The position numbers were made by a program, and so were the translations under genes. A model generated the notes under the pieces. That model was not told the DNA's origin, did no database searches, and worked only from the letters and a program-made list of their open reading frames with translations. From positions 2,914,001 to 2,978,000 of the forward strand of contig CP126197.1 in the NCBI GenBank assembly GCA_030272155.1: a DNA stretch of 64,000 nucleotides, written 5' to 3'. Source of the stretch: Tetradesmus obliquus. Taxonomy: Eukaryota; Chlorophyta; Chlorophyceae; Sphaeropleales; Scenedesmaceae. This document shows, in pieces, positions 1 through 64,000 of this stretch; within the stretch, counting starts at the first letter, position 1; each line of letters begins with the position of its first letter.

Positions 1-682
1 CAGAGTCACTTAAGCACTGCTGTACACTGGCAGTTACTTGAGATGCATATGCAGCGTCAAATTGGGGGTTAGATGACGCAAATGCTGCATGGCTGCCGAC
101 ACGCTGGTAATGACACTTGCACGCATCTGCCTTTTCTGCCGGAGTGGAAGCCACATGTCCTGAGGGGTGCTGAACGACACTAAACACAGCATCGCTGACA
201 TGCTTGGGGCACAGGCGGCGTATAAGCTGCCACATGTCCTTTTCACCCAGCACGCTGTCATCATTCATGCGAGCATTGTAAGCTGAAGTTACAGCATGCT
301 CGCATTGCTGCTTGTGCTGTTTCTTGGCTGCTTTAATCAGCTGTGCTGCCGCTTTGCGCTGCTGTTGATACGCTGCCCAATCTGCCACAAGCCCTGTCGT
401 CCTGTACTGCTCGAAGGCCTGGACCCTGGCTTGCACCGCGTTTGTCAGCTGCTGCGACCACCATGGGAAGGACTTGCCCACCAAAACCTGCTTATAACCA
501 AAGCTGGCATTCACTGCATGGCGGATCGCTGCAAGCAGTTGCTCGTGTGCTTGCTGAACTGCTGCTGTGGCTGTCAGCTGTGTTGCAGCAACCTGCTGCT
601 GCAGGGCGCTGATGGTAGCTGTGTAGACGTTCCCAAGCTGCGATAGAGCTGCCTGATGTGCTTCAAGTTGCTTGGGGTTCTG
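1..682 (-). mobile_element. LINE (non-LTR retrotransposon) fragment, endonuclease-RT linker
   Basis: On the minus strand one frame is open for about 227 codons from 682 to the left edge, with a TAA just upstream (683-685). The translation has the usual character of the region between the AP-endonuclease and reverse transcriptase of LINE ORF2: a Gln/Ala-rich helical stretch, then SFPWWSQQL, then DWAAYQQQRKAAAQLIKAAK, then a Trp-Gln-Leu-Ile-Arg-Arg-Leu segment and a TPAEKAD...HYQRVG block that precedes RT. RT itself would lie beyond the left edge. Upstream (about 690-850) the frame is broken, but a piece reading HHVTHQAIAST resembles the end of an endonuclease (SDHxxV type). Degenerate upstream and truncated by the window; family not determined. 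The assignment rests on recognising the linker pattern, not on a search. Confidence 0.6.
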
Positions 683-1150
683 TTAGGTTACTGGTGTCTA
701 GGTTCATTGCTGATTTGTTTGAAAAGGCTTGGGGTGTGCGTCATGCTTGCAAACACGAGGGTGTAGTTGCCGCTCCATTGGGGCGCGGGGCCGATGGCGT
801 TGATGCTATGGCTTGATGAGTAACATGATGATGATGCCAGCAGGGGAGTCGCCAAGCATGTTGCCGAGTTGGACATGTTGTCGTCTCACAAGGTGCCAGC
901 TGAACTGCATCTGCAGCAGGTTGCTGTGCTGGTGCTTCTTATTGTGCATTATCTGGGCAGGGATGGTTCATTCAACGCTATGCCTGTCGCAGCTCCCCTC
1001 ACGGGCAGCAGGTGCACCAACACACACCGTGGTAGCAGCAGCTGCTGCTGCTGCAGCATTGGCTGCCAACAGGCTGGCTGCAGTGATTGTTTGCTGCTGC
1101 AATTCACCTACTCAACGGCTGGTGTGCTGCTGTTGATCCAGTGCGCATAG
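683..1150 (-). mobile_element. degraded endonuclease-side part of the same LINE
   Basis: Sequence continuing upstream of the open LINE frame on the minus strand. No frame stays open. The only coding trace is the stretch at 803-838, which recurs nearly unchanged at 55328-55365. A CAG/CTG cluster lies at 1030-1055. I infer a decayed endonuclease domain; the upstream boundary is not visible. Confidence 0.35.
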
Positions 1151-1835
1151 GTAGCATATGTAGCATATCATTGTGAAGACCGTGATGGGAGCCCGCCCAC
1201 CCGCCTACAGACAGTAGACAGGCTTCCAGACACAGACACGCCGCTGCCATACAAGCTGTAGTTTCTGCATGTAGCTGAATGAACTGCTATACAACAATGT
1301 AGGAAGGTAGAACCGTTGATGCCGTCACCTGACCTGATGGCGTGTCAGTGCAATGGTGCTCGTGGTGCCTTAAGCAAAGAGCAACAGGCCTACGACATCA
1401 AGCAATTAAACCTTTAGCAACCAGTAAACCTTCTTACGAGCAGCGGTGCATAAGCTAAGCACTATTAGCTCCTCCGGCACAGCGTGATAAGTAACACACG
1501 TCAGTCCTATTCTTGTTGGCAGTATTCAGTGTTCTCCTCTGCTGTGCATGCGCTAGTTGTCTGCGATTGTTATCTATATGTACACATCAGCCAAGTGAGG
1601 ACATCAACACGGCGGTTTGGTCCCTTCCTTTTTTGCTTTGTGGCTAAGCGTGGTCATTGCGCACTTGCGCTTTATTTCGATCAACATCAGCGCAGAGGTC
1701 GTTGTGAACAAAACCAGAGTTCAGCTACTGCCAAGGGGGTGGAGGAAGCAGCTTTTTTGAGCAAAGGTCCCGCTGTGTTGGAGGGCTCTCTAGCATTTGT
1801 AATAAGCTACGTATAGCCCATTAGACAACACCATC
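1151..1835. other. intergenic, no gene seen
   Basis: No protein, RNA or repeat recognised. It lies between the LINE remnant and the first PP2A B'' exon and presumably holds that gene's promoter and 5' UTR. The longest open frame here (110 codons ending at 1816) matches nothing I know and has no exon-like borders. Confidence 0.4.
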
Positions 1836-4776
1836 ATGGATGCTGGGCCAGCAGCTCTGGAGCTGAGCCAGAGCCAGGGGCAGGGTGAGAGGGGCGGTCT
1901 TTTAGCTGCAGCAGGGACTGATTTTGTTTGTCGGAACCAGTCAGTTACATCGTATTGCAAAGATCATGCCTCGAGATGCCTTGCAGCAGTCCCACGGGAC
2001 GCTGGTGTGCCGCTCCGCACGCAGGGTCCGCTGCCGGCAAGAGTCTGGACAGCCACCCGATGTACCCATGTGCTAAACTTAAACTGGACCAGCTTTTCCT
2101 TCAGTGGCTGTCGCTGCCGGACTCGCAGCAGCTGGTGAGCAATGCATTTTGGCGGCAAGGCGGGCAGCTGTGCAGTTCAGTCCTGCATGGCAGCAAGCAC
2201 AGCAGCAGCCATGCAGGCCTCTGTCAGCTCGCAGCTTGAAACGTGTTTATCACGTTGGCAGGCTGCCATGCTGCTGTCTTGCGCTGCTGAGCATCCTTGC
2301 ATGGTGCTGGCGGGGTGCTGCTGTCCTACAGGTGTCCAACCTAGTTGAGGATGCTAAGCAGGGCAAGTCGCTCAAGGGCCCCAGCAGCAGCAGCTTCACA
2401 ACGCCGCTGTCGCCTACTACAGCGCACGCTATCTTCTCGTCAACGGTATGTGTTCCCATGCGCGCCTGATGCACGCAATGCAAGCTTGAGCAGACCACCC
2501 AGTGCAGTCTGTCAGCACAACAATGCATGCATGATGAGAAGCAGGACACACCAGCGATTGTCACAGCGATCATCTACAGCTCTTAAGTAACGTCCAGGGT
2601 GTTTCACATGTTGTTGCAACATGGTGAACCGGAGTAGGCCTTGTACTACAGTCTGGCAATGCAGAAGCAGCGCACAGCTGTCTGGTAGCATGTGTGCGTT
2701 CTGAGTGCCTGCCTCACCTTAAAGCATCATCAACAGCAGCACTACCACCACCACCACCAGCTGGTTTGGCTCCAGCACTCACGCCATGCATGCTGCCGCT
2801 GCAGCCGCCGCTGTCACCGCAGAAGTGCCGCTCGCCCTGCTCGCCCATGTCTCCCACGCGCCGGCAGTCCACCAGCAGCGCACTGCGGCGGGTGAGTGTC
2901 CTGCAACGAAGCTGCAACAGCAGCAGCAGTGCAAGCACGAGGGCCAGCAGCAGCACAGCAGCTGCAGCAGGCGCACCAGGCTGTTAGCAGCAAGTTTCCT
3001 GCAAGGAGCAGCAGCATTTGACATCAGCTGCTGCAGTTCGAGCAGCATGAGCGCATCTGTTGGGGTTTCACATGTTGTGCCGAGCCCTGCGGCATGGCAG
3101 CAGTAGGTTGGTTCGTGCAGCTAGGAGCTTGTCACACGCAGCCGGTGGCTGGTGGCTGGTGGCTAAGCAATTGTTGTTTGTGGATGGTGCATACAGCACT
3201 GTCAGCACGGCCCAATGCTGCAGAGCAGGAAGTCAACATGCAACATAACACATTCTGCAGCAGCACAGGTGGTGACCTGTATCACCTCAAAGTCGCGCAC
3301 ACATGCTTCAATCACACCCTGCTTTGTAATTCAAATGTGTGTTACTTTACTTGTTACTTGCTGTGCAGCCGCCGCTGGCGCGCATCCCGCAGTTCTACTT
3401 CCCCAGCGGCACTGCGCCAGTCAGCGAGGACGTGCGCGGGCTGTTCCACGCGCGCGTCAACGCGCTGTTCGACCCGCACCCTGCAGGGCTCAACCTGGAG
3501 CAGTTCAGCAGCGTGGTGCAGGAGGTGTGTGGTGCGACCTTGAAGCGTGCGGCGATCTGTGCTTTGGAAAAATGTGTTGATGTCTCTTTTGGCAGCAGCA
3601 GTGTTCAGGTGTCAGTGCTCCTGTTTGCTGCCCTGCTCCTGCAATTGTGCCAGGCATTACGCAACTTGTGCACCATCATCCTTGGCCAAGCGTGCACCAC
3701 TAATCTCTAAAGGTGTGATACGATCCGTCAAACATTGCGTCTGGCTGCTGCTGCTGCTGCTGCCGCAGGTGTGCCAGCTGCCCACCATCCTGGCGCACCC
3801 CTGGTTTGAGCGGCTGGTGTCAGGCAGCAGTGAGCGGCTGGTCAGCAAGGCAGCGTTCGTGGAGTGGTGGAGCAGCAGGCAGCTGGTGGCGGCGCCAGCC
3901 ACGCGGCGGCTGTGGGAGGTGCTGCGGCCGGATGGAAAGCAGCACCTTACGTATGCAGACTTCAGGCCGCTGCTGCAGGTGGGTAGGGGTGGTTTGCAGG
4001 ATTCTGTTGGTGTTGGGGACGATGTGTTGGTGTAGGGGCGGCTGTAGAGGTGCTGCTTTTGGATGGGACAGCTGCACCTCACGTGTGCAGACTTCAGGCC
4101 GCTGCTGCAGGTGGGTGTGAATGGATGGTTCAGGGTGTTCTTGTAGGCACAATGTTGTGGCGTTGGGGACGATGTGTTGTTGTAGGGGCGGTTGTGGGAG
4201 GTGCTGCGGCGGGATGGAAAGCAGCACCTGACATATGCGGACTTCAGGCCCCTGCTGGAGGTGGGTAGAGGTGGTTTTTGCAGGAATAATGTTGTATCGT
4301 TGAGAGGACGATGTGCTATTGTAGGGGTGGCTGTGGGAGGTGCTGCGGAGCGACGGCAAGCAGCACCTGACATATGCAGACTTCAGGCCCCTGCTGCAGG
4401 TGGGTGGGGAGATGGATGGTGGCAGCTGCAGGGTGGCATTATCAGTGATGGTGATCAGTGATGCTGATGACGTGCTTGCGTAGGCCATGGCTGGGCTAGC
4501 AGCTGCAGGAAGTTGGCAGGGGCAAGGATTTCTGTTACTGAGACTGAGGGAGGGCACCATCTGTTGCTGTGCTGCAGGCTGTGCTGCAGTACCACCCCGG
4601 GCTGGAGTTCCTGGCAGACACGCCCGAGTTCCAGGCGCGCTACGCGGAGACAGTCATCTACCGCATCTTCTACACCATCAACAGGTGGGTGCAGCAGCAA
4701 CAGCAGCAGCAGCAGCAGCAGCAGGAAAAGCACAACGGTCATCTACCGCATCTTCTACACCATCAACAGGTGGGTG

Positions 4777-4827
<51 letters not shown>

Positions 4828-4878
4828 GAAAAGCACAACGGTCATCTACCGCATCTTCTACACCATCAACAGGTGGGT

Positions 4879-4933
<55 letters not shown>

Positions 4934-4993
4934 CAGGAGCAGGTAAAGCACAATGGTCATCTACCGCATCTTCTACACCATCAACAGGTGCGT

Positions 4994-5044
<51 letters not shown>

Positions 5045-5354
5045 ACAGCAGCGGCAGGAAAAGCACGACGGTCATCTACCGTATCTTCTACACCACCAAC
5101 AGGTGCACCGGGAGCGGCCTTTCAAGCTCCTCATCTGATGAAGGAATCAGCAGCTTATTAACACAGCAGCAGGAGGATCAGGGCGCAAGGGCAGCAGCTG
5201 GCCAGTGCAAGGCAGGCGGGCCGCAAGAGCGCGGGCAGCCTGTTGCAAACGCAGCAGCAGAGGGCGCAGCGGTGCACTCCATTTCATTGGGCGGCTGTCA
5301 GCAGCTGTGAGACTACCTCAGCATACGCAACGCTGCGGTTGCTGACGAATGGCA

Positions 5355-5388
<34 letters not shown>

Positions 5389-6900
5389 GCTGCCTGCAGG
5401 TCTGGCAGCGGGCGCATGAGCTACCGTGAGCTGCGGCGCAGCGACCTGCTGGACGCACTGTTTGCGCTAGAGCGAGAGGAGGACATCAACAGGTGTGTGC
5501 AGCGATGATGTTCTCAAACATGCCTGTGATGGTGGTTGTTTGTAGCCTGTTTTGACAGTGTGATGCAGTGCAGCTAGGATGCGATGGGCGGTTAATGGCA
5601 TGCCAGCAGTTGCGGCGGCTGTGGTGTGTAACGCCGCATCATCAGCCTCTGCAGCATGCTGGCAGTATGCCTTCAGTGCTGCCTGCTTGCCTGACTTTCT
5701 CCTCTACCCTTGCTTGCAGGGTGCCGCGCTACTTCAGCTGCCAGTACTTCTGTGTGGTGTACTGCAAGTTCTGGGAGCTCACCTGCCTGCTTATCTGCCT
5801 GCTTGCCTCACTGTCTCGCCTTTGCTTGTGCAGGGTGCCGCGCTACTTCAGCTATGAGCACTTTTACGTGGTGTATCGCCTGCTTACCTGCCTGCTTGAT
5901 TGCCTGCTTGCTTCATGTGTTGCAGGGTCCCCCGCTACTTCAGCTATGAGCACTTCTACGTGGTGTACTGCAAGTTCTGGGAGCTCACCTGCCTGCTTCT
6001 CTGCCTGCCTGCCACACTGTCTCGCCTTTGCTGTTGCAGTGTGCCGCGCTACTTCAGCTATGAGCACTTTTACGTGGTGTATCGCATGCTTACCTGCGTG
6101 CTTATCTGCCTGCTTGATTGCCTGCTTGCCTCATGCTGTTGCAGGGTGCCGTGCTACTTCAGCTATGAGCACTTCTACGTGGTGTATCGCCTGCTTGCCT
6201 GCCTGCTTGATTGCCTGCTTGCCTCATGTGTTGCAGGGTCCCCCGCTACTTCAGCTACGAGCACTTCTACGTGGTGTACTGCAAGTTTTGGGAGCTCACC
6301 TGCCTGCTTATCTGCCTGCTTGCATCACTGTCTCGCCTTTGCTTGTGCAGGGTCCCCCGCTACTTCAGCTATGAGCACTTTTACGTGGTGTACTGCAAGT
6401 TCTGGGAGCTCACCTGCCTGCTTATTTGCCTGCTTGCCTCACTGTCTCGCCTTTGCTTGTGCAGGGTTCCCCGCTACTTCAGCTATGAGCACTTCTACGT
6501 GGTGTACTGCAAGTTCTGGGAGCTTGATGGCGACCACGACTTCAGCCTGGAGCGCGCTGACCTGGCGCGCTACGCCAACTGCGCGCTGACCTACCAGATT
6601 GTTGAGCGCATCTTCGAGGAGGTGGGTTTTATTGAAATCAACTTTTTTGCGTATGTTCATGATATGTAGTTTGATGTCTTCACACTTTAGTTGTGTGGTG
6701 TCTTCTGATTTAACCTCAGCAGCGGCGTGCCAGGCATGATGGGCTCCGAGGACCTGGCTTTGGACTGATTTGTGTGAGCGCTGTTGCTTGCCCTGCTGCC
6801 GCTGCTGGCGCCGCGCAAGTTCAGCAGCAGCCTGCCGGGGTGCATGGGCTGCGAGGATAGTAAAATTCAGACTGACTAATATTGTTTGCGACGGTGCTTG

Positions 6901-6936
<36 letters not shown>

Positions 6937-9900
6937 AGGCGCCGCGCAAGTTCAGCAGCGGCGTGCCGGGGCGCATGGGCTACGAGGACTTTGTGTGGTT
7001 CATCCTCAGCGAGGAGGACAAGACCACTGAGACCGCCATGGAGTACTGGTTCAGGTGCGGCGGCTGACCATCGTGGTCGTGGTTGTGGTTGTGGAGAGAT
7101 AAGTGATAGTGTCGTTGGGGATTGAGTGTTGTAGATTTGGATGCAGGGCGGTGGGGTGGTGTGTGCGCCGGCAGCTGTGTGTCCAGCAATGCAGTTTAGG
7201 CTGTGCCATTTTGTGTGGAATGAAAAGCGACCTGGGAGAGCTTCGGAGCGAGATTTGTGGCGCGCTGCGGTCACTGCAATTTTGCGGTGTGTGGATGAAG
7301 CGTGGGCAAGTGACGTATTGGGCATGCGGGCATGCGAATGGGGATTTGGGCTCAGCACCGACTTCAGAGCGCAAGAAAGTTACGAGAGCCCCATGCGTCC
7401 GATACTGGCTGCATGGCAGTGTGTGGTGCTTGGTTGGATCTATTGCTTGTGCACAGGCTCTGCCGCTGCTGCTGCAGCTGCTGGCTGGCGGCTGATTCTC
7501 TTGCTCACCATAATCATTATCAGGTGGAATGTCTTAGCTGTCAGAGTGAACGCTCTCGCAGCTCAGACATCCAACCTGCCACTGATGATGATGAGCAGGA
7601 GAATCAGCCGCCTGCCAGCAGCTGCAGTGGCGGCAGCTGGAGAGCCTGCAACAGCACAGCAGATGTCAAGAATGCACAATCACGAGTTGCGGCTGCACTG
7701 CATGTCCTTGCCCCCCCTTGGCACCTCATGCGCAGTGTTGAGCTGGCATGAGTCCGTCCAAGCTGCACCTGCGCACAAGCCTCAGGCAGATGGCGGTTTA
7801 ACACCACATCCACCGTGCAGGGGTGGACGTGGTATTGAAGCGCAATCTGCCTGAGGCTTGTGTGCAGGTGCAGCTTGAATGGACTGATGCCAGCAGGCAG
7901 CAGATGCTGTACTGGTAGCCGACCGGTCGCATCTCAGCCTTTAGTGGTTTGCAATCTGGTGTTGCAGCTCTCAGTGAGTGCCGCCCAGCCTGCAACAAAC
8001 ACCTGCCCAGGAGCAGCACTTGCTCATAGCCGGAGTGTCCATGATGCCCCACGCCTGTGCGGGCGTGGTGGTTAGGGATGCGCGGGGTATAAGCAATCGC
8101 TGCTTCCTTGGCAAGTGTCTGTGATGTGTGCTGCTTGCGGTAATGCTCCAGTGCTAGTGCAGCACATGCAATGAAAGGAGGGTTGGCATGACATGCGTAC
8201 ATACTCCTCGAAGCACGTGTTACTGGGGCGGAAGGTTTTGCACGTGCTGAGTATGCATGTTGTCGTCTGCTTGCTTCATTCTGGCTGGTCTTCTTTTCTC
8301 CATCGCCCCGCAGGTGTGCTGACCTGGACTGTGACGGCGTGATGACGCTCGAGTGTGGCTGTGTTATTTTCATACCGTGGATGCTGACTGCGTATCTGCT
8401 GCTTGCTATTCTGTGCATTGCTGCAGGTGCGCCGACCTGGACTGTGACGGTGTGATCACACCCAGTTTCAGCCGTATCATGTAAGGTAATGTCAACCAAA
8501 GCTGTCTACTTTGCTGCTTTCTCTTGTCGTGTGCCTCACTGCAGGTGTGCCGACCTGGACTGTGACGGCGTGATCACGCCCAGCGAGATGTGGCACTTTT
8601 ATGAGGAGCAGATGAAGCGCCTGGAGGGGCTCAGTCAGGTGAGGGCTGCTGCTGCTGCTGCTGATTGCAACTGGTTTTGTTTGTGCATCTGAGACCCGTT
8701 GTTGCAGCACCATGATGCTTGCCCGGTCTGTTGCCATCTTTTGTCAGGCCAGAACCCTGTCAGGAGCACGTGCAATTGTGCTTTCTGGTGTCATTCCATT
8801 CTTTCTTGCCCCAGCAGGAGCCGGTGTTGCTTGAGGATGTGCTGTGCCAGCAGCACGACATACACAAAGCTCAGCTGACCGCTGTGATGTCATCGATGTA
8901 ACACATTATTTCTTGCCGCTGCAGGAGCCGGTGCTGTTTGAGGACGTGCTGTGCCAGCTGCACGACATGCTGCAGCCAGCCCGCGAGGGCTGCTACACGC
9001 TGGCTGACGTGCGCCGCACGCGCCCACAGAGCAGCCTGCTCTTCAACACGCTCTTCAACCTGCACAAGTTCATGGCCTACGAGAACAGGTGCGGGCACTA
9101 GGCCATGTGTTTGTGTTCAGCTGGGAGCGTGCGTGCGTGGGCCTGCATATAGCATGACGTGTAGGTGGCATGCTGGTGAATATGCACAAGTTCATGGCCT
9201 ACGAGAACAGGTGCGCGGACTAGGCCATGTGTTTGTGTTCAGCTGGGAGCGTGCGTGTGTGGGCCTGCATGATATGACGTGTACGTGGCATGCCGGTGGA
9301 CACGCGCAAGTTCATGGCCTACGAGTGCTTGGATGGAGGCCTGTATGTCACAGCGCTGGTTGACATGGTGTTTGTGCTGCATATGCAGCGATGATTGCTG
9401 TCAACGCGCGCGATCAGTGTGCTACCCGACTCAGGCATCCGTATACTTGGTTGGTGTTAGAACTGACTGTATGCTGTGTGTCATGTGTTTGCTGTGCTGC
9501 AGGGACCCCTTTGCGCTGCGCGCTGAGCAGCTGGGCGAGGACCATTATGCACCCGCATGCATGCACCTCTCTACATCATCTCATGTATTCCTGTTTGATG
9601 CCTCTCTTCAAATGTAGGGACCCCTTTGCGCTGCGTGCTGAGCAGCTGGGTGAGGAGGGGCAGGTGCTGAGCGACTGGGACAGGTTTGCGCGCAGCGAGT
9701 ACCTGCGCCTGGCGGTGGAGGAGGAGCCCGAGGACATGCAGGTGGGACGTTATGACATTGTTACCTTGCTGTTACTTTTGTCGCAGCTGTTAATTCACAT
9801 TGTGGTGATGGTTGTCAAAGAGGTTTTGCGAAATGTCAGTGCAGCGAGTACCCGTGCCTGGCGGTGGAGGAGGAGCGCGAGGACATGCAGGTGGGCGGCG

Positions 9901-10484
9901 ACATGTTGTTATTGTGTTATGTTATTTTGTGTTATTTATTTTATCTGTTGAGTGCTCAGCCACTGAAGTGTGTTGGAGGACAGCGCTCGCAATCAATGAC
10001 GGCTTTTGCGAATGTGGCTTGAAGGGGGTGATTGCAAGCGTCAGCAGCTGGGCGAGCCGGTGCGCCGCTGCACGTCGATGTCTTGTCACATGCTTCCTTA
10101 CTGTTGTTTGCACCCCTTCTCCTCAAACCGCAGGTGGATGCAGCGGACGACATGTGGGGCGCTGCCGGCAGCAGAGGCGCAGCAGAGGCGCAGCAGGTGG
10201 CAGCAAGATGCTGCTGTGCCACACCATATGCTGAAATGCTGACACGAATGTTTGCACGTGCTGTGCCTTCACCCTGCCTGCAGGTGGATGCAGCAGACGA
10301 CATGTGGGGCACTGCGGGCAGCAGAGGGGCAGCAGGCGGCGGCAAGATGCTGCTGGAGGCGGGCGAGCCTGATGAGGATGACCTGGTGGCTGGGCTGGGG
10401 TCAGCAGCAGGCGCGGCAGCAGACTTCATGGCAGCAGGCAGCGACACAAACAGCGGCGCTACTGCCATGGATGCGGCCAGCTGA
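1836..10484 (+). CDS. PP2A B''-type regulatory subunit (EF-hand), 14 exons
   Basis: Regulatory/targeting subunit of protein phosphatase 2A that binds the scaffold A subunit and Ca2+ (family knowledge: plant B''/TON2, animal PPP2R3). Proposed exons: 1836-1884, 2025-2134, 2332-2445, 2805-2891, 3369-3524, 3769-3978, 4578-4684, 5400-5492, 6465-6621, 6939-7054, 8545-8638, 8925-9088, 9618-9741, 10284-10484; all phases agree, giving 593 aa. Diagnostic segments in order: [58 protein letters not shown], an EF-hand-like DGDHDF loop, [18 protein letters not shown], a canonical EF-hand [28 protein letters not shown] and [14 protein letters not shown]. Start ATG sits in ACCATCATGG. The first two exons are less certain than the rest. 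Introns carry multiple exon copies. TGTAA lies at 10589-10593. Confidence 0.88.
4029..4405 (+). repeat. three echoes of PP2A B'' exon 6 (3' end plus donor)
   Basis: Downstream of exon 6 the exon's last ~70 nt and the first intron bases recur three times (about 4043-4118, 4188-4265, 4328-4405). Each ends in the coding GACTTCAGGCC motif followed by a GTGGGT donor. The last two keep the [21 protein letters not shown] reading with few changes; the first is more diverged. Each is separated by similar intron filler containing GACGATGTG. Confidence 0.85.
4725..5110 (+). repeat. four echoes of PP2A B'' exon 7 end, each with a CAG tract
   Basis: The exon 7 end (ACGGTCATCTACCGCATC...AACAG|GTGGGTGC) recurs at about 4737-4772, 4839-4874, 4953-4988 and 5069-5103. 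Every copy is followed by a CAG/CAA run of 30-60 nt, ending in an AAAGCAC spacer before the next copy. The unit is about 100-115 nt. The long poly-Gln or poly-Ala open frames across this block are by-products of the repeat. Confidence 0.88.
5705..6464 (+). repeat. seven echoes of PP2A B'' exon 9 start with acceptor
   Basis: Eight CAG acceptors, each followed by the start of exon 9, end at 5719, 5833, 5925, 6039, 6144, 6236, 6350 and 6464, spaced 114, 92, 114, 105, 92, 114 and 114 nt. The last leads into the full exon (6465-6621). 114-nt units carry coding sequence to FWEL and then intron-like CACCTGCCTGC filler; 92-nt units lack 22 nt of coding sequence. Copies 2, 3, 4, 6 and 7 match the exon's protein reading exactly over the shared part. 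Confidence 0.92.
6714..6863 (+). repeat. two decayed echoes of PP2A B'' exon 10
   Basis: Before exon 10 (6939), the segments at about 6716-6760 and 6808-6863 resemble its start (GCGCCGCGCAAGTTCAGCAG, then GTGCCGGG...ATGGGCT...GAGGA). Both carry amino-acid changes and lack a full exon. They look older than the exon 9 echoes. Confidence 0.75.
8300..8470 (+). repeat. two echoes of the PP2A B'' EF-hand exon start
   Basis: Copies of the acceptor and EF-hand loop start of exon 11 (8545) end their acceptors at about 8313 and 8427. The first reads [11 protein letters not shown] and the second [12 protein letters not shown], so the Ca2+-loop residues are kept. Both then run into intron-like sequence without the rest of the exon. 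Confidence 0.85.
8815..9900 (+). repeat. echoes of PP2A B'' exons 12 and 13
   Basis: Partial copies around exon 12 (8925-9088) and exon 13 (9618-9741): a 5' copy with CAGGAGCCGGTG at 8816-8880; two 3' copies with CACAAGTTCATGGCCTACGA at about 9185-9215 and 9303-9330 (only the first keeps the donor); a 5' copy of exon 13 with GGACCCCTTTGCGCTGCG at 9502-9542; a 3' copy of exon 13 at about 9836-9900 with the GAGGACATGCAG|GTGGG donor. Confidence 0.85.
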
Positions 10485-11010
10485 GGTTTCTCGGTGGCTG
10501 CTCGGTGCCTGCAGCTGGCAGTGAGGTAGTGCTTTATCTGCATGCAGCAGCAGCAGCAGAAGCCGCGGCCGTTGGTGCTGCACAAGCATGTAAAATGCTG
10601 CTGGAGGAGGGCGAGCCTGATGAGGATGTCCTGGTGGCCGGGCAGGGGTCAGCAGCAGGCGCAGCAGCAGACTTCATGGCAGCAGGCGGCGACGCAAACA
10701 GCGGCGCTACTGCCATGGATGCAGCCAGCTGAGGCAGCTTGAGGGTGCCTGCAGCTGGCAGTACAAAATAGTGCTGTTTGTGCACGCAGCAGCAGCAGCG
10801 ATGCAGGCGGCGGCGCTACTGCCATGAGTGCAGCCAGCTGAGGCAGCTTGAGCTTGAGCTTTGCTTGCTGGAGGTGTGCCTGCAGCCGGCAGTGAAGTAG
10901 TGCTCTTTGTGCAGCCAGCAGCAGCAGGCAGCTGAGAGAGTTCGAGCTCGAGCTTGCTTGGCAGTGCTGCCTGCAGCCAGCAGTGGTGAAGTGTTGTGCA
11001 TGTGCAGCCA
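10130..11010 (+). repeat. echoes of the PP2A B'' terminal exon on both sides
   Basis: A 5' echo with acceptor lies at 10131-10205. After the true stop (10484) a near-complete copy of the exon's 3' half runs about 10594-10732 and ends in the same GCCAGCTGA stop. Further shorter copies of the ATG-GATGCAGCCAGCTGAGG end follow at about 10810-10850 and 10920-10990 with CTGCAGC filler. The 10594 copy has about as many replacement as silent changes, in a low-complexity tail. Confidence 0.85.
10589..10593 (+). promoter_or_regulatory. candidate poly(A) signal TGTAA
   Basis: First TGTAA after the PP2A B'' stop, about 105 nt downstream, at the start of the first post-stop echo. TGTAA is the established green-algal polyadenylation signal. 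If used, most post-stop echoes fall outside the mRNA. Confidence 0.5.
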
Positions 11011-14000
11011 GCAGCTTGCACCCTCCCCGCTTGATGTGTACAGGCGCGTGAGGAGTGCTTGCTGATGGTACAGCTGCTGCTGCTGCTGCTGCTGCCGCCG
11101 ACAGCGGGTGATGGGAGTGTGTCTGTGACCGCTGACTTTGTCTTTCGCTGTGTATCTTTTGTGTGACCTGACGGGTGCTGGTATGTAGATGTTACGGGCC
11201 GGCGAGAGGGTTGGAAATTACAGGCAGTAGGTGACATACGTATATACAGTCTTTTCATATGTGCATGGATTGTTTTTGCGAGTCATTTGTCTGAAGGTTG
11301 CGGCCCAACACTGGGCATGCGGCTGACTTCTGTGCCTGCTGGTTGCAGTGTGTCTCGTCTCTGACATGTTTTGGGCTGGCGACGTGTGTATGAGTGTCTA
11401 TAACGGTGCCATGCAGTCTGCACCAGCAGTAGCGTCATCTGTTTTGCGTGCTGCTGCTTGCAGACACCCTGCTGCTCTACCAACAAGCATATTGCTGCTT
11501 TGGTTCGGCGGTGGCGGCCCTTGCTCTTCCAGCTATCGGAGCAAGCGTGCAGCAGCACACTAGCAAGCCAGCCTGTGGCTGGAATCCACAGTAGATGTGA
11601 CAGTTGCTGGTTTAAATTAGTGCAACTGCACCTTACCGCTGTGCTGCCTTGCGTGTGTGGCAGTGGTCATGCACATTTGCTGGTTGCCTGTGCATCCTGC
11701 GCGTTTGCGTTGCAGCAGTTTTGCTCCCGCGCAATGCGCGCGTCATTTATTAGTGTGGACAGTGCGTGCAGGTGTGTGCCATTTGCCATGTTACGGTTGT
11801 TATTGTTGGTGCTCTGGCTCTCAGTTAGCAGTGTGCTTCTGTCCTGCCTGTGTGGAGTTGTGCATGGCGTGTGCAGGTTGGCTGCCCAGTCAACATCATT
11901 GCATGCTGCACAGCTGTTACAGGCCAAGTGTGTGGACTTGCTCGTGCCCACAATGTGGATTGGCAGCAGCTCAGCAGGCCACCGCCCATCTGGTGCGTCT
12001 ACATGTGTGCGCTCGTGGCGGGGTTTTTGCCGTGTGGTCTCTGCATTTGCCTGATCACAGCAGGGCTTGCAACAAATCAGCCATGCATGCTGTGCGATGC
12101 AGCAATCGCTGGGGCTGCGCTGTGCTCTGCGCTGCATACATACCTCTGATGTGTGCCGGTGCACTGTGCATGACATGCTGCTGCTCTGGGGACCACAGCG
12201 CTGGTGCATGCGCCGCTGCTGTGCCAGCTGTGCATGCAGGTGCGTGTTGTCAACGGTGATGTTACACTGGTCTGGCTTACAGGGTAGTTGGCACACTCAC
12301 CAACCACTGGCCACCATCCACTGTCGGTGGCATCACCAGCAAAGCAGCCAGTACTGCACAGCACACTCCAGGACATGCAGCAGATGTCTAGCTAATGGTG
12401 CCTGAAAGGGCGTTGCGACTTGTTGGCAATTAGCGGTTGAGCTGGCATAACGGGCAAGGGCCGCAGATTACTGCTGGACCCCTTCACAGCTGCTGCTTGC
12501 AGTCAATGCAGCCACTTGTTTGCAGGCACAGCACTGACACTTTGTCTGAGGCTGTGTTGTAGGGAGTGACGCAGCGGCAGCTAGCGCTTATCTTGTGTTC
12601 CTTTAACAAAGCGGGGCGAGTCCTGCTTGAGAGCTTCACTGCTGTGCTGTGCTGCAGAAGCACTGCTAGGTGTTTGAAGGTTCCAAAGTGCTGCACTGCC
12701 GTACTGCTGTCAGTTCGTGCCTGTGCTGCTGCACTGCCAGGTGCTGCTACTTGTAGAGCTGGCAGAACCTGGCTTTTACTAGTGCCTGTGATTGCACTTG
12801 TTTAGGGTGCTGCAACACTCCCAGCTTGCTGATCATAGCTTGCCACGTCATAAGTAAGTTGTGGGACACCTGTGTTTTGCAGGGCATGAGCGAGCCATGC
12901 ATGCTTGCAAGCATGCGTGAGAGCGAGGCACAGTACATGCAAAGCATGCAGCAGCACACCTGCAGCGTTGGGTGTGCATCAGGTGCTGGGTTGTGGCGCA
13001 TCATGCATACGCACACCTCGGTCCCCTTATACCATGCCTGCATGTGTTGTCCTCAGCCTGGCACCTGCCATGCATACTATGTGTGCAGTGGTGCCTGGTC
13101 AGCAGGCTCACTCTTCGCAATGTATGAGGCTGCTGCCTGGTGTGCTTTGTCGTGTTATGATGCGGGCTGTGCATGTCTTTGAGAGCTGTGTGGCCACGCG
13201 GGTGCATGATGGCATTGCTGTGCAGCAGGCGGTAGTACCATGTGGTACTGCACAGCATCAGGCATGTTGCACTGATTTGGTGTCACCGGTGTACTCTGGT
13301 GTGTCCACCTGCCTGTGCATGGCGCTTCTGATGCACATGCATGAGCAGATGGGCTCCTGGACCAGCATGCATGGCAACGGTGAGGCATTGCAGCTTGCTC
13401 TAGGACGCATGCGCAGAGTATGCTACCTGGCAATGCGCTGTGTTCTGTGTCGCACAGTGTGTTCTGCATGCATGCTGTTGACCAGGCATGACAGCTGTGA
13501 CCTCCCCGCGATGAGTGTGCATGTGCAAAGGCTCCGGTGTGCTGCCGTTGAGCTTGCTGGTGCCGCTGTCCTGTGGCTGGCATGCTGTAGGGGCTCTGTT
13601 GAGTTGCAGCCGCTGGTTGTGGCTGACTGTGAGCGCCACATGCCGGCTGGTGGCATCTTCACATGCATTTCGTGGACATGTGTGGCGCTGCGCAGTGCCC
13701 TGCGGTGGCTCTCCATCACACATGGCTTGGTTGTTTGTCATGGCGGGCACCTGTAACGACTAATTGTACTTACATCCGTCGACTTGTGTCGAGTGCGCCC
13801 CACTCCTGCTTCTCCTTCTTCTGGAGGGTACGGCAGTAGGTTGCAGAGCTAGTGAAAGGACGCTGCGTCTCTTGCCGCTGATAAGAAACGGCGCAACTGC
13901 GTCATTGCTGTGGCTCGACAGGCTTGCATCTGCTTGAGAACCCAGCTTTACTGGCAGTCAGACTTGACTCAAGTATGAGATCCCAGCTTGCAGTGATGAT

Positions 14001-14756
14001 GCCCATTAGGCCCACTCGCCGGGCTGCCAGCTGCCCAGTGGCTGAGTGGGTCAGCAGTGCTGCTGACCAGGTGAACCTGGGGCCTGGTGCCACAGAAAAC
14101 GGCTGTTGCAGCACCCGGCAAGCAGGGACTCGAATTCATATGTGCTACTCAACACTGCCCTGCACTTCCTCCTTCACCAGTGCCAGGCGTGTGAGGGCCA
14201 GACCACAAGACCACCTTCGAGTGACAAGTTGTCACATGGCTGAGTCAGCACTGCTTGACAAGCCGGCGATGAAATCGGCTGCCAGAGCTCTGGTGACACT
14301 GAGATGGACAGCGTCGCGAGCTCATCAAGCTGACATGCTGACTAATTGCGGCCTCTCTCTCCGGGCAGCGAGATGCAGCAGGCAGCTGCCGCCAGGCCGT
14401 AGAATGCGCCAGGCCATAGAATGCGCAGAGTTTGGTGGAAGACAACTTTTGCATTGGAGCGCAGTGAAGATGAGATCGTCAGGGTCTTGCTGCTGACTGA
14501 CGTTGCGGCCACCGACTTTGAGTCGCTGATCTGCCAGGTCGTATTCCGGTATCAAAATCACGTGAATTAATGACCACACCTTAGTGAAGTTATTGAGAGG
14601 CGTTTCAGGGATTGAGATCAGCTGTGCAAACAGTAATTTAGTTCTGACGGTTCGACTTCCGTTATTTGAAAAATAACACTTTTGCGTTCTTCAGACGGTT
14701 TCACAATCTCTAATTGCAAAACTTGCAGTCTCCATCCGCTTCCTCTTGCTCCGACA
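11011..14756. other. long gene-poor interval
   Basis: No protein family recognised on either strand over 3.7 kb. Open frames exist, the longest being 283 codons ending at 13756 (plus), but it opens on TTG, is Cys/His/Met-rich in the way that TGC/CAT-rich DNA produces, and has no exon borders. 12880-13500 is unusually rich in GCATGC/TGCATG. A short imperfect tandem (GCCAGGCC-TAGAATGCGC) sits at about 14390-14430. It may hold decayed mobile DNA or non-coding transcripts; I see no proof of either. Confidence 0.4.
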
Positions 14757-14830
14757 GCTCCATTAGCTCAGTCGGTTAGAGCGTGGGTCTTATGAGCCCA
14801 AGGTCACGGGTTCGAGCCCCGTATGGAGCA
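14757..14830 (+). tRNA. tRNA-Ile (anticodon UAU)
   Basis: A 74-nt cloverleaf folds without mismatch: acceptor GCTCCAT/ATGGAGC, D arm GCTC...GAGC, anticodon stem TGGGT/GCCCA around the loop CTTATGA (anticodon TAT), T arm ACGGG-TTCGAGC-CCCGT, discriminator A. No intron is present. The next bases are CCA and then TTTT (14831-14837), so a CCA end happens to be encoded and a pol III terminator follows at once. Position 37 would be G, where cytosolic isoleucine tRNAs normally carry A. Confidence 0.9.
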
Positions 14831-14833
14831 CCA

Positions 14834-14837
14834 TTTT
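14834..14837 (+). terminator. pol III T-run terminator of the tRNA
   Basis: TTTT begins three bases after the discriminator base of the tRNA, directly after the chance CCA, as expected for RNA polymerase III termination. Confidence 0.75.
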
Positions 14838-14969
14838 GAGACCCCTCCATCCAGTACTCCTCACATTCATGCGTCAGTGCTCTGGCTGTTCCTAACATCC
14901 AGGGCAGCATCAGTACCGCCGTCTGTGGGGGAGAGGCAACTTACTGCCTTCTTGATCCTGCTTGTTTTG

Positions 14970-14974
14970 TTACA
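14970..14974 (-). promoter_or_regulatory. poly(A) signal TGTAA of uS5m
   Basis: TGTAA on the minus strand, about 16 nt past the uS5m stop. Position and sequence fit a green-algal poly(A) signal. Confidence 0.6.
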
Positions 14975-14989
14975 CGATCTTCTTGCACA

Positions 14990-15249
14990 TCATGGCACAT
15001 CCACACCACGCCGCAGCCCACACGGCAACTTCTTTGCGTACACCTCCCGCATGTACACGCCAGTGCCCTCCACGCCGTCATGCGGCAGCGACTGGTTGCT
15101 CATCGCCTCCACAAACACCTGCAGGGAGATTCCAAATGACAGCCGGAAGTCAGAGTCACAAGCAGCGCAAGCAGCACCAGTTGCCACAAGGCACACCTCG
15201 ACAAAAGTGCGGGGCAGGAACATGAGAGCGCCGAAACCCTTGAGTGCAG

Positions 15250-15281
<32 letters not shown>

Positions 15282-16122
15282 GGCAGGCACCCAGCTGCAG
15301 GTGCGCAAACATTCCTTGCATGCATCTGACACTTGCTGCCGTCAGCCCTAGCAGCTCCCTTACCAAATCTATAAATCAAAGGTAAGATAAGTAGATGCCT
15401 CACACAGGCGCCCCACACCCAAAACTCATAGCACCTCACCCAACGTTGCAAAAAAAACCCTACTAACACCCTCACTAACAGCAACAACATCATCACTGCA
15501 CGCCGACCCACCTGCACCAGGTTGCGGACGTTCTTGCGGTTGCCGGACACCTTGACTGTCACGTTGTCGATGCCCGCCAAGTCACACAGCTCAGTCACCA
15601 CAGGGTTGGCAGTCACGCCAAAGCCTAAGAATGTTAGCTCGCACGGGCGCCCCAAACCCCTGCATCTCCCTGCGCCACACCCACGCACCACCATATCAGC
15701 ACCTTTACTAACAAAATAACATCATCACCGCACGCCGACCCACCTGCACCAGGTTGCGGACATTCTTGCGGTTGCCGGACACCTTGACTGTCACGTTGTC
15801 AATGCCCGCCAGGTCACACAGCTCCGTCACCACAGGGTTGGCAGTCACACCAAAGCCCAGCTCACGAGGCCAGACCTGCATGCGGATCTGTGATGTAATG
15901 TGGCAGCACAGGCAGATGCAGCAGATCTTTCAGCAGAGCCACACCTGCATGCAGATCTGCGCAGCAAAGCAGCAGCGCATGCAGCAGGGAAGATGCAGCA
16001 GCACGAATTTGGGCCGTAAATACGCAGCAGCTACACAAGGGTGCTGCAGCAGTGATGCAGCACAGTGCACCGCTGGAATAAGTGCACGTCCTTCTTACCG
16101 TCACACTCGCGCCTGAGACAAC

Positions 16123-16162
<40 letters not shown>

Positions 16163-17509
16163 AGAACGCCCTGCTGCTGCTACACAGCCCGGCGCACCCC
16201 TCCTCTGCATTCTCACCCGCTTGCTGCTGCTGCTGCTGCTGCTGGCACTCGCCTCACCTTGCGCACTGTCAGGTCTATCGGGTGGTACACTGTGTGCCCC
16301 CTGTAGCGTGGAATGGCCACCAGGTTGTGGTAGGCTTTGAGCTGTGCATCCAGCATCACCTTCTGGATGTTCTTGCCGCTGTGCTGCCCCACCCCCAGCA
16401 GGCCATCGTGATTGCCCACCACCACCAGCGCATGCAGCGTCTCCACCTGCACATTGGCAAGTTGGCGAGGGTTTACAGTTAGACGGCGAGAGTTGGGGGC
16501 TGCTAAGTATGCTCATGAAGGCCTCGTGGTTGCCCACCACCACCAGCGCGTGCAGCGTTTCCACCTGCACATTGAAACTTTGGCAGGGTGGCAAGGAAGA
16601 CACTCCATCCCAGATCATCCCAGTGCGCTGAATACTGTTGACATAATCCATGCATGCCGCAGGTCTCACCATGGTACGATTCATGTCCAGCAACACCTTG
16701 TCCGCACATTGTCATCTGCAGAGATTGTTAGCGCATCAATAGATGCAGCTGGTGCTGCAGGCAGCACCTCACCTTGCCTGTTTGGTGAGCTGTACCTTCA
16801 TGTTCACGTCCAGCAGCACCTCGTCCCAGTGCGGGCTGACTGCTTACTGCATATGTCGACATAACCAATGCAGTGGCGGCTGCCGCAAGCCTTACAGACT
16901 GCTCACCTTGCCTCCCTTGGTAACTTGAATCGTCCTGTTCACGTCCAGCAGGATCTCGTCCCAGTGCGGGGTGACTGTTCAAAGTAAACACTGTTAGCGA
17001 GACAAAAGCATTATCTCACCTTGCCTCCCTTGGTCACTTGAATCGTCCTGTTGACGTCCAGCAGGATCTCGTCCCAGTGCGGGCTGATGAAGTGGGCGCG
17101 CTTGAACTCGTTGGGCAGCGCACTGCCCTCCAGCTGCTGGCGCAGCAGCAGCGGCTCCTCCAGCACGGGGTCATACGCACCGTCAACCTGCAGGACAGAT
17201 AGAAGCAACCATACGTGTGTTGAGTTGCGAGATGAGTACCACACATCTAGCACAGCACAGCAGCAGCAGCAGCAGCAGCAGCAGCGGCGGCTCCTCCAGC
17301 ACAGGGTCAAACGCGCCGTCAACCTGCAGCCAACAGCACACACATCGCGTTTATGAATCAAGATGGATACACACCACCAATCGGGCAGCAGCAGCAGCAG
17401 CGGCTCCTCCAGCACAGGGTCAAACCCGCCGTCAACCTGCAGGACAGATAGAAGCAACCATACGTGTGTTGAGTTCAAGATGAGTACCACACATCTAGCA
17501 CAGCACAGC

Positions 17510-17542
<33 letters not shown>

Positions 17543-18423
17543 GCTCCTCCAGCACAGGGTCGTACGCGCCGTCAACCTGCAGGACACAGCACACATATCG
17601 CGTTATATGTTTTCAATGTAGATACACACAACTAATCGAGCAGCAGCCGCAGCAGCAGCGGCTCTCCAGCACAGGATCAAACCCGGCGTCCACATGCCAA
17701 GCGGTGGGAGAGTACAACGTTGCGGCAAGTCGGCATGTGCTGCCTGTGAGTCCTGCAAGGGGCCCTCATTCATAGCAGCAGTGCTCCATGTGCTCTGGTA
17801 ATCTATGCTTTTGTGTGCTGCTGTGTGCTGCTGTGTGCTCCTGTGTGCTACTGTGTGCTCCTGTGTGCTCCTATGTGCTACTGTGTGCTGCTGTGTGCTC
17901 TCACCTGCCGCGGGTTGATCAGCAGCGGGTCTTTTTCCTTGAATGGGTCTGCCTGGGCCTCCTCATCCTCAGCTTCATGCTGCTGCTGCCAGAGTGTATG
18001 CGTAGGCAGGCAGTTGCCCTGCTGCCTGCCCAGCTGCAGCTGCGGCAGGTGCTGCTGCTGCTGCTGCCGCTGCTGCTGCTGCTGGTAGCTGTCTTGGCGT
18101 GACCTGTCATTTCGCTGGCCAGGGCGAGACATCCTTGCATAGGAGCGGCTCTGCTGCCAGCAACCCGGCAGGTGCTGCTGCTCCTGCTGCTGCTGCTGCT
18201 GCTGCTGGATGGGTAGTGTGCTGCTGCTCCTGCATTGTGCGCCTGCTGCTGCTGCTGCAGCAGACACGATATGGCCACCTGCTAAACTGCTGAACAAGCT
18301 GCTGTGTAGCCGCTGCAGCAGGCTGCCATCTAGCAGGCTAGGCAGCTGCTGCTGTGTCTGCTGCAGAGCAGGTGACTGCAGCAGCAGATCTTGCACTGCC
18401 GATAGACAGCGCACGCGAACCAT
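14990..18423 (-). CDS. mitochondrial small-subunit ribosomal protein uS5m (MRPS5)
   Basis: Five phase-0 exons on the minus strand: 18423-17905, 17187-17020, 16446-16258, 15875-15744, 15118-14990; 378 aa. Exon 1 is a Gln/Ser/Ala-rich N-terminal extension with Arg residues near the start, compatible with a mitochondrial presequence. The conserved S5 fold begins in exon 2 (VNRTIQVTKGGK), continues with ALVVVGNHDGLLGVGQ and LVAIPRYRGHTVYH in exon 3 and with GFGVTANPVVTELCDLAGI plus KVSGNRKNVRNLVQ in exon 4, and ends with AMSNQS in exon 5. The bacterial form is about 165 aa, so about half of this protein is organelle-type extension. Mitochondrial rather than plastid origin is inferred from the long extensions. 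Shares a divergent 918-bp upstream region with RAD16. Introns carry exon echoes. Confidence 0.85.
15512..15640 (-). repeat. near-complete echo of uS5m exon 4
   Basis: Between exons 4 and 5 lies a copy of almost all of exon 4, from GFGVTANPVV to NLVQ, with the same GTGGGTCGGC donor. Over about 38 codons I count six silent changes and no replacement. Its upstream border differs from the real exon: the expected CTGCAG|GTCTGG acceptor is absent, and CTTAG is the nearest AG. Confidence 0.88.
16500..16990 (-). repeat. echoes of uS5m exon 3 start and exon 2 end
   Basis: About 16515-16580 repeats the exon 3 acceptor and VETLHALVVVGNH start, then diverges. About 16775-16830 and 16905-16975 repeat the exon 2 end (PHWDEILLDVNRTIQVTKGGK region) with a GTGAG donor; the second is the cleaner copy, the first is damaged in the middle. 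Confidence 0.82.
17235..17705 (-). repeat. four echoes of uS5m exon 2 start with CAG tracts
   Basis: Upstream of exon 2 (in transcription order) the segment encoding VDGxYDPVLEEPLLL with its CTGCAG acceptor recurs at about 17280-17325, 17398-17442, 17535-17580 and, more degraded, 17643-17692. CAG/CTG tracts lie inside or beside each, and a shared GATAGAAGCAACCATACG filler recurs. Confidence 0.87.
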
Positions 18424-19341
18424 TGTACCAACTCCGACAATAGGTCAACCTAATGATTTCAGCAGGCACCGTCAAGAGATAAGCGGTGTGGGTCGAACGC
18501 CTTCAAGTTTGCAGCTCGTAGCGACTCGTCTACTTTCATGAGCACATGCGTTCCACCAAGAAGCAAGGTGCAGCAGAAACCGTGGCGGATTACACAATGA
18601 GCGGGTGAATCACCGGGATGCAGGGAGTCAGAGTAACAACTGACAACCCATGCACAGCAGGCAGCAAAGCAGAGGGGTCCTAGCCTTGGATCAGCTGGTT
18701 CTGTGTAAGAGAAGACTGGAGGTGTAGCTGTTGCATGCAGTTTTATCAGACGGTACCAGGCTGCTGGCAGCAGCTGAAAGCTTGGTGTAGCCTGTTTTGC
18801 ATAATCGGAACGACGCCACGCATTGACAGCGGTCGCAAGGCCGTCAAGTACGTTTGATTATATCATTGAGGTGAGCTCTTGGGCTTGCATGTCTGCCGAT
18901 CCGGGGTTACAAAATGGGCGCGCCAAAGCACACCTTGGGATGAATTCTCATACGCCCGAGCCCCTCGGGCTCTGTGCAGCTCTTCTATTCCATTATTCAT
19001 AGTGTATGCGAGGCCGTGCACGTGTCTGAGGGAGCTGCCATGACCACATCACTATCATGTTTGTGGCTGTCACCACACCTTACAGCAGCAGCCTGGCAGG
19101 GGGCACCCAGAGCATGTGAAGCACTTCTCCGACCTGCAGCCGCATAAATAATACATCCCCTTTCATTGACATGCACCTCGTGAACCCTTCTGCCGCACAC
19201 CAACCACCTACCATTTCCCAGGCTGAGCACCAGCACATTTTTACTCTCCACAACAAGAAGCGCTGAAGCAGGAGCTGTGCATCATCGTGCTTGCTTACAA
19301 GCAGCTGCTGCTTTCCTGAAAGCAAGCTCCTGTAAGCAAGC
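18424..19341. promoter_or_regulatory. shared divergent upstream region of uS5m and RAD16
   Basis: 918 bp separate the two start codons, which point away from each other, so both promoters must lie here. No TATA box stands out. A perfect 7-bp inverted repeat with a 3-nt loop (GCCCGAG-CCC-CTCGGGC) lies at 18954-18970. No gene seen. Confidence 0.5.
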
Positions 19342-20663
19342 ATGAGCAGCATGCGGCGCCGCTCAGCTAGCCGCTCCACGCCAGAGCTGCTGCTGCCAGC
19401 TGCAGACGCAGCAGCAGCAGCAGCAGCAGCAGGCATGGGGAGCACAGCAGGCAAGACCTTGCCCCCAAAAGACCCCAGCAGCAGCATGCGCCGCACACGC
19501 AGCAGCAGCACCCCAACCGCAGCACAGCAGCAGGAGACAGCAGCAGCAGCAGCTGACTCAGCAAGCAAGCAGCAGGCGCAGCTGCAGGTGCAGCTGCAGC
19601 GGGGCCCTTCTGTAGCAAGCGTAGTGACGCCATCTCTGCAGGAGGGCCCGAGAGTGCTGCCGCCTGCTTTGTCACTCGGTGCTCGCACCCGCACAGTGAC
19701 CAGCAGGAGCACCACTCTGCCAGCAGCAGCAGCAGCCTCCACAGAAGATCTGGATGCAGCGGCAGCAGCGGCAGCAACAGCAGTAGCAGCAGCAGACGCG
19801 CAGCCAGCTGGTGGCAGGAGCAGCAGCAAGCCGCCGCGGAGGCCTAGCCGTGCTGCTGCTGCTAAAGTTGCTGCTGCCAAGAGTTACGCTGAGTCATCTG
19901 CCAGTGAGGAAGGCAGCGCAAGCGAGGGTGAGCAAGCAGCAGCAGCAGCAGCAGCAGCAGGGCCAGCTGCAGCTGTCGGCTTGCTTGATAGTGATGGGGA
20001 GGGTGATGATTTCATGCCTCCTTCAGGGAGACCGCTGCGAGTCATGCCGCAGCAGCAAAAGCAGCAGCAGCAGCGCCGACGCAGCAGAGCAGCAGCAGCT
20101 GCTGCTGCTGGCAGTGATGGAGCCTTAGAGCTGCCTGGCACACCGACACACATGGCAGCAGCGGCAGCTGCTGATACAGCTGATGCGTCTGCTGCTGCCG
20201 CAGGTGCTGCTGCTGCAGCAGAAGCTACAGCAGGCAAGGGGAGGAGCCGCAGCTCTAGCCGCCCACGCAGATCAGCCACACCTGCAGCAGCAGCAGCAGC
20301 GTCATCTGGCAGTGATGTAGTGCTGGTGACCGAGGTGGCAGCAGCAGCAGCAGCAGCAGGTGATGCTGATGATGATGACGTGCAGGTGGTTGGTGAGTCA
20401 CCTGCACCCAAGCGGCGGCGGAGGGCTGGCAGCAGCAGCAGCAGCGGCAGCGGCTTCCCATCTTTTGTTGCTGCTGATGCCTTTGATGGCTCTATGCCCG
20501 GGTTTGAGTTCAGGCAGGAAGGCAGTTGGGGCAGTGGCTACTACCGCACAGAGGCAGATCAAGGCGCTGCTGCAGCAGCAGCAGCTGCTGAGGCGCCTAG
20601 CAGTGGCAGGGGCAGGGGCAGGGGTTGTGGCAGGGGTAGGGGTAGGGGTGGAGGTGACCGCGG

Positions 20664-20704
<41 letters not shown>

Positions 20705-22355
20705 ATGGCAGTGCTGAGGCAGCAGCTGAGCCAGCTGCAAAGCCCAAGCGGGTCAGGAAGAAGAAGGCAGCAGCAGCAGCAGCAAACTCTGAGGAGCCAG
20801 AGGCTGCTGCTGCTGCTGATGATGATGAGGGCAATGTCTGGGGTCCTTTTGGTGTTGAAGGGGAGCCTGAGGCGGCTGTAGATGAAGACCCAGATGTGAC
20901 CGCACTGCAGGTGAGAGGCGGTGCTAGCCGTTGACAGAGAACTCACAACTTTGCATGTAAGACTGCAAAATGTTGTGACTAGACTGGTGGATGCATGCTG
21001 AGGGTTGTACGGCACATGCACGTGTAGGTCACCTAGCAGCAGCAGCAGATGGTGGTTGGCTGCTGCTGCACAGCACTCCTGTGATTGACTCAGCAGCATC
21101 GACACCTGCAAGCAACAGCCGCAGCCCAGCTGATGAATCATCACACGGCATGGTCAGGTTGCATCTATCCGGACACTCTTGTAAGCGCAGTAGTTTGTCT
21201 GCTTTGTTCCGCATGCCCCGTACATCTACCTGCTGCTGCTGCTGCCGCTCCTACTGCAGGAGTGCACTGACGTGGCGGAGCCCGCGCCTGAGGTGCTGCT
21301 GCCGCTGCTGCCCTTCCAGAAGCAGTTCCTGGCCTGGGGCCTTAAGCAGGTGCGGGGTGCTGCTGCTGCTACTGCTGCGGCAGCTGCGGCTCAGGCTGCT
21401 CATTCATTGGATAGTATGTGCACCTTGTACACGAGATATCGCATGTGCGTTGCATGGGCCCCATTTGTGGCGGCATTCTAGCAGATGATTGGCATGGGCA
21501 AGACCATCCTGGCCATCAGCCTCATGATGAGTCACCTTGCCACTTTGCACATATATAATACTTTGTAACACTCTCATAACATCTCAATGCTGCAGGAGCT
21601 GGGTCCTATCCGTGGCGGCATTCTAGCAGATGAGATGGGCATGGGCAAGACCATCCAGGCCATCAGCCTTATGATGAGTCCTAAGGATGACTGTTATATC
21701 TTGCAATGTGACATGTTGTGTAACACTTGGATTGCTGCAGGAGCTGGGCCCCATCCGTGGTGGCATTCTAGCAGATGATTGGCATGGGCAAGACCATCCT
21801 GGCCATCAGCCTCATGATGAGTCACCTTGCCACTTTGCAATTATAAATACTTTGCAACACTCTTATAACATCTCAATGCTGCAGGAGCTGGGCCCCATTC
21901 GTGGTGGCATCCTAGCAGATGAGATGGGCATGGGCAAGACCATCCAAGCCATCAGCCTCATGATGAGTCACCGCATCGATGGTGATATCCCGCGCATCCT
22001 CACAGCAGCAGAGGCAGCGGCAGCGGCAGCAGCAGCAGCGTCACCAGCCAAGCCGGCTGCAGCTGCAGCTGGCGCTGCGCTCAAGATCAGCCTGCGTGGC
22101 ACTACTGCTGGCCCTGCAGCTGCTGACGATGACAATGCAGATGCACAGCAGGATGCAGTTCAGGCAGATGACAAGGCAGCAGCAGGTGAAGCTGCTGCAG
22201 GCAGTCTCAGAGCAGCAGCGGCCGCACCAGCTGCTGCTGGCAGCAGCCCAACGCCTGCTCTGACCCCCGCTGTTGCTGCGCTTGCCAAGCACGGCTCCTG
22301 CTGCCACAAGGGAGGGCCCAAGAGCAGCAGCAAGGCCAAGGCCAAGGGCAAAGAT

Positions 22356-22387
<32 letters not shown>

Positions 22388-25300
22388 TGCTGGCGGTGAA
22401 GCGGGCGCTGCGTGCCATGAGGCGCAGCAGCAGGAGGAGGATGCCAAAGGCTATTGTAAGGCTACGCTGGTGATCTGCCCAGTGGTGGCTGTTATTCAGT
22501 GGCGGCAGGAGATTGCGCGCTACACCGCACCAGGCAGTGTGAAGGTAGGTGCAGCGGCTGCATGCATGCATGTACAATGTGCAGCACACCCGCATTACGG
22601 AGCATCAACATCGTGCAGTAGGCCAACTTTCCCGCATAATCAGCAGAGGCAGCCCAGACAGTGGACTAATGTTAGATTTTCTGCTTTGTGATTCAACCTC
22701 TGCAGCATCATTAGGCTTCAGCCCCTGGAGTTACTTGATGATGTACGCTGACTCTGTCGCCACTTCTGCTGCTACCGCCGCAGGTGGTGCTGTACCACGG
22801 CGCCAAGCGCGGGTCCATCAGCCCTGATGAGCTTGCTGCTGCTGACGTGGTGCTGACCACCTACAGCACCATTGAGAACGACTTCAGGCGCACCATGATG
22901 CCCGCCAAGGTGCCCTGCAGGTGAGTACATGTGTGATGATCATGATGGGCAGCGCCGGGCTTGTGGCGGCTTGTCAGCGAGGACAGTGTGCATGGTGGAT
23001 ACGGCGGCTATTTGGCAGATAATGATGCGTGCATGCACATCAGCGACCCACTGCGACTATGTAAACACATCTGTTGCGCATACCCTCCTTGCAACGCCTC
23101 TCACCTGCTCCAAGCACAAACCCAACCACAAACGCTGCTTCTTGCCTGCTAATGCTGCAGCTACTGTGGCAAGAAGTTCCTGCCGGCCAAGCTGCCCGTG
23201 CATCTGCGCTTCTTTTGTGGGCCTGACGCACACAAGAGCGAGGCGCTGGCCAAGCAGCAGAAGAAGCGCAAGGGCCTGGGGCAGCAGCAGCAGCAGCAGG
23301 CGGCAGCAGCAGAAGAGGAAGAGGAGGTGGAAGAGGAGGCAATGAGCACAGAGGAGGAGGAGGAGGAGCAGGGTAAGTGTTGCTGGTGATGATGACAAGT
23401 TGCTGCTGCTGCTGCTGCTGCCCTCGTTGCTGGTGACAATGACAAGTTGCTGCTGTTGCTGCCGCTGCTGTTGTCGCTGGTGGTATACGTGCTGGCTGTG
23501 CCACATTTAGGAGCAGACAAGTCTTTTTGACATTTTCAACATCGTGTTGGGCTGTTACCTGCAACAAATGGTGTTTTCATGCCGTTTTTCTTCCGCCGCT
23601 GTGCGTGCAATTGTTGTACTGCAGCGCCCAAGCGCCGCAAGGTAGCAGGTGGCCGCGCTGGCAGCATCACCAGCAGCAGGGGCAGGGGCAAGAGCAGCAG
23701 CAGCAGCAAGCCTGCCGCGCGGCGCCGCAGCGCGAGTGCTGCTGCCGCTGCTGCTGCTGGCTCTGACGATGACTCTGGAGATGACTACAACCCAGCAGCA
23801 GAGGAGGAGCAGGAGTCTGAAGATGCAGATGAGGCTGCTGCTGCTGCTGCTGACTCGTCATCATCTGATGACGATGATGATGCAGGGCGTGGCAAGAAGG
23901 CGGTCGGGCGCGGCGGCAGCAGCAGCAAGCGCGGCAAGAGCCGTGGCAGCAGCAAGAGCAAGGGCAAGGTCAGCAACAGCAGCGAGGATGAGGAGGAAGC
24001 AGAGGAGGATGAAGATGAGGATGGGTGCGGAAAGAAAGGTGGCAGCAAGGGCAGCAGCAAGGGCAGCAAGGGCAAGGCAGGTGGCAGCAGCAGGCGGCCC
24101 AAGCTGAGCTGGTTTGCCATGCAGAAGCGGCTGCAGGAGGGCGGCGCTGAGCATGTGGGGACGTCGTGCAGCGTGTTTGCTCATCCCGGTTTGACTGCAT
24201 TTGTTTGTGCTCGTTTGGGGGGGGGGGGGGGGGGGCGGGAGGGGGGGGGGGGGGGAGTAGTATTGCACCATCCACAAAAGCGACTGCAGGAGGGCGGCGC
24301 TGAGCAGGTGGGGAGGTTGTGCAGCTTGTCCCATGGAATCGTGGCAGAACTTGCATGGCGCTTGCCGCAGGTGACGATTATTGTTGGTTAGTGCCGTGAC
24401 AGCTGCTGGTATGTTGGGCCTACTCTGCACAAGAATTCGGGTGTAATTTTACCAGATTAAGGCTGCTGCTGCTGCATGCACAGCGGATGGCGTTGTTTCC
24501 ACAATAAAAGCCGTCTGTTTTGCTGGTTTACCCCACCCTGTTGCTGCTATTTGTACTCTCATTGCTGCTGCCCCTGTCTCCGTTGCCGCTGCTGCTGCCG
24601 TCTCTGGCTCTGCAGGATGCTGCTGAGAAGGCAGCCGCCAAGATGATCGCTGCTGCTGCGGAGGCTGCTGCTGCCAAGGCCAAGAGCGCCAAGGCAGCCA
24701 GCCAGGCGGAGGCGGTCAGCGCACTGCATCAGGTGCGAGCTGGACGCGATTTTAGAATCGCTGCTCGCAACTTTCGCGCTTTAACAACCGAATGCAGGGC
24801 TTGATGTTCTGTCATTGCTCTTGTGTTTGACCAAAGCCAGCTGAACAGCCAGCCAGGCGGAGGCGGTCAGCGCGCTGCACCAGGTGCGTTGATGTTTACG
24901 TGGGGAGGTAGTACACACGCACTGCATGTGATCGCATGCTGGGCGAGGCGCACTGCATCTGCATCCTTGCTGTGTCCGTCGTGCAGTTTGGCGGCTGAAC
25001 AGTGACGTCTGCATGCCATGTTGCTTGCAGGTGCGCTGGCGGCGTATCGTGCTAGACGAGGCGCAGTGCCGCAAAATCGCGTTCGCAGCTCGCATGGCTA
25101 CAACTTTTAGCAATAGGTCGTCAAAGCCATGCCTTGTGTTGTGTTTGTGCACTTGCAGGTGCGCTGGCGGCGCATCGTGCTTGACGAGGCGCACTGCATC
25201 AAGGACCGCGCCTGCAACACCGCCAAGGCCGTGTTTGCGCTGACCAGCAAGTACAAGTGGGCGCTGAGCGGCACGCCGCTGCAGGTGAGAATGGTTGGGC

Positions 25301-25629
25301 TTTGGTGCTTTGTTACGCTTTTTGTAACCCTTAGACAGACAGGCCGTGTTCGCGCTGACCAGCAAGTACAAGTGGGTGCTGAGCGGCACACCGCTGCAGG
25401 TGCGGAGCAGGTTGTCGCAAATAACTTCCTTTTCAAGCTGTTGGACAGAGGGCAGTGTTTCCATGCAGAATGTGAATTCTCCAACCTTGTCAAAACAGGT
25501 GTTTCTTGCGTCCGCCTGCCACTTACCCAGGCAGGAGCAGCCTGTCTGTGCATGTGGATTGCTGCTGCCTCCTGCGTGTGCAAAGAGAGTGTTGCGACCT
25601 ACAAACCCTGCTGCTGCTGCTGCTGCTGC

Positions 25630-25668
<39 letters not shown>

Positions 25669-27464
25669 CGTGTCGTGTCACCCCTGCAGAACCGCGTGAC
25701 TGAGCTGTACAGCCTCATCCGCTTCCTGCGCATCTACCCCTATGCGCACTACTTCTGCAACAAGTGCGAGTGCGCCAGCCTGGACTACCCCTTCACCAAG
25801 GTGGGCTGGGCGCTGCGTTGCTGCTGCGTGTGCTGTGTTGTTGTCAGTGAAAATGCAGTTCGCATGTCACCAATCATCATGTTTGTGTGCCAGCCTGGAC
25901 TACCCCTTCACCAAGGTGAGGGGTGCTGGAAGTGTGACATCAAAAAGAACAAAACGATAATTGTGTGGTGCTGTTGGCCTGGCATTTTGACTTGCCAGAG
26001 CTACACAGCAGACACTGAGGCATGCTGTGCTGCTGCTCCAAATGCACCTGGCATGCCCAGCCTGGCTGTGAGCGCTGATGCTTCTGCGCAGCATCTGCAG
26101 CCCCTTCGCACACTGAGTTATTATGCTGCTGTCCCCAGAGTCATGAGAGGCCAGACGGCTGCCTGCTGCTGCCTCGCGTGCTGCGCTGCGCGCAGAACCC
26201 CGCGTCGTGCGACTGCTGCGCGCACGCGCGCATGAGCCACCACTGCTGGTGGAACAGGCACGTGGCCAACCCCATCAAGTACCACGGCTACCAGGGTGAG
26301 GCACAATCCTGACAGTAATGTAAAGGCTAATTTGGTTGTAAATGCTAATGTTGTTGCTGTCAAGAACAGTAGTTGCATCTTTTGCTTTGCATGGCCACAA
26401 GCACGCCCTTGCAATGCATGTTTGTAGCGATTGTCGTGTGTCTCAGCACTCCCATGCCACCTGAGCGCTCCTGCAATCACGCACGTCAGCTCTCGCTTGT
26501 CGACCTTGTGTGCGCGCTGAGTTGCCGTTGCTGCCGCCGCCTGCTCTGCCCTGCTCCCTGCTGCTCCCTGCCCTGCCCTGCCCCGCAGGCAAGGGCCGCG
26601 TGGCGATGCAGCTGCTGCGCAACACGCTGCTGCCGGCCATCCTGCTGCGTCGCACCAAGCTGCAGTGCGCAGACGACCTCGCGCTGCCGCCACGGTGAGC
26701 AGTGTCTGTTACCTGTTCATGTGCATTCTTGATGTGTCTCCTGGTGTGTCTTATGTTGTAGTTTGCGCGCATATCTGCAGCCATGCGCACGTGGTGTTGT
26801 TTCCTGCCAAAGGCGGTTGTTTAGCAAGTGTCTCCGCCTGCTGCACAATCCCCTGCTGTTATTCTTCTGCCCCTGCAGCACGGTGGTGCTGCGGCGCTGC
26901 CGCTTTGATGACCGCGAGGCGGACTTCTACGAGGCGCTGTACACGCAGAGCAGGGCCACCTTTGGCGCCTACGTGGCAGCAGGCACGCTGCTGAACAACT
27001 ACGCGCACATCTTCGACCTGCTCATCAGGTGGGTTTAATTTTATTGACTTTGACTGTTGCCTCATGATGAGTCATATTTGACTGTGTGGGCATGTGGCGC
27101 CCACGTGGCCGCGGGCACGCTGCTGAACAACTACCCGCACATCTGTGACCTGCTCATCAGGTGAGGATATGCTCGAGGGTTCTGGTTTTTGACTTGAAGC
27201 CTGACAGCTGTGATCTGCGACCCTGTGGGGTTGCTACATGCTGGTCGTTGCTTGCTGGTCCCTTGTCTTGCTCATGTCGTTTGTGTTTTCATGTTACTCA
27301 AGCTGTTCATGTCGGTGTCTTCTGCGCAGGCTGCGCCAGGCAGTGGACCACCCCTACCTGGTGGTGCACTCCAACACCGCCAGCGCAGCAGCAGCAGACG
27401 CAGCAGAGGAAGCCGCAGCAGCCGCAGCCGCTGCCGGCGCTGCAGCCGATCAAACTGCAGCCGC

Positions 27465-27495
<31 letters not shown>

Positions 27496-30400
27496 GGTGG
27501 TGGGCTGAGCTGCGCTGATGACGGCAGCTGTGGGCTGTGCCATGACCCCCGGGAGGATGAGGTGTCTGCTGGCTGTGGGCACAGCTTCTGCAGGAGCTGC
27601 GTGGCTGAGTTCATCGACAGCGTGGACAAGGTGGGTTGTGGACATCTCAACACTGCACACCGAGCTTTCAGAATGTTTGCTGCATGTTGACTAGTTGTTG
27701 ATTGAGCTGTACAGTTGCTGCAGAGCTGAATCTTTGAAGGCTGGTTTCCAAGAACGCCTGCACTCACGCGCTTCGATGATTTTGTCTGCTTGTGGTTCTG
27801 CTCCGGCACACAGACCTAGGCATCTTGAATCGCAAGCATCGGTGCTTGATACGCGCAAGCCCTAATTTGTTCCCGCTGCTGCCACTGCTGCCTGCCCGCT
27901 GCTGTGTGTTGCCATGCAGGCTGCCTGCCCTGTGTGCAGCAAGCCCCTCACCATCGACCTGTCGCGCACGGGAGCACCACCAGCAGCAGCAACAGGGGCC
28001 CGCAGCAGCAAAGCAGCAGCAGCAGCTGGTGCAGGCAGCAGCTGTGGCGCGAGGGTCAAGGCCAGCAGCATCCTTGCGCGCATCGACAGGTGGGTGGCTG
28101 ATTGATTGGATGCGTGTGGCGTGCAAGACACAATCACTAGTAATGTGCCACTCTGCAATGTGCAAGACAGCTGTCTGGGTTCTGAAGCAACAGTTGCTTT
28201 CAATTAGTTCCTCAGCGCTGTTTTCAGTGCAGTAAGGAGGTGCACGCGCTGCGCGATGAGCTGGAGGCAATGCACACCACACCTTGTAACAAGGATCTCA
28301 AAAAATTGCCTTTGCCTTCGCCGCATAATACTATGGCCGCAGGTCTCGCTTCCAGTCCTCTACCAGGGTGAAGGCGCTGCGTGAGGATCTGGCGGCGATG
28401 CACACCTCATCTTTTGAACTGCACTGACGCAAACCACACTGAAATATTTCTCTTCATCCTTTTATCGCCGCAGGTCCCGTTTCCAGTCCTCCACCAAGGT
28501 GGAGGCGTTGCATGAGGAGCTGGAGGCGATGCACACCCCATCTTTTGAACTGCGCGCTTCACTGCCTGGACTGAACTGTGCATGCTGCACTTGTCGCCGC
28601 AGGTCCCGCTTCCAATCTTCAACAAAAGTGGAGGCGCTGCGTGAGGAGCTGGAGGCGATGCGCACCGCACCTGTCAATCCTCTTGCAAACAATGTTTGAA
28701 CGGGCTTGAATGCCTGGCACTGGTCTCGGTTCCAGCCCTAGGGGTAGAGGCCTCTACCAAGGTGGAGGCGCTGCATGAGGAGCTGGAGGCGATGCCCACA
28801 CCACCTCTTGAACTGCGCTGATTTACACCACATCATAATTACCTATCTTCATCGCTTTATCGCCGCAGGTCTCGCTTCCAGTCCTCCACCAAGGTTGAGG
28901 CGCTGCGTGAGGAGCTGGAGGCGATGCGCGCTGCCGACCCCGGGGCCAAGGCGATTGTGTTCAGCCAGTTCACCAGCATGCTGGAGCTGGTGGGATTCAG
29001 GCTGGAGCAGGTGCGCATCATGTCCTAATTGGTGTTGATATTCAACAAGTATGCACTGCTCTTTATGAATAACCAACTGCTCTTCTAATCATGAACATGC
29101 TTGATGTGTTGGTGTGTTGTGTGTACTGTTCTTTTCCAGGCGGGTCAACTGGTCTTTAAATATAGTTGCCGGGCCCGTTCGTTGAACTGCGGCCTGCGCG
29201 AAGCTGGACGGCAGCATGCACTCCAGAAACCCGGCTGCACTTGCTGACGCACAGCCATGCACACTCTACAGTCACACGGCTGAACCTGCACCGGGTTGTG
29301 TTGCACCGCAGGTGGGCATCCGCTGTGTGAAGCTGGAGGGCAGCATGTCTCTGGAGCAGCGCAACACCACCATCGCCGCCTTCAGCAGCGACCCCGACAT
29401 TGTGGTGTTCCTCATGAGCCTCAAGGCCGGTGGCGTGGCGCTCAACCTGACTGCAGCCAGCCACGTGATGCTCATGGACCCCTGGTGGAACCCGGTGAGT
29501 TGAGCTTTTGAAGATGCACATCAGGCGGTTGATGGCTTGTTGAAGGGCACGCTTGTGCTTCTGGCAGTATTGTATGCTTGTGGTTTCGGTGTACCAAACG
29601 CGTTTTAGCCATGTCCCTTGAATGGGACTTGGCTGCTGCATGACATTGTGGTGTTCCTCATGAGCCTCAAGGCTGGGGATGTGGCGCTCAACCTGTGGCG
29701 CTCAACCGCAGCCAGCCACGTCATGCTCATGGACCCCTGGTGGAACCCGGTGAGTTGATCTGTCAAACAAACACAGCAGGCAGTTACTAGCTTGTGTGCG
29801 CGCCGGTGCATCTGGCAGTATTGTCATGTTTTTGTTTTTCTGTGTTACGGACATGCGAGTTTCAGTCGTGGCGCTTGCATGGGCTTCTGCTGTTGGCGTG
29901 ATATCGTGGTGTTCCTGATGAGCCTCAAGGCGGGCGGCGTGGCGCTCAACCTTACCGCGGCCAGCCACGTCATGCTCATGGACCCCTGGTGGAACCCGGT
30001 GAGCAGGGTTTGTTGGCTTGTTTACCCGCTGTTTGTGTTGTGTATCTTTCGATCTGATGCATGATGCAGTGTTGTCAAGCTTCTTTGAGATCCGGCAGGT
30101 ATGTTGGCATCCAGCAGCGACCCTGACATTGTGGTGTTCCTGATGAGCCTCAAGGCGGGCGGCGTGGCGCTCAACTTGACTGCAGCCAGCCACGTGATGC
30201 TCATGGACCCCTGGTGGAACCCGGTGAGCAAATGTTTGCGCTTGTTGCCAGTGTTGTGTAGTCATGCTTGGCAAAAGCTGCAAAGTTTCGAACTCCGCTG
30301 CCGCTGTTCAGCCTCACTGCAGGCCGTCATGCAGCAGGCACAGGACCGCACCCTCCGCCTTGGCCAGTATAAGCCCGTGACCGACTTTTCTCATCATCGC

Positions 30401-31027
30401 CGTCACCTTCTGCCGCTGCTTACTTTTCTACCAAGCCGCAGGCTGTGGAGCAGCACGCGCAGGACCGCATCCACCGCCTGTGCCAGTACAAGCCATTACC
30501 ACACCCTCCTCACCATTGTCCTCACATCCTGCCTCTGCTTTCTTGTTATATTGTGCAGCAGGCTGTGGAGCAGCAGGCACAGCACTGCACCCACCGCCTG
30601 GGGCAGTTCATCAGCAGAGTTCTGCGCAGCACTACTGTATCCCCTACAGTAATTCCTGATCCTGCTGCCGTTCCTCCTTGCAATTGTTTCCTGCAGGCCG
30701 TGGAGCAGCAGGCACAGGATCGCATCCACCGGCTGGGTCAGTACAAGCCCATACCACACCCTCCTCACTATCATACTTGCTGCCTGCCCCTGCTTTCACT
30801 TGATACATATGCCGCAGGCTGTGGAGCAGCAGGCGCAGGACCGCATCCACCGCCTGGGCCAGTACAAGCCCGTGACCGCCACGCGCTTTGTGATCGCCGG
30901 CACCATTGAGGAGCGCATCCTCAAGCTGCAGGGCAAGAAGCAGGCCGTGTTTGAGGGCACGGTGGGCAGGGACGCGGAGGCACTCGGCAAGCTGACAGAA
31001 GATGACCTGCGCTTCCTGTTTGGCTGA
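19342..31027 (+). CDS. RAD16: RAD16-type SNF2 ATPase with RING finger (nucleotide excision repair)
   Basis: Nuclear Swi2/Snf2 translocase of the Rad5/16 group, which in yeast acts with Rad7 in global-genome excision repair. Seventeen phase-consistent exons: 19342-20910, 21260-21349, 21885-22544, 22784-22920, 23161-23372, 23625-24154, 24616-24732, 25159-25284, 25690-25800, 26139-26295, 26589-26694, 26879-27028, 27330-27630, 27920-28089, 28869-29010, 29312-29494, 30818-31027 (1,656 aa). The first ~520 residues are Ala/Ser-rich with acidic patches and a GRGRGRG stretch. Then Walker A (ADEMGMGKT), a plant-type zinc motif (CSYCGKKF...HLRFFCG), DEAH, SGTPLQNR, a second Cys/His cluster ending HHCWWNRH, a C3HC4 RING (CGLCHDP...CGHSFCRSC...CPVCSKP), FSQFTSM, GGVALNL, DPWWNP and RIHRLGQ. 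Twice the yeast length because of low-complexity inserts. Introns and the 3' flank are full of exon echoes. Confidence 0.92.
21435..21884 (+). repeat. three echoes of the RAD16 Walker A exon in an ABAB array
   Basis: Before exon 3 (21885) its start recurs at about 21455-21530, 21596-21680 and 21741-21825. Copies 1 and 3 carry the same 2-nt loss that turns GATGAGATGGGC into GATGATTGGC and shifts the frame inside Walker A, and the same following intron. Copy 2 and the real exon are intact and share their acceptor tract. Copy 1 to copy 3 and copy 2 to the exon are each 290 nt apart, so a two-unit block was itself duplicated. Confidence 0.9.
24217..24255 (+). repeat. 39-nt G-rich tract in RAD16 intron 6
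   Basis: All bases are G except one C and one A, on the sense strand. It lies between two copies of the exon 6 end (GGAGGGCGGCGCTGAGCA; 24134-24154 and about 24288-24307), each followed by GTGGGG. Confidence 0.9.
24840..25405 (+). repeat. echoes of RAD16 exons 7 and 8
   Basis: 24846-24889 repeats the exon 7 end (AGCCAGGCGGAGGCGGTCAGCG...CAG|GTGCG). 25019-25075 repeats the exon 8 start but reads DEAQCRK instead of DEAHCIK. 25341-25401 repeats the exon 8 end ([19 protein letters not shown]) with a GTGCGG donor; relative to the real exon it has two silent changes and Ala to Val. Confidence 0.87.
25885..25922 (+). repeat. short echo of RAD16 exon 9 end
   Basis: GCCAGCCTGGACTACCCCTT...AAG|GTGAG repeats the end of exon 9 (25777-25800), identical over the coding part and with its own donor. 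Confidence 0.85.
27092..27165 (+). repeat. echo of RAD16 exon 12 end
   Basis: Repeats GCGCCTACGTGGC...CTCATCAG|GTGAG of exon 12 with a few replacements (for example Ala-His to Pro-His before Ile) and a stronger GTGAGG donor. Confidence 0.85.
28335..28795 (+). repeat. four echoes of RAD16 exon 15 start
   Basis: CGCCGCAG|GTC-CGCTTCCAGTC... recurs at about 28340-28400, 28472-28535 and 28602-28665, with a damaged copy at 28727-28795 lacking the acceptor; the real exon starts at 28869. The 28602 copy has seven silent and no replacement changes over the first 20 codons. Each copy runs into GCACACC/CATCTTTTGAACTGC filler. Confidence 0.9.
29635..30225 (+). repeat. three echoes of the RAD16 exon 16 helicase block
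   Basis: The exon 16 segment from Asp-Ile-Val-Val to DPWWNP plus its donor recurs at about 29642-29752 (with an internal 12-nt duplication), 29900-29999 and 30110-30222. The last two differ from the exon only at silent sites (9 and 5 by hand count). A shorter, poorer copy of the exon's middle lies at about 29198-29226. Confidence 0.92.
30320..30760 (+). repeat. four echoes of RAD16 exon 17 start (motif VI region)
   Basis: The [18 protein letters not shown] segment with its CTGCAG-type acceptor recurs at about 30322-30382, 30441-30500, 30561-30610 and 30697-30755, before the real exon at 30818. The 30697 copy is closest (five silent changes, then Val to Ile); the others carry several replacements. 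Confidence 0.9.
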
Positions 31028-31129
31028 GCACTTGTGGGGCGGGTTTGGCAGGTTGCTGTGTCTTGACAGGAAAATGGGCTTTTGAAAAGTGTGTATGTGC
31101 AGCAGCGGTGGTGCCAGCAGCAGCTGCAG

Positions 31130-31830
31130 CCGAAGGGTTTGGCATTATTGCGGGCACCATTGAGGAGCGCATCCTGAAGCTGCAGGGCAAGAAGCAGGCC
31201 GTGTTTGAGGGCACGGTGGACAGGGACGCTGAGGCGCTGGGCAAGCTGACTGAGGACGACCTGCGCTTCCTGTTTGGCTGATCGCTTGTGGGGCTGGTTC
31301 GGCAGTAGCTGTGTCTTTTGGCAGGGAGATGGGGGTTCGGAAAGTGTGTGTTTGTGCAGCAGCAGCGGTGCCAGCAGCAGGTGCAGCCGGAGGGTTTGGG
31401 TGTTTGCGGGCACCATCGAGGAGCGCATCCTGAAGCTGCAGGGCAAGAAGCAGGCCGTGTTTGAGGGCACAGTCGGCAGGGACGCTGAGGCGCTCGGCAA
31501 GTTGACAGTAGATGACCTGCGCGTCCTGTTCGGTTAAGCGGCTAGGCGATAGAGAGAAGCTGCGCAGCTACTGGCTGTCTGAGTGGCGGCTCCTGCGGCT
31601 GCAGCTGCATGAAAAGAGCAGGCCGAGTTTCGAGCGCATAATGGGGCGCGATGCAGAGGCGCTCGGCAAGTTGATAGAAGATGCCTAAGGGGTGGCTGGC
31701 TGAAACCTGGAGCAAAGGGCTGCTGCAGCTGCAGGGCAAGAAGCAGGCTGTGTTCGAGGGCACCGTGGGCAGGGATGTTGAGGCGCTCAGGAATTGGCAG
31801 AAGATGACCTGCGCTTCCAGTTTGAATTGA
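31130..31830 (+). repeat. four echoes of the RAD16 terminal exon past the stop codon
   Basis: Copies of the C-terminal coding sequence end at 31281 (TGA kept), 31537 (TAA), and in two poorer partial copies at about 31635-31690 and 31720-31830. The first two keep an open frame to their own stop. The first TGTAA I see after the RAD16 stop is at 32852-32856, beyond all copies. Confidence 0.9.
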
Positions 31831-33084
31831 TCAAGAGATGTGGCAGCTGCGGCTGGCTGCTGGCGGCTTGCGGTGGGTTGCTTGGTTCGACGGCAGCAGC
31901 CTGACAGCAACTTGCTGGTGGCTGCTTGTGCTGCGTTGTGGCTGCTTGTGCTGTAGGTGCTTCAAGCAGCTGAGACAGCTGTTTTGCGCATGTGAGGGAT
32001 GCCTGCGATGAGTGTTTCCAGTGTTTCCAGGTGTTGTGATGTTTGCAACGCGTGGTGGGGAGGGCCTGTGTGATGATGAGCAGCGTAGTGTTTGCGGGCA
32101 AAGCGTTTGTGGGCGACTGTTGGTGCCTGCAGGGGTGCTGCAGCAGCAGCTGCTGAATCTTCTTGGAAAGCTGATGCTGAGGCTGGTTGCAACCGGTGCA
32201 CTTGCACCGCATGCAACTGCAGATCGCCGTTCCAATCGTGTTGCGTTCACGGCTCTGCCATGATAGGGTCTGAAAAGTATGCACATATGCACAGCAGAAC
32301 TGTACAGCCCGTTGACCATGACTGACACGTCTGACAATGATCTGTACAGGATGTATGTTGACATGTTGCGGCGCTACTATCACTAGGATGCAGCAGCCGA
32401 GTGGGATGTTGCCTTGCCAAGGGTGTTGATGTGTTTGCTGCATTTGTTGCGAGGCGCATTTGGGCAGCTGTAGCCGCTTATTGGACGGAAATGAACAGAT
32501 GATCGGATCAGATGTTGCTTGCTTCATCATCACCGCATTATTGCGAATTGAAAAGGTGTATCTGCCTGGTCATCACTACGGTGGCTACGGTGACGCGTTG
32601 ATGTTGTTGTGTTTTTTGGGGCAGATGCAGCGTGGGACCTTGCTGGCGTGCTTGCCATGCTTGTTACTTTCTTATTCATATCTTTCGTGATGTGTGTTGG
32701 GCCCGCCTGGAAGCAGCTGGCAGTGTGTGCAATGCACATGGGCAGCTGTAGTGCTTCACAATGCTGTGCAGTCAGCTCTAGCCGCAGTGGGCGCATCGTT
32801 TCCACCAGGGCATCCAGTAGATATTGCAGTTGGTGTTGCAGTCCGTGTGTGTGTAACAGTTGGCTTCATTCATCACACGACGCATCTCTCTGCACCAACA
32901 CCTCTGCCGGCCTCTGCAGCTTGATGTTCAGGGGCCAGCAGCCAATCCACAAGAGATCGCACACGCATCAGATATCATCTGCAACAGGTTCTTTGTTACC
33001 AGGGATCTGGGATTATTTACATAGATGGTAAAATATAACACCCAACACAAGGCAGCTCAGTTAACTACACGAGTTCAGCAGTCA
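31831..33084. other. intergenic, 3' flank of RAD16 and of the glutaredoxin-like gene
   Basis: Converging 3' ends. No gene recognised. Contains the likely RAD16 poly(A) signal TGTAA (32852-32856, plus) and that of the glutaredoxin-like gene (33017-33021, minus). Confidence 0.45.
33017..33021 (-). promoter_or_regulatory. poly(A) signal TGTAA of the glutaredoxin-like gene
   Basis: TGTAA on the minus strand 64 nt past the stop codon of the glutaredoxin-like gene, a typical distance for green algae. Confidence 0.55.
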
Positions 33085-34873
33085 TTACTGTTGCTGCTCT
33101 GCACCCACAGCAGCCAGGGCCTCCTCCAAGTGCCGCTGCAACCTGTCAGCAGTTATCCGGGGCTGGGGGCGCGGCAGCACCACCTGCAGCACAGCAGCAA
33201 CCGGGGAAAGGAAATTTACTTCAGCAGGTCTGGTCAGCTGCACAGTGGTGCGCGTGCGCAAAGCAAAGCCGTGACTTTTAAAACTAGGCAACTGCACTGT
33301 CCAATGCACCCGTCATAAAAAGAAACACAAGCTGTGCTGCATTCTTCTCAAGATTGATTGAGTGATGCTTGGTTCCTCCACAAAACAGCATGTCAGACAT
33401 GACATTGATACTTTGCTGGCGCTGCATTGGCCCAGTGCCAACCAAGCATCTCAGCTGGGACGTGCGCTGATCATGCGAGCCAAGATCATCTGCTGCAGCG
33501 CGTACCTCGCCGCCCTGCTCATCCAGCACTGCCAGCACAACTCTGCAAGCTCTTTGAAGGAGGCAAGGGCTGTGCTGACGTCTGAACGAGGCGCTGTCTT
33601 ATTTGCAAAAGCCCAGCATGCCAGCAGCAGTTTTATACCGCCTGACTGACGCTACCTCAACTCATACCGTACAGAATACACCCCGCGAGGTGATTGGCCC
33701 GCCAGCTGCCAGTTGTGTGCATGTAATTATTGGGTGAAGCATATAATGTAATGTAATGTAATTCGTACCTCGCTGCCCTGCTCATCCAGCACTGCCAGCA
33801 CAGGCACTGACAGGTGCATCGCATCCTGCCACGCCTCGTTAGTAGAAATGTCCCGCACCTGCATGCAGCAGCAAGCAGCAGGTGCGGCTGTGGTGGGAGA
33901 GGACAATGCATTACATTACATAACATTACATAACACAACACTACATTACATTACATTACATTGCAATGCAGCGTTGCAACAATGCGTGGATGCACGGCAG
34001 GAGCCTGCTTCCTCGCCGCTGGCTGCTGCTGCAGGCGGTCCAACTATCGTATGTTGCAACACGTCCACAGACTCCGCTTACACTATCACTCACCAACGTT
34101 TGCTGTTTTCTTTACTCCGCATCCACAGTGCCATCATGTTCCCACAATGCATCCCTGGTGTGCCGCGCATCTATCCATTTATATGTACTCATCACTGGCA
34201 AGCACATGCATGCACAAATTCCTTGCGTATGCATCTGTGCACAAGTGACGGCCCATGCCAAGGGCACAGCATGAGAGAGTATACTAATCCTGGTAGGCAC
34301 GCACCTCCAGCGTTGCGCCGCTCAAGGAGCAGGGCATGAAGTGTGCGCGGTCTATGAGCCCTTGCAGCTTGTCCTGCGAGGGGCCCCGCAGCACACGCAG
34401 CACAGGCAGCAGCAGCATGGTCACAATCAGCACGTGCAGCAGCAGTCATGCTGTGAGACATGAGCAAGTCAGCGGCCTGCTGCAACATGCATGCTTGCCA
34501 GCAGCTGACATTGCATTGCTGCTGCGTCAAGCTTGCAAGCCTGAACATACTAATCACGTCTCACTGTTCTATATTTCAGGTCGGCTGCATCTATGCGCGT
34601 TCATTCTCTGCAGCCTGAAGCACCAATTGCTTGCCAGTTACAGCAGTTCACACTGCATCAGCAGCAGCAGCTGTCACGCACCTTGAGTCCATCACACAGT
34701 GGGCAGTCAGGCTTTGTGTACAGCACAAAGTCGTGCTGGCTGCTGCAGACCAGGGCTGCTCCCCTGCTGCTTCGTCTGCTGTAGCTGGCTGCATGCCTTA
34801 GCAGGGGCTGCTGAGAGAAGCAGTGGCTGGGCCTGGCAATGCTGCGCTTGCCCAGGGTTTGCACAGATGACAT
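33085..34873 (-). CDS. glutaredoxin-like protein (DUF836/Glrx-like), probably plastid-targeted
   Basis: Four phase-0 exons on the minus strand: 34873-34682, 34373-34305, 33858-33769, 33183-33085; 149 aa. Residues 1-45 are Ser/Arg-rich without acidic residues, typical of a transit peptide. The thioredoxin-fold domain follows: FVLYTKPDCPLCDGLK with a CPLC redox pair at the start of helix 1, DKLQGLIDRA, VRDISTNEAW, the cis-Pro strand SVPVLAVLDEQGSE, and a final helix DRLQRHLEEAL. Length and order fit the small Glrx-like (DUF836) family of plants and cyanobacteria; the substrate is unknown. An open frame extends upstream of the ATG without another good start, so I chose 34873. It points away from MTB. 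Confidence 0.78.
33500..33541 (-). repeat. echo of glutaredoxin-like exon 3 end with donor
   Basis: The segment encoding VLAVLDEQGGE followed by a GTACG donor repeats the end of exon 3 (33769-33806) with a single change (Ser to Gly). It lies in intron 3. Confidence 0.88.
33739..33966. repeat. inverted TGTAA/TTACA arrays flanking exon 3
   Basis: About 33744-33763 holds a short TAATG/TGTAA run and 33910-33964 a longer ATTAC/TTACA run with six TTACA units, in opposite orientation, bracketing exon 3 (33769-33858). On the transcribed minus strand the longer array reads as six TGTAA motifs inside intron 2; the two arrays could pair with exon 3 in the loop. Confidence 0.85.
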
Positions 34874-34964
34874 GGCTGCTGCTGACAACGAGGTGGCCTT
34901 GAAGCTTAGCGCCAACGACACGGCTGCTTGTATAGGTATATCTGTCACCAAAGTGGCTGCAGCC

Positions 34965-35015
<51 letters not shown>

Positions 35016-36143
35016 TGCTGTGCTGTGCTGGTTCGGTGCTATGATTGCAAATAAGCAGGCGGCCAGGTGTGTGACAATAGGCGTATCTAGTGCAGTATGG
35101 AGCGGCTGATCGGCATTGTCGGCTGATATACTGAACACCATTGCGTGCCTTCACCATGGGTGACAGTGACAAGACGGACCTGACAGTCAGGCAGGTCAGG
35201 AACTTCAGGCACACAAGCGCAATCTCTTCACATCCAATGTCATCTGCTTTCCGAACAAAATGCTTGTTGAATCTTAGAGGACTTCACGAAGTTACAAGTA
35301 CCGATATTCATGCTTTTGAACTGCAGTATCAACCTCTGCAAGTTAATCCGTGGCAGTTGTCGCGCAGACTTGTAGCATCATTCAGATAACAGTTCATCCC
35401 AAATAGCCGTGGGAGTGCGTGCCTGAGCTGTCAAGGATGGCAGCAGGGAGGCAACAGCAGCAGCAGCGTCAGCGGCACCAGCAGCAGCAGTGAAGTAGGG
35501 CAGGGCAGCAGCCATGCAGCGAGGCAGAGGTATGTTCTGGATGCGGTTAATGGTGAAATACCGTTTCAGCACTGTTTCATACACGGTTTGCACTTATACC
35601 TGATCCGTGCCATGCAGTGTGGGTCAATGACACGCCACGTAGGCCAGGTGAGCAGCAGCAAAGCAAAGGGCATGATTCCCCTTGGTGTATCGCTGGCGTG
35701 CTTTGTAAACAGCATCAGGATTTGTGCAAGCTTGCATTTCAGAGCGACCCTGTATATGAGTACAATCGTAAAGCACGCACAGCAGCAGCTGCAAGTGTTA
35801 CACAGTCTTATGGCGGAGCATGCCATGCAGTGCAGGGCGACACAGCATGGCAACTGTGCTGCAGATTCTGGCGGCTCTGCTTAGCGTTGGGTCAGCCAGC
35901 AGCACTCAGATCGCATTACCTTTCGACACATCAGCAACAGCAGCAGTGGCAGCAGGCCTGCACCCACAGAGTCGGTGGTGCTGCGTGTGTTATGCTGTCG
36001 CCCCAGCACCCAGTAGCCGCACTCGCAGCCGCACACATTAGCAGTGCTGCCATCCTGCTGTATGCACACCCGCATCCTGCAAACCACCATGATGTGTTGC
36101 TATGCTTCGGTTGGTCTGAAGAAAGCTGCATTGGCACTTGCAG
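34874..36143. promoter_or_regulatory. divergent upstream region of glutaredoxin-like and MTB genes
   Basis: Between the glutaredoxin-like start and the first secure MTB exon. A CTG tract lies at about 34970-35010. ATG 35156 stands in ACCATGG and opens a short frame MGDSDKTDLTVRQ followed by GTCAGG; this could be the first MTB exon, but the phase does not fit the next exon, so I leave it unassigned. Confidence 0.4.
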
Positions 36144-36462
36144 GTGGTGAATTCATACCAGGCTATGGAGGCCCTGGTGCAATGGGTGGCGATGCTGCCG
36201 GCATGATGCAAGGCAGCGGCGGTTATGACGTGCCTGGCGGCGGTTATGACACGGGCGGTGGCGGTTACGACATGGCTGGCGGCGGTTATGACATGCCTGG
36301 CGGCGGTTATGGCATGGGTGGCGGCAGTTATGGCTGTTACGGCCCTCCTGGGGGCATGATGGGCCCTGGCATGGCTGGTGGTATGGGCCAGGGCATGATG
36401 GCACCAGGTGCGGCACACGAGGGTTAGATGACCGGCTGCATCACATGGGAACAGATACTCCT

Positions 36463-36500
<38 letters not shown>

Positions 36501-36612
36501 GGCGCATGATGGGCCCTGGCATGGCTGGTGGTATGGGCCAGGGCATGATGTCACCAGGTGCGGCACACGAGGGTCAGATGACCGGCTGCATCACATGGGA
36601 ACAGATACTCCT

Positions 36613-36662
<50 letters not shown>

Positions 36663-36764
36663 GGGGCATGATGGGCCCTGGCATGGCTGGTGGTATGGGC
36701 CAGGGCATGGTGTCACCACCAGGTGGGCATCACAGGAATGTTTGACTGTATCATCTGGCAGTTT

Positions 36765-36797
<33 letters not shown>

Positions 36798-37425
36798 CAT
36801 GATGGGCCCTGGCATGGCTGGTGGCATGGGCCGGGGCATGATGTCACCAGGTGGGCAGCAGGGGAATGCTTGGCCGTAGCATAAATTTTTTTAATAAAAG
36901 ATAAAAAATAAAAAAAATTCTGGCAGATCTGCAGCAGCAGCAGCAGTAGCAGGCGTGATGGCCCCTGGTGTGGCTGGGGCATGGGCCAGGGCATGATGTC
37001 ATCACCAGGTGCGGCACACCAGGGTTGGATCAGAGGCTGAACATGAAACACACTCCTGCAGCAGAAGCGGCAGCAGCAGCAGCGGGCGGAGGGGGGGGGC
37101 ATGATGGGCCCTGGCATGGCTGGGGGCATGAGCCAAGGCATGATGTCACCAGGTGGGCAACAAGGGAATGTCTGAGCAGCAGCAGCAGCAGCAGGAACAG
37201 CGGCGGCTGTGTTGTTGTGCATTCATATGCGCTGATTGCTGTGGCATCTGAAACTGCTGGTCAACCGCGGCGGTGTGTGGCAAACTTTAATGACGCTGCT
37301 TCAGCTGTGGCAGCAGCGCAGCATGAGTGTGTTATGGAGCAGGAGGTGAAGACAGCCCAGCTGTGGACGAGGCGCCCCGCTATGTGCCTGTTGCTCTCTC
37401 TGCTTTCACCGCCCCACCCCTCCTG

Positions 37426-37476
<51 letters not shown>

Positions 37477-38137
37477 ATGCAACCGCCAGGCATGATGCAG
37501 CCTGGCATGGGTCACCCAGCTGGCATGATGGGCGGTTCAGGGCCTGGCGGTTTAGGGCCTGGCGGTTTAGGGCCTGGCGGTTCAGGGCCTGGCGGTTTAG
37601 GGCCTGGTGGTTCAGGGCGCAGTGGGCGCATCATGGGCCCTCGGGGTGCCCCTGGTGGCATGATGGCCCCTCCAAGGGGGCAACCACCTCCACCTGGCGC
37701 TGCCATGTTTGGGGGGCCAAGGCAATACATGGACAGGTGGGGTGGCGTACAGATGAGTGCATTTGCAATTGGTAGGCAAGAGTTTTCTGTGGCAGTGTGG
37801 AGCGATACGCAGAAAGGGTGGTGTAGGATGGTGGGTTGTTTGTTGTGCGCTGTGTATGGCCAGCGCTTGTGAATCGCCTGGTGGTATGGCGCCGCGCAGT
37901 GAGGCTGCTGTGCTGTGCTGTGCTGTGCTGTGCTGTGCTGTGCTGTGCTGTGCTGTGCTGTGCTGTGCTGTGCTGTGCTGTGCTGTGCCCTGCTGCCGTC
38001 AGGCTCCCTTCCCTGGCCCTGACAGCCTGATGGGTCCAGGGCCTGGGCCTGATAGCCGGCTCTCACTAAACATGTTTGACCAAACACTCATCAGTCCTCC
38101 ACAGTCTGCTGTTCATCCTCAATGCACTGTGCTTTGC

Positions 38138-38185
<48 letters not shown>

Positions 38186-39033
38186 CCTCCTTTTCCTCCT
38201 GCACCTGACAGCATGATGGGGCCAGGGCCTGACAGCAGGCTCGACACACGGCTCTCTGTTGCCAGCAGCAGCGGCATGCAGGGCCCTGCTGCTGCTGCTG
38301 CCGCTGCTGTGCCGGATCTGCCGGGGGTTAATCGGCCGGCCAAGAAGCAGGAGCGCGGCAACGACTACTGCCAGCACTTTGTGGACACTGGCGTGCGGCC
38401 GCAGAACTTCCTGCGAGGTGCGCAGGCCAGCAGCAGCAGCAGCGGCGGCGGAGGCGGCGGCAGCTAGCTATGCAGGCAACTGATCCCTGTCACTCAACAC
38501 TTCTTGTATCTTCTGATTGCAGACTCTGTGCTGGAGGACCGCTACGAAGACTACCCACAGCTGCAGAAGCTCATCCAGCTCAAGGACAAGCAGGTGGGGC
38601 GGGGTTTGCTGGTTCCAGTAGAGAAGTGCAGTAGCAGCAGCAGCAGCAGCAGCAGCAGCATTGTGTAAGCCCAGCAGATGCAGAAGCTCATCCGGCTCAA
38701 GGGCAAGCAGGTGGGGCTTTATGGGGACAGATGCACGGGCAGCAGCAGCAGCTGCAGCAGCAGCAGTGCTGAGGGGCCAAGCACTTGCAGCTAGTTCTGC
38801 AAAGAGGAGATGTTCAACGCGTCTCTGCCTTGGCACGTTGCAGGTGCGCAACCACACCACGCCACTTTATGCGCTGAATAGTTATTGCCTGGGCAGTGCT
38901 GCATGAACCAAAGAAAATACAATGACCTTCATTGGTGTGCCGCAGGTGCGCGATCACACCACGCCGCCATATGCGCTGCGGGCTGACCTGAAGAAGCTGG
39001 CCCTTAGCAAGGAGGTGTTCGGCACAAAGTGAG

Positions 39034-39070
<37 letters not shown>

Positions 39071-42048
39071 TCTGCACATGTGTTGCAGACGCTTGCACTA
39101 TGCAGTGCGGCATGCAGCTGCCGTTGCCAGCAGGGTGAGCTTTTTCTTGGTGAGCGTCCTGAGGCTGGCTTGGTGCAGACAGTGTGCTGTGATGTATGAG
39201 ATCATGAGGTGGCATGCAATTGTTGGCATGCAATTGCATGCAATTGTTGTCATGGATCGTGTTACTTTTGCAGGTTTGACGTCATCCTGATCGACCCGCC
39301 CTGGGAGGAGTATGTGCGGCGCGCGCCAGGGTTTGTGTCAGACACAGACTTCTGGAGCTGGCAGGAGATACAGGCACTGGACATTGGCGCTGTTGCGGAG
39401 GTGCCCAGCTTTGTGTTCCTGTGAGTTCAATTCCTGCTGATTTCAGCAGGTTTCATACAATTGTAGGCAGCAGCAGGTGCAGGCACTGGACATTGGGCTG
39501 TTGCGGAAGTGCCAAGCTTTGTGTTCCTGTGAGTTTAGGTTGGGGCGGGATTTGGCAGAGTCAGCAGCAAACATTGGTGGCAGCAGCAGGAGATACAGGC
39601 GCTGGACATTGGCGTTGTTGCGGAGGTGCCCAGCTTCGTGTTCCTGTGAGTAAAATTCACATCACAGCAGCAGCACCAGCAGCAACATCAAGTGGAGGAA
39701 CTTTGAGCACTTGACATGGGGGCCATCTCAAGGTGTCGAGCTTTGGGACGCAGCAGAGCTTGCTGCTAGCTGTAGCAGTGGTGTTTCAACTGTAAGCTAT
39801 GTGCTGCTGCTGCTGCTGCTGCAGGTGGTGTGGCAGTGCTGAGGGGCTAGATGCTGGCAGGCACTGCCTGCGCAAGTGAGTGACCTGCTAGTGATTTCAG
39901 CCTACCACTACCTGCTAGTGTATCCCTGTGCCAGCTGTGCGTTATTGTGCACAGTCGTAACACGCTGCCCATGTGACTGCTGGAGGCTGGTGTGGTGGCT
40001 ACGGCCAGCCAACCCTGCTGTGGTATGCAGATGCGGTACGATTGCAGCTGTGCATTGTAATGCACTGTTGTTGCACACCCTTAGGACTTTTGGGGTTGAC
40101 GCCATGCCGTACTGTACCAAACATGCGGTGTGCTGCTGTGCTGCTGTGTGGGGCTCAGGTGGGGCTACAAGCGCGCCGAGGACATCTGCTGGATCAAGAC
40201 CAACACGCAGCACAAGAGCCGCAAGTACCTCATACCCACATACCAGCAGGAGGGCAGCATGCTGGTGCACACCAAGGTACAGCACATTCAAACATTAGAA
40301 TCGATATTTGCATATACTTTGACTTTTGATCGCCATGATCATCACACCTGCTTACTGGCAGGAGGGCAGCATGCTGGTGCACACCAAGATGCTGTGGCAC
40401 AAGCCAGCTTTTCACAGCTCTCGCACCTCTCCCTGCTCTGGGCTCCGCACCCCACCCCTCGTTCACCACCTCTCACCTCTCACCCAATTGCACACCCAAT
40501 TGCACACCCAGCACCATCACACAATCTATATTATGGCCTGATGGGCATCCGCGACAATGTGAAGCGTGGTTTGGATGGGCACCTCATTCACACCACCTCA
40601 GCGCTGCAAGCTGCTGCTGATGTATGCTACACGCTGCTGTTTGTAGGAGCACTGCCTGATGGGCATCAGGGGCAGTGTGAAGCGTGGGTTGGATGGCCAC
40701 CTCATCCACACGACCGCAGTGCTGCAACCTGCTGCTGCTGATTGCTTCTGCTGCTGCTGCTGCTGCTGCTTGCAGGAGCACTGCCTGATGGGCATCCGAG
40801 GGAGCGTGAAGCGTGGATTGGATGGGCACCTCATCCACACCAACGTGGACACTGACGTCATCGTCAGCGAGGAGCCGCCACTGGGCAGCACAGAAAAGCC
40901 TGAGGAGCTATACGACATTATTGAGCGTTTCTGCGCCGGCAGGTGGATGTCATTTTCACGGTTACATTTCCTGCTTTGTGTACAATGTGTGACTTGTTAC
41001 GTGTGCACAGGCGGCGCTCAGCAGTACGGAGATGCCCAAGGAGCTCTACACCATTATAAAGCGGTTCTGTGCCGACAGGTGGTTTCTACATTCTCATCAC
41101 GATGTTATGTATGTTATGTGCCACGTCATGAGTGAGAAGCCGCGGCTGGGTAGCACGGAGAAGGATCAGAACTGTAAAACAACCCAAGGAACTGCATAAC
41201 ATCTTAGAGCGCTTCTGCACTGGCATTTGTTTGATACTTTGTATGTTACTAGTTGCGCTGTGCTAATAGCTACTCTGCGGGCCAATTCGTTGTTGGAGAA
41301 CCGCCTCAAGGTACCTGGGCATGGCATGCTGCAACAGAGTGTCTAAGCGCAGGTAGGAGCATTGCGTTCAGAGTCAGCATGACGTAACAGTGGACATCCA
41401 CCTTTGTGGACGCTACCGACTTGATAGCTTGGCTGACACATGTGCGCTGACTGGTGTGCGGCTTGCCCTCACTGCCTGGCCCGCAGGCGGCGGCTGGAGC
41501 TGTTTGGTGAGGACCGCAACATCCGGCAGGGCTGGGTCACAGTGGGGCGCGCCATCACGCAGAGCACCTTCAGGCCACAGGTAAAGGTGCCTTTGATCCA
41601 CGCTGCAGCTCATGCATGGTGCACTTGCAATGCGGCGCTGCCTGCACACATGTTGTCGGCTCGTTCTGTCGATGCATCTGCACAATTAAATGTACGACCT
41701 CCGTCATGGCTTGCTGCTGTTTTGTTGAACATGTTATGACATGGATCTGATCACACCCCCACAGCGCTGACAGAGTTGCAACCTCGCTGTGCCGCATGCG
41801 CACCTGCATCATTTGTGCCAAGGGGACAATGTGCGCCCCTTTCGCCCACACTTGCTGTTTGTTATCTCCTGCCGCAGGCGTACCTGCACCACTTCCGCAA
41901 TGAAGATGGTGTGCCATATGACGAGCACAGGGGCAGGCCACCCCCAGGGGTGCCGGTGCTGGTGCCCAGCACGGCAGAGATAGAGGAGCTAAGACCGCGC
42001 AGCCCACCACACCACCATGGGGGTGGCGGGCGCGGCAGGGGCAGGTAG
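36144..42048 (+). CDS. MTB: METTL14/MTB-type subunit of the mRNA m6A methyltransferase (5' end unresolved)
   Basis: Non-catalytic partner of METTL3/MTA in the nuclear m6A writer complex. Proposed exons: 36144-36407, 37490-37736, 38185-38417, 38523-38593, 38946-39028, 39274-39420, 39825-39875, 40159-40276, 40776-40942, 41487-41580, 41878-42048, all in phase, about 548 codons. The N-terminal part is Gly/Met/Tyr-rich (GGYD and GPGG repeats). The MT-A70 domain starts near [20 protein letters not shown] and has [77 protein letters not shown] and a RGRGR* RGG tail. DPPW, not the EPPL of animal METTL14, is as in plant MTB. The first coding exon is missing or unidentified. Heavy exon echoes surround most exons. 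Confidence 0.87.
36485..37165 (+). repeat. five echoes of the MTB Gly/Met-rich exon end, with CAG tracts
   Basis: The segment reading [15 protein letters not shown] plus CACCAG|GTG recurs at about 36505-36565, 36664-36725, 36797-36855, 36950-37008 (decayed) and 37098-37158. Each is preceded by a CAG run; the first two units are about 158 nt apart. The ACCGGCTGCATCACATGGGA filler is shared by the first two. Confidence 0.9.
37905..37988 (+). repeat. TGCTG pentanucleotide microsatellite
   Basis: About 16 tandem TGCTG (GTGCT) units in MTB intron 2, immediately upstream of an echo of exon 3. Confidence 0.92.
37999..38080 (+). repeat. echo of MTB exon 3 start
   Basis: TCAG|GCTCCCTTCCCTGGCCCTGACAGC... 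resembles the true exon 3 start at 38185. In the phase set by exon 2 it hits a stop, so I took the 38185 copy as the real exon. Confidence 0.75.
38665..38895 (+). repeat. echoes of MTB exons 4 and 5
   Basis: 38674-38715 repeats CAGAAGCTCATCC-GCTCAAGG-CAAGCAG|GTGGGGC of exon 4. 38841-38880 repeats the exon 5 acceptor and start ([11 protein letters not shown] versus [11 protein letters not shown]). Confidence 0.85.
39455..39740 (+). repeat. three echoes of MTB exon 6 end
   Basis: [20 protein letters not shown] plus its GTGAGT donor recurs at about 39473-39535 (frameshifted) and 39586-39652 (two silent changes and Ala to Val), with a remnant near 39700-39745. Confidence 0.85.
40340..41225 (+). 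repeat. echoes of MTB exons 8 and 9
   Basis: 40358-40392 repeats the exon 8 end ([10 protein letters not shown]). About 40536-40600 and 40648-40712 repeat the exon 9 start (CLMGIR...[12 protein letters not shown]). About 41028-41082 and 41127-41222 repeat its end ([19 protein letters not shown]) with increasing decay; the first keeps a CAG|GTGG donor. Confidence 0.85.
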
Positions 42049-42054
42049 CAGCAG

Positions 42055-42515
42055 CAGTAGCAGTGCTGGTGCCCAGCACAGTAGTTATAGTGGAGCTAAG
42101 GGCACGCAGCCCACCACAGCATGGGGGTGACTGGCGCGGCAGGGGCCGCTAGTAGCAGCAGCAGCAGCAGGAGCAGCAGTAGCAGCAGCAGAAGCATGTG
42201 GCAGTGCTGCTGGTGGCCAGCACTGCAGAGATGAAAGAGTTGCGGCCGCGCAGCCCACCACACCACCATGGGGGTGGCGGGCGCGGCAGGGGCAGGTAGC
42301 AGCAGCAGTAGCAGCGCGGGAAGGCGGCAGCACCAGCAGCAGCAGCAGCAGCAGCATGCGGCAGCAGCAGGAGCAGCAGCATGCGGCGGCACCAGCAGCA
42401 GCAGCATGTGGCAGTGCTGCTGGCGCCCAGCACTGCAGAGATAGAGGAGCTGAGGCCGCGCAGCCCGCCACACCACCATGGGGGTGGCGGGCGCGGCAGG
42501 GACATGTAGCAGCAG
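42055..42515 (+). repeat. three echoes of the MTB terminal RGG exon past the stop
   Basis: Copies of [29 protein letters not shown] with a TAG stop lie at about 42064-42155 (damaged), 42206-42298 and 42409-42508. In the last, the [18 protein letters not shown] part differs from the exon by three silent changes only. The first TGTAA I see after the MTB stop is at 43069-43073, beyond all copies. Confidence 0.88.
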
Positions 42516-43277
42516 CGGTGGTGGAGGCGACAGCAGCAGCAGCAGGCGAGTCGGCAGCGCTGCGCATGCTGGGTTATGAATGGCTCAGAGTACAGCAGAG
42601 GCAGTGTAGGGAAAGGTTGTCTGGTGTTGCAACTTGTGCAGGTACAGGGTGCGGTAGATGCCAAAACTGGTAGAAGCAGCAACAGGTGTTCGTTCCTTAC
42701 CAGGGTCAGCGTTGCAGCCACTCCAGTGTACAGCAGACACAGGGAACTGGGGAAGGGTGTGCAATGCCATTATGCGTTGCAGGTGCTGGGCGTGGTGGAG
42801 GCAGGCAGGCAGCAGCAGCAGCAGCAGCAGCGCCAGCGGCAAGGTTGTTGCCAGTCTGCCGCTGCTGTCTGCTTTGCTATGTGAGCGGTTTGTAGTGGCA
42901 CATGCCCTGCAGCTGCGTTTTTTTCGCACTTGGGCGTGCATCTAGGTGCCTCTGTGTTCGTGTCCTGCAGGCACGCAGGCCAACAGCAGGTCACTGGTCA
43001 TGATGATCTCCCTGATCAGAGCATCTGCACGCGCACATGTATGTGGCACATGGCTGCTCTTCTAGCCATGTAACTGCTGCCTTCGATGCATTTGTTCCAG
43101 CAATCACGTGTCGTGCCGCCTTCCAACCTCACAAGCACGAACTTCACAGCAACCTTCTGCGACTGCTTTTAGCAGCACACAGGGGATGCGTCTGAGCTTA
43201 AAAGCGTAAATTAAACAGTAAAGGTACTTTCTTTCCTGCATTCTGTTACAGGGTGGCCGTAAAGGGCAATTGTCCTT
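42516..43277. other. intergenic
   Basis: 3' flank of MTB (TGTAA at 43069-43073) and upstream region of the first Cys-rich gene. A short CAG run lies at about 42810-42832. No gene recognised. Confidence 0.4.
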
Positions 43278-43338
43278 CCAACGTTTCGGCGTGCACGTCC
43301 CACGTAGGACGAGATGTTCGACCTTTGACTGACCTGCC
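43278..43338 (+). promoter_or_regulatory. two-box upstream element, copy 1
   Basis: CCAACGTT (43278-43285), then CGACCTTTGACTGACCTGCC (43319-43338), about 160 nt before the start of Cys-rich gene A. The same pair with similar spacing precedes gene B and stands alone at 48483. Confidence 0.65.
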
Positions 43339-43497
43339 GTGCGAGAAGCTCAGCGACATCACAGACAAAATTAGATCAGCGAGCTTCCATAATTTGATTC
43401 GCACTCCTTTTTGCCAACTGCTTTTTGCCGACTGCAAATCAACCGCACCCTCTGTGACTGGTGTTGCTGATCTGCTGGCATCTGCTGTAGCAGCAGC

Positions 43498-44659
43498 ATG
43501 TTGCATCTCACTCCTCGCCCTTGCGCGCGCACGCTGTGGCTGTGCTTATGCTTCTTGCTTCTTGTCAACTTCATGACAGCCAACGCCTTTGAGTGCGGCA
43601 AGCCTCTTGGTCCCTGTGGGAGGGATGTGCCTGCAGGCACCACGTGCCCAAAAGGAGCAGGCTGGTGCGCAGCAGGCCACTACTGCGGCTACGCAAAGGG
43701 AGAGACAAAACAGAAGTGTGTGCCCTTGCCCAAGAACTGTGGCAAAGTGGGCAATGTCTGCTGCCCCAGCAACGCCAAGACCCCACACACCAAAGAAGAT
43801 GGCTTGAACCGGCTCCCCTTCTGCACAGACGGCAGCACTTGTGTCTTCAACCCCCGACAGCAGACTACAGGCATGACCCCTGAGTTTGCAGGAGTTGAAG
43901 GTAGGGCTACAGCTTTGGTACAGAATGGTGCAAGCGTGGCAGGCAGCACACAGCATGCACCTTGCAGCATTGCATGCACCTTGCAGCATGCAGAAACTAG
44001 AACAGTTTCTGACAGCATGTGTTGCGTCAGGGGACAGTACATCAACCACAAAGATGAAGAAACATTGTATGCCACACCACCCACAGCGGGACTCAGTCTG
44101 GGCAACACCCAGCGCAGCCCCTAGCCCAGCTCATCTCAGCTCCACATCTCCAATGTTGCACAGTATTGACAGACGTTTTTCTCAACAAAGCTGCACTGCC
44201 CCTGGCCGCATTTTTGCGCGTCAACACTTTGCAATCAATGCAGGCGATGCCTGTATTTCATTCAAGGCCTGCGGTACAGGCCCCAACAGTCCCTGCTGCC
44301 CCAGCGCATACAGGACTGCTTTCAACCCGGACACCAGCAAGTCCCACTGCCCCGCCAACTTCTTCTGTGATTATGACGAAAAGAAGGGCCTGTTTCCAGG
44401 CTCCAAGCTGCTGGGCATGCCTACCGGCCTGTGCCTGCGCAATGCAGCCGACTGCGGCAAGGTCGGGAAACCCTGCTGCGTCAACAATGGCGGCTCTCGC
44501 ACGGCTCTTAAGTGTGAGCCTGAGCCTGGGCCAGGCAAGAAGGGCTACTGTGCAGCAAAGGATGGCAGCACAGAGGGTGTGAAAGACAAGAACATGATCT
44601 GCCAGCTGTGCCCGGCGTCTGGCTCCACCAACAGTGCATGCAAGCAGGAGAGTGGATAA
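43498..44659 (+). CDS. secreted Cys-rich protein A, family not recognised
   Basis: Two exons, 43498-43900 and 44244-44659, phase-1 intron, 272 aa. An N-terminal signal peptide is clear (Arg, then LWLCLCFLLLVNF, cleavage likely after TANA before FECGK). The mature part is disulfide-rich with repeated small modules: CGKPLGPCGRD, CPKGAGWCAAGHYC, CGKVGNVCCPSN, FCTDGSTC in exon 1; CGTGPNSPCCPS, CDYDEKKG, CGKVGKPCC, GYCAAKDG and ICQLCPA in exon 2. The C-G-K-V-G-x-x-C-C module occurs in both halves, suggesting an ancient internal duplication. It pairs with gene B, of the same length and exon structure. An extracellular or cell-wall role is inferred from the signal peptide and disulfides only; no enzyme motif is visible. 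Confidence 0.8.
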
Positions 44660-46045
44660 CATAATCAGGCTTACTGTCACAGCTGTGTCCGTAGCAAAGG
44701 CAATGTAGCTACAGCTGGTGACGGATGCACTGTTCAGGTGGCAATACACGGCAGCAGCTGTGTTACGCACTGATGTTATTGGTCTGCATGGTGACGCTGC
44801 GAGTAGGTTATTAGCCGGTGCACTTGACCCAACGAGCGCACTTGGACTGCACATGATGCATCCCTATGGTGTGCCCTGTGAGTATTGTGGGCTGATGGAT
44901 GCACAGCAGAAGCATGGCGCAAAAGTTCTAGCGTGCCATGAAAAATGAACGGCAGCCTGTAGTCACAGAGCATGATGCTCAGCATCCGATGCATAGACAT
45001 GGCATAAGGACGTTGAACTTCAATGTTAGCAATGGGCAATCTATGTTGTGTTGTGCTGTTCAGCAAATGACCTGCTGCTGCAGTGTTACTTTCTGGCAGC
45101 GGCACACGTGCGTAATAGCCGGTGGTCATAGGTTGCCATGATATACTGTTGCGCTTGCAGTGCGTGACGCGGAACAGATGCAGCAGCAGCATTTGAGCGC
45201 AGTGCTGTAAGGTGGTATCTGCAGAAACATTTCAGTGCACCGCTGCTGTAAATGTAGCGTATTTTCAGATGATTAATGATGTGCAGCACTGCATCACACC
45301 CGCAGTGTATAATCAGTGACTGGCATGTCGCAAGTTGTTAGCTGTACTGTACAGTACAAGTATGTCCGAGGTTTGCCTTATCTGCAGATGCGTGCTTCCG
45401 ACACAAACATGATGTTTTGCTTTGCTTGCAAGCGGCGGACAACTCATTCTACACACCTCAATTTAAACGAGCTTTTGTAAAGCGGCATGGTGAGGAGGCT
45501 GGCTGCTGCTGTTGTCTGTGCTGCTGGTGTGAGCGGGTTGTAGCCAGGCAAGCCCTGCAGCTGCTTGAAAATTCACTGCTCACTACCAAGTAACACAATC
45601 TTGACGATGCTCCAACATGTTTGAACAGGTCTTCAGCAACACCTGTGTGCAGCTTCATGTGACTCGAGACTTCATTAACAGTCAGGGCCATGGCATTCAA
45701 TCACCTATGATGGGTCCAGCCGCTGCTACCTGAGTGTGCAGGCAGGCAGGCCGCCTCTGCAATGGCGATAACGGCTTTCACATGGCACTTAATGCGGCAC
45801 GTTTCTGCAGCATAGCCATATGACTGCTGCTTTGAACTTTCGGGTGTACTACCGTTCATGACAAACATGGCTGTTTCCAGAACAGCTGAAGGAAATTCAC
45901 ACGAACCGTCTGATTTCGCACAAACCGGGACGCAAAAGATGCATTCCCCAGCAAGTCCCTGAGATCTATATACAGAGATCTTTAGATATTTGAACTGCGC
46001 CATGGAGGCTGGACAGTGCACGGTACCTACGATCTCCGACATTCG
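44660..46045. other. spacer between the two Cys-rich genes
   Basis: No gene recognised on either strand. Presumably the 3' UTR of gene A and the promoter of gene B. Confidence 0.4.
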
Positions 46046-46046
46046 A

Positions 46047-46105
46047 CAACGTTGGCCTGGTTCCGGAGCTCCGGAGCGCGCATCTCGACCTTTGACCGAC
46101 CTGCC
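46047..46105 (+). promoter_or_regulatory. two-box upstream element, copy 2
   Basis: CAACGTT (46047-46053), then CGACCTTTGACCGACCTGCC (46086-46105), about 140 nt before the start of gene B; spacing as in copy 1. Confidence 0.65.
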
Positions 46106-46246
46106 AAGCTGGAAGCTCAAATGTAGCACAGACCAGATCTACATACATAGTATAGTTTTTTGTATCATTGACTTCGCTTTTATCAGTTGGCCGCGTTGTG
46201 TCTGCCATTTTCCATCACCCTTGTGACTGCTCCTTGCTGCTGCAGC

Positions 46247-47510
46247 ATGATGCAGATCTCACCTCGCATTTGCGCCATGTGGCTGGTCCTAAGCTGCTTG
46301 TATGCGGCCAACGTGCTGAAAACCAACGCTTTTGAGTGTGGCAAGCCTCTTGGGCCGTGTGGGAGGGATGTGCCTGCAGGCACCACGTGCCCAAAAGGGG
46401 CCGGGTGGTGTGCAGCAGGCCACTACTGTGCCTATGCCGGCAACAGCACGTGCCAACCCTTGCCTAAGAACTGCGGCAAGGCGGGCAATGTGTGCTGCCC
46501 CAGCAATGCTAAGACCCCACACACCAGCAGCACGGGCGCCAGGGACCGTATCCCGTTCTGCACAGACGGCAGCACGTGCTATTATGACCCTTCCCTGCAG
46601 TTTACGTCATATACGCCTGATCCATACGCAGGGGTTGCAGGTAAGAGCTCCTGTCCCTGAATGTCGGCAGTCGCTGCAGCATGCTGCGCAGCAGCAACTC
46701 CAGCTGGTTCAGGCAGCTGATCTGCCTCACCGCTGCCAGCTGCTATAGCAGCTAGCTAGCTGCTGCTGTACCTAGCATGCAAGAGCAACAGCTGGTTGCA
46801 GCGCACTCACATTGTCGCAATGCCAGGCAACACATGTATGACTGCAGCACCTGCTGGAATTGCCATTGTGGTTAGACGGTCTCCAAACAATCCAGTCATA
46901 GTACCCTGACATGCAGCTGCAGCCGCACCTGTCTTTGCAGCTGCAATTTGCCTCCTGCTGCCTGCACGTCATAATGTCGGCCCCAGCATTTTAAGCATTG
47001 CAGAAATAGTCAAATACTCATGAAAACCCAGCTCCATGTGCTTGCAGGCGCCTGACAACATATCGCATACCTTGCCTGTCTGCAGGTACAGCGTGTCTGG
47101 CAATCCCTGCCAGCTGTGGCACCACCCCCAACAGCCCCTGCTGCCCGGACACCTACAGGGTTGCATACAACCCGCCCCTGAAGCGGGCAAAGTGCCCTGA
47201 GAACTTCTGGTGTGAGTTCGATAAGGAAAATGGACCCAAGTACCCTGGATCTGCTCTGATGGCGATGCCCACAGGTCGCTGCCAGCGCAATGCACCAGAC
47301 TGCGGCAAAGTAGGCAAGCCCTGCTGCGTCATTGACGGTGGCTGCTGCAGGGCTACTACATGCACCCCTGATGGAGGGAAGAAGGGCTACTGTGCAGCAG
47401 CTGATGGCAGAACTGAGGGTGTGAATGACAAGGACTTGATCTGCCAGCTGTGCCCGGCTGCTGGCGGCAGTGCCCTGCCATCTGGCTGCTCTAAGAGTGA
47501 GAGTGGGTGA
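46247..47510 (+). CDS. secreted Cys-rich protein B, tandem paralogue of A
   Basis: Two exons, 46247-46640 and 47086-47510, phase-1 intron at the same place as in gene A, 272 aa. Signal peptide MWLVLSCLYAANVLKTNA before FECGK. Exon 1 is nearly identical to A from FECGKPLG to GHYC, then diverges; exon 2 is more diverged but keeps every Cys module (SCGTTPNSPCCP, CGKVGKPCC, GYCAAADG, ICQLCPA). One N-glycosylation site (NSTC). The strongly conserved N-terminal module suggests it is the functional core or was recently homogenised. No known family recognised. Confidence 0.8.
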
Positions 47511-48482
47511 TGAAATTGAGTTATCACTTACGTAAAAGGCCAGGCCTGCTGTCAAAGCTAGCCAAGTCAGCCGTGTATTACAGGGTCAGCACACTTGATA
47601 AGACCAGACACAGTTTGTGCAGTGCAGTAGCTTGTGCAGTGCAGCAGCTTCAAGTTGCCGTTTCTGCAGTGCAGTGCGGTCGACTGTTTTTGGTGTGGCT
47701 AGTTCAGATTGTACACAAATGAGGTTGGGAGCCGCAGTCTGGTGCAAGTGGCACTGAGCAGCGCTGGTGTGGCATACTTTGCACACACTTTTGGCATGCA
47801 CATGAATGCGAGGAACTTGACGAGTCAGCTGTAGACTGTTTTCCAAGTGTCATGCACGCATGTTCTAGTTAGATGTCAGGCTGGGGTTCAGGCATACGGC
47901 AGAAGCTATCAGCACAAAAAGCATTGGCTGTGGCATGTGTACAGCGCCTGATGCTTCAGGTCCAATGCATGCATGATGGTTTACATCTAAGACGGTGCCA
48001 GGATCCTCATGTAACCACCGCTCTCATGACGGCGTGCAAGCAACAACGCATGTGTGTTCACTGCAGGCACATTATTGCATCATATGACATCCATTAATGA
48101 GCTACTCTGTCACAGCCGCAGCAGCAGCAGCAGTAGCAGCAGCAGCAGCAGTGGCGGAAGTCAAGTGCGTCCTCCTGCTGCTTGCTGCACAGCGCACCCC
48201 TCGCAAGCTCGCCACTGGCTAACCGCAGCACGGAGCAGCCATTTGTGCAAAACGGCACAGTCAAAGGCTGCTGGTATACTACTGGTGCAGAGTTGTTGTA
48301 ACACGCGTCGATTAGGACGTCCTGCCTTGCATGGCTGCACAAGCACAGCGAAGTTCACAGCTACTGTTCCTACACTGCCGCCAGCACTTGGCGAATGTAT
48401 CCAAGCTGACAAGCTTTTGATATAGCATAACACATGTAGAAGCGTCATGGTGGCCGGAAATTGCGCTTTCCGCATATTATTT
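47511..48482. other. intergenic
   Basis: No gene recognised. A CAG cluster lies at 48116-48150. Confidence 0.4.
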
Positions 48483-48690
48483 CCAACGTTGACAACTGCC
48501 GCCGAGGGACGAGACTCTCGACCTTTGACCGGCCTGCCAAGCATGAAGCTTGCTTGCAGCACGAAAGTGATCTACTTCAAACGTTTCTGGGGGCCACCGC
48601 TATGCTTCTAATCAAGTGGCCGCATTGTGGCTGCATTTTCACCTTACCTCAGTGACGGCAGGTTCAGCTAAGTCACATGATAAGGGCTAC
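48483..48690 (+). pseudogene. orphan promoter/5' leader of a third Cys-rich gene copy
   Basis: CCAACGTT (48483-48490) and CGACCTTTGACCGGCCTGCC (48529-48548) match the elements before genes A and B. Similarity to gene B's leader continues (AAGTGGCCGCATTGTG, TGCATTTTC) to an ATGAT at about 48681 that aligns with gene B's start codon, but the reading frame after it stops within nine codons and no Cys-rich sequence follows. Best read as a copy truncated at the start codon. Confidence 0.6.
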
Positions 48691-50024
48691 CAACATGGGG
48701 TAGGAACTCCTAACCAAAGCTGGTATGAAATATCACGCACTGCAGCGCAGCATTACTGCTGTAATTTATTTCTTTAAACTTGGTACGCTCTTGTCCTAGC
48801 ACAGCGGCCAAGCAGGTGACTACGTGGCGCCCCCTCATCCCCCGCACCCCCCCCCCCCCCCCCCCCGCCCCCAGGCCCCCTTGGGGCCCCAGCACCCAGC
48901 AGTGTTGACGCCGATTGATGACACTGCCTCCATGCATGCATCATGTAACATAAAGAATCAAACGCAACTAGAGATGACAGAGAGCATCCTTACTGTTGCT
49001 AAGTCACTGCTGCTGCAAGTCATGCCACAGTGACTTTCTGTGTGAAATACATTAGCATAGCATACCATCATGGTATCCTGCCAGCACACCCTGCTTCAAC
49101 ACATAAAAGGATGTTATTGATACTTGTCCGAAGTAGTAATAGGTAGCAGCCGTGGGACGTAATCATGTTTTTACGTTTGAACAGCCCATTCAAACCTGCA
49201 TGACAGGTTCGCCAGCGCTGCTACAATGGCGTCAGGAATGAATGTGCAGTTTGATCGCCGCCTTGCTGTATTTTCTGGATGCTGCTATTGCGTACGGTGC
49301 CAAAGCGGAAGCAGACTAGACAGTGAGGCCGGTGCATTTGGCTGGTGGCGACAACATTGCGCACAAACGAACGCATAAGTGCCTGCCTTTATATTTTTAC
49401 GCTTGTAACGATGACGAAGCGCAGCAGCGCGCGCCAGCAAGCAAGAACGTGGGCTGCAGGCAGTTGGTTGACAAATGCTACCTGCTCAGCTTGCAGCGCG
49501 AACTCTGTTGATGTCAACACTCAATGCTTGGGACTAAATACCACGGGTTTGACATATCCGCAGCTGGCGAAACTCACCAAGGCTGCAGCACATGTGTTAG
49601 CAGCAGTAGCAAGTTACAAGTTGCAATTCCTGTCACTTCACGTTGGGTATATGCCAGCTGTACAGTTGGTGATCACCAACGGCAGCAGCAGATGACATTG
49701 TGCAGCCCTGCGCATGCAGTGTGTTCACAGCTGCTGCTATTGTAGCGCACACAGCAACAGCACAGGTGCTGCTGCTGCTACGGCTGCTGCTGGGCTCCTG
49801 CGGCTGCTGGCTGCTGCCAAAAGCAGTTCAGCAGTAGTACAATTATTACCGCAAGTGCGCAGTGCATTGCGCAGCGCTGTCCCCACTCCTCCCACCACCT
49901 GCTGGACATATGCTTGATGCTGCTACAGCAGTCCTCCGGCGCAATCAACAGCTCAAATACTAGCAGGCCCACTCACACACAACTTCACGGTGCAGCAGGC
50001 CATGCACATAATGGATGCCAACAG
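48691..50024. other. intergenic with poly-C tract
   Basis: C-run at 48847-48866 interrupted once by G just after. No gene recognised; presumably the 3' flank of the DUF4436-like gene on the minus strand. Confidence 0.4.
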
Positions 50025-51416
50025 TCACATGCGTGCACTCCAAGTGGAGCGCTGCATGGCACCAAGATCCTTCGCCACTGCAGATGGCTGCGCCAAGGGC
50101 CAGCTTGCTACTGCCAGCGTAACTGCAGAGCCACTGCATGCTTGAGCAGCCGCTAGCCCTGGCGTGTTACTGCACACAGCTGTTGCCGCTGCTGCTGGTA
50201 GTGAGGCTGGTGACAGTGGCGATGCACCAGTGCCTGCAACGGTTTGCGGCGTGCTGGTTTGCGCGCGCATGCTGCACTCTTCATACAGGAACTTCCCCAG
50301 CTGCAGAATGATAGCAAAGCTGATCAACAACAGCTCTGCGTAGATGTGCATGACATCGGCAGCTGTGCCTCCTGGGGGTGCAGCTGGCCAGAGCCCCCGA
50401 ACTGCTGGCAGCGCAAACAGCAGTGCTGCAGAAAAAGACAGCAGGTCATACCTCATCTCACTGCCTGTGTGTGGAGGCTGCAGCATCCACCACACCGTTG
50501 CTGTGAACGCGGCAAGCGCCAACACCCACATTACAGCCTGCATAACTCTCAACATTGTAAGAGACGTCTCATCAAGTGCCACTTGGCCTGTGAGCCGTAA
50601 GGCCCTGCCGGCTGCATACCAGGTGCAGTTTGTGTTGTACATCTGGTACATGGGTATGTTTTGAAGTGTCAAGCTCACCGCATAAGGGACCGTGCTGGTG
50701 ATTTCCGTGCCATCGTCTGTTGTATGGTTGGTGTACGCTGTGAAGTATACGTCCCACGACAAGATGGTATTGGGGTACATTGCTGGCGTGCCGACTGTTA
50801 TGTTGCCTGTCTGCAGATGTTGCCTGCCTGGCAGCTGCCAGGCGTCCAGAAGTGGAAGAGCAACTGTTGTGACTGTCGCCATGCTCCCATTTGAGAAGAC
50901 AGAGTTAACCTGCATGTTGTACTCCACCACCAGATTCCAACTTGAATTCAGGTTCAAGCGTGTGTAGGATGGCGGCCTGCTGTAGCTTCCCCAGAAGGCA
51001 GTAAAGCACTGCAGCTCTGCCTTGTAGTACGTCAAGTCAATAGTCGCAAAGCGGCAGTCTGTGGTTATCATTTTATCTTCTGCCCCGGGGTCAGCTTTAA
51101 ATCCACTCCTAAGGTGCCTTCGGCTTTTGTTCCGCATAGCGTCTCCTCTGCAGAAACCATCGCCGATACCCCAAGAGCAGTTTGGGTCAGACCCATCAAT
51201 TGGTGGGACTAGGTCAAGGCTGTCAGCTGCTGGCTGCCAGAAGCCACAGTATTCTACAGAGTTCTTGAGTTTCAACTGTCTCTGCGGGCTGTTTTGGCCT
51301 GCTAATCGGTAAAACGGAATAAGCACGGCACACAGTGCGCCAAGGACCAAAGCAGCCCAAACTGTCAACTTGCAGATGTGCGTACGCGACCGCCCTGAGT
51401 CCATAGTAAAATGCAT
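50025..51416 (-). CDS. DUF4436-like membrane glycoprotein
   Basis: One uninterrupted frame, 463 aa from ATG 51416 (ATG 51404 is the alternative). TM1 at about residues 18-40 (AALVLGALCAVLIPFY), then a luminal/extracellular domain of ~230 residues with at least seven N-glycosylation sequons, then three TMs: VMWVLALAAFTATVWWML, LLSFSAALLFALPAVRGLW and IYAELLLISFAIILQLGKFL. The TM2-TM4 spacing with the PAVRGLWPAAPPGG loop fits the DUF4436 family of fungi and algae, whose function is unknown. The C-terminal ~70 residues are Ala/Ser-rich. CTGCAG directly precedes the ATG, so an upstream exon cannot be excluded. Confidence 0.68.
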   Translation of the reverse strand: MHFTMDSGRSRTHICKLTVWAALVLGALCAVLIPFYRLAGQNSPQRQLKLKNSVEYCGFWQPAADSLDLVPPIDGSDPNCSWGIGDGFCRGDAMRNKSRRHLRSGFKADPGAEDKMITTDCRFATIDLTYYKAELQCFTAFWGSYSRPPSYTRLNLNSSWNLVVEYNMQVNSVFSNGSMATVTTVALPLLDAWQLPGRQHLQTGNITVGTPAMYPNTILSWDVYFTAYTNHTTDDGTEITSTVPYAVSLTLQNIPMYQMYNTNCTWYAAGRALRLTGQVALDETSLTMLRVMQAVMWVLALAAFTATVWWMLQPPHTGSEMRYDLLSFSAALLFALPAVRGLWPAAPPGGTAADVMHIYAELLLISFAIILQLGKFLYEECSMRAQTSTPQTVAGTGASPLSPASLPAAAATAVCSNTPGLAAAQACSGSAVTLAVASWPLAQPSAVAKDLGAMQRSTWSARM

Positions 51417-52166
51417 CTGCAGGAAACACTGCAAATGGCGTGTCACTCATCACGGGACTGAGCCTGCATGACTGGACAGCTGTAGCATACAACGCAAGAA
51501 AGTCGAGATACTGTATATGCGCCGCTGCTGCTGTGACCAGATACGTACATGCTGATGTTACCCAAGGTTCAGCTTTCAACTGCATCACTGTTGGGTAGTG
51601 GTCTTCAAGTGCACTGCCACCGACCTTCGTTGGGGCGTAATCAGCGTGACAAGCACGGGGCGTACTTAGCCCCGACGTGGTCGCAGGAGCAACAGCTTGT
51701 GTGATGACATGTCAAGTTAACTCTTACAAACACACTAAGTGCAAGATTTTGTGGCAATGTACGCCTGACGCTCCGGCAGCACCGTCACCATCACAGTGCG
51801 AAAGACGACCACGAGCATCACCAAACGCCGTAACCGGGTGAGAAATGTATATTTGATTAATGTAGGTGTTGGTGTGTTCCGAACGTCGGACTAATACGCC
51901 TCAGCTTGACAGCCACTGCTGCATTGCTCTGCTGTAATGCAGTGCTGCTGATTGCACTTGTGAAGCCATAACTGCAGCTGCATTCGCATGCGAGCTGGAA
52001 GCTGTGCAAACGACCCTGAATCTGCTCTTTGATTAAATGTCGGCATGCTCGTTCTGCAGGGTGAAGGTCACTGGAACGCCAGCCACAACTGTGAAGGTCA
52101 CCGCAGCGCGCTGCAGCCGCGCGGCTGACTGCACACTCAGAGCTACCATCAATATTGTTGACAGAC
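51417..52166. other. divergent spacer of the DUF4436-like and DUF1036-like genes
   Basis: 750 bp between two outward-pointing starts. Nothing else recognised apart from a short direct repeat (GTGAAGGTCAC) at about 52061 and 52090. Confidence 0.4.
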
Positions 52167-52805
52167 ATGCAAGGCACCAAGCATGCCGTGGTGTTGACTG
52201 CAACAGTGGTGGTGTTGGTTATGTGCGGCCTATTTTTGGCCGATGCGCAGGACGCAGGGATCATAGTCCCCATCCAGCCAATCGTTGGGATTCCCAGTGG
52301 CATGCAAGGTGCGACTCTTGTCCGGCCTGGGCCTAGACCAGCGGATATCATCGTAGGTCCAGATTCCGTGGTGGATCCGCGCGACTTGCAGGACGCGGCG
52401 GTGGTGGCCGCCCGCCCACAGGGGCCCTCGAGCTACGCGTGTTCGGGCGCAAGCCCCGCAAACTACATACCGTCTGGATGGCACATCACAATGCAGAACA
52501 CTTGTGTCAGGGACACTGTTGTTGTCGCTGTCAAGTACAAAGTCAATGGGCAATGGCGCTCTAATGGACCCTGGACTCTACTTCCCGGGGAAACGGTGCC
52601 TGCCGTTTTGACAGACTCCAGGTACTTTTTCTACTCTGCGGTCAGCCCCACAAACGGCAAAAAGCCGGGTGGAACCCGGCTCTGCTTCAACCCATGCGGT
52701 GATGGAATCGTCTGTGGGTGGTTGGTGAACATTTTAAAGCTGAACTTCAGGTATGCGACTAACATAGCTGGTATCACAAAGCTGGTGTTTCACATCCCGT
52801 GTTAG
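52167..52805 (+). CDS. secreted protein with DUF1036-like domain
   Basis: Single-exon frame, 212 aa, start at ATG 52167. Signal peptide HAVVLTATVVVLVMCGLFLADA with a likely cut before QDAG. A Pro/Val-rich linker follows, then from about residue 100 a compact domain: ITMQNTCVRDTVVVAVKY, a WRSNGPWTLLPGETV core, YFFYSAVSP, and two Cys pairs near the end (CFNPCGDGIVCG, final Cys). The hydrophobic strand, W-x-L-x-P-G-E and aromatic strand order resembles DUF1036-type secreted domains; that match is tentative. Role unknown. Confidence 0.6.
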   Translation: MQGTKHAVVLTATVVVLVMCGLFLADAQDAGIIVPIQPIVGIPSGMQGATLVRPGPRPADIIVGPDSVVDPRDLQDAAVVAARPQGPSSYACSGASPANYIPSGWHITMQNTCVRDTVVVAVKYKVNGQWRSNGPWTLLPGETVPAVLTDSRYFFYSAVSPTNGKKPGGTRLCFNPCGDGIVCGWLVNILKLNFRYATNIAGITKLVFHIPC

Positions 52806-55624
52806 TGACGATGCCGCACGGTGGCAGGCCTGCCGCCCAGGCCACGGCTGGCAATTCCTGAACTGCCCAGCCTGCGATGCGCAAGCCGTGCCTGCAACAG
52901 CATGCATGATGGCTATAAGCGGTCTTCATGAATGAACTGACTACCAGCATGGTGTTGTATGCTGGTGTGGTTTCTGTTGAGCTACCAAGCAGAGCCACAG
53001 CTGTTGGCTGAAGCTCAGCTTCAATCTGCAGGCTTGAGCATAGCTGCAATAGCGTACAGCTTTTAATGACTATTTGACAATGCAGGGTTGCTGCGCAGGT
53101 TTGCTGCGGTTACGAGGATGCCTTGCACATGCAGACGTGCGTGCAGTGGTGTTGTGTTGTTGCTAACCAGGGGTTCACTGAAGCCTGCGACCTATCATTA
53201 CATGCCTCTCTGTGCCAGCCTGTTGCCAGCACTCCACAGAGTGCTGGCCAGCGCAGCAACAATGTTTGAAACAAGTGGTTTAGGGTGTGTGCTGCACCTC
53301 TTCTTGGTAGGAAAGAGTCAATCACTTGCTTGATTGATTACATTGGTGTGTGCTGCGGGGTGTTCGGGGGCGGGCTTCACATGTGCCTGCTGCCGCTGCA
53401 GTTCTGCATCTGCATGCGCTTGGCCAGGGTCAGTCTGCTGGGTGTTTTTGCATACTTGGCCATGGCTGCAGGACGGCCGTGCCTTGTGGGTGTGGCCTTG
53501 CTGGCTGGGTGAACTTGGCTTGCCTGGATGAGCCCTAAACCCACCGGTGCGGCTGGCCCCAGCGCTGCGGCTGCCCGCTTTTCAGTGACTGAAGTGCTGT
53601 GAATGGCTGTTAAGCTCTCCTTTGAAAAAGGAACGTTGTTCAGGGAAGATCCGCGTGTTCCCAGCCAGCCTTGCAGTTTATATGCGACCGCTGTGTGTGC
53701 GCTTAGCTAATCCATAGGCATCGCAATTTGGGCGTTGCAACGCCCTCAAATGTACATTAATTGTGTTTTCTGGTGGAGCAGCGACACATGCTTGCTGTGA
53801 CAGCCCAAACCTCAGGCCCAAGCTACTCATTTCAGCTGTTATGTCAGTGTCGTGCTATTATGCCAGGTTATGCTGATTCTGATGAATTCATCACTCTTCG
53901 AAGAGTGCAGCTCAGGCAACGAGTTGCCTTGTGTACAGCAACCAGTCGCAGCTCTGGACGGATCCTAGCGATACTATAGATATATACTCTAGATACTTAC
54001 TTGTACAGCTGTCAATGTGTACCAAGGGTAGGTACCGAAGCGGTGCCAGCATTTGCAACAATCTTTTTGACTCACTATAGTCTAGCTAGACTAACTGCTG
54101 GCTACCAACAAGCACAAGTTTCCACTGCGTGGTAAGGACAGGGTTGACGTTGACTGCGACTAAAGGATGCGACAGCAGCAACTGCCAATGCACCAGGCGT
54201 TTGAGTTGCTTTGCGCAGCATGCTGTAACGTTGGCAGCTGTCCTTATTGCAGCACTGCTGCAGCTGAGCTGCCATGGCTGCGGTGACGTCGTTGCTGGGC
54301 TGCAAGCCTACACACGTAGTCTAAACAGGCTTCCCATGAGTTTCTTGAGAACAGACCCATGATATGTGACATGCATGTTGGTCACGGCAGCTGCTGTGGC
54401 GAACAGCGCGAAAACGGCATGGGCTCCGAGGACTGATTAGCAGCCGATGCTGGTGTACGGCACAATAAGAGCTACGTGAATTCGGCGATGTATGTTTACA
54501 GCACATATTGCTGCTGGACAGCCCAACTCGAAACGTCGAAGACTGAAAGGGCATGCGCCCACCGGCAAAGTAGCGCTGCGCAGGAGTAGGCGAGTCTTGA
54601 GAGTCACGCATACTAAAAATGGTTGTTATAATGTTTCGTTGCCGCTGAGGCTGCGCGGGGTCCAAAAATTGCAATGGAATACACAGCGTTTGTGGCGCGT
54701 TAGGCACTCTGTTGTTTCCACACAGCAGCATTCGCGATTTTTAGGTATTTTTAGTTAAACGCAAATTGTACCTGATTTATATTAACCAGTATGAACATGC
54801 TGCCGGAGTGCGCATTTGGCTGCAGTGAAACTAAACACAGAAGTGTGGTGCTGGTGTGGGTGCCAGCAGCGACCAGCAACACATAGCTCACTTGATTAGT
54901 TTGTTAATTGCAAAGTCCGAATTTGGTATACACTTTTGCGCAGGTGCTGTGCCAGCAATGTAAATCGCGGTGCTGGCTTCAGCCTTCTGTTGCTGCTCAA
55001 CCCGTACAGAACATACCTGAGTTTTTGATAGACTAGTTAAGGATAGTTGCGGTGCTGTGGCTCCATCGAAGCAGCCTGTGCAGGCCTAGACGGAATGACT
55101 GCCATCTGGCAAACTTGCTTTTACTAGTATCCGTAACAAACATGAAAGCAACACACGGTGATGATGCGCTGTAGTTCCAGCGCCTGCAGGCGGTGTTGAT
55201 GTCTGACTGCCATGACACTAGGTAACAACTCGAGTGCTGTGTGTGCACACTATAAAATTGGTACAACGTGCAAGCAGGTCAATCATTACAGGTCAATCAT
55301 TGCTCGTGGCTGCAGTCTATACAGGATAATCGTCATCATGTTACCCATCAAGCCATAGCATCAACACCAGTCTATACAGAAATCCGCAGGTTCTGTGTAC
55401 TAGTTGCTGGCCAGCAAAGCTCTAGCTTGCCGACATACAACGTAAAATCATGACAGCAGTCTCCAGCGCAGGTCGAGGCAGCACCAAGTACAGGCCCATC
55501 AGCTGGTTGTCACACTGACACACACACCAATTGGTCAGTACAAGCAGCAGCTGCAAGCTGTCAGCCACAGCTCAGCTGCCCAACCAGCTCCTGCAAAGCA
55601 TCCAGTCCAGCCAGCCAGCCAGCC
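52806..55624. other. gene-poor interval
   Basis: No gene recognised over 2.8 kb on either strand apart from the 38-bp LINE-like fragment at 55328. Open frames are short and lack exon borders. Confidence 0.4.
55328..55365 (+). repeat. LINE-derived fragment matching 803-840
   Basis: About 36 bp match the reverse complement of 803-838 with two mismatches. Both mismatches are third-position silent changes in the frame reading HHVTHQAIAST, so both copies descend from a coding element. Confidence 0.6.
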
Positions 55625-58600
55625 TCAGTTGCGTGCAACAGAGTGCCCCAGCACCCGCGTGGGCGCGCGCGCCGCCTGTGCAGCTGCAGCTGCGTCTCTG
55701 CCTGGCGTGCCGTTGGCAGCCACGTAGTCCTGCAGCGCTGGCGCCACCACCATGTCATCCACCACATGCCACACTGTGCTGACCAGCCCACTCGCCAGCT
55801 TGGCAGCCGCCTGTATGCACAGCAGTAGGCATACGGCACAGCAGCAGCAGCAACAGCGGCGGCAGTGAGCACAGGCAAGTCTGCGTCAGCTGATGCCGCC
55901 GGGTGCCATGCATGCGAGTGCTGTCACTACTAACTACAGCCAGTTGGACTTCACGAAGTCGGCACACATGCCACTCCCCCCACACAGTTGCAGAGACGGG
56001 TAAGGCCCACTACTCCTGACATGCTTACACGTCATTGCTGGCCACCGCAGCTCCCACGCACCTGCGTAGCAGCGTGGCCCCGTGAGCGTCGCTCCAGTGG
56101 CTCCCGCAGCAGTGTGCCCACAGCCGCTGCCAGGCCGTCAACGCCTGTCACGCGCCACACCGCAGGCCCATGCGGCGCGTACGGCAGGTGTGTGGCTGGG
56201 AGGATGTACTCGCCGCGGTAGCGCAGGTAGGAGGTGCCGGGCACAGCAGCACCTGAAAGGGAGGCCACAGCAGAAACAGTAGATTATTAGCAGCTTGGCG
56301 TTCGTGCACACTGTTTCAAGCATTGATAGAGCCGGTGGACAGATGCACAGCTGTGCTGAGAGTGTGTCAAGAAACACCATCAGCGCTCACCTGGATCACC
56401 ACTGCCAGCTGCTGTTGTGCCGGCTCCGCGCAGTGCCGCAGCCCTGTCCGCATCAAAGCCGTGCGGCGTCTGCGTCTCACTACAGCAGCGCGAGCTGTGG
56501 TAGCCATGCGGCGTGTTCACGCCGCTCAGCCGCCCCCAGCCGCCACCATCTGCGCTGTGCTGCCGCTCATCCCTGCTCAAGCCACCATCTAACGATGACA
56601 TTGTAGAATAGCCAGACATGCCAGACATGTGTGAGTGGCCTCTGGATTGCCTGCGCGCCAGCCGCGCTGCTGCCGCTGCGGCGGCCGTCGGCGGCTGCTG
56701 CAGGGAGTGCTGCTGCTGCTGTTGTTGGCTGCTGTGCTGCTGGTGCGCGTGGCCTGGCCAGGCCTGGTTGAACATGGGTGTGGCTGCTAGGCTGGTGGCT
56801 GTTGAGGTTGGACTGAAACCTGCAGGACGGCAAAGGAGCAGGGTGACACACACGATGAGCCAGGCTTGCAAATCTGAGCTATGTTTGTTGTACTACATGC
56901 GCACACAACAACATCTGCTAGCGCATATCTACCATGCGAGCAAGCAGCGCAGCAAGAACCCGCAACTTGAGGCGAGTTGGCAAAAAAGCAGCACCTACCT
57001 GACGTGCTGCTGGGTGTCACGCCTCCAAAGTCGGGCAGGCTGTTGCTGCTGCCAGCAGCATCAAAGAAGTAGCCAGCAGCAGCATACGCATGCCCCATCC
57101 AGCTGCCGCCGCGGCCACCATCGCCGCTAGGCCCTGCTGTGGTTGCCCTGCTGTTGCTGCCACTGCCGCTGCCGCTGCCAACTGCTGCTGCTGACGAATG
57201 TGCTGCTGCACTTGGCTGCTGCTGCTGCTGCTGGTTGGTGCTGGTGCTTGCTGTGCTGCTCGGCTGCTGGTTGGAGTAGTACCCCTGCTCACTGTCTGCA
57301 CTGGTAGATCGCTGCGGCAGGTTCAGCCGCATGTGCGCTGCTGGTGCTGCTACATCCATGTAGTGTGCTGACCTGGCAGGGTCACCCAGCCTGCTGGTGA
57401 CACCTGCACTGCTGCCTGCATTGCCAGCAGCAGAAGCTGAGCCTGCAGGCTGTCCGAGGAGCTGACTGCTGCTGCTGCTGCTGACGCCCGCAGCAACTCC
57501 AGCTTCTGCTACAGCTGTTGTAAAGGCACTAGAGCTGCTGTCGCTGCTGCTTGCCGGTGCTATCTCGTTGCTGCTGCCTGCTGCAGTGGCTCGGATGACA
57601 GCAATACCAGCAGCAGCAGCTGCAGCGTGCTGGACAGCTGCATCACCTGTTTGGCTTGCTGCAGCAGGGCTGCCTGCATCATCCGCACACCTGCTGCCAT
57701 TGCAATGGCCATAGCCGTTGCACATATCCTGCTGCTGCTTTTGCTGGCCCCACTCCTCCCACCCTACGCTGCCCTTGTTGCCTATGCTGCTCTCAACCTG
57801 CGGCAGCTGCACCGCTGCACCACCAACCGCCGCTGCTGCAGCACGGCTGGCTGCAGGGTACAAGTCTACTGCCGGCTGGCTGCCAGCAGCAGCAGCAGCA
57901 GCTGCTGCACCATCGCCAGCAGCGTCCCAGCTGCCGCTGCTAGCTGCGCCTGATGCTGCAGCAGCCATGCTGCTCGCGCAGCTCTCATCGCAGCGCACCA
58001 GTTCACAGATGGTGGGGCTCCTGCCCATCTGCCTTGCTCCCTCTGCACTGCCTCCCCCGTTGCTGCCAGACAGCCGCATATCTGCGTCCACTGCTGCTGC
58101 TGCTGCTGCTGCTGCCACACTTGCAACTGCTGCATCTGCTGCTGCCGCCGCCGCCATACTGCGCTCTGCTGCTGCCTCCTCCACTGCTGCAGCAGCCTCA
58201 AACACTGTGCAAGCGTCTGCACTGGCAGAGCTCATTGGCTCGCCCCCAGTGCTGCCACCCCGCCAGCCACCCCCAGCCCGCCTGCTAGTACTGCTGCTGC
58301 TGCCAGCCCCGCCGCAGCTCCTGCTCATGCCCCTGCCTGTAGCACTGCCAGTGCTACTGCCTGCTAGGCTCGCGCGCGGCGAGCAATAGTCAGGTGGTGC
58401 TGGGTTGCTGGGCCGGTAGCTGCAGCGCTGCATAAGCTCAGCTGCTGCTGCCTCTTCTGCTGCTGCCTCTGCTTCGTAGTGTGCAGATGCACCCATGGAG
58501 CTCAGGGGCAGGAAGAAGCTGCCACCACTGCTCATGTCAGGCGCACTGCCAGCCAAGTGCTGTTGCTGCTGCTGCTGCTGTGCATCCTGCTGTACATCCT

Positions 58601-61600
58601 GCTGCTGATGCTGCTCTTCTGCTGCTAGCTCCCCAAGGATTGAAGCAGGTGCTGGCAGGCCCAGCAGCTCCTGTGGTGAGCCAGTAGAAGGCGATGCTGC
58701 TGCCAATGCAGCTGCTGCTGCACCCTGAGGTGTCTCAGGCCTGGAGTCCATCTGCACCTCACAGTGCTGCTGCTGCTCTGCTGCAGGCTGCCCATCCTGC
58801 TGCTGTTGCCGGCAGCAGCAGCCACAGTACTGGCAGCCAGTAGCTGTACCTGCCTTGCTGGAGCTTGCCGCATCCTCCGGCTCAGCCTCTGCTGCTGCCG
58901 ACTCTGCTGCCTCAGCTGCAGCTGCGCCATCAGCAGTGCTCCTGCCACTATCTGCCCCGCCCCCACTGCCCCAAGAGCAGCGGCACATGCTGCTGAGCTG
59001 CTGCCCTGCGGCCCCTAGCTGCATGCTGGGAGGCTCCCCAGCCTCTAACTGGTAGGGACTCAGAGGAGACCTGCCTCCAAAGGTCTGTGCTGAGTCATCC
59101 GGGGTAGGGTAGGGCGTGCTAGGTGTCATAGGGCAGTGCGGGGAGCAGGGGCCTGTCAGGCACCCCTGATGCAACACGCCATGCACCATGTGGTGCTGGC
59201 CTGACTGCTGCATCTGCATTTGCTGCATCTGCTGCTGCTGCTGGTGAGGATACAAGCCGCTGCCATCCATGCTGCTTCCAGTACTGCTAGGCACACCTGC
59301 CATAGCCCGCCGCCGCGACAGCTGCTGCTGCCGCTGTTGCTGCTGCTGCCGCAGCATCATCTGCCGGTGCTGCTGGCTGCTGCTGCTGCCCTCGTGCTGC
59401 TGGTTCTGGCCCCCAACTGCTGCACTGCCGCCCATGACCCTGCTGAAGTAGCCATCCAGCTGCTGCTGCATCTGCTGCTCCGATGAGGTGCCGCCGCCGC
59501 TGCTGCTGGCTGGGGTGACCTCGCCAGTACCCCAGAAGGGGGTGCTGCTAGCTGCTGAGGGCGGAGGGGCACCTGCATTGCGCCACCACAATCACCACAA
59601 ACAACGCAACAGATCAAGTTAGCAGCAGAAGGTACTTGGAGCCACAACACGTCAACCTCAAGGCGCAAGGGCAAGGGCCAGCATGTAGCAGTAATGCAGA
59701 GCCAAAAGCACATCCATGCTGCCATGCGCTTTCACATGCACCTTGTCCTCAAGCCAAACAGTGCCGCACACCAGCATACGCATGTGGTGCGACCACATGC
59801 GTTCACACCAACGCCTGGCTCATGCGGTTCAAAGCACTGCAAGCAAGGCTGCTGCGCCACCCACCTGGCTGCAGGTGCTCCCCATACATGTGCCCGCTGT
59901 GCTCAGGCAAGCTCAGGCTAGGGCCGTCCAGCAGCACTGCCTGCTCCTCTCCCAGCACGCTCAGCAGGCCACTATTTGGGCCGCTGCTGTTGCCATCCCA
60001 CATGCGGTCACCCAGCGTTGCGGCGTACGTGGCCCACGCATGCGTGTGCCTGCTGCTGCTGCTGCTGCTACCTCCTGCCTGTGGTGCGCCTGGCGTGGCA
60101 GACGCAGATGCTGCTGATGCTCTGCTGGCACCTGCTGCCTGCGCCACATTGCTTCTGCTTGTTGAAGAGCTAGTGCTTGCGGCAGCTGCTGCTGCTGCTT
60201 GCTCCCCAGCAAATCTGCTGCTGCCGCCTGCATTGTTCCTGCTGCTGCTGCCAGCTCCATCTGGCACTGATGATTGCTGCTGCTGTTGCAATCTGCTGCT
60301 GTCTGCGCCAGAGCCATCCTGGCTATAGGCCACAGCAGCAGGTGCAGTTGATGGCCGGCTGCCCTGCTGCTGCAGGTGAGCTGGCACCCGTTCACCACCG
60401 CCGTCCCGGAGCAGCAGCTGCTGCTGCTGATGCGGCTCCAAAATGCCCCGCCAATGGCTGCCATCCCTAGGTGAGGGCTCCTCATTGTTATCAAGCACAC
60501 TAGCGGGCGCTGCAACTGCTGACGCTGCAGGCTCTGCTGCTGTGGCTGCGCCGCCGCCGCTGTTGGCCTGGTGGAACCCAAAAGGGTCCTCCAGCGGCCC
60601 GCTGCTGTTGACTGCTGCTGAGGCTTCCTCAGCTGCCATGATCTGTCGGACAAACACAGAGCAGGAGGCAGAGCCACATCACCGCCCTAGCTCAGGCAAG
60701 TTGAAGCAGCAAGTAATATGCAGCTGGCAACCACTGCCACACGCTGTTGTCAGCAAGCATGCAAAGGTTCAGCAGCGTTCAAAGCAACTGAACACGCAAT
60801 GCCGCACAAGGAGCGCTTCCTACTCCTCACCGCTGCCTGGTTGAGCTCGTCAGCCATCGTGTTGAAGTGCCCAGCGTGCTCCCCAACCAGCACAGCACAG
60901 CCCGCCACAGCAGCCTCCGCCAAGTTGTGGCCGCCGCAGCCCTCCAGCAAGCTGTTGCCAACAAATGCCACCTCAGACACGCTGTACATCAGCGGCAGCT
61001 CGCTCGGCACATCCACCAGCAGCACATCCACGCCCTTCAGCAGCGCCACCGCAGCCTCTGCAGTGCATGCAGCTCCAGCTTCTGCTGGCGCCTCTGCTGC
61101 TGCTGCTGCTGCTGAAGGCACCTGGCGCGAGCTGATGCCACCAGGCCTGCTGCTACCCATGCGTGCACTGAGGCTGCCAAACAAGCTGCTGCTGCCACTG
61201 CTGCCAGGAGAAGGCTTGTGCGGGACCGCAGCTGCTGCAGGCACCGGCGTTGCTGGTGCAATGATGTCTACCACTTGTGACCATAGCAGCACCTTCAGTG
61301 ACAGCTCCTCTTCAAGCATCTGATGGCAGGCACGGCAGTGGCAGCAACAGCAGGCAACAGCCAAACAATCAGAAGCTCATCAGGCCGTGATGGAAGGGAA
61401 GCTGAGCGGCATTTTGTCCAGCCTGTTTCCGCTGCTGCGCAAGACAGCTATTGCAAGTTTCTGAGCGCCAGCCAAGTCAGCTACAGCACTGGTCAGCAGC
61501 CACGCCAGCCACTCACCGCTGCCACCTCCCTGCAGCGTGAAGGTGTGCGGGGCACCAGCACTGTCAGCAGCCCCTTCCAGTCGCCCCGCAGCCGCACGTG

Positions 61601-64000
61601 GCAGCTGCCGACTGCCTCCTCCTCCCCAGGTGCAGTGTGCGCAGCAACCCACATCGGCCGCCCAGCTACTGCCTGCCGCAGCGCAGCAATCCTGCAGAGT
61701 TTGTGGCGCAGCAGGCAGAGCAGCAACGCATTGGTAAGTCAAAACGACCGCTAGCCAGCCAGCACCACCTACTTGACAGACACTTTATAGTATGCCCATT
61801 TGCTGCAGGCCGACAGTACTGCTTGCTTAACGCGCGAAATGCTTCTGCATGGCCGCACACTGCGTGGGCAGCAGCTGACACAGCACATCGCCGCACCTGC
61901 CAGGGCGCGGCTTCCACAGGTGCCATACGCTGGTGCCCAGCGCTGCTGCATACTTGAGGTCGCTGCACCAGCCAGGCATCTGCCCCAATGTTGCACCCAG
62001 GATGCGGAAGCGCCCCACGTCCTGCAAGTTGCATGAGTTGGCATACCAGTGCAGTAATCAGCAGCAGCACTGATCTCAACACCAACACAAGCCTGATCAC
62101 CAGTGGTGATACAGTGCAGCAATGTATGACAATGCAGGGTCAGCTCTATGGAACCTGCCTCAGGACATCAGCCAACCACCTGCTGTGCCCCCAACTCGGC
62201 ACGTGCATGCATAAACTCGTGTGACCGCCGCAATCGCTCTCCCTGCACCACTCACAATGTCGCTCTGCGGCACGATCAGGTTGAAGCTGCCCAGCATGCG
62301 CCCCAGCAGCGCCCGGCGCGGCATGCTGCCGAACCAGGCCAGGAACAGGCGGCTGGATAAGCGGGCGTTCAGCAGCGCCAGCCGCACGCCAGCTGTCGCG
62401 CAGCATTCGACCAGTGCAGGCCAAGTTGGGCTCTCCTGCAAGCACGGAAAGCCCAACATGTGTGATGTAGTCAAGGAATGGGCAGCTGTTAGATATAAGC
62501 ACTGAGTTTTGCAACATGCTAGCAGGCCATCCAGGTCAGATCTACGCACCAGCGACACGCAACAGAACAGCGAGGGCCTTTCCGGTCACTACCGCCGCAT
62601 GCAGCAATGCAAGTGCGAACGGTTAACAGCTGCTGCGCACACTGCTGCATCTGCCAAAGTAGCTGCAGCCGTGATTGATTTGCCCCCTGCATCAACTCTG
62701 CTGCTGGCTGCCACCGCTGGCTGCTGTGTGTCCATGCGCGCACCATGAGGATGCATGCCTGCGGCTTCCAGTGTGCCAGGAACTGCCGAATACACAGCAC
62801 GTTGTCCAACGGCAAGAACTGCACTGTCACCTGCAGCAGCAGCAGCAATCACAGCAGTGGATGTTCACCATGCGACCTGAGAAGACCCTGGCTGTGTGGC
62901 ATGATGCATGCAGCAGGCACACAACACCATGGGAGCGCCAAACAGGTGCACACATGCTCATAAGCTCTTGCAGGATTTGCATAACACGCAGCATGCAGCT
63001 GCCGAGGCATCTGCTCAGCTCGCAGCAGCGCTGGCGGACCTACCCGGGACGGAAGCGAGTTCTGCAGCAGCGTGCGCGCCTCTGGCGTGCTGGTGGTGAG
63101 CAGCACGTGCACGTGCTCGTTGTATTCCTGCAGAGGCACGGAAGCAAGCAAGCAAGAGGGCATGCCCGCAAGCAACTTTAGAATCAGACAAGCATCAGCA
63201 TGTGTTTGGTGCAAGGATACTGGCAGTGCATGGCGGCCAAGTCTTACTGCAGGTCGGGTTTGCAACAAGCTATTTAGACGGCTGCTGGCCGCTTGTGATG
63301 ACAGCAGCTGGCTGTCAGTGCAGGTGCATGGAGCAGACGCCATAGTGCCGTCACTGCAGCACCACTGCTCCACCATCACCCCGTGCACACTTTGCACTGT
63401 TGCCGCACATGCCACTGCTTGTTCAGCATAAGCAAGCTGACAGAACTCAAGGCATGAATCTGTCTCTGCTTGTCGCTGTGCTTGTTTTCTGCTTCCTTAC
63501 CAGCAGGCATCGGAAGATGACTGGTAGTGCAACAGCGCTCTCCCCTGCAGGGCAGCAGCATGGGATACAAACTTTGCCGTTTGCTAGCACGCAAGACTTT
63601 GAGCCAAACATGGTAACAATCCAGGGTTAGCCTTCGCTGCCGCCCTGTGTGTGTTGCTGTCCTGCTGCTCAGCCGCATAGGCTCTGCTTGCCATCTGCTC
63701 CAGCCAACCGCCATACAACCACAGGCAGCGGTGCGATTCCTGTTGCATACATATGACACAGATGACTGCGCACGCATGCCAGACATGGTTTGCTCCTGCT
63801 TGACCTGGTAGCGCTGACCATTTTAATGTGCTTTGTTGTGAACCGCCGCTGCTGCTGATGCTGCTCCAAGTCAGTGCGTGCCCATCCATCGCTGCCTGGC
63901 AACGCTGCCGTTACTGGCAGAGCTGAGCGTGGCTGGCGCTGGTGCACTACACGGGCGTCACTTGACAAGCTGCTGCCGCCTCACCAATGCTGAGCGCGTG
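55625..64000 (-). CDS. KDTA: KDO transferase (KDTA/WaaA type) with giant low-complexity insertion, 5' partial
   Basis: Transfers 3-deoxy-manno-octulosonate to a lipid A-like acceptor; the plant homologue is mitochondrial (family knowledge). Exons, minus: >64000-63962, 63127-63044, 62830-62744, 62435-62256, 62021-61897, 61691-61517, 61319-60831, 60642-59865, 59572-56999, 56819-56391, 56252-56062, 55810-55625; phases agree except that a short exon may be missing after the first. HALSIGEA carries the catalytic Glu; then HVLLTTSTPEA, FLPLDN, LLNARLSSR, VPQSD, AAHTAPGEEEAV, LVPRTP, and MYSVSEVAFVGNSL...GGHNLAEAAVAG...VLVGEHAGHF. About 1,260 Ala/Gln/Ser-rich residues follow before the C-terminal helices (WRVTGVDGLAAAVGTLL). 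At least 1,770 aa against ~430 usual. The 5' end lies outside the window. Confidence 0.82.

Follow-up and report, generated by a model that had tools for sequence, protein, structure and literature searches.

Truncated copies of exons stand in tandem beside their exons in four modelled genes of the alga Tetradesmus obliquus, at 29 of 72 intron borders and in 22 of 36 introns, and nearly all of them keep the adjoining splice site. The explanation that we favour, with modest confidence, is tandem duplication of units straddling the exon border, followed by refreshment of the copies from diverged coding alleles.

Partial exon copies at exon borders

The window, the whole stretch of 64,000 nucleotides that was analysed, is part of a 6.12 Mb contig of the T. 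obliquus assembly OEZ86. Four genes were modelled, with GT..AG borders and phases that agree: RAD16 with 17 exons, PP2A B'' with 10 checked exons, MTB with 9 and uS5m with 4. Pfam backed the four family assignments, and the PP2A B'' model was 100% identical to the annotated OEZ86_007771. Each exon was compared with its adjacent intron or 3' flank, which gave 80 matches. We kept 65 of them for the counts (bit score of at least 50 and a low-complexity filter); the 15 others were of low complexity or below bit 50, five weak copies among them. The intron-wise array count (36 introns, 72 borders) uses a looser cut-off of at least bit 38. The genes and copies are as follows.

3369..10484, plus: PP2A B'' gene, 10 checked exons (gene start in the sequence-only reading, 1836)
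4037..4399, plus: three donor-type copies, exon 4 end (exon-intron match)
4735..5102, plus: four donor-type copies, exon 5 end, CAG-rich intron between (exon-intron match)
5720..6410, plus: seven acceptor-type copies, exon 7 start; unit types about 114 and 92-105 bp
6808..6857, plus: exon 8 start copy, acceptor AG lost (a weaker one at 6716-6753, bit 43)
8314..8465, plus: two acceptor-type copies, exon 9 start (exon-intron match)
8818..8861, plus: acceptor-type copy, exon 10 start (exon-intron match)
9183..9325, plus: donor-type, exon 10 end; copy at 9183-9210, shorter one at 9304-9325 (bit 36)
9503..9541, plus: acceptor-type copy, exon 11 start (exon-intron match)
9841..9890, plus: donor-type copy, exon 11 end (exon-intron match)
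10134..10216, plus: acceptor-type copy, exon 12 start (exon-intron match)
10592..10841, plus: two copies of terminal exon 12, behind the stop (exon-3' flank match)
15744..18423, minus: uS5m gene, 4 exons modelled (model and Pfam)
17267..17693, minus: four copies, exon 2 start; acceptor AG lost in the outermost
16773..16974, minus: two donor-type copies, exon 2 end (exon-intron match)
16519..16564, minus: acceptor-type copy, exon 3 start (exon-intron match)
15512..15625, minus: donor-type copy (114 nt), exon 4 end
19342..31027, plus: RAD16 gene, 17 exons (model and Pfam)
21455..21826, plus: three copies, exon 3 start; two with a common 2-nt frame-breaking deletion
24275..24306, plus: donor-type copy, exon 6 end (exon-intron match); its last codon encodes the residue found in the protein of a second assembly, OEZ85, not that of the OEZ86 exon
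24846..24883, plus: donor-type copy, exon 7 end (exon-intron match)
25031..25069, plus: acceptor-type copy, exon 8 start (exon-intron match)
25341..25399, plus: donor-type copy, exon 8 end (exon-intron match)
25885..25915, plus: donor-type copy, exon 9 end (exon-intron match)
27095..27160, plus: donor-type copy, exon 12 end (exon-intron match)
28238..28795, plus: five copies, exon 15 start; the outermost (28238-28273, bit 39) below the bit 50 cut-off
29642..30223, plus: three donor-type copies, exon 16 end, units 225-255 bp, mosaic synonymous variants
30331..30750, plus: four copies, exon 17 start (exon-intron match)
31147..31824, plus: four copies of terminal exon 17, behind the stop (exon-3' flank match)
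33501..33802, minus: one exon-end and donor copy, putative glutaredoxin-like gene (repeat pair)
36350..37166, plus: exon-end and donor copy array, MTB region, Gly/Met-rich 5' portion (by-eye reading; outside the counts)
38184..42048, plus: MTB (MT-A70 domain) gene, 9 exons modelled (model and Pfam)
38670..38710, plus: donor-type copy, exon 2 end (exon-intron match)
38844..38876, plus: acceptor-type copy, exon 3 start (bit 38; only in the looser count)
39470..39645, plus: two donor-type copies, exon 4 end (exon-intron match)
40342..40388, plus: exon 6 end copy, donor GT lost (exon-intron match)
40536..40711, plus: two copies, exon 7 start (exon-intron match)
41021..41078, plus: donor-type copy, exon 7 end, 75.9% identical (bit 43; only in the looser count)
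42063..42509, plus: three copies of terminal exon 9, behind the stop (exon-3' flank match)

A sequence-only reading of the window had reported such copies with their splice sites, and they proved more extensive than it had supposed. The maximum of seven extra copies and the copies behind stops that it described are confirmed, the former 5' of PP2A B'' exon 7 and the latter in RAD16, PP2A B'' and MTB. For the glutaredoxin-like gene, whose name comes from that reading, the claim comes down to a single 39-bp pair (33501-33539 and 33764-33802, 97%). KDTA and the Cys-rich genes, also named there, had been described as free of copies, and we found no arrays in 42601-64000.

An array holds one to seven copies. 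The exon border is reached by 58 of the 65 filtered copies, as a duplication crossing the border demands. The AG is retained in 26 of 28 acceptor-side border copies and the GT in 23 of 24 internal donor-side ones, where a one-nucleotide alignment offset was allowed in two copies over both sides. Local repeat pairs in the window are direct in 80 cases and inverted in none; the 52 internal spacings have a median of 120 bp (interquartile range 114-139, sometimes about 250 bp); and the intron flank of 32 of 52 border copies surpasses every one of the 37-38 unrelated introns compared. Orientation, constant unit and flank homology together identify local, direct, head-to-tail tandem duplication. Detectable flank homology is absent in 20 of the 52 copies, so there the tandem unit is deduced from spacing only. 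The position of acceptor-type copies 5' and donor-type copies 3' of the exon, noted earlier as a rule, is the pattern observed and needs no special process, because any tandem duplication across a border places its copies in this way.

Contribution to intron length

The arrays make up 7,554 of the 16,810 bases (45%) of the 36 introns examined, which bears out the earlier suggestion of a role in intron growth. Introns with arrays average 596 bp, compared with 264 bp for those without, and without their arrays the 36 introns would average 257 instead of 467 bp. The portion of the literature cited here gives a mean intron of 462 bp for T. obliquus versus 230-302 bp in four other green algae (PMC5966456), and the copies could explain this difference.

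Spread through the genome

Local direct-repeat arrays of window-like size were found in 17 of 20 sampled 10-kb loci, in which exon borders are unannotated. In these loci the arrays number 78, or 3.9 per 10 kb, and cover 16% of the bases; 62 of them have a unit of 80-160 bp. There are 200 local direct pairs versus 2 inverted ones, and the locally shuffled versions of the loci gave 0 pairs. Two genes outside the window, one for a kinesin and one isocitrate-dehydrogenase-like, were also read as carrying copies. Four of seven exon pieces from other loci matched Pfam, three above the curated cut-off (one Iso_dh, two Kinesin), and the copied isocitrate-dehydrogenase-like exon itself gave no Pfam match. 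Array codon scores in the sampled loci and the window are alike (median percentile 0.73 versus 0.75), which is suggestive only, the codon-usage classifier discriminating weakly (true-positive rate 0.40 at a false-positive rate of 0.05). The sampled loci and the two genes support the view, already put forward from the window, that the process is general in this genome.

Codon-position pattern of the copies

Differences between copy and exon are distributed over codon positions one, two and three as 61/73/218 (218 of 352 at the third; 65 copies), a third-position share of 62% that reaches 77% in copies at least 94% identical. Counted by effect there are 191 synonymous changes, 121 nonsynonymous changes and one stop, whereas 26% synonymous is expected for neutral change. 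Copies behind stops have a similar bias (23/20/54), and the 22 copies from the kinesin and isocitrate-dehydrogenase-like genes, which belong to few arrays, gave 24/9/59 (60 synonymous, 22 nonsynonymous, no stop). Copies of one array are non-independent. Frame-blind three-base periodicity was 897 versus 765±11 in the sampled loci and 343 versus 307±7 in the window. Base composition was rejected as the cause, because every one of the four bases has a higher rate at third positions than at first and second ones.

The third-position spectrum is symmetric (GC>AT 87, AT>GC 84), which would fit a coding past on both sides. Divergence at third positions is 0.182 in the 21 copies without first- or second-position change and 0.172 in the 15 copies with at least four; such flatness is expected if the divergence predates the copy, and it may arise from copies rich in both kinds of change dropping below the detection cut-off. 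Four-gamete mosaics occur in 9 of 18 informative site pairs (shuffled mean 11.8), with recurrent mutation as another possible source. These counts are small; some arrays come near the free-recombination shuffle, and others have none. Some pairs of copies, such as those of RAD16 exon 3 with the common deletion, resemble plain neutral duplicates, which speaks against conversion there.

Origin of the copies

In the scenario that we favour, short units of genomic DNA, about 120 bp and in a minority about 250 bp, are duplicated repeatedly in tandem across an exon border, giving the three kinds of unit seen in the anatomy (intron with exon start, exon end with intron, exon end with 3' flank). The copies would be tolerated because one complete coding exon is still present, with the additional units placed in the intron or after the stop, as the gene models have it and as splicing presumably allows. 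In the 36 introns, repetition takes the length from about 250 bp to some 600 bp. After its birth, the intron part of a copy would decay, while gene conversion, or unequal recombination with diverged alleles of the population, would keep the exon part in exchange with coding alleles, leaving mostly synonymous differences between the copy and the local exon. Either border duplication is favoured, or border units may survive and stay detectable longer. The allele step would need a synonymous diversity of roughly at least 0.1 among coding alleles, a value assumed here on one genome.

Recombination between haplotypes had also been proposed for the arrays. As a fault of assembly or haplotype merging, it appears highly improbable. 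The neighbouring locus-tag prefixes OEZ85 and OEZ86 suggest one submitter and a common pipeline, so a shared fault remains conceivable; against it, copies within one array, up to 7-8 in number, differ by several percent and in unit length, and arrays of like size recur in the 17 sampled loci. The annotated OEZ85 protein corresponding to RAD16, encoded on a different contig (6,027,792 bp), also contains one window array, with two terminal-exon copies besides the exon. As exchange with diverged coding alleles, the proposal is the one that we favour for the synonymous pattern. That pattern would also follow if the copies were alternative exons or exon extensions kept by protein selection, as would their single stop and 14 frame-breaking gaps in all in 65 copies, and a first- and second-position divergence of 0.038 versus 0.099 in the alignable intron flank (26 of 52 copies; the flank value is a lower bound). 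However, not one of the 24 donor-type or 32 acceptor-type copies has a good splice site at the truncated end, when chance alone gives 5-6%, and cassette exons were rejected on this ground; an acceptor-like AG at the start of donor-type copies, suspected at first, likewise failed splice-site scoring. In-frame extension through the copy's own splice site was rejected as well, since copy offsets are divisible by three in 18 of 52 cases, showing no frame bias, and use of the proximal site would keep the frame and stay open in 7 of 52 only. The lack of sites and of frame bias argues against selection on translated copies, ten PP2A B'' proteins, annotated or transcript-derived, have no extra copies, and the copies behind stops share the bias. 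The suggestion that the arrays are a source of alternative exons therefore found no support, and we regard functional exons as improbable.

Plain neutral duplication at uniformly random places, with neutral evolution of the copies, is unlikely, if less so than functional exons. Exon-internal duplications would be purged and intron-only ones would decay below detection, leaving those at borders, and this would explain the geometry, the modest loss of splice dinucleotides, the decayed copies and the acceptor-side breakpoints, which are as expected under a uniform null with the branch-point region exempted. Yet this process predicts 39% intron-only arrays, and none was seen among 29 arrays in 36 introns, where 18.6 are expected at full detectability, 8.2 at 0.44 (P=7e-4) and 3.7 at 0.2 (P=0.03). 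On the donor side the exon share of the unit never exceeds 0.60 in 15 arrays (P=4.5e-4), a neutral copy of a constrained exon is estimated to have a third-position share of about 45%, compared with the 62% and 77% above, and a rough maximum-likelihood comparison went against it (logL -262.6 versus -238.0). Two of the four fits lay at an extreme gamma shape, with an overflow warning. A splicing-linked seeding at borders, whether by an RNA route (reverse splicing, or reverse transcription of pre-mRNA pieces) or by breaks that the splicing or chromatin landscape places at exon edges, would account for the border restriction, the narrow unit size and the centring of units on the border, which is significant on the donor side only. 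We judge it slightly less probable still than functional exons: the units are contiguous with the intron flank and in tandem, both of which DNA duplication gives directly, last-exon 3' ends, which are no splice sites, are copied too, and tolerance alone would suffice for the acceptor-side breakpoints. Border seeding as first proposed is favoured by the lack of intron-only arrays and by the exon part contained in 75 of 76 genic repeat pairs, and it may partly reflect better survival of exon-containing copies; border preference is supported, but confounded by survival. CAG/CTG repeats were rejected as seeds, runs of at least 12 nt being no more enriched in introns with arrays (10 of 22) than in those without (6 of 14).

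Comparison with known systems

In tandem exon duplication, the source of mutually exclusive exons, whole exons are copied with both splice sites. The T. obliquus arrays likewise place extra exon copies in the neighbouring intron, but these are truncated and without the distal site, and none is a complete exon. The cited part of PMC4974935 describes a single gene, potato RdRp, which gained an intron through a tandem duplication across an intron-exon boundary, with acceptor, polypyrimidine tract and branch site included in the unit; the boundary is crossed in both cases, but in T. obliquus no new splice pair is seen, up to 7 copies occur, and the pattern is widely spread in the genome. The model of Rogers (AGGT duplication), as outlined in the cited sections of PMC4974935 and PMC2891723, also involves a short intragenic tandem duplication that leaves the spliced product unchanged; there an exonic unit becomes an intron, whereas here the units are part intron, existing introns grow, and the truncated ends have no good sites (0/24 and 0/32). 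Fill-in by Pol alpha-primase at breaks with 3' overhangs yields small tandem duplications with no need of a repeat or homology and is a candidate first step; the cited text describes it in mouse and human cells at designed breaks with about 50-nt overhangs, with no link to exon borders (PMC8355091). Introners, in the cited account, copy themselves into many genes across a genome (PMC9860276); large-scale intron remodelling is common to both, but each copy described here was found by its likeness to its own neighbouring exon. Our searches of open-licence literature, with the terms used, found no report of this exon-border copy pattern. Border-crossing duplication is already known, and its multi-copy, widespread, intron-lengthening form is a new variant.

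Implications

It is possible, though we advance it tentatively, that the process continues and is aimed at borders: duplications of about 120 bp would arise preferentially where exon and intron meet, tens of thousands per genome if the density of 3.9 arrays per 10 kb in the 20 sampled loci holds throughout, roughly doubling intron length, and each intron would keep former coding alleles as a recombining record of the synonymous history of its exon. The arrays seem to trip gene prediction, as in the OEZ85 protein, and they could serve as a gauge of gene conversion between coding and non-coding copies. The growth of introns and the source of their sequence are an old question with few cases caught in the act. 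A cultivable, sequenced alga with many datable events per gene offers a natural test bed for the growth of gene structure.

Exon copies within introns and behind stop codons

The window (G000:C7:2914001-2978000; the genome has 104,662,953 bases in 17 contigs) yielded gene models with GT..AG introns and consistent phases for RAD16, PP2A B'', MTB and uS5m. Pfam backs the family assignment of all four models, and the Tetradesmus obliquus protein OEZ86_007771 is 100% identical to the PP2A B'' model. Each exon was compared with its neighbouring introns, and last exons with 1.5 kb of 3' flank; the counts omit the two uncertain 5'-most PP2A B'' exons. Score and complexity filters were passed by 65 of the 80 matches. 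These partial exon copies ("echoes") are spread over 31 exon ends, of which 28 are internal borders and 3 are gene ends; 32 copies precede their exon, 33 follow it, and 58 of the 65 reach the exon border. With a looser cut-off, at least one copy was found at 29 of 72 intron borders, in 22 of 36 introns, with both ends occupied in seven introns. The arrays include:

PP2A B'' exon 7: seven copies 5' of the exon
RAD16 exon 15: five copies 5' of the exon, one of them weak
RAD16 terminal exon: four copies 3' of the stop
Glutaredoxin-like gene (as previously named): a single 39-bp repeat pair

All five genes named in the sequence-only reading thus carry echoes, but the glutaredoxin-like gene, whose identity is putative, has only this one pair. 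The array of PP2A B'' exon 7 (5720-6410) holds two interleaved unit types with different breakpoints (exon parts of 60 nt and 41-42 nt), which suggests that two founding duplications occurred independently at this border.

Distribution in the genome

Twenty 10-kb loci (L009-L028) were sampled elsewhere; they are the first twenty of 60 drawn at random from known stretches on 14 of the 17 contigs. Arrays were found in 17 of the 20 loci (78 arrays, 32,707 of 200,000 bases), where exon borders are unannotated; by a weak classifier, their coding score is similar to that of the window arrays. Repeat pairs were direct rather than inverted both in the window (80 vs 0) and in the sampled loci (200 vs 2), and local shuffles of the loci gave none. 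In the randomly drawn L012, echoes of an isocitrate-dehydrogenase-like exon lie beside an exon with an Iso_dh match, and eight copies pass the filters. A kinesin gene also carries echoes in L029, a locus chosen for its repeated matches and not picked at random. These loci support the proposal that the process is general in the genome. Two further observations concern these loci: intron pieces between the isocitrate-dehydrogenase-like exon copies (L012:7504-8751, minus strand) are rich in TTTGACTTTTG-like repeats, and a 5-kb self-match of 99.1% at an offset of 2,566 bp (L026:1731-9295) is a recent large tandem duplication of another size class than the echoes.

Array presence within the window is strongly heterogeneous, from gene to gene or regionally. 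Positions 1-42600 hold 7.7 arrays per 10 kb, covering 31%, and no array was found in the 21 kb of 42601-64000, in agreement with the earlier impression that KDTA and the Cys-rich genes lack echoes. Two genes there, called Cys-rich in that reading (43490-44623 and 46239-47465), are apparent tandem paralogues about 2.75-2.85 kb apart, with 77% and 72% identity, each over about 350 bp.

Copies behind the RAD16 stop are not peculiar to this assembly: another T. obliquus assembly encodes, on a 6,027,792-base contig, the protein OEZ85_012982, which shares 95% identity with the RAD16 model across the searched region and whose C-terminal end carries three in-frame occurrences of the terminal-exon peptide. 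The predicted RAD16 gene of that strain has absorbed terminal-exon copies. No echo was visible in the ten PP2A B'' proteins read, including OEZ86_007771.

Geometry and border preference of the duplicated unit

Acceptor-type copies lie 5' of the exon, donor-type copies 3', and terminal copies behind the stop, as had been noticed, but this pattern needs no special mechanism because the geometry of tandem duplication forces the side. Tandem duplication of a unit of exon end, donor and intron would place the extra copy downstream, inside the intron; a unit of intron, acceptor and exon start would place it upstream, and one of exon end and 3' flank behind the stop. The intron part belongs to the duplicated unit, as flank homology shows: for 32 of the 52 border copies, the adjoining 90 nt match the 90 nt at the real border better than every unrelated intron compared. 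In the other 20 they do not beat the unrelated introns compared. Successive internal border copies have a median spacing of 120 (IQR 114-139, n = 52 spacings). Larger values occur in RAD16 exon 16 (225-255), in uS5m exon 4 (232) and at the gene ends of RAD16 (254) and PP2A B'' (248); a spacing of 266 in RAD16 exon 15 merely skips a copy short of the border. The smallest offset is 80-160 bp in 62 of the 78 arrays of the sampled loci. The exon share of the unit is 0.43±0.10 and never exceeds 0.60 in the 15 donor-side arrays (P=4.5e-4 against a uniform null sparing the branch-point region); the 13 acceptor-side arrays are unremarkable against this null.

An exon part or exon copy is present in 75 of 76 genic local repeat pairs. 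Six of eight nongenic pairs contain no part of a modelled exon: five belong to the array at 36350-37166 and one to the glutaredoxin-like gene, and we read both places as unmodelled exons. Uniform placement, calculated from the observed units and from estimates of ancestral intron length, predicts 39% wholly intronic arrays. None of the 29 arrays is wholly intronic, where 18.6 would be expected at full detectability, 8.2 at 44% (our estimate from flank scores; P=7e-4) and 3.7 at 20% (P=0.03). Seeding of the duplications at exon-intron borders, proposed earlier, is supported by this deficit but not proven; survival bias is a possible alternative because the exon parts of copies are apparently retained alongside the coding sequence.

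Origin of the differences between copies and exons

Copies differ from their exons at 61, 73 and 218 first, second and third codon positions; 191 changes are synonymous, 121 non-synonymous and 1 a stop (random expectation 26/71/3%). The bias fades with age, the third-position share being 30/39 at identities of 94% or more and 30/66 below 85%. Outside the window the counts are 24/9/59, with 60 synonymous changes vs 22 not; copy-copy comparisons, which are not independent, gave 118/122/289, and a frame-blind analysis of the sampled loci gave a 3-periodicity of 897 vs 765±11. Third-position divergence is about 0.16-0.18 with or without first- or second-position changes. The third-position spectrum is symmetric (GC>AT 87, AT>GC 84; outside the window 21 and 34), which is not expected from intron decay of a copy.

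The suggestion that the copies serve as alternative exons found no support. Good splice sites, scoring above the weakest tenth of real sites, were found at the truncated end of 0/24 internal donor-type and 0/32 acceptor-type copies (chance 5-6%), and the offsets of the copies are not biased toward any frame. In both respects the copies look unlike ordinary exons. Because the coding signature comes without exon-like truncated ends or frame bias, we infer that coding alleles are the source of the synonymous differences, which came in either with the birth of the unit or through later gene conversion. Selection acting on the copies is a rival explanation of the synonymous signature. Of 18 informative site pairs, 9 show four-gamete mosaics, in line with the allelic reading. 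At the RAD16 exon 6 donor (24154), the resident exon reads CAT/GTGGGG and the echo CAG/GTGGGG; the OEZ85 protein has Q, and this match to the echo is in line with an allelic origin. The resident donor may have been weakened.

Precedents and intron growth

The closest known parallels are the AGGT tandem-duplication model of intron gain (PMC4974935, PMC2891723) and the potato RdRp, in which a border-crossing tandem duplication created a new intron (PMC4974935). In T. obliquus, in contrast to the potato case as described there, it is existing introns that grow, and no newly formed splice pair was seen. Fill-in at breaks, described as giving small tandem duplications (PMC8355091), is a candidate first step toward the echo units.

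A role in intron growth, one of the possibilities raised earlier, is supported by the 36 introns, which shrink from 16,810 to 9,256 bases, a difference of 7,554, once the arrays are subtracted (mean 467 to 257); introns with an echo average 596 and those without 264. The reported mean intron is 462 bp in T. obliquus and 230, 302, 284 and 270 bp in four other green algae (PMC5966456). Echo arrays would thus suffice to explain the long introns of T. obliquus.
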